A DNA stretch of 64,000 bases from Odiellus spinosus (lineage: Eukaryota; Arthropoda; Arachnida; Opiliones; Phalangiidae): positions 868,001-932,000 of the forward strand of contig OY987230.1 of the NCBI GenBank assembly GCA_963920705.1. The letters run 5' to 3'. The translations under genes were made by a program, and so were the position numbers. How positions within the stretch are numbered: position 1 is the stretch's first letter; every line of letters starts with the position of its first letter. Of this stretch, positions 1 to 64,000 are shown piece after piece. The notes under the pieces are model-generated. The model saw only the letters and a program-made list of their open reading frames with translations, searched no databases and had not been told where the DNA came from.

Positions 1-317
1 GATTTCTTGAATTGGCCATATTTTTCTTGTTTTTCAACGGATTTTTGAAAACTCTTATTATTTAGACTGTCCATTAATTGCTCTTTCGAATGACTTTGGT
101 TTTGTCTAAATTGCCAAAACGTGTAAATATAAAATTGGTTAAAATTAAGCAAAAACGCTTAAAAATCCAAGATTATTGGATTCAAATGGACACAAAACTT
201 TTGAATTTTAAGCGATTTAGACAAAATTAAGACCACTCGAAAGAGCAAATATTGGTCTATCTAAAAAACAATAGTTTTGGAAAATCCGTTGAAAAACAAG
301 AAAAATATGGCCAATTC

Positions 318-390
318 AAGAAATCATACAATATCAAAATAGTCAAATTTCAGATTTTCAAAATTCGCTTTTTGATATTAGATGTTTTTT
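318..390 (+). repeat. Reference satellite linker module (~73 bp, L+ orientation)
   Basis: The linker joins two cores and is itself an imperfect dyad: AATATCAAAA near one end mirrors TTTTTGATATT near the other. Its two ends are distinguishable (AAGAAATCAT on one side, GATGTTTTTT on the other), so its orientation can be scored separately from the core. The next linker, 701-773, is the same sequence reversed (L-). Both ends abut the GAATTG/CAATTC border of a core. Confidence 0.85.
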
Positions 391-700
391 GAATTGTCCA
401 TATTTTCCATGTTTTTCAACGGATTTTCCAAAACTCTTGATTTTCAGATAGACCAATATTTGCTCTTTCGAGTGGTCTTAATTTTGTCTAAATCGCTTAA
501 AAATCAAAAGTTTTGTGTCCATTTGAATCCAATAATCTTGGATTTTTAAGCGTTTTTGCTTAATTTTAACCAATTTTATATTTGTCACAATTTTGCAATT
601 TAGACAAAAACAAAGTCATTCGAAAGAGCAATTAATGGACAGTCTTAATAATAAGAGTTTTCAAAAATCCGTTGAAAAACATGGAAAATATGGACAATTC
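391..700 (-). repeat. Reference satellite core module (~310 bp, R orientation)
   Basis: This is one worked example of the core. It begins at GAATTGTCC and ends at GGACAATTC, so its ends are inverted copies of each other. The outer ~110 bp on each side form an imperfect inverted repeat. Each arm runs CCATATTTT...GTTTTTCAACGGATTTT, then a diverged inner part containing GCTCTTTCGA, and ends at TTTTGTCTAAAT. The central ~90 bp is not symmetrical apart from a short dyad, AATCC...GGATT, around the centre. The neighbouring core at 9-317 is the same sequence in the opposite orientation. Overall it has the layout of a foldback or MITE-like element. Confidence 0.85.
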
Positions 701-3700
701 AAAAAACATCTAATATCAAAAAGCGAATTTTGAAAATCTGAAATTTGACTATTTTGATATTCTATGATTTCTTGAATTGGCCATATTTTTCTTGTATTTC
801 AACGGATTTTTGAAAACTCTTATTATTTAGACTGTCCATTAATTGCTCTTTCGAATGACTTTGGTTTTGTCTAAATTGCCAAATCATGACACATATAAAA
901 TTGGTTAAAATTAAGCAAAAACGCTTAAAAATCCAAGATTATTGGATTCAAATGGACACAAAACTTTTGAATTTTAAGCGATTTAGACAAAATTAAGACC
1001 ACTCGAAAGACCAAATTTTGGTCTATCTAAAAAACAATAGTTTTGGAAAATCCGTTGAAAAACAAGAAAAATATGGCCAATTCAAGAAATCATACAATAT
1101 CAAAATAGTCATATTTCAGATTTTCAAAATTCGCTTTTTGATATTAGATGTTTTTTGAATTGTCCATATTTTCCATGTTTTTCAACGGATTTTTGAAAAC
1201 TCTTATTATTTAAGCTGTCCATTAATTGCTCTTTCGAATGACTTTGGTTTTGTCTAAATTGCAAAATTGTGACAAATATAAAATTGGTTAAAATTAAGCA
1301 AAAACGCTTAAAAATCCAAGATTATTGGATTCAAATGGACACAAAACTTTTGATTTTTAAGCGATTTAGACAAAATTAAGACCACTCGAAAGAGCAAATA
1401 TTGGTCTATCTGAAAATCAAGAGTTTTGGAAAATCCGTTGAAAAACATGGAAAATATGGACAATTCAAAAAACATCTAATATCAAAAAGCGAATTTTGAA
1501 AATCTGAAATTTGACTATTTTGATATTCTATGATTTCTTGAATTGGCCATATTTTTCTTGTTTTTCAACGGATTTTTGAAAACTCTTATTATTTAGACTG
1601 TCCATTAATTGCTCTTTCGAATGACTTTGGTTTTGTCTAAATTGCAAAATTGTGACAAATATAAAATTGGTTAAAATTAAGCAAAAACGCTTAAAAATCC
1701 AAGATTATTGGATTCAAATGGACACAAAACTTTTGAATTTTAAGCGATTTAGACAAAATTAAGACCACTCGAAAGACCAAATTTTGGTCTATCTAAAAAA
1801 CAATAGTTTTGGAAATCCGTTGAAAAACAAGAAAAATATGGCCAATTCAAGAAATCATAGAATATCAAAATAGTCAAATTTCAGATTTTCAAAATTCGCT
1901 TTTTGATATTAGATGTTTTTTGAATTGTCCATATTTTCCATGTTTTTCAACGGATTTTTGAAAACTCTTATTATTTAAACTGTCCATTAATTGCTCTTTC
2001 GAATGACTTTGTTTTGTCTAAATTGCAAAATTGTGACAAATATAAAATTGGTTAAAATTAAGCAAAAACGCTTAAAAATCCAAGATTATTGGATTCAAAT
2101 GGACACAAAACTTTTGATTTTTAAGCGATTTAGACAAAATTAAGACCAGTCGAAAGACCAAATTTTGGTCTATCTAAAAAACAAGAGTTTTGGAAAATCC
2201 GTTGAAAAACATGGAAAATATGGACAATTCAAAAAACATCTAATATCAAAAAGCGAATTTTGAAAATCTGAAATTTGACTATTTTGATATTCTATGATTT
2301 CTTGAATTGGCCATATTTTTCTTGTTTTTCAACGGATTTTTGAAAACTCTTATTATTTAGACTGTCCATTAATTGCTCTTTCGAATGACTTTGGTTTTGT
2401 CTAAATTGCCAAAACGTGACAAATATAAAATTGGTTAAAATTAAGCAAAAACGCTTAAAAATCCAAGATTATTGGATTCAAATGGACACAAAACTTTTGA
2501 ATTTTAAGCGATTTAGACAAAATTAAGACCACTCGAAAGACCAAATTTTGGTCTATCTAAAAAACAATAGTTTTGGAAAATCCGTTGAAAAACAAGAAAA
2601 ATATGGCCAATTCTAGAAATCATACAATATCAAAATAGTCAAATTTCAGATTTTAAAAATTCGCTTTTTGATATTAGATGTTTTTTGAATTGTCCATATT
2701 TTCCATGTTTTTCAACGGATTTTCCAAAACTCTTGATTTTCAGATAGACCAATATTTGCTCTTTCGAGTGGTCTTAATTTTGTCTAAATCGCTTAAAAAT
2801 CAAAAGTTTTGTGTCCATTTGAATCCAATAATCTTGGATTTTTAAGCGTTTTTGCTTAATTTTAACCAATTTTATATTTGTCACAATTTTGCAATTTAGA
2901 CAAAACCAAAGTCATTCGAAAGAGCAATTAATGGACAGTTTAAATAATAAGAGTTTTCAAAAATCCGTTGAAAAACATGGAAAATATGGACAATTCAAAA
3001 AACATCTAATATCAAAAAGCGAATTTTGAAAATCTGAAATTTGACTATTTTGATATTCTATGATTTCTTGAATTGGCCATATTTTTCTTGTTTTTCAACG
3101 GATTTCTGAAAACTCTTATTATTTAAACTGTCCATTAATTGCTCTTTCGAATGACTTTGTTTTGTCTAAATTGCAAAATTGTGACAAATATTAAATTGGT
3201 TAAAATTAAGCAAAAACGCTTAAAAATCCAAGATTATTGGATTCAAATGGGCACAAAACTTTTGATTTTTAAGCGATTTAGACAAAATTAAGACCACTCG
3301 AAAGACCAAATTTTGGTCTATCTAACAAACAAGAGTTTTGGAAAATCCGTTGAAAAACATGGAAAATATGGACAATTCAAAAAACATCTAATATCAAAAA
3401 GCGAATTTTGAAAATCTGAAATTTGACTATTTTGATATTCTATGATTTCTTGAATTGGCCATATTTTTCTTGTTTTTCAACGGATTTTTGAAAACTCTTA
3501 TTATTTAGACTGTCCATTAATTGCTCTTTAGAATGACTTTGGTTTTGTCTAAATTGCCAAAACGTGACAAATATAAAATTGGTTAAAATTAAGCAAAAAC
3601 GCTTAAAAATCCAAGATTATTGGATTCAAATGGACACAAAACTTTTGAATTTTAAGCGATTTAGACAAAATTAAGACCACTCGAAAGACCAAATTTTGGT

Positions 3701-6059
3701 CTATCTAAAAAACAATAGTTTTGGAAAATCCGTTGAAAAACAAGAAAAATATGGCCAATTCAAGAAATCATACAATATCAAAATAGTGAAATTTCAGATT
3801 TTCAAAATTCGCTTTTTGATATTAGATGTTTTTTGAATTGTCCATATTTTCCATGTTTTTCAACGGATTTTCCAAAACTCTTGTTTTTTAGATAGACCAA
3901 TATTTGCTCATTCGAGTGGTCTTAATTTTGTCTAAATCGCTTAAAAATCAAAAGTTTTGTGTCCATTTGAATCCAATAATCTTGGATTTTTAAGCGTTTT
4001 TGCTTAATTTTAACCAATTTTATATTTGTCACGTTTTGGCAATTTAGACAAAACCAAAGTCATTCGAAAGAGCAATTAATGGACAGTCTAAATAATAAGA
4101 GTTTTCAAAAATCCGTTGAAAAACAAGAAAAATATGGCCAATTCAAGAAATCATAGAATATCAAAATAGTCAAATTTCAGATTTTCAAAATTCGCTTTTT
4201 GATATTAGATGTTTTTTGAATTGTCCATATTTTCCATGTTTTTCAACGGATTTTCCAAAACTCTTGTTTTTTAGATAGACCAAAATTTGGTCTTTCGAGT
4301 GGTCTTAATTTTGTCTAAATCGCTTAAAATTCAAAAGTTTTGTGTCCATTTGAATCCAATAATCTTGGATTTTTAAGCGTTTTTGCTTAATTTTAACCAA
4401 TTTTATATTTGTCACAATTTTGCAATTTAGACAAAACCAAAGTCATTCGAAAGAGCAATTAATGGACTGTCTAAATAATAAGAGTTTTCAAAAATCCGTT
4501 GAAAAACAAGAAAAATATGGCCAATTCAAGAAATCATAGATTATCAAAATAGTCAAATTTCAGATTTTCAAAATTCGCTTTTTGATATTAGATGTTTTTT
4601 GAATTGTCCATATTTTCCATGTTTTTCAACGGATTTTCCAAAACTCTTATTTTTTAGATAGACCAAAATTTAGTCTTTCGAGTGGTCTTAATTTTGTCTA
4701 AATCGCTTAAAAATCAAAAGTTTTGTGTCCATTTGAATCCAATAATCTTGGATTTTTAAGCGTTTTTGCTTAATTTTAACCAATTTTATATTTGTCACAA
4801 TTTTGCAATTTAGACAAAACAAAGTCATTCGAAAGAGCAATTAATGGACAGTTTAAATAATAAGAGTTTTCAAAAATCCGTTGAAAAACATGGAAAATAT
4901 GGACAATTCAAGAAATCATAGAATATCAAAATAGTCAAATTTCAGATTTTCAAAATTCGCTTTTTGATATTAGATGTTTTTTGAATTGTCCATATTTTCC
5001 ATGTTTTTCAACGGATTTTCCAAAACTCTTGTTTTTTAGATAGACCAAAATTTCGTCTTTCGAGCGGTCTTAATTTTGTCTAAATCGCTTAAAAATCAAA
5101 AGTTTTGTGTCCATTTGAATCCAATAATCTTGGATTTTTAAGCGTTTTTGCTTAATTTTAACCAATTTTATATTTGTCACAATTTTGCAATTTAGACAAA
5201 ACCAAAGTCATTCGAAAGAGCAATTAATGGACAGTTTAAATAATAAGAGTTTTCAAAAATCCGTTGAAAAACATGGAAAATATGGACAATTCAAAAACAT
5301 CTAATATCAAAAAGCGAATTTTGAAAATCTGAAATTTGACTATTTTGATATTCTATGATTTCTTGAATTGGCCATATTTTTCTTGTTTTTCAACGGATTT
5401 TTGAAAACTCTTATTATTTAGACTGTCCATTAATTGCTCTTTCGAATGACTTTGGTTTTGTCTAAATTGCAAAATTGTGACAAATATAAAATTGGTTAAA
5501 ATTAAGCAAATACGCTTAAAAATCCAAGATTATTGGATTCAAATGGACACAAAACTTTTGAATTTTAAGCGATTTAGACAAAATTAAGACCACTCGAAAG
5601 ACCAAATTTTGGTCTATCTAAAAAACAATAGTTTTGGAAAATCCGTTGAAAAACAAGAAAAATATGGCCAATTCAAGAAATCATAGAATATCAAAATAGT
5701 CAAATTTCAGATTTTCAAAATTCGCTTTTTGATATTAGATGTTTTTTGAATTGTCCATATTTTCCATGTTTTTCAACGGATTTTCCAAAACTCTTGATTT
5801 TCAGATAGACCAATATTTGCTCTTTCGAGTGGTCTTAATTTTGTCTAAATCGCTTAAAAATCAAAAGTTTTGTGTCCATTTGAATCCAATAATCTTGGAT
5901 TTTTAAGCGTTTTTGCTTAATTTTAACCAATTTTATATTTGTCACAATTTTGCAATTTAGACAAAAACAAAGTCATTCGAAAGAGCAATTAATGGACAGT
6001 CTTAATAATAAGAGTTTTCAAAAATCCGTTGAAAAACAAGAAAAATATGGCCAATTCAA

Positions 6060-8340
6060 AAAACATCTAATATCAAAAAGCGAATTTTGAAAATCTGAAA
6101 TTTGACTATTTTGATATTCTATGATTTCTTGAATTGTCCACATTTTTCTTGTTTTTCAACGGATTTTTGAAAACTCTTATTATTTAGACTGTCCATTAAT
6201 TGCTATTTCGAATGACTTTGGTTTTGTCTAAATTGCCAAAACGTGACAAATATAAAATTGGTTAAAATTAAGCAAAAACGCTTAAAAATACAAGATTATT
6301 GGATTCAAATGGACACAAAACTTTTGATTTTTAAGCGATTTAGACAAAATTAAGACCACTCGAAAGACCAAATTTTGGTCTATCTAAAAAACAATAGTTT
6401 TGGAAAATCCGTTGAAAAACAAGAAAAATATGGCCAATTCAAGAAATCATACAATATCAAAATAGTCAAATTTCAGATTTTCAAAATTCGCTTTTTGATA
6501 TTAGATGTTTTTTGAATTGTCCATATTTTCCATGTTTTTCAACGGATTTTTGAAAACTCTTATTATTTAAACTGTCCATTAATTGCTCTTTCGAATGACT
6601 TTGGTTTTGTCTAAATTGCAAAATTGTGACAAATATAAAATTGGTTAAAATTAAGCAAAAACGCTTAAAAATCCAAGATTATTGGATTCAAATGGACACA
6701 AAACTTTTGATTTTTAAGCGATTTAGACAAAATTAAGACCACTCGAAAGACCAAATTTTGGTCTATCTAAAAAACAAGATTTTTGGAAAATCCGTTGAAA
6801 AACATGGAAAATATGGACAATTCAAAAAACATCTAATATCAAAAAGCGAATTTTGAAAATCTGAAATTTGACTATTTTGATATTCTATGATTTCTTGAAT
6901 TGTCCATATTTTCCATGTTTTTCAACAAATTTTTGAAAACTCTTATTATTTAAACTGTCCATTAATTGCTCTTTCGAATGACTTTGGTTTTGTCTAAATT
7001 GCAAAATTGTGACAAATATAAAATTGGTTAAAATTAAGCAAAAACGCTTAAAAATCCAAGATTATTGGATTCAAATGGACACAAAACTTTTGATTTTTAA
7101 GCGATTTAGACAAAATTAAGACCACTCGAAAGACCAAATTTTGGTCTATCTAAAAAACAAGAGTTTTGGAAAATCCGTTGAAAAACAAGAAAAATATGGA
7201 CAATTCAAAAAACATCTAATATCAAAAAGCGAATTTTGAAAATCTGAAATTTGACTATTTTGATATTCTATGATTTCTTGAATTGTCCACATTTTTCTTG
7301 TTTTTCAACGGATTTTTGAAAACTCTTATTATTTAGACTGTCCATTAATTGCTCTTTCGAATGACTTTGGTTTTGTCTAAATTGCCAAAACGTGACAAAT
7401 ATAAAATTGGTTAAAATTAAGCAAAAACGCTTAAAAATACAAGATTATTGGATTCAAATGGACACAAAACTTTTGATTTTTAAGCGATTTAGACAAAATT
7501 AAGACCACTCGAAAGACCAAATTTTGGTCTATCTAAAAAACAATAGTTTTGGAAAATCCGTTGAAAAACAAGAAAAATATGGCCAATTCAAGAAACCATA
7601 CAATATCAAAATAGTCAAATTTCAGATTTTCAAAATTCGCTTTTTGATATTAGATGTTTTTTGAATTGTCCATATTTTCCATGTTTTTCAACGGATTTTT
7701 GAAAACTCTTATTATTTAAACTGTCCATTAATTGCTCTTTCGAATGACTTTGGTTTTGTCTAAATTGCAAAATTGTGACAAATATAAAATTGGTTAAAAT
7801 TAAGCAAAAACGCTTAAAAATCCAAGATTATTGGATTCAAATGGACACAAAACTTTTGATTTTTAAGCGATTTAGACAAAATTAAGACCACTCGAAAGAC
7901 CAAATTTTGGTCTATCTAAAAAACAAGATTTTTGGAAAATCCGTTGAAAAACATGGAAAATATGGACAATTCAAAAAACATCTAATATCAAAAAGCGAAT
8001 TTTGAAAATCTGAAATTTGACTATTTTGATATTCTATGATTTCTTGAATTGTCCATATTTTCCATGTTTTTCAACAAATTTTTGAAAACTCTTATTATTT
8101 AAACTGTCCATTAATTGCTCTTTCGAATGACTTTGGTTTTGTCTAAATTGCAAAATTGTGACAAATATAAAATTGGTTAAAATTAAGCAAAAACGCTTAA
8201 AAATCCAAGATTATTGGATTCAAATGGACACAAAACTTTTGATTTTTAAGCGATTTAGACAAAATTAAGACCACTCGAAAGACCAAATTTTGGTCTATCT
8301 AAAAAACAAGAGTTTTGGAAAATCCGTTGAAAAACATGGA
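6060..8340. repeat. 1,149-bp (3-monomer) tandem duplication inside the satellite
   Basis: Private variants recur 1,149 bp apart: the AATACAAGATT change at 6,288 and 7,437, and CAACAAAT (instead of CAACGGAT) at 6,923 and 8,072. The GTCCACATTTTT variant near 6,136 also recurs near 7,285. The period is three monomers. All seven cores between about 6,130 and 8,750 are F, while linkers inside the run are in both orientations. Confidence 0.85.
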
Positions 8341-9189
8341 AAATATGGACAATTCAAAAAACATCTAATATCAAAAAGCGAATTTTGAAAATCAGAAATT
8401 TGACTATTTTGATATTCTATGATTTCTTGAATTGGCCATATTTTTCTTGTTTTTCAACGGATTTTTGAAAACTCTTATTATTTAGACTGTCCATTAATTG
8501 CTCTTTCGAATGACTTTGGTTTTGTCTAAATTGCCAAAACGTGACAAATATAAAATTGGTTAAAATTAAGCAAAAACGCTTAAAAATCCAAGATTATTGG
8601 ATTCAAATGGACACAAAACTTTTGAATTTTAAGCGATTTAGACAAAATTAAGACCACTCGAAAGACCAAATTTTGGTCTATCTAAAAAACAATAGTTTTG
8701 GAAAATCCGTTGAAAAACAAGAAAAATATGGCCAATTCTAGAAATCATACAATATCAAAATAGTCGAATTTCAGATTTTAAAAATTCGCTTTTTGATATT
8801 AGATGTTTTTTGAATTGTCCATATTTTCCATGTTTTTCAACGGATTTTCCAAAACTCTTGATTTTCAGATAGACCAATATTTGCTCTTTCGAGTGGTCTT
8901 AATTTTGTCTAAATCGCTTAAAAATCAAAAGTTTTGTGTTCATTTGAATCCAATAATCTTGGATTTTTAAGCGTTTTTGCTTTATTTTAACCAATTTTAT
9001 ATTTGTCACAATTTTGCAATTTAGACAAAACCAAAGTCATTCGAAAGAGCAATTAATGGACAGTTTAAATAATAAGAGTTTTCAAAAATCCGTTGAAAAA
9101 CATGGAAAATATGGACAATTCAAAAAACATCTAATATCAAAAAGCGAATTTTGAAAATCTGAAATTTGACTATTTTGATATTCTATGAT

Positions 9190-10200
9190 TTCTTGAATTG
9201 GCCATATTTTTCTCGTTTTTCAACGGATTTTTGAAAACTCTTATTATTTAGACTGTCCATTAATTGCTCTTTAGAATGACTTTGGTTTTGTCTAAATTGC
9301 AAAATTGTGACAAATATAAAATTGGTTAAAATTAAGCAAAAACGCTTAAAAATCCAAGATTATTGGATTCAAATGGACACAAAACTTTTGAATTTTAAGC
9401 GATTTAGACAAAATTAAGACCACTCGAAAGACCAAATTTTGGTCTATCTAAAAAAAAATAGTTTTGGAAAATCCGTTGAAAAACAAGAAAAATATGGCCA
9501 ATTCAAGAAATCATACAATATCAAAATAGTCAAATTTCAGATTTTAAAAATTCGCTTTTTGATATTAGATGTTTTTTGAATTGTCCATATTTTCCATGTT
9601 TTTCAACGGATTTTCCAAAACTCTTGATTTTCAGATAGACCAATATTTGCTCTTTCGAGTGGTCTTAATTTTGTCTAAATCGCTTAAAAATCAAAAGTTT
9701 TGTGTCCATTTGAATCCAATAATCTTGGATTTTTAAGCGTTTTTGCTTTATTTTAACCAATTTTATATTTGTCACAATTTTGCAATTTAGACAAAACCAA
9801 AGTCATTCGAAAGAGCAATTAATGGACAGTTTAAATAATAAGAGTTTTCAAAAATCCGTTGAAAAACATGGAAAATATGGACAATTCAAAAAACATCTAA
9901 TATCAAAAAGCGAATTTTGAAAATCTGAAATTTGACTATTTTGATATTCTATGATTTCTTGAATTGGCCATATTTTTCTTGTTTTTCAACGGATTTTTGA
10001 AAACTCTTATTATTTAGACTGTCCATTAATTGCTCTTTAGAATGACTTTGGTTTTGTCTAAATTGCAAAATTGTGACAAATATAAAATTGGTTAAAATTA
10101 AGCAAAAACGCTTAAAAATCCAAGATTATTGGATTCAAATGGACACAAAACTTTTGAATTTTAAGCGATTTAGACAAAATTAAGACAACTCGAAAGACCA
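9190..10200. repeat. 765-bp dimer duplication
   Basis: The private variant TTTAGAATGAC (usual form TTTCGAATGAC) occurs near 9,271 and again about 765 bp later near 10,036. Flanking variants are largely shared. This is two monomers in opposite orientations repeated as a unit. Confidence 0.7.
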
Positions 10201-12949
10201 AATTTTGGTCTATCTAAAAAACAATAGTTTTGGAAAATCCGTTGAAAAACAAGAAAAATATGGCCAATTCAAGAAATCATACAATATCAAAATAGTCAAA
10301 TTTCAGATTTTAAAAATTCGCTTTTTGATATTAGATGTTTTTTGAATTGTCCATATTTTCCATGTTTTTCAACGGATTTTCCAAAATTCTTGTTTTTTAG
10401 ATAGACCAATATTTGCTCTTTCGAGTGGTCTTAATTTTGTCTAAATCGCTTAAAATTCAAAAGTTTTGTGTCCATTTGTATCCAATAATCTTGGATTTTT
10501 AAGCGTTTTTGCTTAATTTTAACCAATTTTATATTTGTCACAATTTTGCAATTTAGACAAAACCAAAGTCATTCGAAAGAGCAATTAATGGACAGTCTAA
10601 ATAATAAGAGTTTTCAAAAATCCGTTGAAAAACAAGAAAAATGTGGACAATTCAAGAAATCATAGAATATCAAAATAGTCAAATTTCAGATTTTCAAAAT
10701 TCGCTTTTTGATATTAGATGTTTTTTGAATTAGCCATATTTTTCTTGTTTTTCAACGGATTTTTGAAAACTCTCATTATTAAGACTGTCCATTAATTGCT
10801 CTCTCGAATGACTTTGTTTTTGTGTAAATTGCAAAATTGTGACAAATATAAAATTGGTTAAAAGTAAGCAAAAACGCTTAAAAATCCAAGATTATTGGAT
10901 TCAAATGGACACAAAACTTTTGATTTTTAAGCGATTTAGACAAAATTAAGACCACTCGAAAGAGCAAATATTGGTCTATCTGAAAATCAAGAGTTTTGGA
11001 AAATCCGTTGAAAAACATGGAAAATATGGACAATTCAAAAAACATCTAATATCAAAAAGCGAATTTTGAAAATCTGAAATTTGACTATTTTGATATTCTA
11101 TGATTTCTTGAATTGGCCATATTTTTCTTGTTTTTCAACGGATTTTTGAAAACTCTTATTATTTAGACTGTCCATTAATTGCTCTTTCGAATGACTTTGG
11201 TTTTGTCTAAATTGCCAAAACGTGACAAATATAAAATTGGTTAAAATTAAGCAAAAACGCTTAAAAATCCAAGATTATTGGATTCAAATGGACACAAAAC
11301 TTTTGAATTTTAAGCGATTTAGACAAAATTAAGACCACTCGAAAGACCAAATTTTGGTCTATCTAAAAAACAATAGTTTTGGAAAATCCGTTGAAAAACA
11401 AGAAAAATATGGCCAATTCAAGAAATCATACAATATCAAAATAGTCAAATTTCAGATTTTCAAAATTCGCTTTTTGATATTAGATGTTTTTTGAATTGTC
11501 CTATTTTCCATGTTTTTCAACGGATTTTTGAAAACTCTTATTATTTAAACTGTCCATTAATTGCTCTTTCGAATGACTTTGGTTTTGTCTAAATTGCAAA
11601 ATTGTGACAAATATAAAATTGGTTAAAATTAAGCAAAAACCTTTAAAAATCCAAGATTATTGGATTCAAATGGACACAAAACTTTTGATTTTTAAGCGAT
11701 TTAGACAAAATTAAGACCACTCGAAAGACCAAATTTTGGTCTATCTAAAAAAAAGAGTTTTGGAAAATCCGTTGAAAAACATGGAAAATATGGACAATTC
11801 AAAAAACATCTAATATCAAAAAGCGAATTTTGAAAATCTGAAATTTGACTATTTTGATATTCTATGATTTCTTGAATTGGCCATATTTTCCATGTTTTTC
11901 AACGGATTTTTGAAAACTCTTATTATTTAAACTGTCCATTAATTGCTCTTTCGAATGACTTTGGTTTTGTCTAAATTGCAAAATTGTGACAAATATAAAA
12001 TTGGTTAAAATTAAGCAAAAACGCTTAAAAATCCAAGATTATTGGATTCAAATGGACACAAAACTTTTGAATTTTAAGCGATTTAGACAAAATTAAGACC
12101 ACTCGAAAGACCAAATTTTGGTCTATCTAAAAAACAATAGTTTTGGAAAATCCGTTGAAAAACAAGAAAAATATGGCCAATTCAAGAAATCATATTATAT
12201 CAAAATAGTCAAATTTCAGATTTTCAAAATTCGCTTTTTGATATTAGATGTTTTTTGAATTGTCCATATTTTCCATGTTTTTCAACGGATTTTTGAAAAC
12301 TCTTATTATTTAAACTGTCCATTAATTGCTCTTTCGAATGACTTTGTTTTATCTAAATTGCAAAATTGTGACAAATTTAAAATTGGTTAAAATTAAGCAA
12401 AAACGCTTAAAAATCCAAGATTATTGGATTCAAATGGACACAAAACTTTTGATTTTTAAGCGATTTAGACAAAATTAAGACCACTCGAAAGACCAAATTT
12501 TGGTCTATCTAAAAAACAAGAGTTTTGGAAAATCCGTTGAAAAACATGGAAAATATGGACAATTCAAAAAACATCTAATATCAAAAAGCGAATTTTGAAA
12601 ATCTGAAATTTGACTATTTTGATATTCAATGATTTCTTGAATTGGCCATATTTTTCTTGTTTTTCAACGGATTTTTGAAAACTCTTATTATTTAGACTGT
12701 CCATTAATTGCTCTTTCGAATGACTTTGGTTTTGTCTAAATTGCCAAAACGTGACAAATATAAAATTGGTTAAAATTAAGCAAAAACGCTTAAAAATCCA
12801 AGATTATTGGATTCAAATAGACACAAAACTTTTGAATTTTAAGCGATTTAGACAAAATTAAGACCACTCGAAAGACCAAATTTTGGTCTATCTAAAAAAC
12901 AATAGTTTTGGAAAATCCGTTGAAAAACAAGAAAAATATGGCCAATTCA

Positions 12950-15900
12950 AGAAATCATAGAATATCAAAATAGTCAAATTTCAGATTTTCAAAATTCGCT
13001 TTTTGATATTAGATGTTTTTTGAATTGTCCATATTTTCCATGTTTTTCAACGGATTTTTGAAAACTCTTATTATTTAAACTGTCCATTAATTGCTCTTTC
13101 GAATGACTTTGTTTTGTCTAAATTGCAAAATTGTGACAAATATAAAATTGGTTAAAATTAAGCAAAAACGCTTAAAAATCCAAGATTATTGGATTCAAAT
13201 GGACACAAAACTTTTGATTTTTAAGCGATTTAGACAAAATTAAGACCACTCGAAAGACCAAATTTTGGTCTATCTAAAAAACAAGAGTTTTGGAAAATCC
13301 GTTGAAAAACATGGAAAATATGGACAATTCAAAAAACATCTAATATCAAAAAGCGAATTTTGAAAATCTGAAATTTGACTATTTTGATATTCTATGATTT
13401 CTTGAATTGGCCATATTTTTCTTGTTTTTCAACGGATTTTCCAAAACTATTGTTTTTTAGATAGACCAAAATTTGGTCTTTCGAGTGGTCTTAATTTTGT
13501 CTAAATCGCTTAAAATTCAAAAGTTTTGTGTCCATTTGAATCCAATAATCTTGGATTTTTAAGCGTTTTTGCTTAATTTTAACCAATTTTATATTTGTAA
13601 CAATTTTGCAATTTAGACAAAACCAAAGTCATTCGAAAGAGCAATTAATGGACAGTCTAAATAATAAGAGTTTTCCAAAATCCGTTGAAAAACAAGAAAA
13701 ATATGGCCAATTCAAGAAATCATACAATATCAAAATAGTCAAATTTCAGATTTTCAAAATTCGCTTTTTGATATTAGATGTTTTTTGAATTGTCCATATT
13801 TTCCATGTTTTTCAACGGATTTTTGAAAACTCTTATTATTTAAACTGTCCATTAATTGCTCTTTCGAATGACTTTGTTTTGTCTAAATTGCAAAATTGTG
13901 ACAAATATAAAATTGGTTAAAATTAAGCAAAAACGCTTAAAAATCCAAGATTATTGGATTCAAATGGACACAAAACTTTTGATTTTTAAGCGATTTAGAC
14001 AAAATTAAGACCACTCGAAAGACCAAATTTTGGTCTATCTAAAAAACAAGAGTTTTGGAAAATCCGTTGAAAAACATGGAAAATATGGACAATTCAAAAA
14101 ACATCTAATATCAAAAAGCGAATTTTGAAAATCTGAAATTTGACTATTTTGATATTCTATGATTTCTTGAATTGGCCATATTTTTCTTGTTTTTCAACGG
14201 ATTTTTGAAAACTCTTATTATTTAGACTGTCCATTAATTGCTCTTTCGAATGACTTTGGTTTTGTCTAAATTGCCAAAACGTGACAAATATAAAATTGGT
14301 TAAAATTAAGCAAAAACGCTTAAAAATCCAAGATTATTGGATTCAAATGGACACAAAACTTTTGAATTTTAAGCGATTTAGACAAAATTAAGACCACTCG
14401 AAAGACCAAATTTTGGTCTATCTAAAAAACAATAGTTTTGGAAAATCCGTTGAAAAACAAGAAAAATATGGCCAATTCTAGAAATCATACAATATCAAAA
14501 TAGTCAAATTTCAGATTTTAAAAATTCGCTTTTTGATATTAGATGTTTTTTGAATTGTCCATATTTTCCATGTTTTTCAACGGATTTTCCAAAACTCTTG
14601 ATTTTCAGATAGACCAATATTTGCTCTTTCGAGTGGTCTTAATTTTGTCTAAATCGCTTAAAAATCAAAAGTTTTGTGTCCATTTGAATCCAATAATCTT
14701 GGATTTTTAAGCGTTTTTGCTTAATTTTAACCAATTTTATATTTGTCACAATTTTGCAATTTAGACAAAACCAAAGTCATTCGAAAGAGCAATTAATGGA
14801 CAGTTTAAATAATAAGAGTTTTCAAAAATCCGTTGAAAAACATGGAAAATATGGCCAATTCAAGAAATCATAGAATATCAAAATAGTCAAATTTCAGATT
14901 TTCAAAATTCGCTTTTTGATATTAGATGTTTTTTGAATTGTCCATATTTTCCATGTTTTTCAACGGATTTTTGAAAACTCTTATTATTTAAACTGTCCAT
15001 TAATTGCTCTTTCGAATGACTTTGTTTTGTCTAAATTGCAAAATTGTGACAAATATAAAATTGGTTAAAATTAAGCAAAAACGCTTAAAAATCCAAGATT
15101 ATTGGATTCAAATGGACACAAAACTTTTGATTTTTAAGCGATTTAGACAAAATTAAGACCACTCGAAAGACCAAATTTTGGTCTATCTAAAAAACAAGAG
15201 TTTTGGAAAATCCGTTGAAAAACATGGAAAATATGGACAATTCAAAAAACATCTAATATCAAAAAGCGAATTTTGAAAATCTGAAATTTGACTATTTTGA
15301 TATTCTATGATTTCTTGAATTGGCCATATTTTTCTTGTTTTTCAACGGATTTTCCAAAACTATTGTTTTTTAGATAGACCAAAATTTGGTCTTTCGAGTG
15401 GTCTTAATTTTGTCTAAATCGCTTAAAATTCAAAAGTTTTGTGTCCATTTGAATCCAATAATCTTGGATTTTTAAGCGTTTTTGCTTAATTTTAACCAAT
15501 TTTATATTTGTAACAATTTTGCAATTTAGACAAAACCAAAGTCATTCGAAAGAGCAATTAATGGACAGTCTAAATAATAAGAGTTTTCCAAAATCCGTTG
15601 AAAAACAAGAAAAATATGGCCAATTCAAGAAATCATACAATATCAAAATAGTCAAATTTCAGATTTTCAAAATTCGCTTTTTGATATTAGATGTTTTTTG
15701 AATTGTCCATATTTTCCATGTTTTTCAACGGATTTTTGAAAACTCTTATTATTTAAACTGTCCATTAATTGCTCTTTCGAATGACTTTGTTTTGTCTAAA
15801 TTGCAAAATTGTGACAAATATAAAATTGGTTAAAATTAAGCAAAAACGCTTAAAAATCCAAGATTATTGGATTCAAATGGACACAAAACTTTTGATTTTT

Positions 15901-16868
15901 AAGCGATTTAGACAAAATTAAGACCACTCGAAAGACCAAATTTTGGTCTATCTAAAAAACAAGAGTTTTGGAAAATCCGTTGAAAAACATGGAAAATATG
16001 GACAATTCAAAAAACATCTAATATCAAAAAGCGAATTTTGAAAATCTGAAATTTGACTATTTTGATATTCTATGATTTCTTGAATTGGCCATATTTTTCT
16101 TGTTTTTCAACGGATTTTTGAAAACTCTTATTATTTAGACTGTCCATTAATTGCTCTTTCGAATGACTTTGGTTTTGTCTAAATTGCCAAAACGTGACAA
16201 ATATAAAATTGGTTAAAATTAAGCAAAAACGCTTAAAAATCCAAGATTATTGGATTCAAATGGACACAAAACTTTTGAATTTTAAGCGATTTAGACAAAA
16301 TTAAGACCACTCGAAAGACCAAATTTTGGTCTATCTAAAAAACAATAGTTTTGGAAAATCCGTTGAAAAACAAGAAAAATATGGCCAATTCTAGAAATCA
16401 TACAATATCAAAATAGTCAAATTTCAGATTTTAAAAATTCGCTTTTTGATATTAGATGTTTTTTGAATTGTCCATATTTTCCATGTTTTTCAACGGATTT
16501 TCCAAAACTCTTGATTTTCAGATAAACCAATATTTGCTCTTTCGAGTGGTCTTAATTTTGTCTAAATCGCTTAAAAATCAAAAGTTTTGTGTCCATTTGA
16601 ATCCAATAATCTTGGATTTTTAAGCGTTTTTGCTTAATTTTAACCAATTTTATATTTGTCACAATTTTGCAATTTAGACAAAACCAAAGTCATTCGAAAG
16701 AGCAATTAATGGACAGTTTAAATAATAAGAGTTTTCAAAAATCCGTTGAAAAACATGGAAAATATGGCCAATTCAAGAAATCATAGAATATCAAAATAGT
16801 CAAATTTCAGATTTTCAAAATTCGCTTTTTGATATTAGATGTTTTTGAATTGTCCATATTTTCCATGT
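12950..16868. repeat. 1,913-bp (5-monomer) tandem duplication
   Basis: Two nearly identical copies lie head to tail, roughly 12,950-14,862 and 14,863-16,775, with similarity continuing to about 16,868. Markers at the same offset of 1,913 bp include CCAAAACTATTG at 13,441/15,354, the TATTTGTAACAA variant near 13,598/15,511, and TTCTAGAAATC at 14,476/16,389. The same TTCTAG variant also occurs at 2,611, 8,736 and 52,832, at whole-monomer distances. Confidence 0.85.
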
Positions 16869-19800
16869 TTTTCAACGGATTTTCCAAAACTCTTGTTTTT
16901 TAGATAGACCAAAATTTGATCTTTCGAGTGGTCTTAATTTTGTCTAAATCGCTTAAAAATCAAAAGTTTTGTGTCCATTTGAATCCAATAATCTTGGATT
17001 TTTAAGCGTTTTTGCTTAATTTTAACCAATTTTATATTTGTCACAATTTTGCAATTTAGACAATACCAAAGTCATTCGAAAGAGCAATTAATGGACAGTT
17101 TAAATAATAAGAGTTTTCAAAAATCCGTTGAAAAACATGGAAAATGTGGACAATTCAAGAAATCATAGAATATCAAAATAGTCAAATTTCAGATTTTCAA
17201 AATTCGCTTTTCGATATTAGATGTTTTTTGAATTGGCCATATTTTTCTTGTTTTTCAACGGATTTTTGAAAACTCTTATTATTAAGACTGTCCATTAATT
17301 GCTCTTTCGAATGACTTTGTTTTTGTCTAAATTGCAAAATTGTGACAAATATAAAATTGGTTAAAATTAAGCAAAAACGCTTAAAAATCCAAGATTATTG
17401 GATTCAAATGGACACAAAACTTTTAATTTTTAAGCGATTTAGACAAAATTAAGACCACTCGAAAGAGCAAATATTGGTCTATCTGAAAATCAAGAGTTTT
17501 GGAAAATCCGTTGAAAAACATGGAAAATATGGACAATTCAAAAAACATCTAATATCAAAAAGCGAATTTTGAAAATCTGAAATTTGACTATTTTGATATT
17601 CTATGATTTCTTGAATTGTCCACATTTTTCTTGTTTTTCAACGGATTTTTGAAAACTCTTATTATTTAGACTGTCCATTAATTGCTCTTTCGAATGACTT
17701 TGGTTTTGTCTAAATTGCCAAAACGTGACAAATATAAAATTGGTTAAAATTAAGCAAAAACGCTTAAAAATCCAAGATTATTGGATTCAAATGGACACAA
17801 AACTTTTGAATTTTAAGCGATTTAGACAAAATTAAGACCACTCGAAAGAGCAAATTTTGGTCTATCTAAAAAACAATAGTTTTGGAAAATCCGTTGAAAA
17901 ACAAGAAAAATATGGCCAATTCAAGAAATCATACAATATCAAAATAGTCAAATTTCAGATTTTCTAAATTCGCTTTTTGATATTAGATGTTTTTTGAATT
18001 GTCCATATTTTCCATGTTTTTCAACGGATTTTTGAAAACTCTTATTATTTAAACTGTCCATTAATTGCTCTTTCGAATGACTTTGGTTTTGTCTAAATTG
18101 CAAAATTGTGACAAATATAAAATTGGTTAAAATTAAGCAAAAACGCTTAAAAATCCAAGATTATTGGATTCAAATGGACACAAAACTTTTGATTTGTAAG
18201 CGATTTAGACAAAATTAAGACCACTCGAAAGACCAAATTTTGGTCTATCTAAAAAACAAGAGTTTTGGAAAATCCGTTGAAAAACATGGAAAATATGGAC
18301 AATTCAAAAAACATCTAATATCAAAAAGCGAATTTTGAAAATCTGAAATTTGACTATTTTGATATTCTATGATTTCTTGAATTGGCCATATTTTTCTTGT
18401 TTTTCAACGGATTTTTGAAAACTCTTATTATTTAGACTGTCCATTAATTGCTCTTTCGAATGACTTTGGTTTTGTCTAAATTGCCAAAACGTGACAAATA
18501 TAAAATTGGTTAAAATTAAGCAAAAACGCTTAAAAATCCAAGATTATTGGATTCAAATGGACACAAAACTTTTGAATTTTAAGCGATTTAGACAAAATTA
18601 AGACCACTCGAAAGACCAAATTTTGGTCTATCCAAAAAACAATAGTTTTCAAAAATCCGTTGAAAAACAAGAAAAATATGGCCAATTCAAGAAATCATAC
18701 AATATCAAAATAATCAGATTTCAGATTTTCAAAATTCGCTTTTTGATATTAGATGTTTTTTGAATTTTCCTTATTTTCCATGTTTTTCAACGGATTTTCC
18801 AAAACTCTTGTTTTTTAGATAGACCAATATTTGCTCTTTCGAGTGGTCTTAATTTTGTCTAAATCGCTTAAAATTCAAAAGTTTTGTGTCCATTTGAATC
18901 CAATAATCTTGGATTTTTAAGCGTTTTTGCTTAATTTTAACCAATTTTATATTTGTCACAATTTTGCAATTTAGACAAAACAAAAGTCATTCGAAAGAGC
19001 AATTAATGGACAGTTTAAATAATAAGAGTTTTCAAAAATCCATTGAAAAACATGGAAAATATGGACAATTCAAAAAACATCTAATATCAAAAAGAGAATT
19101 TTTAAAATCTGAAATTTGACTATTTTGATATTCTATGATTTCTTGAATTGGCCATATTTTTCTTGATTTTCAACGGATTTTTGAAAACTCTTATTATTTA
19201 GACTGTCCATTAATTGCTCTTTCGAATGACTTTGGTTTTGTCTAAATTGCCAAAACGTGACAAATATAAAATTGGTTAAAATTAAGCAAAAACGCTTAAA
19301 AATCCAAGATTATTGGATTCAAATGGACACAAAACTTTAGAATTTTAAGCGATTTAGACAAAATTAAGACCACTCGAAAGACCAAATTTTGGTCTATCTA
19401 AAAAACAATAGTTTTGGAAAATCCGTTGAAAAACAAGAAAAATATGGCCAATTCAAGAAATCATACAATATCAAAATAGTCAAATTTCAGATTTTAAAAA
19501 TTCGCTTTTTGATATTAGATGTTTTTTGAATTGTCCATATTTTCCATGTTTTTCAACGGATTTTCCAAAACTCTTGTTTTTTAGATAGAGCAATATTTGC
19601 TCTTTCGAGTGGTCTTAATTTTGTCTAAATCGCTTAAAAATCAAAAGTTTTGTGTCCATTTGAATCCAATAATCTTGGATTTTTAAGCGTTTTTGCTTTA
19701 TTTTAACCAATTTTATATTTGTCACAATTTTGCAATTTAGACAAAACCAAAGTCATTCGAAAGAGCAATTAATGGACAGTTTAAATAATAAGAGTTTTCA

Positions 19801-19979
19801 AAAATCCGTTGAAAAACATGGAAAATATGGACAATTCAAAAAACATCTAATATCAAAAAGCGAATTTTGAAAATCTGAAATTTGACTATTTTGATATTCT
19901 ATGATTTCTTGAATTGGCCATATTTTTCTTGTTTTTCAACGGATTTTTGAAAACTCTTATTATTTAGACTGTCCATTAA

Positions 19980-22900
19980 TTGCTCTTTAGAATGACTTTG
20001 GTTTTGTCTAAATTGCAAAATTGTGACAAATATAAAATTGGTTAAAATTAAGCAAAAACGCTTAAAAATCATAGATTATTGGATTCAAATGGACACAAAA
20101 CTTTTGATTTTAAGCGATTTAGACAAAATTAAGACCACTCGAAAGACCAAATTTTGGTCTATCTAAAAAACAATAGTTTTGGAAAATCCGTTGAAAAACA
20201 AGAAAAATATGGCCAATTCAAGGAATCATACAATATCAAAATAGTCAAATTTCAGATTTTAAAAATTCGCTTTTTGATATTAGATGTTTTTTGAATTGTC
20301 CATATTTTCCATGTTTTTCAACGGATTTTCCAAAACTCTTGTTTTTTAGATAGAGCAATATTTGCTCTTTCGAGTGGTCTTAATTTTGTCTAAATCGCTT
20401 AAAAATCAAAAGTTTTGTGTCCATTTGAATCCAATAATCTTGGATTTTTAAGCGTTTTTGCTTTATTTTAACCAATTTTATATTTGTCACAATTTTACAA
20501 TTTAGACAAAACCAAAGTCATTCGAAAGAGCAATTAATGGACAGTTTAAATAATAAGAGTTTTCAAAAATCCGTTGAAAAACATGGAAAATATGGACAAT
20601 TCAAAAAACATCTAATATCAAAAAGCGAATTTTGAAAATCTGAAATTTGACTATTTTGATATTCTATGATTTCTTGAATTGGCCATATTTTTCTTGTTTT
20701 TCAACGGATTTTTGAAAACTCTTATTATTTAGACTGTCCATTAATTGCTCTTTAGAATGACTTTGGTTTTGTCTAAATTGCAAAATTGTGACAAATATAA
20801 AATTGGTTAAAATTAAGCAAAAACGCTTAAAAATCATAGATTATTGGATTCAAATGGACACAAAACTTTTGAATTTTAAGCGATTTAGACAAAATTAAGA
20901 CCACTCGAAAGACCAAATTTTGGTCTATCTAAAAAACAATAGTTTTGGAAAATCCGTTGAAAAACAAGAAAAATATGGCCAATTCAAGGAATCATACAAT
21001 ATCAAAATAGTCAAATTTCAGATTTTAAAAATTCGCTTTTTGATATTAGATGTTTTTTGAATTGTCCATATTTTCCATGTTTTTCAACGGATTTTCCAAA
21101 ACTCTTGTTTTTTAGATAGACCAATATTTGCTCTTTCGAGTGGTCTTAATTTTGTCTAAATCGCTTAAAAATCAAAAGTTTTGTGTCCATTTGAATCCAA
21201 TAATCTTGGATTTTTAAGCGTTTTTGCTTTATTTTAACCAATTTTATATTTGTCACAATTTTGCAATTTAGACAAAACCAAAGTCATTCGAAAGAGCAAT
21301 TAATGGACAGTTTAAATAATAAGAGTTTTCAAAAATCCGTTGAAAAACATGGAAAATATGGACAATTCAAAAAACATCTAATATCAAAAAGCGAATTTTG
21401 AAAATCTGAAATTTGACTATTTTGATATTCTATGATTTCTTGAATTGGCCATATTTTTCTTGTTTTTCAACGGATTTTTGAAAACTCTTATTATTTAGAC
21501 TGTCCATTAATTGCTCTTTAGAATGACTTTGGTTTTGTCTAAATTGCAAAATTGTGACAAATATAAAATTGGTTAAAATTAAGCAAAAACGCTTAAAAAT
21601 CATAGATTATTGGATTCAAATGGACACAAAACTTTTGATTTTAAGCGATTTAGACAAAATTAAGACCACTCGAAAGACCAAATTTTGGTCTATCTAAAAA
21701 ACAATAGTTTTGGAAAATCCGTTGAAAAACAAGAAAAATATGGCCAATTCAAGGAATCATACAATATCAAAATAGTCAAATTTCAGATTTTAAAAATTCG
21801 CTTTTTGATATTAGATGTTTTTTGAATTGTCCATATTTTCCATGTTTTTCAACGGATTTTCCAAAACTCTTGTTTTTTAGATAGAGCAATATTTGCTCTT
21901 TCGAGTGGTCTTAATTTTGTCTAAATCGCTTAAAAATCAAAAGTTTTGTGTCCATTTGAATCCAATAATCTTGGATTTTTAAGCGTTTTTGCTTTATTTT
22001 AACCAATTTTATATTTGTCACAATTTTACAATTTAGACAAAACCAAAGTCATTCGAAAGAGCAATTAATGGACAGTTTAAATAATAAGAGTTTTCAAAAA
22101 TCCGTTGAAAAACATGGAAAATATGGACAATTCAAAAAACATCTAATATCAAAAAGCGAATTTTGAAAATCTGAAATTTGACTATTTTGATATTCTATGA
22201 TTTCTTGAATTGGCCATATTTTTCTTGTTTTTCAACGGATTTTTGAAAACTCTTATTATTTAGACTGTCCATTAATTGCTCTTTAGAATGACTTTGGTTT
22301 TGTCTAAATTGCAAAATTGTGACAAATATAAAATTGGTTAAAATTAAGCAAAAACGCTTAAAAATCATAGATTATTGGATTCAAATGGACACAAAACTTT
22401 TGAATTTTAAGCGATTTAGACAAAATTAAGACCACTCGAAAGACCAAATTTTGGTCTATCTAAAAAACAATAGTTTTGGAAAATCCGTTGAAAAACAAGA
22501 AAAATATGGCCAATTCAAGGAATCATACAATATCAAAATAGTCAAATTTCAGATTTTAAAAATTCGCTTTTTGATATTAGATGTTTTTTGAATTGTCCAT
22601 ATTTTCCATGTTTTTCAACGGATTTTCCAAAACTCTTGTTTTTTAGATAGACCAATATTTGCTCTTTCGAGTGGTCTTAATTTTGTCTAAATCGCTTAAA
22701 AATCAAAAGTTTTGTGTCCATTTGAATCCAATAATCTTGGATTTTTAAGCGTTTTTGCTTTATTTTAACCAATTTTATATTTGTCACAATTTTGCAATTT
22801 AGACAAAACCAAAGTCATTCGAAAGAGCAATTAATGGACAGTTTAAATAATAAGAGTTTTCAAAAATCCGTTGAAAAACATGGAAAATATGGACAATTCA

Positions 22901-24180
22901 AAAAACATCTAATATCAAAAAGCGAATTTTGAAAATCTGAAATTTGACTATTTTGATATTCTATGATTTCTTGAATTGGCCATATTTTTCTTGTTTTTCA
23001 ACGGATTTTTGAAAACTCTTATTATTTAGACTGTCCATTAATTGCTCTTTAGAATGACTTTGGTTTTGTCTAAATTGCAAAATTGTGACAAATATAAAAT
23101 TGGTTAAAATTAAGCAAAAACGCTTAAAAATCATAGATTATTGGATTCAAATGGACACAAAACTTTTGATTTTAAGCGATTTAGACAAAATTAAGACCAC
23201 TCGAAAGACCAAATTTTGGTCTATCTAAAAAACAATAGTTTTGGAAAATCCGTTGAAAAACAAGAAAAATATGGCCAATTCAAGGAATCATACAATATCA
23301 AAATAGTCAAATTTCAGATTTTAAAAATTCGCTTTTTGATATTAGATGTTTTTTGAATTGTCCATATTTTCCATGTTTTTCAACGGATTTTCCAAAACTC
23401 TTGTTTTTTAGATAGAGCAATATTTGCTCTTTCGAGTGGTCTTAATTTTGTCTAAATCGCTTAAAAATCAAAAGTTTTGTGTCCATTTGAATCCAATAAT
23501 CTTGGATTTTTAAGCGTTTTTGCTTTATTTTAACCAATTTTATATTTGTCACAATTTTACAATTTAGACAAAACCAAAGTCATTCGAAAGAGCAATTAAT
23601 GGACAGTTTAAATAATAAGAGTTTTCAAAAATCCGTTGAAAAACATGGAAAATATGGACAATTCAAAAAACATCTAATATCAAAAAGCGAATTTTGAAAA
23701 TCTGAAATTTGACTATTTTGATATTCTATGATTTCTTGAATTGGCCATATTTTTCTTGTTTTTCAACGGATTTTTGAAAACTCTTATTATTTAGACTGTC
23801 CATTAATTGCTCTTTAGAATGACTTTGGTTTTGTCTAAATTGCAAAATTGTGACAAATATAAAATTGGTTAAAATTAAGCAAAAACGCTTAAAAATCATA
23901 GATTATTGGATTCAAATGGACACAAAACTTTTGAATTTTAAGCGATTTAGACAAAATTAAGACCACTCGAAAGACCAAATTTTGGTCTATCTAAAAAACA
24001 ATAGTTTTGGAAAATCCGTTGAAAAACAAGAAAAATATGGCCAATTCAAGGAATCATACAATATCAAAATAGTCAAATTTCAGATTTTAAAAATTCGCTT
24101 TTTGATATTAGATGTTTTTTGAATTGTCCATATTTTCCATGTTTTTCAACGGATTTTCCAAAACTCTTGTTTTTTAGATA
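19980..24180. repeat. 1,531-bp (4-monomer) higher-order repeat, about 2.7 copies
   Basis: Within a stretch of strictly alternating F/R cores, two kinds of dimer alternate. Type one has GAGCAATATTTGCTC, CACAATTTTACAATTT and a one-base-shorter TTTTGATTTTAAG. Type two has GACCAATATTTGCTC, CACAATTTTGCAATTT and TTTTGAATTTTAAG. The ATAGATT marker repeats at 20,071, 21,602 and 23,133, exactly 1,531 bp apart. All dimers in the block also share TTTAGAATGAC and CAAGGAATCATAC. Confidence 0.85.
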
Positions 24181-27100
24181 GACCAATATTTGCTCTTTCG
24201 AGTGGTCTTAATTTTGTCTAAATCGCTTAAAATTCAAAAGTTTTGTGTCCATTTGAATCCAATAATCTTGGATTTTTAAGCGTTTTTGCTTAATTTTAAC
24301 CAATTTTATATTTGTCACAATTTTGCAATTTAGACAAAACCAAAGTCATTCTAAAGAGCAATTAATGGACAGTCTAAATAATAAGAGTTTTCAAAAATCC
24401 GTTGAAAAACAAGAAAAATATGGCCAATTCAAGAAATCATAGAATATCAAAATAGTCAAATTTCAGATTTTCAAAATTCGCTTTTTGATATTAGATGTTT
24501 TTTGAATTGTCCATATTTTCCATGTTTTTCAACGGATTTTTGAAAACTCTTATTATTTAAACTGTCCATTAATTGCTCTTTCGAATGACTTTGGTTTTGT
24601 CTAAATTGCAAAATTGTGACAAATATAAAATTGGTTAAAATAAAGCAAAAATGCTTAAAAATCCAAGATTATTGGATTCAAATGGACACAAAACTTTTGA
24701 TTTTTAAGCGATTTAGACAAAATTAAGACCACTCAAAAGAGCAAATATTGGTCTATCTGAAAATCAAGAGTTTTGGAAAATCCGTTGAAAAACATGGAAA
24801 ATTTGGACAATTCAAAAGACATCTAATATCAAAAAGCGAATTTTTAAAATCTGAAATTTGACTATTTTGATATTCTATGATTTCTTGAATTGGCCATATT
24901 TTTCTTGTTTTTCAACGGATTTTTGAAAACTCTTATTATTTAGACTGTCCATTAATTGCTCTTTCGAATGACTTTGGTTTTGTCTAAATTGCCAAAACGT
25001 GACAAATATAAAATTGGTTAAAATTAAGCAAAAACGCTTAAAAATACAAGATTATTGGATTCAAATGGACACAAAACTTTTGAATTTTAAGCGATTTAGA
25101 CAAAATTAAGACCACTCGAAAGACCAAATTTTGGTCTATCTAAAAAACAATAGTTTTGGAAAATCCGTTGAAAAACAAGAAAAATATGGCCAATTCAAGA
25201 AATCATACAATTTCAAAATAGTCAAATTTCAGATTTTCAAAATTCGCTTTTTGATATTAGATGTTTTTTGAATTGTCCATATTTTCCATGTTTTTCAACG
25301 GATTTTTGAAAACTCTTATTATTTAAACTGTCCATTAATTGCTCTTTCGAATGACTTTGGTTTTGTCTAAATTGCAAAATTGTGACAAATATAAAATTGG
25401 TTAAAATTAAGCAAAAACGCTTAAAAATCCAAGATTATTGGATTCAAATGGACACAAAACTTTTGATTTTTAAGCGATTTAGACAAAATTAAGACCACTC
25501 GAAAGACCAAATTTTGGTCTATCAAAAAAACAAGAGTTTTGGAAAATCCGTTGAAAAACATGGAAAATATGGACAATTCAAAATCATCTAATATCAAAAA
25601 GCGAATTTTGAAAATCTGAAATTTGACTATTTTGATATTCTATGATTTCTTGAATTGGCCATATTTTTCTTGTTTTTCAACGGATTTTCCAAAACTATTG
25701 TGTTTTAGATAGACCAAAATTTGGTCTTTCGAGTGGTCTTAATTTTGTCTAAATCGCTTAAAATTCAAAAGTTTTGTGTCCATTTGAATCCAATAATCTT
25801 GGATTTTTAAGCGTTTTTGCTTAATTTTAACCAATTTTATATTTGTCAAGTTTTGGCAATTTAGACAAAACCAAAGTCATTCGAAAGAGCAATTAATGGA
25901 CAGTCTAAATAATAAGAGTTTTCAAAAATCCGTTGAAAAACAAGAAAAATGTGGACAATTCAAGAAATCATAGAATATCAAAATAGTCAAATTTCAGATT
26001 TTCAAAATTCGCTTTTTGATATTAGATGTTTTTTGAATTGGCCATATTTTTCTTGTTTTTCAACGGATTTTTGAAAACTCTTATTATTAAGACTGTCCAT
26101 TAATTGCTCTTTCGAATGACTTTGTTTTTGTCTAAATTGCAAAATTGTGACAAATATAAAATTGGTTAAAATTAAGCAAAAACGCTTAAAAATCCAAGAT
26201 TATTGGATTCAAATGGACACAAAACTTTTGATTTTTAAGCGATTTAGACAAAATTAAGACCACTCGAAAGAGCAAATATTGGTCTATCTGAAAATCAAGA
26301 GTTTTGGAAAATCCGTTGAAAAACATGGAAAATATGGACAATTCAAAAAACATCTAATATCAAAAAGCGAATTTTGAAAATCTGAAATTTGACTTTTTTG
26401 ATATTCTATGATTTCTTGAATTGGCCATATTTTTCTTGTTTTTCAACGGATTTTCCAAAACTATTGTTTTTTAGATAGACCAAAATTTGGTCTTTCGAGT
26501 GGTCTTAATTTTGTCTAAATCGCTTAAAATTCAAAAGTTTTGTGTCCATTTGAATCCAATAATCTTGGATTTTTAAGCGTTTTTGCTTAATTTTAACCAA
26601 TTTTATATTTGTCACAATTTTGCAATTTAGACAAAACCAAAGTCATTCGAAAGAGCAATTAATGGACAGTCTAAATAATAAGAGTTTTCAAAAATCCGTT
26701 GAAAAACAAGAAAAATATGGCCAATTCAAGAAATCATAGAATATCAAAATAGTCAAATTTCAGATTTTCAAAATTCGCTTTTTGATATTAGATGTTCTTT
26801 GAATTGTCCATATTTTCCATGTTTTTCAACGGATTTTTGAAAACTCTTATTATTTAAACTGTCCATTAATTGCTCTTTCGAATGACTTTGGTTTTGTCTA
26901 AATTGCAAAATTGTGACAAATATAAAATTGGTTAAAATTAAGCAAAAACGCTTAAAAATCCAAGATTATTGGATTCAAATGGACACAAAACTTTTGATTT
27001 TTAAGCGATTTAGACAAAATTAAGACCACTCGAAAGAGCAAATATTGGTCTATCTGAAAATCAAGAGTTTTGGAAAATCCGTTGAAAAACATGGAAAATA

Positions 27101-27750
27101 TGGACAATTCAAAAAACATCTAATATCAAAAAGCGAATTTTGAAAATCTGAAATTTGACTTTTTTGATATTCTATGATTTCTTGAATTGGCCATATTTTT
27201 CTTGTTTTTCAGCGGATTTTCCAAAACTATTGTTTTTTAGATAGACCAAAATTTGGTCTTTCGAGTGGTCTTAATTTTGTCTAAATCGCTTAAAATTCAA
27301 AAGTTTTGTGTCCATTTGAATCCAATAATCTTGGATTTTTAAGCGTTTTTGCTTAATTTTAACCAATTTTATATTTGTCACAATTTTGCAATTTAGACAA
27401 AACCAAAGTCATTCGAAAGAGCAATTAATGGACAGTCTAAATAATAAGAGTTTTCAAAAATCCGTTGAAAAACAAGAAAAATATGGCCAATTCAAGAAAT
27501 CATAGAATATCAAAATAGTCAAATTTCAGATTTTCAAAATTCGCTTTTTGATATTAGATGTTCTTTGAATTGTCCATATTTTCCATGTTTTTCAACGGAT
27601 TTTTGAAAACTCTTATTATTTAAACTGTCCATTAATTGCTCTTTCGAATGACTTTGGTTTTGTCTAAATTGCAAAATTGTGACAAATATAAAATTGGTTA
27701 AAATTAAGCAAAAACGCTTAAAAATCCAAGATTATTGGATTCAAATGGAC

Positions 27751-27761
27751 ACAAAATCATA
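27751..27761. other. Internal deletion junction in a satellite core (copy 1)
   Basis: The core runs normally to GGACACAAAA and then jumps directly to TCATAGAATATC of the following linker. About 150-160 bp, the whole right arm of the core, is missing. Short A-rich microhomology is present on both sides of the join. The identical junction occurs at 33,370, in the duplicated block. Confidence 0.85.
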
Positions 27762-28690
27762 GAATATCAAAATAGTCAAATTTCAGATTTTCAAAATTCG
27801 CTTTTTGATATTAGATGTTTTTTGAATTGGCCATATTTTTCTTGTTTTTCAACGGATTTTTGAAAACTCTTATTATTAAGACTGTCCATTAATTGCTCTT
27901 TCGAATGACTTTGTTTTTGTCTAAATTGCAAAATTGTGACAAATATAAAATTGGTTAAAATTAAGCAAAAACGCTTAAAAATCCAAGATTATTGGATTCA
28001 AATGGACACAAAACTTTTGATTTTTAAGCGATTTAGACAAAATTAAGACCACTCGAAAGAGCAAATATTGGTCTATCTGAAAATCAAGAGTTTTGGAAAA
28101 TCCGTTGAAAAACATGGAAAATATGGACAATTCAAAAAACATCTAATATCAAAAAGCGAATTTTGAAAATCTGAAATTTGACTATTTTGATATTCTATGA
28201 TTTCTTGAATTGGCCATATTTTTCTTGTTTTTCAACGGATTTTCCAAAACTATTGTTTTTTAGATAGACCAAAATTTGGTCTTTCGAGTGGTCTTAATTT
28301 TGTCTAAATCGCTTAAAATTCAAAAGTTTTGTGTCCATTTGAATCCAATAATCTTGGATTTTTAAGCGTTTTTGCTTAATTTTAACCAATTTTATATTTG
28401 TCACAATTTTGCAATTTAGACAAAACCAAAGTCATTCGAAAGAGCAATTAATGGACAGTCTAAATAATAAGAGTTTTCAAAAATCCGTTGAAAAACAAGA
28501 AAAATGTGGACAATTCAAGAAATCATAGAATATCAAAATAGTCAAATTTCAGATTTTCAAAATTCGCTTTTTGATATTAGATGTTTTTTGAATTGGCCAT
28601 ATTTTTCTTGTTTTTCAACGGATTTTTGAAAACTCTTATTATTAAGACTGTCCATTAATTGCTCTTTCGAATGACTTTGTTTTTGTCTAA

Positions 28691-31600
28691 ATTGCCAAAA
28701 CGTGACAAATATAAAATTGGTTAAAATTAAGCAAAAACGCTTAAAAATCCAAGATTATTGGATTCAAATGGACACAAAACTTTTGAATTTTAAGCGATTT
28801 AGACAAAATTAAGACCACTCGAAAGACCAAATTTTGGTCTATCTAAAAAACAATAGTTTTCAAAAATCCGTTGAAAAACAAGAAAAATATGGCCAATTCA
28901 AGAAATCATACAATATCAAAATAATCAGATTTCAGATTTTCAAAATTCGCTTTTTGATATTAGATGTTTTTTGAATTTTCCTTATTTTCCATGTTTTTCA
29001 ACGGATTTTCCAAAACTCTTGTTTTTTAGATAGACCAATATTTGCTCTTTCGAGTGGTCTTAATTTTGTCTAAATCGCTTAAAATTCAAAAGTTTTGTGT
29101 CCATTTGAATCCAATAATCTTGGATTTTTAAGCGTTTTTGCTTAATTTTAACCAATTTTATATTTGTCACAATTTTGCAATTTAGACAAAACAAAAGTCA
29201 TTCGAAAGAGCAATTAATGGACAGTTTAAATAATAAGAGTTTTCAAAAATCCGTTGAAAAACATGGAAAATATGGACAATTCAAAAAACATCTAATATCA
29301 AAAAGAGAATTTTTAAAATCTGAAATTTGACTATTTTGATATTCTATGATTTCTTGAATTGGCCATATTTTTCTTGATTTTCAACGGATTTTTGAAAACT
29401 CTTATTATTTAGACTGTCCATTAATTGCTCTTTCGAATGACTTTGGTTTTGTCTAAATTGCCAAAACGTGACAAATATAAAATTGGTTAAAATTAAGCAA
29501 AAACGCTTAAAAATCCAAGATTATTGGATTCAAATGGACACAAAACTTTAGAATTTTAAGCGATTTAGACAAAATTAAGACCACTCGAAAGACCAAATTT
29601 TGGTCTATCTAAAAAACAATAGTTTTGGAAAATCCGTTGAAAAACAAGAAAAATATGGCCAATTCAAGAAATCATACAATATCAAAATAGTCAAATTTCA
29701 GATTTTAAAAATTCGCTTTTTGATATTAGATGTTTTTTGAATTGTCCATATTTTCCATGTTTTTCAACGGATTTTCCAAAACTCTTGTTTTTTAGATAGA
29801 GCAATATTTGCTCTTTCGAGTGGTCTTAATTTTGTCTAAATCGCTTAAAAATCAAAAGTTTTGTGTCCATTTGAATCCAATAATCTTGGATTTTTAAGCG
29901 TTTTTGCTTTATTTTAACCAATTTTATATTTGTCACAATTTTGCAATTTAGACAAAACCAAAGTCATTCGAAAGAGCAATTAATGGACAGTTTAAATAAT
30001 AAGAGTTTTCAAAAATCCGTTGAAAAACATGGAAAATATGGACAATTCAAAAAACATCTAATATCAAAAAGCGAATTTTGAAAATCTGAAATTTGACTAT
30101 TTTGATATTCTATGATTTCTTGAATTGGCCATATTTTTCTTGTTTTTCAACGGATTTTTGAAAACTCTTATTATTTAGACTGTCCATTAATTGCTCTTTA
30201 GAATGACTTTGGTTTTGTCTAAATTGCAAAATTGTGACAAATATAAAATTGGTTAAAATTAAGCAAAAACGCTTAAAAATCATAGATTATTGGATTCAAA
30301 TGGACACAAAACTTTTGAATTTTAAGCGATTTAGACAAAATTAAGACCACTCGAAAGACCAAATTTTGGTCTATCTAAAAAACAATAGTTTTGGAAAATC
30401 CGTTGAAAAACAAGAAAAATATGGCCAATTCAAGGAATCATACAATATCAAAATAGTCAAATTTCAGATTTTAAAAATTCGCTTTTTGATATTAGATGTT
30501 TTTTGAATTGTCCATATTTTCCATGTTTTTCAACGGATTTTCCAAAACTCTTGTTTTTTAGATAGACCAATATTTGCTCTTTCGAGTGGTCTTAATTTTG
30601 TCTAAATCGCTTAAAATTCAAAAGTTTTGTGTCCATTTGAATCCAATAATCTTGGATTTTTAAGCGTTTTTGCTTAATTTTAACCAATTTTATATTTGTC
30701 ACAATTTTGCAATTTAGACAAAACCAAAGTCATTCGAAAGAGCAATTAATGGACAGTCTAAATAATAAGAGTTTTCAAAAATCCGTTGAAAAACAAGAAA
30801 AATATGGCCAATTCAAGAAATCATAGAATATCAAAATAGTCAAATTTCAGATTTTCAAAATTCGCTTTTTGATATTAGATGTTTTTTGAATTGTCCATAT
30901 TTTCCATGTTTTTCAACGGATTTTTGAAAACTCTTATTATTTAAACTGTCCATTAATTGCTCTTTCGAATGACTTTGGTTTTGTCTAAATTGCAAAATTG
31001 TGACAAATATAAAGTTGGTTAAAATTAAGCAAAAACGCTTAAAAATCCAAGATTATTGGATTCAAATGGACACAAAACTTTTGATTTTTAAGCGATTTAG
31101 ACAAAATTAAGACCACTCGAAAGAGCAAATATTGCTCTATCTAAAAAACAAGAGTTTTGGAAAATCCGTTGAAAAACATGGAAAATATGGACAATTCAAA
31201 AAACATCTAATATCAAAAAGCGAATTTTGAAAATCTGAAATTTGACTATTTTGATATTCTATGATTTCTTGAATTGGCCATATTTTTCTTGTTTTTCAAC
31301 GGATTTTTGAAAACTCTTATTATTTAGACTGTCCATTAATTGCTCTTTCGAATGACTTTGGTTTTGTCTAAATTGCCAAAACGTGACAAATATAAAATTG
31401 GTTAAAATTAAGCAAAAACGCTTAAAAATACAAGATTATTGGATTCAAATGGACACAAAACTTTTGAATTTTAAGCGATTTAGACAAAATTAAGACCACT
31501 CGAAAGACCAAATTTTGGTCTATCTAAAAAACAATAGTTTTGGAAAATCCGTTGAAAAACAAGAAAAATATGACCAATTCAAGAAATCATACAATTTCAA

Positions 31601-34310
31601 AATAGTCAAATTTCAGATTTTCAAAATTCGCTTTTTGATATTAGATGTTTTTTGAATTGTCCATATTTTCCATGTTTTTCAACGGATTTTTGAAAACTCT
31701 TATTATTTAAACTGTCCATTAATTGCTCTTTCGAATGACTTTGGTTTTGTCTAAATTGCAAAATTGTGACAAATATAAAATTGGTTAAAATTAAGCAAAA
31801 ACGCTTAAAAATCCAAGATTATTGGATTCAAATGGACACAAAACTTTTGATTTTTAAGCGATTTAGACAAAATTAAGACCACTCGAAAGACCAAATTTTG
31901 GTCTATCAAAAAAACAAGAGTTTTGGAAAATCCGTTGAAAAACATGGAAAATATGGACAATTCAAAAAACATCTAATATCAAAAAGCGAATTTTGAAAAT
32001 CTGAAATTTGACTATTTTGATATTCTATGATTTCTTGAATTGGCCATATTTTTCTTGTTTTTCAACGGATTTTCCAAAACTATTGTTTTTTAGATAGACC
32101 AAAATTTGGTCTTTCGAGTGGTCTTAATTTTGTCTAAATCGCTTAAAATTCAAAAGTTTTGTGTCCATTTGAATCCAATAATCTTGGATTTTTAAGCGTT
32201 TTTGCTTAATTTTAACCAATTTTATATTTGTCAAGTTTTGGCAATTTAGACAAAACCAAAGTCATTCGAAAGAGCAATTAATGGACAGTCTAAATAATAA
32301 GAGTTTTCAAAAATCCGTTGAAAAACAAGAAAAATGTGGACAATTCAAGAAATCATAGAATATCAAAATAGTCAAATTTCAGATTTTCAAAATTCGCTTT
32401 TTGATATTAGATGTTTTTTGAATTGGCCATATTTTTCTTGTTTTTCAACGGATTTTTGAAAACTCTTATTATTAAGACTGTCCATTAATTGCTCTTTCGA
32501 ATGACTTTGTTTTTGTCTAAATTGCAAAATTGTGACAAATATAAAATTGGTTAAAATTAAGCAAAAACGCTTAAAAATCCAAGATTATTGGATTCAAATG
32601 GACACAAAACTTTTGATTTTTAAGCGATTTAGACAAAATTAAGACCACTCGAAAGAGCAAATATTGGTCTATCTGAAAATCAAGAGTTTTGGAAAATCCG
32701 TTGAAAAACATGGAAAATATGGACAATTCAAAAAACATCTAATATCAAAAAGCGAATTTTGAAAATCTGAAATTTGACTTTTTTGATATTCTATGATTTC
32801 TTGAATTGGCCATATTTTTCTTGTTTTTCAACGGATTTTCCAAAACTATTGTTTTTTAGATAGACCAAAATTTGGTCTTTCGAGTGGTCTTAATTTTGTC
32901 TAAATCGCTTAAAATTCAAAAGTTTTGTGTCCATTTGAATCCAATAATCTTGGATTTTTAAGCGTTTTTGCTTAATTTTAACCAATTTTATATTTGTCAC
33001 AATTTTGCAATTTAGACAAAACCAAAGTCATTCGAAAGAGCAATTAATGGACAGTCTAAATAATAAGAGTTTTCAAAAATCCGTTGAAAAACAAGAAAAA
33101 TATGGCCAATTCAAGAAATCATAGAATATCAAAATAGTCAAATTTCAGATTTTCAAAATTCGCTTTTTGATATTAGATGTTCTTTGAATTGTCCATATTT
33201 TCCATGTTTTTCAACGGATTTTTGAAAACTCTTATTATTTAAACTGTCCATTAATTGCTCTTTCGAATGACTTTGGTTTTGTCTAAATTGCAAAATTGTG
33301 ACAAATATAAAATTGGTTAAAATTAAGCAAAAACGCTTAAAAATCCAAGATTATTGGATTCAAATGGACACAAAATCATAGAATATCAAAATAGTCAAAT
33401 TTCAGATTTTCAAAATTCGCTTTTTGATATTAGATGTTTTTTGAATTGGCCATATTTTTCTTGTTTTTCAACGGATTTTTGAAAACTCTTATTATTAAGA
33501 CTGTCCATTAATTGCTCTTTCGAATGACTTTGTTTTTGTCTAAATTGCAAAATTGTGACAAATATAAAATTGGTTAAAATTAAGCAAAAACGCTTAAAAA
33601 TCCAAGATTATTGGATTCAAATGGACACAAAACTTTTGATTTTTAAGCGATTTAGACAAAATTAAGACCACTCGAAAGAGCAAATATTGGTCTATCTGAA
33701 AATCAAGAGTTTTGGAAAATCCGTTGAAAAACATGGAAAATATGGACAATTCAAAAAACATCTAATATCAAAAAGCGAATTTTGAAAATCTGAAATTTGA
33801 CTATTTTGATATTCTATGATTTCTTGAATTGGCCATATTTTTCTTGTTTTTCAACGGATTTTCCAAAACTATTGTTTTTTAGATAGACCAAAATTTGGTC
33901 TTTCGAGTGGTCTTAATTTTGTCTAAATCGCTTAAAATTCAAAAGTTTTGTGTCCATTTGAATCCAATAATCTTGGATTTTTAAGCGTTTTTGCTTAATT
34001 TTAACCAATTTTATATTTGTCACAATTTTGCAATTTAGACAAAACCAAAGTCATTCGAAAGAGCAATTAATGGACAGTCTAAATAATAAGAGTTTTCAAA
34101 AATCCGTTGAAAAACAAGAAAAATGTGGACAATTCAAGAAATCATAGAATATCAAAATAGTCAAATTTCAGATTTTCAAAATTCGCTTTTTGATATTAGA
34201 TGTTTTTTGAATTGGCCATATTTTTCTTGTTTTTCAACGGATTTTTGAAAACTCTTATTATTAAGACTGTACATTAATTGCTCTTTCGAATGACTTTGTT
34301 TTTGTCTAAA
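28691..34310. repeat. Copy 2 of the ~10.2-kb duplication, contracted to ~5.6 kb
   Basis: It matches 18,480-28,690 by shared private variants but lacks about 3,827 bp (five 765-bp dimers) where copy 1 has its 1,531-bp higher-order repeat. It also lacks one further 765-bp dimer where copy 1 has GACTTTTTTGATATT twice (near 26,392 and 27,158). All missing lengths are whole dimers, as expected of unequal exchange. Copy 2 ends near 34,310, where CCAAAACGTG would be expected but CAAAATTGTG is found. Confidence 0.82.
33370..33380. other. Internal deletion junction in a satellite core (copy 2)
   Basis: It is identical to the junction at 27,751 and lies 5,619 bp downstream, at the position expected from the ~10.2-kb duplication after its contractions. 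The deletion therefore happened once, before the block was duplicated. Confidence 0.85.
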
Positions 34311-37300
34311 TTGCAAAATTGTGACAAATATAAAATTGGTTAAAATTAAGCAAAAACGCTTAAAAATCAAAGATTATTGGATTCAAATGGACACAAAACT
34401 TTTGAATTTTAAGCGATTTAGACAAAATTAAGACCACTCGAAAGAGCAAATATTGGTCTATCTAAAAAACAAGAGTTTTGGAAAATCCGTTGAAAAACAT
34501 GGAAAATATGGACAATTCAAAAAAACATCTAATATCAAAAAGCGAATTTTTAAAATCTGAAATTTGACTATTTTGATATTGTATGATTTCTTGAATTGGC
34601 CATATTTTTCTTGTTTTTCAACGGATTTTCCAAAACTATTGTTTTTTAGATAGACCAAAATTTGGTCTTTCGAGTGGTCTTAATTTTGTCTAAATCGCTT
34701 AAAATTCAAAAGTTTTGTGTCCATTTGAATCCAATAATCTTGGATTTTTAAGCGTTTTTGCTCAATTTTAACCAATTTTATATTTGTCACAATTTTGCAA
34801 TTTAGACAAAACCAAAGTCATTCGAAAGAGCAATTAATGGACAGTCTAAATAATAAGAGTTTTCAAAAATCCGTTGAAAAACAAGAAAAATATGGCCAAT
34901 TCAAGAAATCATAGAATATCTAAATAGTCAAATTTCAGATTTTCAAAATTCGCTTTTTGATATTAGATGTTTTTTGAATTGGCCATATTTTCCATGTTTT
35001 TCAACGGATTTTCCAAAACTCTTGTTTTTTAGATAGAGCAATATTTGCTCTTTCGAGTGGTCTTAATTTTGTCTAAATCGCTTAAAAATCAAAAGTTTTG
35101 TGTCCATTTGAATCCAATAATCTTGGATTTTTAAGCGTTTTTGCTTTATTTTAACTAATTTTATATTTGTCACAATTTTGCAATTTAGACAAAACCAAAG
35201 TCATTCGAAAGAGCAATTAATGGACAGTTTAAATAATAAGAGTTTTCAAAAATCCGTTGAAAAACATGGAAAATATGGACAATTCAAAAAACATCTAAAA
35301 TCAAAAAGCGAATTTTGAAAATCTGAAATTTGACTATTTTGATATTCTATGATTTCTTGAATTGGCCATATTTTTCTTGTTTTTCAACGGATTTTTGAAA
35401 ACTCTTATTATATAGACTGTCCATTAATTGCTCTTTCGAATGACTTTGGTTTTGTCTAAATTGCAAAATTGTGACAAATATAAAATTGGTTAAAATTAAG
35501 CAAAAACGCTTAAAAATCCAAGATTATTGGATTCAAATGGACACAAAACTTTTGAATTTTAAGCGATTTAGACAAAATTAAGACCACTCGAAAGACCAAA
35601 TTTTGGTCTATCTAAAAAACAATAGTTTTGGAAAATCCGTTGAAAAACAAGAAAAATATGGCCAATTCAAGAAATCATAGAATATCAAAATAGTCAAATT
35701 TCAGATTTTCAAAATTCGCTTTTTGATATTAGATGTTTTTTGAATTGTCCATATTTTCCATGTTTTTCAACGGATTTTCCAAAACTCTTGATTTTCAGAT
35801 AGACCAATATTTGCTCTTTCGAGTGGTCTTAATTTTGTCTAAATCGCTTAATAATCAAAAGTTTTGTGTCCATTTGAATCCAATAATCTTGGATTTTTAA
35901 GCGTTTTTGCTTAATTTTAACCAATTTTATATTTGTCACAATTTTGCAATTTAGACAAAACCAAAGTCATTCGAAAGAGCAATTAATGGACAGTCTAAAT
36001 AATAAGAGTTTTCAAAAATCCGTTGACAAACAAGAAAAATATGGACAATTCAAGAAATCATACAATATCAAAATAGTCAAATTTCAGATTTTAAAAATTC
36101 GCTTTTTGATATTAGATGTTTTTTGAATTGGCCATAATTTTCTTGTTTTTTAACGGATTTTTGAAAACTCTTATAATTTAGACTGTCCATTAATTGCTCT
36201 TTCGAATGACTTTGGTTTTGTCTAAATTGCCAAAACGTGATAAATATAAAATTGGTTAAAATTAAGCAAAAACGCTTAAAAATCCAAGATTATTGGATTC
36301 AAATGGACACAAAACTTTTGAATTTTAAGCGATTTAGACAAAATTAAGACCACTCGAAAGACCAAATTTTGCTCTATCTAAAAAACAATAGTTTTGGAAA
36401 ATCCGTTGAAAAACAAGAAAAATATGGCCAATTCAAGAAATCATACAATATCAAAATAGTCAAATTTCAGATTTTAAAAATTCGCTTTTTGATATTAGAT
36501 GTTTTTTGAATTGTCCATATTTTCCATGTTTTTCAACGGATTTTCCAAAACTCTTGTTTTTTAGATAGAGCAATATTTGCTCTTTCGAGTGGTCTTAATT
36601 TTGTCTAAATCGCTTAAAAATCAAAAGTTTTGTGTCCATTTGAATCCAATAATCTTGGATTTTTAAGCGTTTTTGCTTAATTTTAACCAATTTTATATTT
36701 GTCACGTTTTGGCAATTTAGACAAAACCAAAGTCATTCGAAAGAGCAATTAATGGACAGTCTAAATAATAAGAGTTTTCAAAAATCCGTTGAAAAACAAG
36801 AAGAATATGGCCAATTCAAGAAATCATAGAATATCAAAATAGTCAAATTTCAGATTTTCAAAATTCGCTTTTTGATATTAGATGTTTTTTGAATTGTCCA
36901 TATTTTCCATGTTTTTCAACGGATTTTCCAAAACTCTTGTTTTTTAGATAGACCAAAATTTGGTCTTTCGAGTGTTCTTAATTTTGTCTAAATCGCTTAA
37001 AATTCAAAAGTTTTGTGTCCATTTGAATCCAATAATCTTGGATTTTTAAGCGTTTTTGTTTAATTTTAACCAATTTTATATTTGTCACAATTTTGCAATT
37101 TAGACAAAACCAAAGTCATTCGAAAGAGCAATTGATGGACAGTCTAAATAATAAGTGTTTTCAAAAATCCGTTGAAAAACAAGAAAAATATGGCCAATTC
37201 AAGAAATCATAGAATATCAAAATAGACAAATTTCAGATTTTCAAAATTCGCTTTTTGATATTAGATGTTTTTGAATTGTCCATATTTTCCCTGTTTTTCA

Positions 37301-40300
37301 ACTGATTTTCCAAAACTCTTGTTTTTTAGATAGATCAATATTTGCTCTTTCGAGTGGTCTTAATTTTGTCTAAATCGCTTAAAAATCAAAAGTTTTGTGT
37401 CCATTTGAATCCAATAATCTTGGATTTTTAAGCGTTTTTGCTTAATTTTAACCAATTTTATATTTGTCACAATTTTGCAATTTAGACAAAACCAAAGTCA
37501 TTCGAAAGAGCAATTAATGGACAGTTTAAATAATAAGAGTTTTCAAAAATCCGTTGAAAAACATGGAAAATATGGCCAATTCAAGAAATCATAGAATATC
37601 AAAATAGTCAAATTTCAGATTTTCAAAATTCGCTTTTTGATATTAGATGTTTTTTGAATTGTCCATATTTTCCATGTTTTTCAACGGATTTTCCAAAACT
37701 CTTGTTTTTTAGATAGACCAAAATTTGGTCTTTCGAGTGGTCTTAATTTTGTCTAAATCGCTTAAAAATCAAAAGTTTTGTGTCCATTTGAATCCAATAA
37801 TCTTGGATTTTTAAGCGTTTTTGCTTAATTTTAACCAATTTTATATTTGTCACAATTTTGCAATTTAGACAAAACCAAAGTCATTCGAAAGAGCAATTAA
37901 TGGACAGTTTAAATAATAAGAGTTTTCAAAAATCCGTTGAAAAACATGGAAAATATGGCCAATTCAAGAAATCATAGAATATCAAAATAGTCAAATTTCA
38001 GATTTTCAAAATTCGCTTTTTGATATTAGATGTTTTTTGAATTGTCCATATTTTCCATGTTTTTCAACGGATTTTCCAAAACTCTTGTTTTTTAGATAGA
38101 CCAAAATTTGGTCTTTCGAGTGGTCTTAATTTTGTCTAAATCGCTTAAAATTCAAAAGTTTTGTGTCCATTTGAATCCAATAATCTTGGATTTTTAAGCG
38201 TTTTTGCTTAATTTTAACCAATTTTATATTTGTCACAATTTTGCAATTTAGACAAAACCAAAGTCATTCGAAAGAGCAATTAATGGAAAGTCTAAATAAT
38301 AAGAGTTTTCAAAAATCCGTTGAAAAACAAGAAAAATGTGGACAATTCAAGAAATCATAGAATATCAAAATAGTCAAATTTCAGATTTTCAAAATTCGCT
38401 TTTTGATATTAGATGTTTTTTGAATTGGCCATATTTTTCTTGTTTTTTCAACGGATTTTTGAAAACTCTTATTATTAAGACTGTCCATTAATTGCTCTTT
38501 CGAATGACTTTGTTTTTGTCTAAATTGCAAAATTGTGACAAATATAAAATTGTTTAAAATTAAGCAAAAACGCTTAAAAATCCAAGATTATTGGATTCAA
38601 ATGGACACAAAACTTTTGATTTTTAAGCGATTTAGACAAAATTAAGACCACTCGAAAGAGCAAATATTGGTCTATCTGAAAATCAAGAGTTTTGGAAAAT
38701 CCGTTGAAAAACATGGAAAATATGGACAATTCAAAAAACATCTAATATCAAAAAGCGAATTTTGAAAATCTGAAATTTGACTATTTTGATATTCTATGAT
38801 TTCTTGAATTGGCCATATTTTTCTTGTTTTTCAACGGATTTACCAAAACTATTGTTTTTTAGATAGACGAAAATTTGGTCTTTCGAGTGGTCTTAATTTT
38901 GTCTAAATCGCTTAAAATTCAAAAGTTTTGTGTCCATTTGAATCCAATAATCTTGGATTTTTAAGCGTTTTTGCTTAATTTTAACCAATTTTATATTTGT
39001 CACAATTTTGCAATTTAGACAAAACCAAAGTCATTCGAAAGAGCAATTAATGGACAGTCTAAATAATAAGAGTTTTCAAAAATCCGTTGAAAAACAAGAA
39101 AAATATGGCCAATTCAAGAAATCATAGAATATCAAAATAGTCAAATTTCAGATTTTCAAAATTCGCTTTTTGATATTAGATGTTTTTTGAATTGTCCATA
39201 TTTTCCATGTTTTTCAACGGATTATTGAAAACTCTTATTATTTAAACTGTCCATTAATTGCTCTTTCGGATGACTTTGGTTTTGTCTAAATTGCAAAATT
39301 GTGACAAATATAAAATTGGTTAAAATTAAGCAAAAACGCTTAAAAATCCAAGATTATTGGATTCAAATGGACACAAAACTTTTGATTTTTAAGCGATTTA
39401 GACAAAATTAAGACCACTCAAAAGAGCAAATATTGCTCTATCTAAAAAACAAGAGTTTTGGAAAATCCGTTGAAAAACATGGAAATATGGACAATTCAAA
39501 AAACATCTAATATCAAAAAGCGAATTTTGAAAATCTGAAATTTGACTATTTTGATATTCTATGATTTCTTGAATTGGCCATATTTTTCTTGTTTTTCAAC
39601 GGATTTTTGAAAACTCTTATTATTTAGACTGTCCATTAATTGCTCTTTCGAATGACTTTGGTTTTGTCTAAATTGCCAAAACGTGACAAATATAAAATTG
39701 GTTAAAATTAAGCAAAAACGCTTAAAAATCCAAGATTATTGGATTCAAATGGACACAAAACTTTTGAATTTTAAGCGATTTAGACAAAATTAAGACCACT
39801 CGAAAGACCAAATTTTGGTCTATCTAAAAAACAATAGTTTTGGAAAATCCGTTGAAAAACATGGAAAATATGGACAATTCAAGAAATCATAGAATATCAA
39901 AATAGTCAAATTTCAGATTTTCAAAATTCGCTTTTTGATATTAGATGTTTTTTGAATTGTCCATATTTTCCATGTTTTTCAACGGATTTTCCAAAACTCT
40001 TGATTTTCAGATAGACCAATATTTGCTCTTTCGAGTGGTCTTAATTTTGTCTAAATCGCTTAAAAATCAAAAGTTTTGTATCCATTTGAATCCAATAATC
40101 TTGGATTTTTAAGCGTTTTTGCTTAATTTTAACCAATTTTATATTTGTCACGTTTTGGCAATTTAGACAAAACCAAAGTCATTCGAAAGAGCAATTAATG
40201 GACAGTCTAAATAATAAGAGTTTTCAAAAATCCGTTGAAAAACAAGAAAAATATGGCCAATTCAAGAAATCATAGAATATCAAAATAGTCAAATTTCAGA

Positions 40301-41468
40301 TTTTCAAAATTCGCTTTTTGATATTAGATGTTTTTTGAATTGTCCATATTTTCCATGTTTTTCAACGGATTTTCGAAAACTCTTATTATTTAGACTGTCC
40401 ATTAATTGCTCTTTCGAATGACTTTGGTTTTGTCTAAATTGCAAAATTGTGACAAATATAAAATTGGTTAAAATTAAGCAAAAACGCTTAAAAATCCAAG
40501 ATTATTGGATTCAAATGGACACAAAACTTTTGAATTTTAAGCGATTTAGACAAAATTAAGACCACTCGAAAGACCAAATTTTGGTCTATCTAAAAAACAA
40601 TAGTTTTGGAAAATCCGTTGAAAAACAAGAAAAATATGGCCAATTCAAGAAATCATACAATATCAAAATAGTCAAATTTCAGATTTTAAAAATTCGCTTT
40701 TTGATATTAGATGCTTTTTGAATTGTCCATATTTTCCATGTTTTTCAACGGATTTTCCAAAACTCTTGTTTTTTAGATAGACCAATATTTGCTCTTTCGA
40801 GTGGTCTTAATTTTGTCTAAATCACTTAAAATTCAAAAGTTTTGTGTCCATTTGAATCCAATAATCTTGGATTTTTAAGCGTTTTTGCTTAATTTTAACC
40901 AATTTTATATTTGTCACAATTTTGCAATTTAGACAAAACCAAAGTCATTCGAAAGAGCAATTAATGGAAAGTCTAAATAATAAGAGTTTTCAAAAATCCG
41001 TTGAAAAACAAGAAAAATGTGGACAATTCAAGAAATCATAGAATATCAAAATAGTCAAATTTCAGATTTTCAAAATTCGCTTTTTGATATTAGATGTTTT
41101 TTGAATTGGCCATATTTTTCTTGTTTTTCAACGGATTTTTGAAAACTCTTATTATTAAGACTGTCCATTAATTGCTCTTTCGAATGACTTTGTTTTTGTC
41201 TAAATTGCAAAATTGTGACAAATATAAAATTGGTTAAAATTAAGCAAAAACGCTTAAAAATCCAAGATTATTGGATTCAAATGGACACAAAACTTTTGAT
41301 TTTTAAGCGATTTAGACAAAATTAAGACCACTCGAAAGAGCAAATATTGGTCTATCTGAAAATCAAGAGTTTTGGAAAATCCGTTGAAAAACATGGAAAA
41401 TATGGACAATTCAAAAAACATCTAATATCAAAAAGCGAATTTTGAAAATCTGAAATTTGACTATTTTG

Positions 41469-41734
41469 ATAATTAAAGGTTTAACCAATGAGTTCTGATA
41501 CTTCATGGAGTATTTAAAAATAATTTATTTTAAATTATTTACAATTTTAAAAATAATGGTAGCTTTCGGACCGTGGTCCTTCCTCAGCCGCTAACAATTT
41601 ATAAATTGTTAGCGGCTGAGGAAGGACCACGGTCCGAAAGCTACCATTATTTTTAAAATTGTAAATAATTTAAAATAAATTATTTTTAAATACTCCATGA
41701 AGTATCAGAACTCATTGGTTAAACCTTTAATTAT
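41469..41734. repeat. Perfect 266-bp palindrome (133-bp arms, no spacer)
   Basis: The centre lies between 41,601 and 41,602 within CAATTTATAAATTG. The two arms were compared base by base and no mismatch was found. Pairing breaks at 41,468/41,735. The lack of a spacer and of divergence implies recent origin, since long perfect palindromes are usually unstable. Confidence 0.92.
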
Positions 41735-41775
41735 TAAGAAAGTGCCATGGATCAAAAAGATTTTAATATTTATGA
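41471..41775. mobile_element. 305-bp palindromic insertion with 14-bp target-site duplication, possibly Penelope-like
   Basis: This is the only non-satellite sequence seen inside the array. The 14-bp TTGACTATTTTGAT stands on both sides (41,457-41,470 and 41,776-41,789) and occurs once at the matching empty sites in sister repeats (38,777-38,790 and 48,287-48,300). That shows a true insertion with a target duplication. Bases 41,469-41,734 form a perfect palindrome; a non-palindromic tail of about 40 bp follows (41,735-41,775). It has no open frame and no poly-A tail. A long target duplication points to target-primed reverse transcription or staggered-break repair rather than a cut-and-paste transposon. 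A CTGAGGA/GAAA stem-loop in each arm suggests a Penelope-like retroelement fragment; that assignment is tentative. Confidence 0.8.
41616..41639 (+). other. Hammerhead-ribozyme-like stem-loop, with mirror copy at 41,564-41,587 on the minus strand
   Basis: The sequence reads CTGAGGA, one A, a short hairpin GGACC-AC-GGTCC, then GAAA. The known hammerhead catalytic core has CUGANGA, stem II and GAAA, and Penelope-like retroelements are known to carry hammerheads. Differences are an extra A before stem II and no visible stem III with a UH cleavage site. It may be a degenerate or incomplete motif. Confidence 0.35.
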
Positions 41776-44710
41776 TTGACTATTTTGATATTCTATGATT
41801 TCTTGAATTGGCCATATTTTTCTTGTTTTTCAACGGATTTACCAAAACTATTGTTTTTTAGATAGACGAAAATTTGGTCTTTCGAGTGGTCTTAATTTTG
41901 TCTAAATCGCTTAAAATTCAAAAGTTTTGTGTCCATTTGAATCCAATAATCTTGGATTTTTAAGCGTTTTTGCTTAATTTTAACCAATTTTATATTTGTC
42001 ACAATTTTGCAATTTAGACAAAACCAAAGTCATTCGAAAGAGCAATTAATGGACAGTCTAAATAATAAGAGTTTTCAAAAATCCGTTGAAAAACAAGAAA
42101 AATATGGCCAATTCAAGAAATCATAGAATATCAAAATAGTCAAATTTCAGATTTTCAAAATTCGCTTTTTGACATTAGATGTTTTTTGAATTGTCCATAT
42201 TTTCCATGTTTTTCAACGGATTTTTGAAAACTCTTATTATTTAAACTGTCCATTAATTGCTCTTTCGAATGACTTTGGTTTTGTCTAAATTGCAAAATTG
42301 TGACAAATATAAAATTGGTTATAATTAAGCAAAAACGCTTAAAAATCCAAGATTATTGGATTCAAATGGACACAAAACTTTTGATTTTTAAGCGATTTAG
42401 ACAAAATTAAGACCACTCAAAAGAGCAAATATTGCTCTATCTAAAAAACAAGAGTTTTGGAAAATCCGTTGAAAAACATGGAAAATATGGACAATTCAAA
42501 AAACATCTAATATCAAAAAGCGAATTTTGAAAATCTGAAATTTGACTATTTTGATATTCTATGATTTCTTGAATTGGCCATATTTTTCTTGTTTTTCAAC
42601 GGATTTTTGAAAACTCTTATTATTTAGACTGTCCATTAATTGCTCTTTCGAATGACTTTGGTTTTGTCTAAATTGCCAAAACGTGACAAATATAAAATTG
42701 GTTAAAATTAAGCAAAAACGCTTAAAAATCCAAGATTATTGGATTCAAATGGACACAAAACTTTTGAATTTTAAGCGATTTAGACAAAATTAAGACCACT
42801 CGAAAGACCAAATTTTGGTCTATCTAAAAAACAATAGTTTTGGAAAATCCGTTGAAAAACAAGAAAAATATGGCCAATTCAAGAAATCATACAATATCAA
42901 AATAGTCAAATTTCAGATTTTCAAAATTAGCTTTTTGATATTAGATGTTTTTTGAATTGTCCATATTTTCCATGTTTTTCAACGGATTTTCCAAAACTCT
43001 TGATTTTCAGATAGACCAATATTTGCTCTTTCGAGTGGTCTTAATTTTGTCTAAATCGCTTAAAAATCAAAAGTTTTGTGTCCATTTGAATCCAATAATC
43101 TTGGATTTTTAAGCGTTTTTGCTTAATTTTAACCAATTTTATATTTGTCACGTTTTGGCAATTTAGACAAAACCAAAGTCATTCGAAAGAGCAATTAATG
43201 GACAGTCTAAATAATAAGAGTTTTCAAAAATCCGTTGAAAAACAAGAAAAATATGGCCAATTCAAGAAATCATAGAATATCAAAATAGTCAAATTTCAGA
43301 TTTTCAAAATTCGCTTTTTGATATTAGATGTTTTTTGAATTGGCCATATTTTTCTTGTTTTTCAACGGATTTTTGAAAACTCTTATTATTAAGACTGTCC
43401 ATTAATTGCTCTTTCGAATGACTTTGTTTTTGTCTAAATTGCAAAATTGTGACAAATATAAAATTGGTTAAAATTAAGCAAAAACGCTTAAAAATCCAAG
43501 ATTATTGGATTCAAATGGACACAAAACTTTTGATTTTTAAGCGATTTAGACAAAATTAAGACCACTCGAAAGAGCAAATATTGGTCTATCTAAAAAACAA
43601 GAGTTTTGGAAAATCCGTTGAAAAACATGGAAAATATGGACAATTCAAAAAACATCTAATATCAAAAAGCGAATTTTGAAAATCTGAAATTTGACTATTT
43701 TGATATTGTATGATTTCTTGAATTGGCCATATTTTTCTTGTTTTTCAACGGATTTTCCAAAACTATTGTTTTTTAGATAGACCAAAATTTGGTCTTTCGA
43801 GTGGTCTTAATTTTGTCTAAATCGCTTAAAATTCAAAAGTTTTGTGTCCATTTGAATCCAATAATCTTGGATTTTTAAGCGTTTTTGCTTAATTTTAACC
43901 AATTTTATATTTGTCACAATTTTGCAATTTAGACAAAACCAAAGTCATTCGAAAGAGCAATTAATGGACAGTTTAAATAATAAGAGTTTTCAAAAATCCG
44001 TTGAAAAACATGGAAAATATGGACAATTCAAAAAAAATCTAATATCAAAAAGCGAATTTTGAAAATCTGAAATTTGACTATTTTGATATTCTAATATTTC
44101 TTGAATTGGCCATATTTTTCTTGTTTGTCAACGGATTTTTGAAAACTCTTATTATTTAGACTGTCCATTAATTGCTCTTTCGAATGACTTTGGTTTTGTC
44201 TAAATTGCCAAAACGTGACAAATATAAAATTGGTTAAAATTAAGCAAAAACGCTTAAAAATCCAAGATTATTGGATTCAAATGGACACAAAACTTTTGAT
44301 TTTTAAGGGATTTAGACAAAATTAAGACCACTCGAAAGAGCAAATATTGATCTATCTAAAAAACAAGAGTTTTGGAAAATCAGTTGAAAAACATGGAAAA
44401 TATGGACAATTCAAAAAACATCTAATATCAAAAAGCGAATTTTGAAAATCTGAAATTTGACTATTTTGATATTCTATGATTTCTTGAATTGGCCATATTT
44501 TTCTTGTTTTTCAACGGATTTTTGAAAACTCTTATTATTTAGACTGTCCATTAATTGCTCTTTCGAATGACTTTCGTTTTGTCTAAATTGCCAAAACGTG
44601 ACAAATATAAAATTGGTTAAAATTAAGCAAAAACGCTTAAAAATCCAAGATTATTGGATTCAAATGGACACAAAACTTTTGATTTTTAAGCGATTTAGAC
44701 AAAATTAAGA

Positions 44711-47700
44711 CCACTCGAAAGACCAAATTTTGCTCTATCTAAAAAACAATAGTTTTGGAAAATCCGTTGAAAAACAAGAAAAATATGGCCAATTCAAGAA
44801 ATCATACAATATCAAAATAGTCAAATTTCAGATTTTAAAAATTCGCTTTTTGATATTAGATGTTTTTTGAATTGTCCATATTTTCCATGTTTTTCAACGG
44901 ATTTTCCAAAACTCTTGTTTTTTAGATAGAGCAATATTTGCTCTTTCGAGTGGTCTTAATTTTGTCTAAATCGCTTAAAAATCAAAAGTTTTGTGTCCAT
45001 TTGAATCCAATAATCTTGGATTTTTAAGCGTTTTTGCTTAATTTTAACCAATTTTATATTTGTCACGTTTTGGCAATTTAGACAAAACCAAAGTCATTCG
45101 AAAGAGCAATTAATGGACAGTCTAAATAATAAGAGTTTTCAAAAATCCGTTGAAAAACAAGAAGAATATGGCCAATTCAAGAAATCATAGAATATCAAAA
45201 TAGTCAAATTTCAGATTTTCAAAATTCGCTTTTTGATATTAGATGTTTTTTGAATTGTCCATATTTTCCATGTTTTTCAACGGATTTTCCAAAACTCTTG
45301 TTTTTTAGATAGACCAAAATTTGGTCTTTCGAGTGGTCTTAATTTTGTCTAAATCGCTTAAAATTCAAAAGTTTTGTGTCCATTTGAATCCAATAATCTT
45401 GGATTTTTAAGCGTTTTTGTTTAATTTTAACCAATTTTATATTTGTCACAATTTTGCAATTTAGACAAAACCAAAGTCATTCGAAAGAGCAATTGATGGA
45501 CAGTCTAAATAATAAGTGTTTTCAAAAATCCGTTGAAAAACAAGAAAAATATGGCCAATTCAAGAAATCATAGAATATCAAAATAGTCAAATTTCAGATT
45601 TTCAAAATTCGCTTTTTGATATTAGATGTTTTTTGAATTGTCCATATTTTCCATGTTTTTCAACTGATTTTCCAAAACTCTTGTTTTTTAGATAGATCAA
45701 TATTTGCTCTTTCGAGTGGTCTTAATTTTGTCTAAATCGCTTAAAAATCAAAAGTTTTGTGTCCATTTGAATCCAATAATCTTGGATTTTTAAGCGTTTT
45801 TGCTTAATTTTAACCAATTTTATATTTGTCACAATTTTGCAATTTAGACAAAACCAAAGTCATTCGAAAGAGCAATTAATGGACAGTTTAAATAATAAGA
45901 GTTTTCAAAAATCCGTTGAAAAGCATGGAAAATATGGCCAATTCAAGAAATCATAGAATATCAAAATAGTCAAATTTCAGATTTTCAAAATTCGCTTTTT
46001 GATATTAGATGTTTTTTGAATTGTCCATATTTTCCATGTTTTTCAACGGATTTTCCAAAACTCTTGTTTTTTAGATAGACCAAAATTTGGTCTTTCGAGT
46101 GGTCTTAATTTTGTCTAAATCGCTTAAAAATCAAAAGTTTTGTGTCCATTTGAATCCAATAATCTTGGATTTTTAAGCGTTTTTGCTTAATTTTAACCAA
46201 TTTTATATTTGTCACAATTTTGCAATTTAGACAAAACCAAAGTCATTCGAAAGAGCAATTAATGGACAGTTTAAATAATAAGAGTTTTCAAAAATCCGTT
46301 GAAAAACATGGAAAATATGGCCAATTCAAGAAATCATAGAATATCAAAATAGTCAAATTTCAGATTTTCAAAATTCGCTTTTTGATATTAGATGTTTTTT
46401 GAATTGTCCATATTTTCCATGTTTTTCAACGGATTTTCCAAAACTCTTGTTTTTTAGATAGACCAAAATTTGGTCTTTCGAGTGGTCTTAATTTTGTCTA
46501 AATCGCTTAAAATTCAAAAGTTTTGTGTCCATTTGAATCCAATAATCTTGGATTTTTAAGCGTTTTTGTTTAATTTTAACCAATTTTATATTTGTCACAA
46601 TTTTGCAATTTAGACAAAACCAAAGTCATTCGAAAGAGCAATTGATGGACAGTCTAAATAATAAGTGTTTTCAAAAATCCGTTGAAAAACAAGAAAAATA
46701 TGGCCAATTCAAGAAATCATAGAATATCAAAATAGTCAAATTTCAGATTTTCAAAATTCGCTTTTTGATATTAGATGTTTTTTGAATTGTCCATATTTTC
46801 CATGTTTTTCAAATGATTTTCCAAAACTCTTGTTTTTTAGATAGATCAATATTTGCTCTTTCGAGTGGTCTTAATTTTGTCTAAATCGCTTAAAAATCAA
46901 AAGTTTTGTGTCCATTTGAATCCAATAATCTTGGATTTTTAAGCGTTTTTGCTTAATTTTAACCAATTTTATATTTGTCACAATTTTGCAATTTAGACAA
47001 AACCAAAGTCATTCGAAAGAGCAATTAATGGACAGTTTAAATAATAAGAGTTTTCAAAAATCCGTTGAAAAACATGGAAAATATGGCCAATTCAAGAAAT
47101 CATAGAATATCAAAATAGTCAAATTTCAGATTTTCAAAATTCGCTTTTTGATATTAGATGTTTTTTGAATTGTCCATATTTTCCATGTTTTTCAACGGAT
47201 TTTCCAAAACTCTTGTTTTTTAGATAGACCAAAATTTGGTCTTTCGAGTGGTCTTAATTTTGTCTAAATCGCTTAAAAATCAAAAGTTTTGTGTCCATTT
47301 GAATCCAATAATCTTGCATTTTTAAGCGTTTTTGCTTAATTTTAACCAATTTTATATTTGTCACAATTTTGCAATTTAGACAAAACCAAAGTCATTCGAA
47401 AGAGCAATTAATGGACAGTTTAAATAATAAGAGTTTTCAAAAATCCGTTGAAAAACATGGAAAATATGGCCAATTCAAGAAATCATAGAATATCAAAATA
47501 GTCAAATTTCAGATTTTCAAAATTCGCTTTTTGATATTAGATGTTTTTTGAATTGTCCATATTTTCCATGTTTTTCAACGGATTTTCCAAAACTCTTGTT
47601 TTTTAGATAGACCAAAATTTGGTCTTTCGAGTGGTCTTAATTTTGTCTAAATCGCTTAAAATTCAAAAGTTTTGTGTCCATTTGAATCCAATAATCTTGG

Positions 47701-50700
47701 ATTTTTAAGCGTTTTTGCTTAATTTTAACCAATTTTATATTTGTCACAATTTTGCAATTTAGACAAAACCAAAGTCATTCGAAAGAGCAATTAATGGAAA
47801 GTCTAAATAATAAGAGTTTTCAAAAATCCGTTGAAAAACAAGAAAAATGTGGACAATTCAAGAAATCATAGAATATCAAAATAGTCAAATTTCAGATTTT
47901 CAAAATTCGCTTTTTGATATTAGATGTTTTTTGAATTGGCCATATTTTTCTTGTTTTTCAACGGATTTTTGAAAACTCTTATTATTAAGACTGTCCATTA
48001 ATTGCTCTTTCGAATGACTTTGTTTTTGTCTAAATTGCAAAATTGTGACAAATATAAAATTGTTTAAAATTAAGCAAAAACGCTTAAAAATCCAAGATTA
48101 TTGGATTCAAATGGACACAAAACTTTTGATTTTTAAGCGATTTAGACAAAATTAAGACCACTCGAAAGAGCAAATATTGGTCTATCTGAAAATCAAGAGT
48201 TTTGGAAAATCCGTTGAAAAACATGGAAAATATGGACAATTCAAAAAACATCTAATATCAAAAAGCGAATTTTGAAAATCTGAAATTTGACTATTTTGAT
48301 ATTCTATGATTTCTTGAATTGGCCATATTTTTCTTGTTTTTCAACGGATTTTCCAAAACTATTGTTTTTTAGATAGACGAAAATTTGGTCTTTCGAGTGG
48401 TCTTAATTTTGTCTAAATCGCTTAAAATTCAAAAGTTTTGTGTCCATTTGAATCCAATAATCTTGGATTTTTAAGCGTTTTTGCTTAATTTTAACCAATT
48501 TTATATTTGTCACATTTTTGCAATTTAGACAAAACCAAAGTCATTCGAAAGAGCAATTAATGGACAGTCTAAATAATAAGAGTTTTCAAAAATCCGTTGA
48601 AAAACAAGAAAAATATGGCCAATTCAAGAAATCATAGAATATCAAAATAGTCAAATTTCAGATTTTCAAAATTCGCTTTTTGACATTAGATGTTTTTTGA
48701 ATTGTCCATATTTTCCATGTTTTTCAACGGATTTTTGAAAACTCTTATTATTTAAACTGTCCATTAATTGCTCTTTCGAATGACTTTGGTTTTGTCTAAA
48801 TTGCAAAATTGTGACAAATATAAAATTGGTTATAATTAAGCAAAAACGCTTAAAAATCCAAGATTATTGGATTCAAATGGACACAAAACTTTTGATTTTT
48901 AAGCGATTTAGACAAAATTAAGACCACTCAAAAGAGCAAATATTGCTCTATCTAAAAAACAAGAGTTTTGGAAAATCCGTTGAAAAACATGGAAAATATG
49001 GACAATTCAAAAAACATCTAATATCAAAAAGCGAATTTTGAAAATCTGAAATTTGACTATTTTGATATTCTATGATTTCTTGAATTGGCCATATTTTTCT
49101 TGTTTTTCAACGGATTTTTGAAAACTCTTATTATTTAGACTGTCCATTAATTGCTCTTTCGAATGACTTTGGTTTTGTCTAAATTGCCAAAACGTGACAA
49201 ATATAAAATTGGTTAAAATTAAGCAAAAACGCTTAAAAATCCAAGATTATTGGATTCAAATGGACACAAAACTTTTGAATTTTAAGCGATTTAGACAAAA
49301 TTAAGACCACTCGAAAGACCAAATTTTGGTCTATCTAAAAAACAATAGTTTTGGAAAATCCGTTGAAAAACAAGAAAAATATGGCCAATTCAATAAATCA
49401 TACAATATCAAAATAGTCAAATTTCAGATTTTCAAAATTCGCTTTTTGATATTAGATGTTTTTTGAATTGTCCATATTTTCCATGTTTTTCAACGGATTT
49501 TCCAAAACTCTTGATTTTCAGATAGACCAATATTTGCTCTTTCGAGTGGTCTTAATTTTGTCTAAATCGCTTAAAAATCAAAAGTTTTGTGTCCATTTGA
49601 ATCCAATAATCTTGGATTTTTAAGCGTTTTTGCTTAATTTTAACCAATTTTATATTTGTCACGTTTTGGCAATTTAGACAAAACCAAAGTCATTCGAAAG
49701 AGCAATTAATGGACAGTCTAAATAATAAGAGTTTTCAAAAATCCGTTGAAAAACAAGAAAAATATGGCCAATTCAAGAAATCATAGAATATCAAAATAGT
49801 CAAATTTCAGATTTTCAAAATTCGCTTTTTGATATTAGATGTTTTTTGAATTGTCCATATTTTCCATGTTTTTCAACGGATTTTTGAAAACTCTTATTAT
49901 TTAGACTGTCCATTAATTGCTCTTTCGAATGACTTTGGTTTTGTCTAAATTGCAAAATTGTGACAAATATAAAATTGGTTAAAATTAAGCAAAAACGCTT
50001 AAAAATCCAAGATTATTGGATTCAAATGGACACAAAACTTTTGAATTTTAAGCGATTTAGACAAAATTAAGACCACTCGAAAGACCAAATTTTGGTCTAT
50101 CTAAAAAACAATAGTTTTGGAAAATCCGTTGAAAAACAAGAAAAATATGGCCAATTCAAGAAATCATACAATATCAAAATAGTCAAATTTCAGATTTTCA
50201 AAATTCGCTTTTTGATATTAGAGGTTTTTTGAATTGTCCATATTTTCCATGTTTTTCAACGGATTTTCCAAAACTCTTGTTATTTAGATAGACCAATATT
50301 TGCTCTTTTGAGTGGTCTTAATTTTGTCTAAATCGCTTAAAAATCAAAAGTTTTGTGTCCATTTGAATCCAATAATCTTGGATTTTTAAGCGTTTTTGCT
50401 TAATTTTAACCAATTTTATATTTGTCACAATTTTGCAATTTAGACAAAACCAAAGTCATTCGAAAGAGCAATTAATGGACAATCTAAATAAGAGTTTTCA
50501 AAAATCCGTTGAATAACAAGAAAAATGTGGACAATTCAAGAAATCATAGAATATCAAAATAGTCAAATTTCAGATTTTCAAAATTCGCTTTTTGATATTA
50601 GATGTTTTTTGAATTGGCCATATTTTTCTTGTTTTTCAACGGATTTTTGAAAACTCTTATTATTAAGACTGTCCATTAATTGCTCTTTCGAATGACTTTG

Positions 50701-51985
50701 TTTTTGTCTAAATTGCAAAATTGTGACAAATATAAAATTGGTTAAAATTAAGCAAAAACGCTTAAAAATCCAAGATTATTGGATTCAAATGGACACAAAA
50801 CTTTTGATTTTGAAGCGATTTAGACAAAATTAAGACCACTCGAAAGAGCAAATATTGGTCTATCTAAAAAACAAGAGTTTTGGAAAATCCGTTGAAAAAC
50901 ATGGAAAATATGGACAATTCAAAAAACATCTAATATCAAAAAGCGAATTTTGAAAATCTGAAATTTGACTATTTTGATATTGTATGATTTCTTGAATTGG
51001 CCATATTTTTCTTGTTTTTCAACGGATTTTCCAAAACTATTGTTTTTTAGATAGACCAAAATTTGGTCTTTCGAGTGGTCTTAAATTTGTCTAAATCGCT
51101 TAAAATTCAAAAGTTTTGTGTCCATTTGAATCCAATAATCTTGGATTTTTAAGCGTTTTTGCTTAATTTTAACCAATTTTATATTTGTCACAATTTTGCA
51201 ATTTAGACAAAACCAAAGTCATTCGAAAGAGCAATTAATGGACAGTTTTAATAATAAGAGTTTTCAAAAATCCGTTGAAAAACATGGAAAATATGGACAA
51301 TTCAAAAAAAATCTAATATCAAAAAGCGAATTTTGAAAATCTGAAATTTGACTATTTTGATATTCTAATATTTCTTGAATTGGCCATATTTTTCTTGTTT
51401 GTCAACGGATTTTTGAAAACTCTTATTATTTAGACTGTCCATTAATTGCTCTTTCGAATGACTTTGGTTTTGTCTAAATTGCCAAAACGTGACAAATATA
51501 AAATTGGTTAAAATTAAGCAAAAACGCTTAAAAATCCACGATTATTGGATTCAAATGGACACAAAACTTTTGATTTTTAAGCGATTTAGACAAAATTAAG
51601 ACCACTCGAAAGAGCAAATATTGATCTATCTAAAAAACAAGAGTTTTGGAAAATCAGTTGAAAAACATGGAAAATATGGACAATTCAAAAAACATCTAAT
51701 ATCAAAAAGCGAATTTTGAAAATCTGAAATTTGACTATTTTGATATTCTATGATTTCTTGAATTGGCCATATTTTTCTTGTTTTTCAACGGATTTTTGAA
51801 AACTCTTATTATTTAGACTGTCCATTAATTGCTCTTTCGAATGACTTTCGTTTTGTCTAAATTGCCAAAACGTGACAAATATAAAATTGGTTAAAATTAA
51901 GCAAAAACGCTTAAAAATCCAAGATTATTGGATTCAAATGGACACAAAACTTTTGATTTTTAAGCGATTTAGACAAAATTAAGAC
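44711..51985. repeat. Copy B of the 8,361-bp duplication
   Basis: It begins between about 44,690 and 44,733, where the sequence switches back to the start of copy A, and fades near 51,960-52,000 (GACCAAATTTTGGTC instead of GACCAAATTTTGCTC). Differences in length from copy A are whole numbers of monomers, apart from the foreign insertion carried only by copy A. Confidence 0.82.
45292..47589 (-). repeat. 1,149-bp (3-monomer) tandem duplication in an all-R run
   Basis: The variants TTTTTGTTTAATTTT, ATTGATGGAC, AATAAGTGTTTTC and AGATAGATCAATATTT occur once in copy A near 37,055-37,340. In copy B they occur twice, 1,149 bp apart (ATTGATGGAC at 45,492 and 46,641). This lies inside the longest single-orientation stretch seen, eight R cores from about 44,870 to 47,860, with all linkers L+. 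Confidence 0.85.
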
Positions 51986-54900
51986 CACTCGAAAGACCAA
52001 ATTTTGGTCTATCTAAAAAACAATAGTTTTGGAAAATCCGTTGAAAAACAAGAAAAATATGGCCAATTCAAGAAATCATACAATATCAAAATAGTCAAAT
52101 TTCAGATTTTCAAAATTCGCTTTTTGATATTAGATGTTTTTTGAATTGTCCATATTTTCCATGTTTTTCAACGGATTTTCCAAAACTCTTGATTTTCAGA
52201 TAGACCAATATTTGCTCTTTCGAGTGGTCTTAATTTTGTCTAAATCGCTTAAAAATCAAAAGTTTTGTGTCCATTTGAATCCAATAATCTTGGATTTTTA
52301 AGCGTTTTGCTTAATTTTAACCAATTTTATATTTGTCACAATTTTGCAATTTAGACAAAAACAAAGTCATTCGAAAGAGCAATTAATGGACAGTCTTAAT
52401 AATAAGAGTTTTCAAAAATCCGTTGAAAAACAAGAAAAATATGGCCAATTCACAAAACATCTAATATCAAAAAGGGAATTTTGAAAATCTGAAATTTGAC
52501 TATTTTGATATTCTATGATTTCTTGAATTGTCCACATTTTTCTTGTTTTTCAACGGATTTTTGAAAACTCTTATTATTTAGACTGTCCATTAATTGCTCT
52601 TTCGAATGACTTTGGTTTTGTCTAAATTGCAAAATTGTGACAAATATAAAATTGGTTAAAATTAAGCAAAAACGCTTAAAAATCCAAGATTATTGGATTC
52701 AAATGGACACAAAACTTTTGAATTTTAAGCGATTTAGACAAAATTAAGACCACTCGAAAGACCAAATTTTGGTCTATCTAAAAAACAATAGTTTTGGAAA
52801 ATCCGTTGAAAAACAAGAAAATTATGGCCAATTCTAGAAATCATACAATATCAAAATAGTCAAATTTCAGATTTTAAAAATTCGCTTTTTGATATTAGAT
52901 GTTTTTTGAATTGTCCATATTTTCCATGTTTTTCAACGGATTTTCCAAAACTCTTGATTTTCAGATAGACCAATATTTGCTCTTTCGAGTGGTCTTAATT
53001 TTGTCTAAATCGCTTAAAAATCAAAAGTTTTGTGTCCATTTGAATCCAATAATCTTGGATTTTTAAGCGTTTTTGCTTTATTTTAACCAATTTTATATTT
53101 GTCACAATTTTGCAATTTAGACAATACCAAAGTCATTCGAAAGAGCAATTAATGGACAGTTTAAATAATAAGAGTTTTCAAAAATCCGTTGAAAAACATG
53201 GAAAATGTGGACAATTCAAGAAATCATAGAATATCAAAATAGTCAAATTTCAGATTTTCAAAATTCGCTTTTTGATATTAGATGTTTTTTGAATTGGCCA
53301 TATTTTTCTTGTTTTTCAACGGATTTTTGAAAACTCTTATTATTAAGACTGTCCATTAATTGCTCTTTCGAATGACTTTGTTTTTGTCTAAATTGCAAAA
53401 TTGTGACAAATATAAAATTGGTTAAAATTAAGCAAAAACGCTTAAAAATCCAAGATTATTGGATTCAAATGGACACAAAACTTTTGATTTTTAAGCGATT
53501 TAGACAAAATTAAGACCACTCGAAAGAGCAAATATTGGTCTATCTGAAAATCAAGAGTTTTGGAAAATCCGTTGAAAAACATGGAAAATATGGACAATTA
53601 AAAAACATCTAATATCAAAAAGCGAGTTTTGAAAATCTGAAATTTGACTATTTTGATATTCTATGATTTCTTGAATTGGCCATATTTTTCTTGTTTTTCA
53701 ACGGATTTTTGAAAACTCTTATTATTTAGACTGTCCATTAATTGCTCTTTCGAATGACTTTGGTTTTGTCTAAATTGCCAAAACGTGACAAATATAAAAT
53801 TGGTTAAAATTAAGCAAAAACGCTTAAAAATCCAAGATTATTAGATTCAAATGGACACAAAACTTTTGATTTTTAAGCGATTTAGACAAATTTAAGACCA
53901 CTCGAAAGACCAAATTTTGGTCTATCTAAAAAACAATAGTTTTGGAAAATCCGTTGAAAAACAAGAAAAATATGGCCAATTCAAGAAATCATACAATATC
54001 AAAATAGTCAAATTTCAGATTTTCAAAATTCGCTTTTTGATATTAGATGTTTTTTGAATTGTCCATATTTTCCATGTTTTTCAACGGATTTTCCAAAACT
54101 CTTGTTTTTTAGATAGACCAATATTTGCTCTTTCGAGTGGTCTTAATTTTGTCTAAATCGCTTAAAAATCAAAAGTTTTGTGTCCATTTGAATCCAATAA
54201 TCTTGGATTTTTAAGCGTTTTTGCTTAATTTTAACCAATTTTATATTTGTCACGTTTTGGCAATTTAGACAAAACCAAAGTCATTCGAAAGAGCAATTAA
54301 TGGACAGTCTAAATAATAAGAGTTTTCAAAAATCCGTTGAAAAACAAGAAAAATATAGCCAATTCAAGAAATCATAGAATATCAAAATAGTCAAATTTCA
54401 GATTTTCAAAATTCGCTTTTTGATATTAGATGTTTTTTGAATTGTCCATATTTTCCATGTTTTTCAACGGATTTTCCAAAACTCTTGTTTTTTAGATAGA
54501 CCAAAATTTGGTCTTTCGAGTGGTCTTAATTTTGTCTAAATCGCTTAAAATTCAAAAGTTTTGTGTCCATTTGAATCCAATAATCTTGGATTTTTAAGCG
54601 TTTTTGCTTAATTTTAACCAATTTTATATTTGTCACAATTTTGCAATTTAGACAAAACCAAAGTCATTCGAAAGAGCAATTAATGGACAGTCTAAATAAT
54701 AAGAGTTTTCAAAAATCCGTTGAAAAACAAGAAAAATATGGCCAATTCAAGAAATCATAGAATATCAAAATAGTCAAATTTCAGATTTTCAAAATTCGCT
54801 TTTTGATATTAGATGTCTTTTGAATTGTCCATATTTTCCATGTTTTTCAACGGATTTTTGAAAACTCTTATTATTTAAACTGTCCATTAATTGCTCTTTC

Positions 54901-57070
54901 GAATGACTTTGGTTTTGTCTAAATTGCAAAATTGTGACAAATATAAAATTGGTTAAAATTAAGCAAAAACGCTTAAAAATCCAAGATTATTGGATTCAAA
55001 TGGACACAAAACTTTTGAATTTTAAGCGATTTAGACAAAATTAAGACCACTCGAAAGACCAAATTTTGGTCTATCTAAAAAACAATAGTTTTGGAAAATC
55101 TGTTGAAAAACAAGAAAAATATGGCCAATTCAAGAAATCATACAATATCAAAATAGTCAAATTTCAGATTTTCAAAATTCGCTTTTTTATATTAGATGTT
55201 TTTTGAATTGTCCATATTTTCCATGTTTTTCAACGGATTTTCCAAAACTCTTGTTTTTTAGATAGACCAATATTTGCTCTTTCGAGTGGTCTTAATTTTG
55301 TCTAAATCGCTTAAAATTCAAAAGATTTGTGTCCATTTGAATCCAATAATCTTGGATTTTTATGCGTTTTTGCTTAATTTTAACCAATTTTATATTTGTC
55401 ACAATTTTGCAATTTAGACAAAACCAAAGTCATTCGAAAGAGCAATTAATGGACAGTCTAAATAATAACAGTTTTCAAAAATGCGTTGAAAAACAAGAAA
55501 AATGTAGACAATTCAAGAAATCATAGAATATCAAAATAGTCAAATTTCAGATTTTCAAAATTCGCTTTTTGATATTAGATGTTTTTTGAATTGGCCATAT
55601 TTTTCTTGTTTTTCAACGGATTTTTGAAAACTCTTATTATTAAGACTGTCCATTAATTGCTCTTTCGAATGACTTTGTTTTTGTCTAAATTGCAAAATTG
55701 TGACAAATATAAAATTGGTTAAAATTAAGCAAAAACGCTTAAAAATCCAAGATTATTGGATTCAAATGGACACAAAACTTTTGATTTTTAAGCGATTTAG
55801 ACAAAATTAAGACCACTCGAAAGAGCAAATATTGGTCTATCTAAAAAACAAGAGTTTTGGAAAATCCGTTGAAAAACATGGAAAATATGGACAATTCAAA
55901 AAACATCTAATATCAAAAAGCGAATTTTGAAAATCTGAAATTTGACTATTTTGATATTGTATGATTTCTTGAATTGGCCATATTTTTCTTGTTTTGCAAC
56001 GGATTTTCCAAAACTATTGTTTTTTAGATAGACCAAAATTTGGTCTTTCGAGTGGTCTTAATTTTGTCTAAATCGCTTAAAATTCAAAAGTTTTGTGTCC
56101 ATTTGAATCCAATAATCTTGGATTTTTAAGCGTTTTTGCTTAATTTTAACCAATTTTATATTTGTCACAATTTTGCAATTTAGACAAAACCAAAGTCATT
56201 CGAAAGAGCAATTAATGGACAGTCTAAATAATAAGAGTTTTCAAAAATCCGTTGAAAAACAAGAAAAATGTGGACAATTCAAAAAACATCTAATATCAAA
56301 AAGCGAATTTTGAAAATCTGAAATTTGACTATTTTGATATTCTATGATTTCTTGAATTGGCCAAATTTTTCTTGTTTTTCAACGGATTTTTGAAAACTCT
56401 TATTATTTAGACTGTCCAATAATTGCTCTTTCGAATGACTTTGGTTTTGTCTAAATTGCCAAAACGTGACAAATATAAAATTGGTTAAAATTAAGCAAAA
56501 ACGCTTAAAAATCCAAGATTATTGGATTCAAATGGACACAAAACTTTTGATTTTTAAGCGATTTAGACAAAATTAAGACCACTCGAAAGAGCACATATTG
56601 GTCTATCTGAAAATCAAGAGTTTTGGAAAATCCGTTGAAAAACATGGAAAATATGGACAATTCAAAAAACATCTAATATCAAAAAGCGAATTTTGAAAAT
56701 CTGAAATTTGACTATTTTGATATTCTATGATTTCTTGAATTGGCCATATTTTTCTTGTTTTTCAACGGATTTTTGAAAACTCTTATTATTTAGACTGTCC
56801 ATTAATTGCTCTTTCGTATGACTTTGGTTTTGTCTAAATTGCAAAATTGTGACAAATATAAAATTGGTTAAAATTAAGCAAAAACGCTTAAAAATCCAAG
56901 ATTATTGGATTCAAATGGACACAAAACTTTTGAATTTTAAGCGATTTAGACAAAATTAAGACCACTCGAAAGACCAAATTTTGGTCTATCTAAAAAACAA
57001 GAGTTTTGGAAAATCCGTTGAAAAACAAGAAAAATATGGCCAATTCAAGAAATCATACAATATCAAAATA

Positions 57071-57857
57071 TACAAAAACGTTGTTTTGCTTCGCACTTCA
57101 AAAAAGTGCATTTATAGGTAAGAATTTCAAACCCGTGAAGGGACAGAAATTAATTATCGTTGAGGGAACTATGAAAGTCACAGTCTAAGAAATCAGAAAG
57201 CCATAGTTAAAATAAATAAAATAAATACAAATTTACAAAAAAAATTACATATAAATTCGGCCTATCGAAACTTTAAGTTATGTAGATGTCATTCTATTGT
57301 ACAATTCACCTTTGGAAATTCTAACTTTTTTCTAGAGTTGAAAAACTCCCATGCGCGAAACGGTACAATAGCAAAATACCAAACAGTTGCAGCTCGTGTA
57401 GTTCTTGTGTGAAGAATTATAATATCTTAGCGAATGTTGCCTTTTGGATGTGGACTCAAGATTAAACATATTTTACCACGGGGTTTAAACCACTGTCAAA
57501 GTTTTGATGACAATTACTTTTCCCTTCTCCTAGACTCACATGGCGGTGGATTTAATTTTCAGTTTGTAAAAGCAAACACTGACATCTTTATATTGTTCCC
57601 ATTCTTTAGCTCTTTTTTCTTTAGTGGAAAATATAGAATAGAATGACTTCTGCATAAGTCTCGATAGGCCGAATTTATATGTAATTTTTTTTGTAAATTT
57701 GTATTTATTTTATTTATTTTAACTATGGCTTTCTGATTTCTTAGACTGTGTTTCATAGTTCCCTCAACGATAATTAATTTCTGTCCCTTCACGGGTTTGA
57801 AATTCTTACCTATAAATGCACTTTTTTGAAGTGCGAAGCAAAACAACGTTTTTGTAT
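57071..57857. mobile_element. 787-bp non-autonomous DNA transposon with ~198-bp terminal inverted repeats, TA target site
   Basis: The left terminal repeat (57,071-57,268) and right terminal repeat (57,661-57,857) are near-identical inverted copies starting TACAAAAACGTTG. They differ by a 3-bp indel near 57,177 and a few bases, and weaker similarity continues about 30 bp further inward. The element is flanked by TA on both sides (57,069-57,070 and 57,858-57,859), as for Tc1/mariner-type elements; superfamily assignment rests on this alone. The ~390-bp interior has no frame resembling a transposase, so the element would need a helper in trans. The left side is satellite linker but the right side is not, so it marks the array boundary. 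Confidence 0.75.
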
Positions 57858-57859
57858 AA

Positions 57860-58653
57860 TTTGTGTTTGCTTTTGGAAAAATTACACAGTTGTAAGACCA
57901 ATGAACCCGTTTTATATAGTGGTACGTACTTAAAATAATAAATTTACAAGTTGAAATTTAAATGAATTAATAAATATAAATATTTTATTTTGTACAAACT
58001 TTATTATTATTTAATGTTAATCTAAATTATGAGCTCGGAATTGGATAACGAATAACTTAGGATATCGATTGACAACTAGGATTTTTGCAGATATATAAAT
58101 CTTGGATAAATTGATTGTTAATTTAAAACCACAAATTATATTAAAAAAAATATTACATCGATACGAATTATCAAAACATAAAATTTTTAACTTGATTAAA
58201 AAACAAATTCCACATTTATTCAAACAGATGATGTAAAAATAAAAATATCACGCTTTTCAAAATCTATGATGAATGAAATTGAATAATTATATTTCAACCT
58301 ACAATGGAAAGAACCAACTAAATCACTATATTCTAGCTTCGAGATATCAATTTGGGTTAAAATCCGTGAAGAAATTTGAGTTTACAATTTTCTTTTCCGA
58401 ATGAAAAACTCGAGTATAACGTATCAATTTCGTATAGCAATGAGTACGAATAAAACGTTTGACTATCAGATACGTTAACTCAAATAAGAAATTAATATTT
58501 GTTGCAGAAGTCGTCGAAGAGTTTTAGAACTATTATAAGTAAATTGATTTGATTTCGTTACAATTTTTTTTTGTTTTTTTTTATGTTATATAATTTTATG
58601 TAACCCTTGTTATTTTGGGGCACTTGCATATAAGATAAGGTTAGTAAAGAGAC
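57860..58653. other. AT-rich intergenic DNA, nothing recognised
   Basis: This stretch has long A and T runs and only short, low-complexity open frames. No satellite monomer, inverted-repeat element, promoter or RNA gene could be supported. A poly-T tract lies at about 58,563-58,582. Confidence 0.6.
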
Positions 58654-58862
58654 AGGTTAAGCATACAAACCAAATCACGTGAGTGTTTGGAATCCGGGCT
58701 TTATTTCCGAGTTGCGGCCATTTTATTTGCTACAGACAACTTAACAGATGGCGCCAGGAGAAGTGTGATGTGCCATGTATTAGTTGTATCAAAATTAGCC
58801 CCGCCCTGGAAATCAAAACTGGATTCCGAAAAGTCACGTGATTTGGTTTGTCTGCTTAACCT
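58654..58862. mobile_element. ~209-bp MITE-like inverted-repeat element
   Basis: Bases 58,654-58,695 and 58,821-58,862 are 42-bp inverted repeats with only a few mismatches. Each contains AGGTTAAGC, ACAAACCAAATCACGTGA and GGAATCC. The interior (about 125 bp) is GC-richer than its surroundings and includes CAGATGGCGCCA. No clear target duplication is visible outside the arms, so the exact ends and family are uncertain. It could also be a regulatory inverted repeat around two E-box CACGTG sites. Confidence 0.55.
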
Positions 58863-59194
58863 TGATAAAAGTTAATTTAGCTAAGCAGTCTGTATTCGCT
58901 GCAACAAAAGAAATAAGTTGTTACAATTTAGCGTATAACTTTCTCTTTCCTCATTGTTTAAAAGAAACTAGCCTCCTCGTGGCGTTGTTTTAATAAATAA
59001 AATTACGATCCTGTTAACCCAACAGAAATACGTTTAAATATTATACAAAATATAGGTGGGTAACAGTTTTTCAGGAATTCCTAAAATTAGATACCCATAT
59101 CGCCGAAAACCTAAAAATGTAAACAAGAGACCAGTATCCCTTAGTTAAAGGTTTTAAAATAACAAGTATGTGTGACATTGAAATAAAAACACCT
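58863..59194. other. Intergenic DNA, nothing recognised
   Basis: This interval separates the inverted-repeat element from the 3' end of the small minus-strand gene. It is AT-rich with no open frame of note and no repeat shared with other parts of the window. Confidence 0.5.
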
Positions 59195-59209
59195 CTATAA
59201 CAAATATGA

Positions 59210-59215
59210 TTTATT
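59210..59215 (-). terminator. Polyadenylation signal AATAAA
   Basis: The minus-strand sequence AATAAA lies 15 bp after the TGA of the 64-residue frame. It would give a very short 3' UTR and a transcript of roughly 340 nt. Confidence 0.45.
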
Positions 59216-59229
59216 TAGTCAAGCGTAAT

Positions 59230-59424
59230 TCACGCGATGGTTAAAAAAAATATTTCCATGTACGCAATGATCAGGCTGACGATGTAGAAGTTCTTGCTCA
59301 GGGTTCCCACTTCCTCAAAGTCTTGACGCATAGCGCGGTTTTCTAGCAGGCAGGTTTCTTCATAGAATGACTTATGCAGATGATAAGTAGATACTGCTGA
59401 CAATGTGATGGTCGAGTGTTTCAT
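59230..59424 (-). CDS. Hypothetical 64-residue protein with hydrophobic C-terminus
   Basis: I do not recognise the family. The frame starts at an ATG (complement of 59,422-59,424) with G at -3 and ends at TGA (59,230-59,232). The N-terminal third is Ser/Thr/His-rich. Residues 22-38 are charged and mostly acidic (E22, E23, E28, D35, E37, E38, with R30 and R33). Residues 46-64 are almost entirely hydrophobic, beginning FYIVSLIIAY, and could be a tail-anchor or membrane segment. No signal peptide is seen. The case for a real gene rests on context: a strong TATA box 134 bp upstream of the ATG, an initiator-like TCATTT, and an AATAAA 15 bp after the stop, all on the same strand and compactly spaced. 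It could instead be the last exon of a longer gene or a promoter-bearing pseudogene. Confidence 0.45.
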   Translation of the reverse strand: MKHSTITLSAVSTYHLHKSFYEETCLLENRAMRQDFEEVGTLSKNFYIVSLIIAYMEIFFLTIA

Positions 59425-59529
59425 GGCACGCCAGTCAGTTAATGAAGATGCGACGCTATCCTTCCACCTTGGAGTTCAAAGTAATGACTAACCAATACTT
59501 CCAAGTTGACGTCGAGATATTAAGCAGTC

Positions 59530-59535
59530 AAATGA
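59530..59535 (-). promoter_or_regulatory. Initiator-like TCATTT, predicted start at 59,533
   Basis: TCATTT fits the arthropod initiator consensus TCAKTY. It puts +1 about 33 bp from the first T of the TATA box, slightly longer than the usual 30-31. It would give a 5' leader of about 109 nt. Confidence 0.35.
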
Positions 59536-59557
59536 TATTGTTTCGCTGAATACCTAG

Positions 59558-59566
59558 CCTTTTATA
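59558..59566 (-). promoter_or_regulatory. TATA box for the 64-residue gene
   Basis: On the minus strand the sequence is GGGTATAAAAGGC, a textbook TATA element with its flanking G/C. It stands about 33 bp upstream of the initiator-like site. Confidence 0.55.
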
Positions 59567-59569
59567 CCC

Positions 59570-59832
59570 AAAGTAGGCAAGATAAAAAACGGGCCCATTA
59601 ACAAAGAGTGGCCTACTGGGGGAGTGGTGTCCCACCGCCGATTTTTATAAACTAATGAATTAATTAAATCTGTCTCAGAGTCCATTTTTCTAAGACATTT
59701 TGGAAATCTCATCTCTATATATCATTGAGGCTAATGTGAAATACCCTAGTTTATCTACCCTACGGTACATCATTCTAATTTTGTTAATAAAACATTATCA
59801 ACAAAACATTCCGTGCGTTTCTTAGATATAGA
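59570..59832. other. Upstream region of the minus-strand gene, nothing further recognised
   Basis: A short G/C-rich patch lies at about 59,590-59,643, followed by AT-rich DNA. No gene or repeat could be supported. Confidence 0.4.
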
Positions 59833-59908
59833 GACTAAAAAAATAGTTTCCTTATTCCGTCTTTCACTTTGACTAAAAAAATAGTTTCCTTATTCCGTCT
59901 TTCGCTTT
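59833..59908. repeat. 38-bp direct tandem duplication
   Basis: Copies at 59,833-59,870 and 59,871-59,908 differ at one base (TTTCACTTT versus TTTCGCTTT). The downstream sequence AACGTTATCTAAAG...TTTTGTTAT resembles the last 26 bases of the window (63,975-64,000), hinting that both belong to copies of one dispersed element. Confidence 0.8.
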
Positions 59909-60016
59909 AACGTTATCTAAAGTTTTTGTTATCTCAGTCGTAGTATTCAACATCAGAAAAGTATAACAAGTTGGGAAACCAAAATATAACCTCCCCGACC
60001 CCGACGTTAAGGTAAT

Positions 60017-60040
60017 CTAACCTAACCTAACCCTACCTAA
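60017..60040 (-). repeat. Short TTAGG-type (CCTAA) run
   Basis: Three CTAAC units followed by a degenerate CCTACCTAA read as TTAGG repeats on the minus strand, the usual insect telomere unit. At 24 bp it is too short to call an interstitial telomere with confidence. Confidence 0.3.
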
Positions 60041-60060
60041 AATAAAAGATGAAAAGAAAT

Positions 60061-61650
60061 GTAGAGTATTGGATGAGTAGAAGAAACAGCGAAATAGGCA
60101 AAATATTATATCACATTGAACCTATATGCATTTCTTCAGTATACCAACACAACCCTAAATAATTCTCTACTTAAAACCAAACCTAACTAGAGAAAAAAAG
60201 GAAAATAAATAAGATATAACCACATAGATTTCAAGATAAATAATCCAGTCCATAATTCAGTATTAAAACAAAAAAATCAGAATTAAGACAACTGAAATTA
60301 GCAATCTTTGGCAATATGTAAAATAGCCCTTACACGAACAATTTAAGTAAAGCAAATTATCAAATAAACGCCAAATAAGTCAATTAATTAAAATTAAAAA
60401 TATTAATCTTACCACTACCAAATAGCGGGCAGAAAACACAGACATCAAGATAACATTAGCAAAATAAATTTTCAACACCGGTAATCCTGAGAACTAGATT
60501 CTACAAAATCTTCTGGAATAATAAATTTATTTTAATCTAAAAAATATAAAATCTTAAAAAAAATATCTATACAAATAACATATTGATAAACCAATTAAAA
60601 TTAGATGCGAAAAACATTTAATCTCGATATGAGATTAAATACACAAGGTCAAGGTTCTTCTTTTAAAACCATATCAGAATTTTGACGGTTGTAGAGTATT
60701 TGTAGACCAAGTAACGTGAAAAGGCAAAATGTTATATCAAATTGAACCTATACATGGCTTCAGTATACAACACAAGTTGTGAAACAAACGTTATTTTACG
60801 TGACTACACACTAGCTAAAACATCACCGAAAATAAACGACAGTAGGCATTATTAACTCTTTTACGAAAACAAAAAATTACTACAGAGAAAAATGAGTCAG
60901 AAAAAAAAAACCTTTTGATTTCCAAACTAATATTTCAGTCACAACTCAGTAATAAAAATTAGAGTTCAGGTCAATGAAAATATACCAAAAATGTCCAAAC
61001 AAATAATAAACGCATCAAATAAATGATTCAAATTCAAAATTACTTCCTTACCAATAAATTGTATTCAAACGAATGAAACTTAATTTAAAATTTCAACGAG
61101 TCAAATCTCTAGAGAACAAACTTCGTCGAAGATTTCAAAAGAAATGAAACGATTTTACGTTCAATAAATTAAAATTTAGATAAGCAAGGTCAAGGTCCCT
61201 CAGTAAAATCATATCGGCGTTAAGAAAACTAGAGTATTTGTAGACCAAGTAACGTCATTAGGCAAAATATTTGATCAAAATCAAGTTATGACCTCGGTAT
61301 CGTCATATAACCGTAAATAAACATATTCAATAAACAATTAACGAATAAGCTTTCCGCATAACACGCTAAACTACGAACTGTGACGTACAATTTCGCTTTT
61401 TGGTGCTACACGACCTACAGATACCTTATAAGCCTACGTCTAAAAACACGTTTTTTGGTGATAATGCTGTGAGTAAAGAATAGATGTTTCTCTTTTGGCC
61501 CTACCATAAATTTTTTATATATTTTTTTTCTGACAGGGCAGGCCTGAGTAAAAATATACCAAGTTGTGAAACAAACGTCATTTTACGTGACTCCACACTA
61601 GCTAAAATGTTACCGGAAATACACGTCAGTAGGCATTAAAAGCCTGGTTC
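60061..61650. repeat. Degenerate tandem repeat, unit ~540-630 bp, about 2.7 copies
   Basis: The start motif TAGAGTATT recurs at 60,062, 60,692 and about 61,230, the last two followed by GTAGACCAAGTAACGT. Inner blocks correspond in order: GGCAAAATRTT, then TTGAACCTATA in copies 1 and 2, then an AT-rich part with CAGTCN2-4AACTCAGTA. Each of the first two units closes with AAGGTCAAGGTYCYTC. AAGTTGTGAAACAAACGT...TTTTACGTGACT...CACACTAGCTAAAA is found near 60,773 and 61,561. Identity looks moderate, so the repeat is old. No coding potential is seen. It may be a decayed satellite or a nested transposon remnant. Confidence 0.6.
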
Positions 61651-61666
61651 TATTATACTTAATTGG

Positions 61667-61840
61667 GATTAACATTAAATTCATGTATGAAAAAGTGTGA
61701 AACTAAAACTAGCAGTCATCACGAGATCCAATCACGTGATTCTTTTCCTCACTCTGTCTACATTTCACTCTTGGGTCAACCATATCATACATGACTATTA
61801 AAACACGAGAAATTTCAATGTCAATCCGGTTTAAGAAAGT
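61667..61840. mobile_element. Possible degenerate inverted-repeat element
   Basis: GGATTAACATTAAATTC...ATGTATGA on the left mirrors TCATACATGA...AATTTCAATGTCAATCC on the right, with indels. The middle contains a palindromic AATCACGTGATT. Target duplications are not visible and the call is weak. Confidence 0.25.
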
Positions 61841-61869
61841 TCGTCAATTGTTAATTGTGGCATGACTAA

Positions 61870-62395
61870 AGCCGGATTCACACAGACCAATTTTCACGCT
61901 TTTCACGGTCACGCGCGAGGGGCAATGGGCAAACCACTCTTGGAATCAGGTGTACAAACTAAATGGAATCACGCGAATCGATTCGGAATCAGGAGAATCG
62001 ATACGGAATCACGCGAATCGATTCGGAATCACGCGAATCGATTCGGAATCAGGAGAATCGATACGGAATCACGCGAATCGATTCGGAATCACGCGAATCG
62101 ATTCGGAATCACGAGAATCGATACGGAATCACGCGAATCGATACGGAATCACGCGAATCGATTCGGAATCACGCGAATCGATTCGGAATCACGAGAATCG
62201 ATTCGGAATCACGTGAATCACGAATCAATTCGGAATCACGCGAATTGATTCGGAATCACTGACAATCAAATGAATCTGGAATCAGGTGTACAAAATTTTT
62301 CTAGAGTGGTTTGCACCTCGCTCGCGCGTGCTTATGGTACTTCTATGAGTTCACGAGCGTGAAACGCGTAAAAAAAGGTCTGTGTGTATCCGCGT
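61870..62395. mobile_element. 526-bp MITE-like element carrying an internal minisatellite; TAA target site
   Basis: The left end (61,870 to about 61,948) and right end (about 62,308-62,395) are imperfect inverted repeats sharing CACACAGACC, ACGC-TTTCACG, CACGCGCGAG and GCAAACCACTCT in mirrored order. TAA stands outside both ends (61,867-61,869 and 62,396-62,398), as for PIF/Harbinger-type elements, so that superfamily is a reasonable guess. There is no transposase. The interior is a 20-bp tandem array flanked by two direct copies of GGAATCAGGTGTACAAA (61,942-61,958 and 62,278-62,294). Base composition is clearly more GC-rich than the flanks. Confidence 0.6.
61965..62259. repeat. 20-bp minisatellite, about 15 units, with partial 60-bp superperiod
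   Basis: The unit is GGAATCACGCGAATCGATTC, containing the perfect palindrome GAATCGATTC. Variants (AGGAG or ACGAG for ACGCG; GATAC for GATTC) recur every third unit over the first half, giving a 60-bp superperiod. Since 20 is not a multiple of 3 and the unit lacks stops on this strand, all three forward frames are open across the array; this is not evidence of a protein. Confidence 0.92.
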
Positions 62396-62399
62396 TAAC

Positions 62400-63230
62400 C
62401 TGGTTCGCTCTGCGCATGTACACAATTTCGCACGAAATACATTTGCGAAACGCGCGAAAATTATAAAAAAATTAATTTGAAAATCCGTGCCAGTAATTAA
62501 AACCAAATACGCCACTGTTTGCAAGTTTGCCAGAAGATTACGATATTTCCCCATACATGAAGCTGATTCTCCCAAGAATATCAAAAAAAATCACATTGAT
62601 ATTTTCCATGCGTAAAGAGGTTTCCGACTTCAAATTTAGTGGTCTACACATACTCGCGTGCTGGCGAACTCGATTTTACACGTGTCACAAATACACTGGA
62701 AACCTACTCTACTTCTGTTCGAGGAGAGTTTTCACGACTATCATTTTTCTTAAGTGGTTTAACATTATGCATAAATCCGCCTCAGCTTCAAATCTTATAC
62801 ACCAATTCCCCTTGAACTGGCTAAAAATTCACCGAGTATAATCGAAGTTATTATTGTCTTATCTCTTATCTAAATTATGTTGTTTCAATCTTCCATACCC
62901 GTGTAAACGCACCTTTATTTAAGTTCTTCAATCCACCCCAAGTTTGCACCAGAGATAAGCCTATACTGCCCGTTATACCTTTGCTTTTTCGAGTAAATGA
63001 TATATATGGAAAATAGCTTAGGCGCATGCTGCCAACTAAAACTGCCATTAATCGGTCAAATTTCTTTAAATTTTTGCATAAATTCTCAAATAACTTCTAA
63101 ACTATCTCGAATTTTAAATTAATTTTTCGACTTTCTAATTAATTAGATTAAGATGAACCATTTTAATATTTTTAATTATAATATAAATTAATATTGCGTT
63201 TCATTTCCCTAAACAATATCAAACAAAATC
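62400..63230. other. Intergenic DNA, nothing recognised
   Basis: It begins with CG-rich words (GCGCATG, CGCGCGAAAAT) and turns AT-rich after about 63,050. The longest frame here (62,527-62,841, plus, 104 codons) has no recognisable domain and no promoter or polyadenylation signal that would support it. Confidence 0.4.
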
Positions 63231-63244
63231 ACCCCATGAGGCTA

Positions 63245-63277
63245 ATTTGCATACGTTCCAAAAAGATACTATATAAA
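63245..63277 (+). promoter_or_regulatory. Octamer (ATTTGCAT) plus TATA box, possible orphan promoter
   Basis: ATTTGCAT at 63,245-63,252 is the POU-domain octamer; TATATAAA follows at 63,270-63,277. The pair could be a plus-strand core promoter with a start near 63,300. The nearest ATG (63,316) opens no long frame and a 12-base C run follows at 63,340-63,351, so no gene is attached. Confidence 0.25.
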
Positions 63278-63359
63278 CCTTTCGAAGGGCTATATTAATC
63301 GAAGTAACCGTGCGTGATGGCCATGAAGTTAGGGGGAAACCCCCCCCCCCCTTTCAATG

Positions 63360-63770
63360 TCTTGCTGATTCTTGATCTCTAGGCGCTTGGCGACGCAATT
63401 TACCCATTGGTGGGGCGATGTTTGGAGTCAGTGGAAGGTTGATGTGAACTGTACTAGTGGGGGACGCCTCGCTAGTATGGAACGCTGAGATCGGAAACTG
63501 GAGGTTGGACCTTGGTGCGGGGATGGTCGGAGGTGATTATGACAGTGGGAGACGTCCCATTGCTTGTAATCGCCTTCGGCTGTTCAGCATCGAGGTTCGC
63601 CCGTAAAGTGGATGGTGGAATGCGATGATGTGCAATGGGAGACGTCCTGTTATATGTCTTTGCACGACACTTGAAACTCAATGTGGCAGCCACGCTTAAA
63701 GGAGGTAATTCCCCGGAATTGAACGATAAGCTGGTATGATTACGTCTCTAGACTTTTGGCTCCACGAGCT
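63360..63770. other. GC-richer block, possible decayed retroelement or gene fragment
   Basis: This stretch is visibly more GC-rich than the rest of the window. A related GGGRGACGYC word occurs three times about 90 bp apart (near 63,459, 63,547 and 63,638), suggesting an old internal repeat. On the minus strand the longest frame is 63,472-63,693 (73 codons), rich in Pro, Ser and Thr, including NRTSPIAHH and NGTSPTVII as related segments. It may be a fragment of a repetitive low-complexity coding region; no family is recognised. Confidence 0.3.
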
Positions 63771-63807
63771 AGGTCACGTGACTTCCGTTTACACAGGATA
63801 TCCGCTT

Positions 63808-63849
63808 ACACACACAGACAGACAGACACACAGACAGACACACAGACAC
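63808..63849. repeat. CACA/GACA compound microsatellite
   Basis: This is an irregular run of CACA and GACA tetramers. Minus-strand frames across it are low-complexity (repeated CVSLS) and not a gene. Confidence 0.9.
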
Positions 63850-63855
63850 GACCAG

Positions 63856-64000
63856 TGTAACACCTCCCCCTGAACTAAAGTTCAGTCGGGGAGGTAAAAA
63901 ATATAGAACACCCCAACATTTCTCTCTCTCTCGAATGCAAACTATGAATGAAACGCCGTCTTTCACGGGGCTTCAACGTTATCTATAAAGCTTTTGTTAT
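63856..64000 (+). mobile_element. Possible LTR start, cut by the window end
   Basis: TGTAACACC at 63,856 resembles the 5' end of many LTRs. It runs straight into a hairpin, ACCTCCCC-CTGAAC-TAAA-GTTCAG-TC-GGGGAGGT (63,862-63,895), where only a 2-base bulge breaks the pairing. The tail (63,950-64,000) resembles 59,890-59,932, which 30-40 bp later reads GTATAACA, a possible LTR 3' end. No primer-binding site, polypurine tract or coding region confirms an LTR element. Confidence 0.3.

Follow-up and report, generated by a model that had tools for sequence, protein, structure and literature searches.

The window, a stretch of 64,000 nucleotides from the opilionid Odiellus spinosus (contig OY987230.1, positions 868,001 to 932,000), is occupied at 1..57,069 by a 383-bp satellite array in which two modules, a core and a linker, lie in mixed orientation. 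Bases 1-57,200 were cut at shared anchors into 147 cores, 146 linkers and two core fusions, with modal lengths from anchor to anchor of 258 bp (131 of 147 cores) and 137 bp (136 of 146 linkers). An example core spans 35..291 on the minus strand between CAACGG and CCGTTG, and the window segmentation and orientation call place an L+ linker of 137 bp at 286..422 on the plus strand. This segmentation confirmed what the initial annotation had observed from the letters: two modules with inverted ends, each present in both orientations, with the register kept. Its opening calls, 16 for cores and 16 for linkers, are identical to ours, its F being our R (the example core is thus F there). The seven like-oriented cores with mixed linkers at 6,130-8,750 are as claimed, and so is the plus-strand head-to-tail stretch of eight like-oriented cores with exclusively L+ linkers at 44,870..47,860. 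The claimed pitch of 382-383 bp also holds, at 383 bp in 118 of 146 core steps and 382 bp in 22. Orientation is all-or-none, the mismatch counts against the two orientations being separated by at least 86 in the 131 modal-length cores (96 sites differ) and by at least 40 in the 136 modal-length linkers (53 sites differ).

Below we name junctions by the core end (a or b) and the linker end (p or q) that meet. The border had been placed at GAATTG. The usual breakpoint zone between modules is instead the 18-bp TGTTTTTCAACGGATTTT (for example at 410..427), which the consensus and the diagnostic-site table place at all four module ends. Because segments between TGTTTTTCAACGGATTTT and GAATTG agree with the linker interior (116-122 of 136 copies at six diagnostic sites), we dropped GAATTG as the usual border; it persists as a second breakpoint at 63 of 297 b-q linker ends, a minority.

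Several features interrupt the regular pattern. A core fusion at 27,591..27,860, with a 126-bp deletion and two anchors 257 bp apart, recurs 5,619 bp away at 33,210..33,479 within a duplicated block; we considered these two fusions as counterparts of the centre of the transposon described below and dropped the idea, as they align to it at only 81-82% with 31 gaps. A perfect palindrome of 266 bp (41,469-41,734) forms part of an insertion in the linker at 41,381..41,836. At 57,070..64,000 an insertion with a MITE-like element (~57,071-57,857) breaks another linker, and satellite reappears less than 0.35 kb into the next stretch, L013. The mosaic up to 57,069 is real, and the array that had been ended at 57,070 continues beyond an interruption. 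An Rfam scan of the window gave no match at gathering scores, and a Pfam search of six open frames of the flank gave nothing up to E=0.1.

Orientation statistics and junction alleles

The initial annotation held that the modules flip independently, and tests on neighbouring modules in the window reject strict independence: linker versus next linker gave p=1.5e-6, core versus next core p=1.8e-4, linker versus next core p=2.9e-4 and core versus next linker p=0.04, in tests that ignore block duplications. The triple F,L-,F (in our notation) has 0 occurrences there. Across the sampled satellite-bearing stretches, linkers alternate above chance, with a switch in 494 of 689 neighbour steps, whereas cores switch at a near-random rate (379 of 676). 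All four junction types are common in the sampled mosaic arrays (304, 399, 393 and 308), and the four core-orientation combinations between p-p and q-q cores are roughly equal (88, 70, 85 and 95; p=0.13). Copies of like orientation are no closer in sequence, with 7.10 differences within versus 7.13 between orientations for cores and 3.19 versus 3.21 for linkers.

Mixed orientation as such recurs on contig C6, which has satellite at its start and TTAGG repeats at its other end, and, in the sample from this 443-Mb genome, on eight further contigs. Uniform monomer orientation is absent from the window and the other sampled satellite stretches and present in the 2.2 kb read of an array on contig C5, which runs head-to-tail throughout. 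From all a-end junctions (exact matches and the sample's match rate) we estimate ~59,000 units, or 22.6 Mb; a figure of 76,081 units and 29 Mb was dropped, having scaled one head-to-tail junction by a mosaic-rich sample.

Junction type is tied to sequence. Allele A at core site 19 occurs in 7,491 of 8,819 exact a-p copies genome-wide and in 438 of 40,767 exact a-q copies, an odds ratio of 519 over 49,586 exact a-end junctions; among sampled ends it marks 94% of 304 a-p and 1% of 399 a-q junctions. With loci held out in groups, core sequence predicts the adjoining linker end with 95% accuracy at end a and 88% at end b; for end q, prediction of the partner from linker sequence reached only 66%. 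Cores recombinant between the two subfamilies, carrying an arm of each, sit in the matching mixed context in 40 of 44 and 15 of 18 cases. Association decays across the linker, where the r2 of site 43 falls from 0.44 with the near junction to 0.003 with the far junction; along the core, association with the junction at end a does not follow distance smoothly (r2 of 0.46 at site 86 and ~0.39 at sites 40 and 46). Since free flipping at the borders would erase any link between junctions and alleles, this association speaks against it: boundaries are mostly inherited rather than recurrent inversion sites, and a-p is a derived junction with a private allele. The earlier interpretation is supported in part, in its two modules of either orientation with kept register and inverted ends and in the minority GAATTG breakpoint; independent flipping, and nearly every boundary acting as a potential inversion site, are too strong or wrong.

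Dispersed elements carrying the satellite unit

The same unit resides in a transposon, of which we read two copies, one on C2 and one on C5; they measure 4,631 and 5,521 bp in no stated order and have the ends GGCTCCGTCAACTTGG. Both are bounded by long terminal inverted repeats that contain tandem repeats: satellite units, uniformly head-to-tail and mirrored between the arms, make up most of each arm, and the outer domain has repeats of its own. A 9-bp target site duplication, AGTGAAACG, flanks the C5 copy, within the 8-10 bp range on this one copy. Besides the two copies read, five further groups on C1-C5 match this layout in the spacing of their junctions only. By its arms, target duplication and dispersal, the element would classify as a non-coding, Mutator-like foldback transposon.

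A precedent is Tetris (TIR-220) of Drosophila virilis, described as a non-coding element of the foldback type, flanked by target duplications of 8-10 bp. Its inverted arms combine an outer domain with internal tandem units that also form satellite arrays of up to 66 copies, 0.08% of the assembled genome (PMC4079207). The Odiellus element resembles it in having one unit in both transposon arms and long arrays; it differs in scale, the exact junctions suggesting ~59,000 units here, and the parts of the Tetris account consulted mention no scrambling of module orientation.

Identity to the satellite consensus is 91.5-95.3% for transposon cores and 94.9-96.4% for transposon linkers. Matching stretches of the two copies are >99% alike, so these copies arose after the satellite and are not what it actually came from. 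The head-to-tail array on C5 lies further from the consensus (89-90%) than the transposon cores do and is therefore no simple intermediate.

It is possible, though we rate it as rather doubtful, that the satellite came first and that the transposon captured pre-existing units and only disperses them. The youth of the two copies fits such a capture, as does an unrooted tree of unsettled bootstrap that sets transposon and satellite cores on opposite sides of one branch. Against it, the units fill most of both arms in mirrored head-to-tail order, transposon cores vary more among themselves (92.6-97.3% identity) than sampled satellite cores do (mean ~7 differences in 258), and satellite haplotypes with transposon alleles at eight key sites stand in a head-to-tail context in all 10 cases; Tetris, as far as its description was consulted, is a precedent for the opposite direction (PMC4079207).

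Proposed origin of the orientation mosaic

We favour, with moderate confidence, a reading in which the satellite is related by descent to the foldback transposon and its orientation was shuffled, on some contigs, by recombination that preserved the junctions and followed rare founding inversions. The direction from transposon to satellite is one we infer. Transposon units would have been amplified into arrays, and a single inversion or a few at module borders, usually within the 18-bp stretch and sometimes at GAATTG, would have created new core-linker junctions. Homologous exchange between opposed neighbours, by crossover or gene conversion, could then turn the modules between them. Exchange inside whole modules can account for the mosaic, border flips being needed only as rare founding events, and block duplication may afterwards have copied orientation patterns. 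Register and junction types would survive such exchange, since a core flanked on both sides by the same linker end, the situation of ~72% of cores (494 of 689), meets equal homology both ways.

The sequences shared by both orientations, the junction alleles, the recombinant cores, the decay of association across the linker and the near-equal orientation combinations speak for this reading. When inversions between opposed homologous modules were simulated, the junction counts stayed the same and linker alternation did not appear; a head-to-tail start gave no opposed homologous pairs. For p-p cores, near-identical opposed neighbours (at separations 2 and 4, 16 of 72) lie nominally only slightly above a background of 0.129, and q-q cores are in no excess (2 of 68, background 0.044). 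These counts and the missing alternation weigh against the reading, as do the uneven association along the core, the 66% accuracy from linker sequence, the youth of the two transposon copies, the distance of the C5 array from the consensus and the search for in-place flips given below, which found none.

Foldback copying at replication, in which template switches in palindromic arms leave local inverted duplications, is an unlikely main source of the mosaic, a little less credible to us than capture of the units by the transposon. It would account for four palindromes that have a core at their centre and three or more matching modules per side, for inverted duplicate blocks at two sampled loci (L022 and L025), and for linker alternation above chance, which inverted duplication would give. 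Yet recombinant cores in mixed contexts and the decay of association across the linker both need exchange inside modules, and direct duplications are commoner among large blocks.

Still less probable is the mechanism first proposed, with shared borders turning almost all module boundaries into recurrent inversion sites at which modules flip singly and independently. The abundance of all four junctions in mosaic arrays, the sharing of the same sequences by both orientations and the second GAATTG breakpoint are what it would produce; the junction alleles, the prediction of neighbours from core sequence and the alternation of linkers are not. Nor did 92 flanked comparisons yield any in-place flip with private variants kept (five flipped cores had other sequences), and a search for inversions of 2, 3 or 5 modules found none that kept private variants.

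That the mosaic is an assembly artefact is highly improbable: repeats are hard to assemble and our analysis rests on assembled sequence rather than reads, but nine contigs, C6 among them, show the mosaic while the stretch on C5 assembles uniformly, the register is kept, and junction alleles obey a genome-wide rule.

Satellites are usually pictured as head-to-tail arrays in which inversions are rare and large, and their sequence homogeneity normally hides recombination inside arrays. Here one genome holds the transposon form, a uniform array and scrambled arrays of one unit, with alleles marking each junction, a coexistence that lets exchange in modules, founding inversions and duplications be read. 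We suggest only tentatively that recombination drove the satellite toward orientation disorder, since homology cannot tell core directions apart where most cores sit between mirror-image linker ends; orientation may be drifting freely, perhaps still actively and with polymorphism among individuals, with junctions heritable and the three states coexisting.

The case adds strongly to those tying foldback elements to abundant satellite DNA. At the level of titles and abstract openings, our literature search found no description of a two-module satellite with a module-scale orientation mosaic. In the parts consulted, the macro-dyad satellites of Tribolium madens, T. castaneum and T. freemani, with long dyad symmetry in the TmSat2 monomer, are described as changing orientation at conserved inversion sites, which gives inverted subarrays of multi-kb length, in most cases two to an array (PMC13081366). 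The Odiellus satellite is likewise abundant and orientation-changing, but it changes at the scale of single modules, as its switch counts indicate, and lacks such subarrays. A 385-bp satellite of Trichogramma brassicae, with ~80-bp inverted arms inside the monomer (cited in PMC13081366, of which part was consulted), is similar in unit length and in its inverted arms, a likeness drawn from description rather than sequence.

Orientation of core and linker modules

The genome spans 443,074,358 bases in 286 contigs (C1, C2 and so on), and the window was placed at C6:868,001-932,000. Window bases 1-57,200 were segmented wherever the anchor TTCAACGGATTTT or its reverse complement occurred with up to 2 mismatches. 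This yielded 147 cores, of which 131 measure 258 bp, 15 measure 257 bp and one 255 bp, and 146 linkers (136 of 137 bp, seven of 136 bp, two of 138 bp and an insertion-bearing one of 456 bp), with two core fusions besides the intact modules. Orientation was unambiguous, with a mismatch gap between orientations of at least 86 for the 131 modal-length cores (96 differing sites) and at least 40 for the 136 modal-length linkers (53 differing sites). The segmentation reproduced the first 16 core and 16 linker orientations of the initial annotation, with F and R swapped, as well as both orientation runs it had quoted and its 382-383 bp pitch, seen in 140 of 146 core-to-core steps.

Both consensus sequences are partly self-complementary: the core at 162 of 258 positions, mainly in the outer 80 bp, and the linker at 84 of 137, mainly in the outer 33 bp. 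An 18-bp stretch is common to all four module ends, which we named a and b on the core and p and q on the linker. In 116-122 of the 136 window copies, the segments running from this stretch to GAATTG match the interior of the linker, and the 18-bp stretch is therefore the usual module border. A head-to-tail array allows a-q and b-p junctions only; a-p and b-q are the remaining two types.

Beyond the window, we segmented 20 stretches of 10 kb, each adjoining the window or sited where a match to one mosaic unit had been listed, and another 12 of 4 kb. Nine of these 12 lay along C6, one at the start of C112 and two at listed matches; four of them lacked the satellite. Since stretches were chosen at matches to a mosaic unit, the sample is biased to mosaic arrays. 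Two stretches, L011 and L012, share 2 kb that was counted twice except in the simulation and the opposed-neighbour comparison, and that forms one trivial block in the duplication search. With 14 irregular segments omitted, all loci together contained 715 cores, 400 of them R and 315 F, and 729 linkers, 381 of them + and 348 -. The orientation mosaic appeared on C6 and eight further contigs (C20, C59, C71, C100, C104, C112, C130 and C154). The mixed-orientation array first described from the window is real.

Junction counts over all loci were 304 a-p, 399 a-q, 393 b-p and 308 b-q. Neighbouring linkers alternated in 494 of 689 pairs and neighbouring cores in 379 of 676; alternation exceeded one half in 27 of 29 loci for linkers (p=1.6e-6) and in 19 of 28 untied loci for cores (p=0.09). 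By partners of a and b, core contexts were q-q (250), p-p (244), q-p (143) and p-q (52). For the 338 linkers with a p-p core on one side and a q-q core on the other, the orientation combinations were balanced (88, 70, 85 and 95; p=0.13), and all four occurred in 20 of 29 loci. Core orientation is therefore close to random, while linkers mostly alternate. The proposal that the two modules flip independently holds only in part; in the window, orientation was associated between successive linkers (p=1.5e-6), successive cores (p=1.8e-4), linker and next core (p=2.9e-4), and core and next linker (p=0.04).

Inherited junctions and exchange within modules

Core-linker junctions are inherited. At core site 19, 94% of p-joined a-ends (n=304) carry A, versus 1% of q-joined ones (n=399; p=1.9e-168, with related copies non-independent). 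Exact 35-base junctions genome-wide gave 7,491 a-p with A and 1,328 with C, against 40,329 a-q with C and 438 with A (odds ratio 519, phi2 0.765); exact b-end counts were 40,827 b-p and 7,053 b-q. With loci held out in groups, core sequence predicted the partner of end a with 95% accuracy (baseline 57%) and that of end b with 88% (baseline 56%), and linker sequence predicted the partner of p at 84% and of q at 66% (baseline 56%). The initial annotation had treated nearly every boundary as a potential inversion site through a shared GAATTG/CAATTC border; such flipping is borne out only in part: site 19 and partner prediction speak against it, and GAATTG is retained as a rarer breakpoint.

Association with the a junction declines along the core, though not smoothly (r2 0.86 at site 19, about 0.39 at sites 40 and 46, 0.46 at site 86 and 0.17 at site 227). 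Linker site 43 has r2 of 0.44 to the near junction versus 0.003 to the far one, and cores joining the left arm of one subfamily to the right arm of the other lie in the matching mixed context in 40 of 44 and 15 of 18 cases. The near/far linker association and the mixed cores bear the marks of exchange within modules. Simulated exchange between opposed modules left junction types unchanged, and a purely head-to-tail array offered no opposed pairs. Seeding the simulation with 15 flipped linkers did not reproduce the observed linker alternation, which would need an added step, either an amplified alternating pair or local inverted duplication. A p-like end sequence on 63 of 297 b-q linker ends indicates that this junction class has more than one origin.

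In-place flips retaining a module's own variants were absent from 92 flanked comparisons, which comprised 71 unchanged modules, 11 of the same orientation with other sequence, five flipped cores with other sequence, one irregular case and four palindrome-centre self-comparisons. Modules were no closer within than between orientations (mean differences 7.10 vs 7.13 and 3.19 vs 3.21). Among near-identical opposed neighbours, p-p cores slightly exceeded background and q-q cores did not, in a descriptive comparison. Block duplications are the chief form of recent change, with direct copies spanning as many as 18 modules and inverted ones as many as 16. The duplicated blocks at window 37,299-38,837 and 46,810-48,347, about 9.5 kb apart, have orientation strings in common, so much of the pattern stems from copying and not from new changes. 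The rare a-p junction with C recurs five times at C6:1,347,282-1,356,471, spaced 2,296-2,298 bp, which suggests a local six-unit higher-order repeat.

Head-to-tail arrays and a related foldback transposon

At C5:1,804,283-1,916,652, all 68 a-q matches listed are minus and all seven b-p plus, and hence one order holds throughout the listed junctions. A 2.2 kb stretch there contained five R cores and six L- linkers, each core agreeing with the transposon at 13 of the 14 informative sites. Because identity is 89-90% with the satellite consensus and 90-92% with transposon cores, this array is a separate branch that looks older. A four-unit query from it matched end to end on C8, C18, C47, C65, C107, C168 and C261 (13 of 3,214 candidates scored), all missing from the contigs among the mosaic-unit matches listed. 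As a-p makes up 17.8% of exact a-end junctions genome-wide versus 43% in the sample, much of the satellite is probably head-to-tail. The satellite as a whole amounts to roughly 59,000 units, or 22.6 Mb.

The b-p junction matches listed also included short groups that stand alone on C1-C5 and share one layout. Two of these groups were read completely by tiles: C2:2,548,867-2,553,497 (4,631 bp) and C5:7,088,625-7,094,145 (5,521 bp). These foldback transposon copies are 99.4-99.7% alike over both long matching stretches. Their inverted ends begin GGCTCCGTCAACTTGGCCCCCCC, and each arm passes from an outer domain with its own repeats into head-to-tail satellite units, which oppose those of the other arm over a truncated centre. 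The 9-bp target duplication AGTGAAACG surrounds the C5 copy, and five further groups match the layout, judged by junction spacing only. Identity of transposon cores to the satellite consensus is 91.5-95.3%. In an unrooted tree of 53 rows that includes the commonest satellite haplotypes, and whose bootstrap had not settled, these cores make up one side of a 99/94 branch. All 10 satellite cores with the transposon's key-site haplotype had a head-to-tail context. Listed matches for a-p (either allele) and a-q with A begin on C6, so we read C1-C5 as holding no exact copies.

The array is best classed as a satellite related to a foldback transposon, set apart by its probable scrambling by recombination. 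Its closest known counterpart is Tetris of Drosophila virilis (PMC4079207); Tribolium madens satellites invert as multi-kb subarrays (PMC13081366) rather than at module scale. Listed matches in a limited paper collection showed no module-scale scrambling with inherited junctions.

Chromosomal setting and neighbouring elements

Along the 24.9 Mb of C6, sampled stretches contained the satellite at 0, 0.2, 0.4, 0.6 and 3.2 Mb, and 4-kb stretches at 3.6, 5 and 12 Mb lacked it; the final stretch is TTAGG telomere repeat. A pericentromeric block is a plausible reading. Inside one window linker lies a 266-bp perfect palindrome (41,469-41,734; 133-bp arms, 0 mismatches), either a recently inserted foldback or a snapback of the assembly. 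Another short perfect hairpin insertion, unlike this palindrome, lies within a core of the transposon arm, that of 381 bp (about 1,010-1,090 of fetched stretch L045; about 970-1,050 and 1,860-1,940 of L046); in the longer copy, the unit holding this insertion has been duplicated. Where the satellite is interrupted, window 57,071-57,857 holds a MITE-like element with imperfect inverted ends of about 130 bp (about 19 mismatches), and about 14 tandem copies of the 20-bp unit GGAATCACGCGAATCGATTC occupy 61,965-62,259. TTAGG, with 7,381 and 2,915 exact 25-base matches genome-wide, is also scattered in runs inside chromosome arms, on C1 (among the matches listed) and elsewhere.
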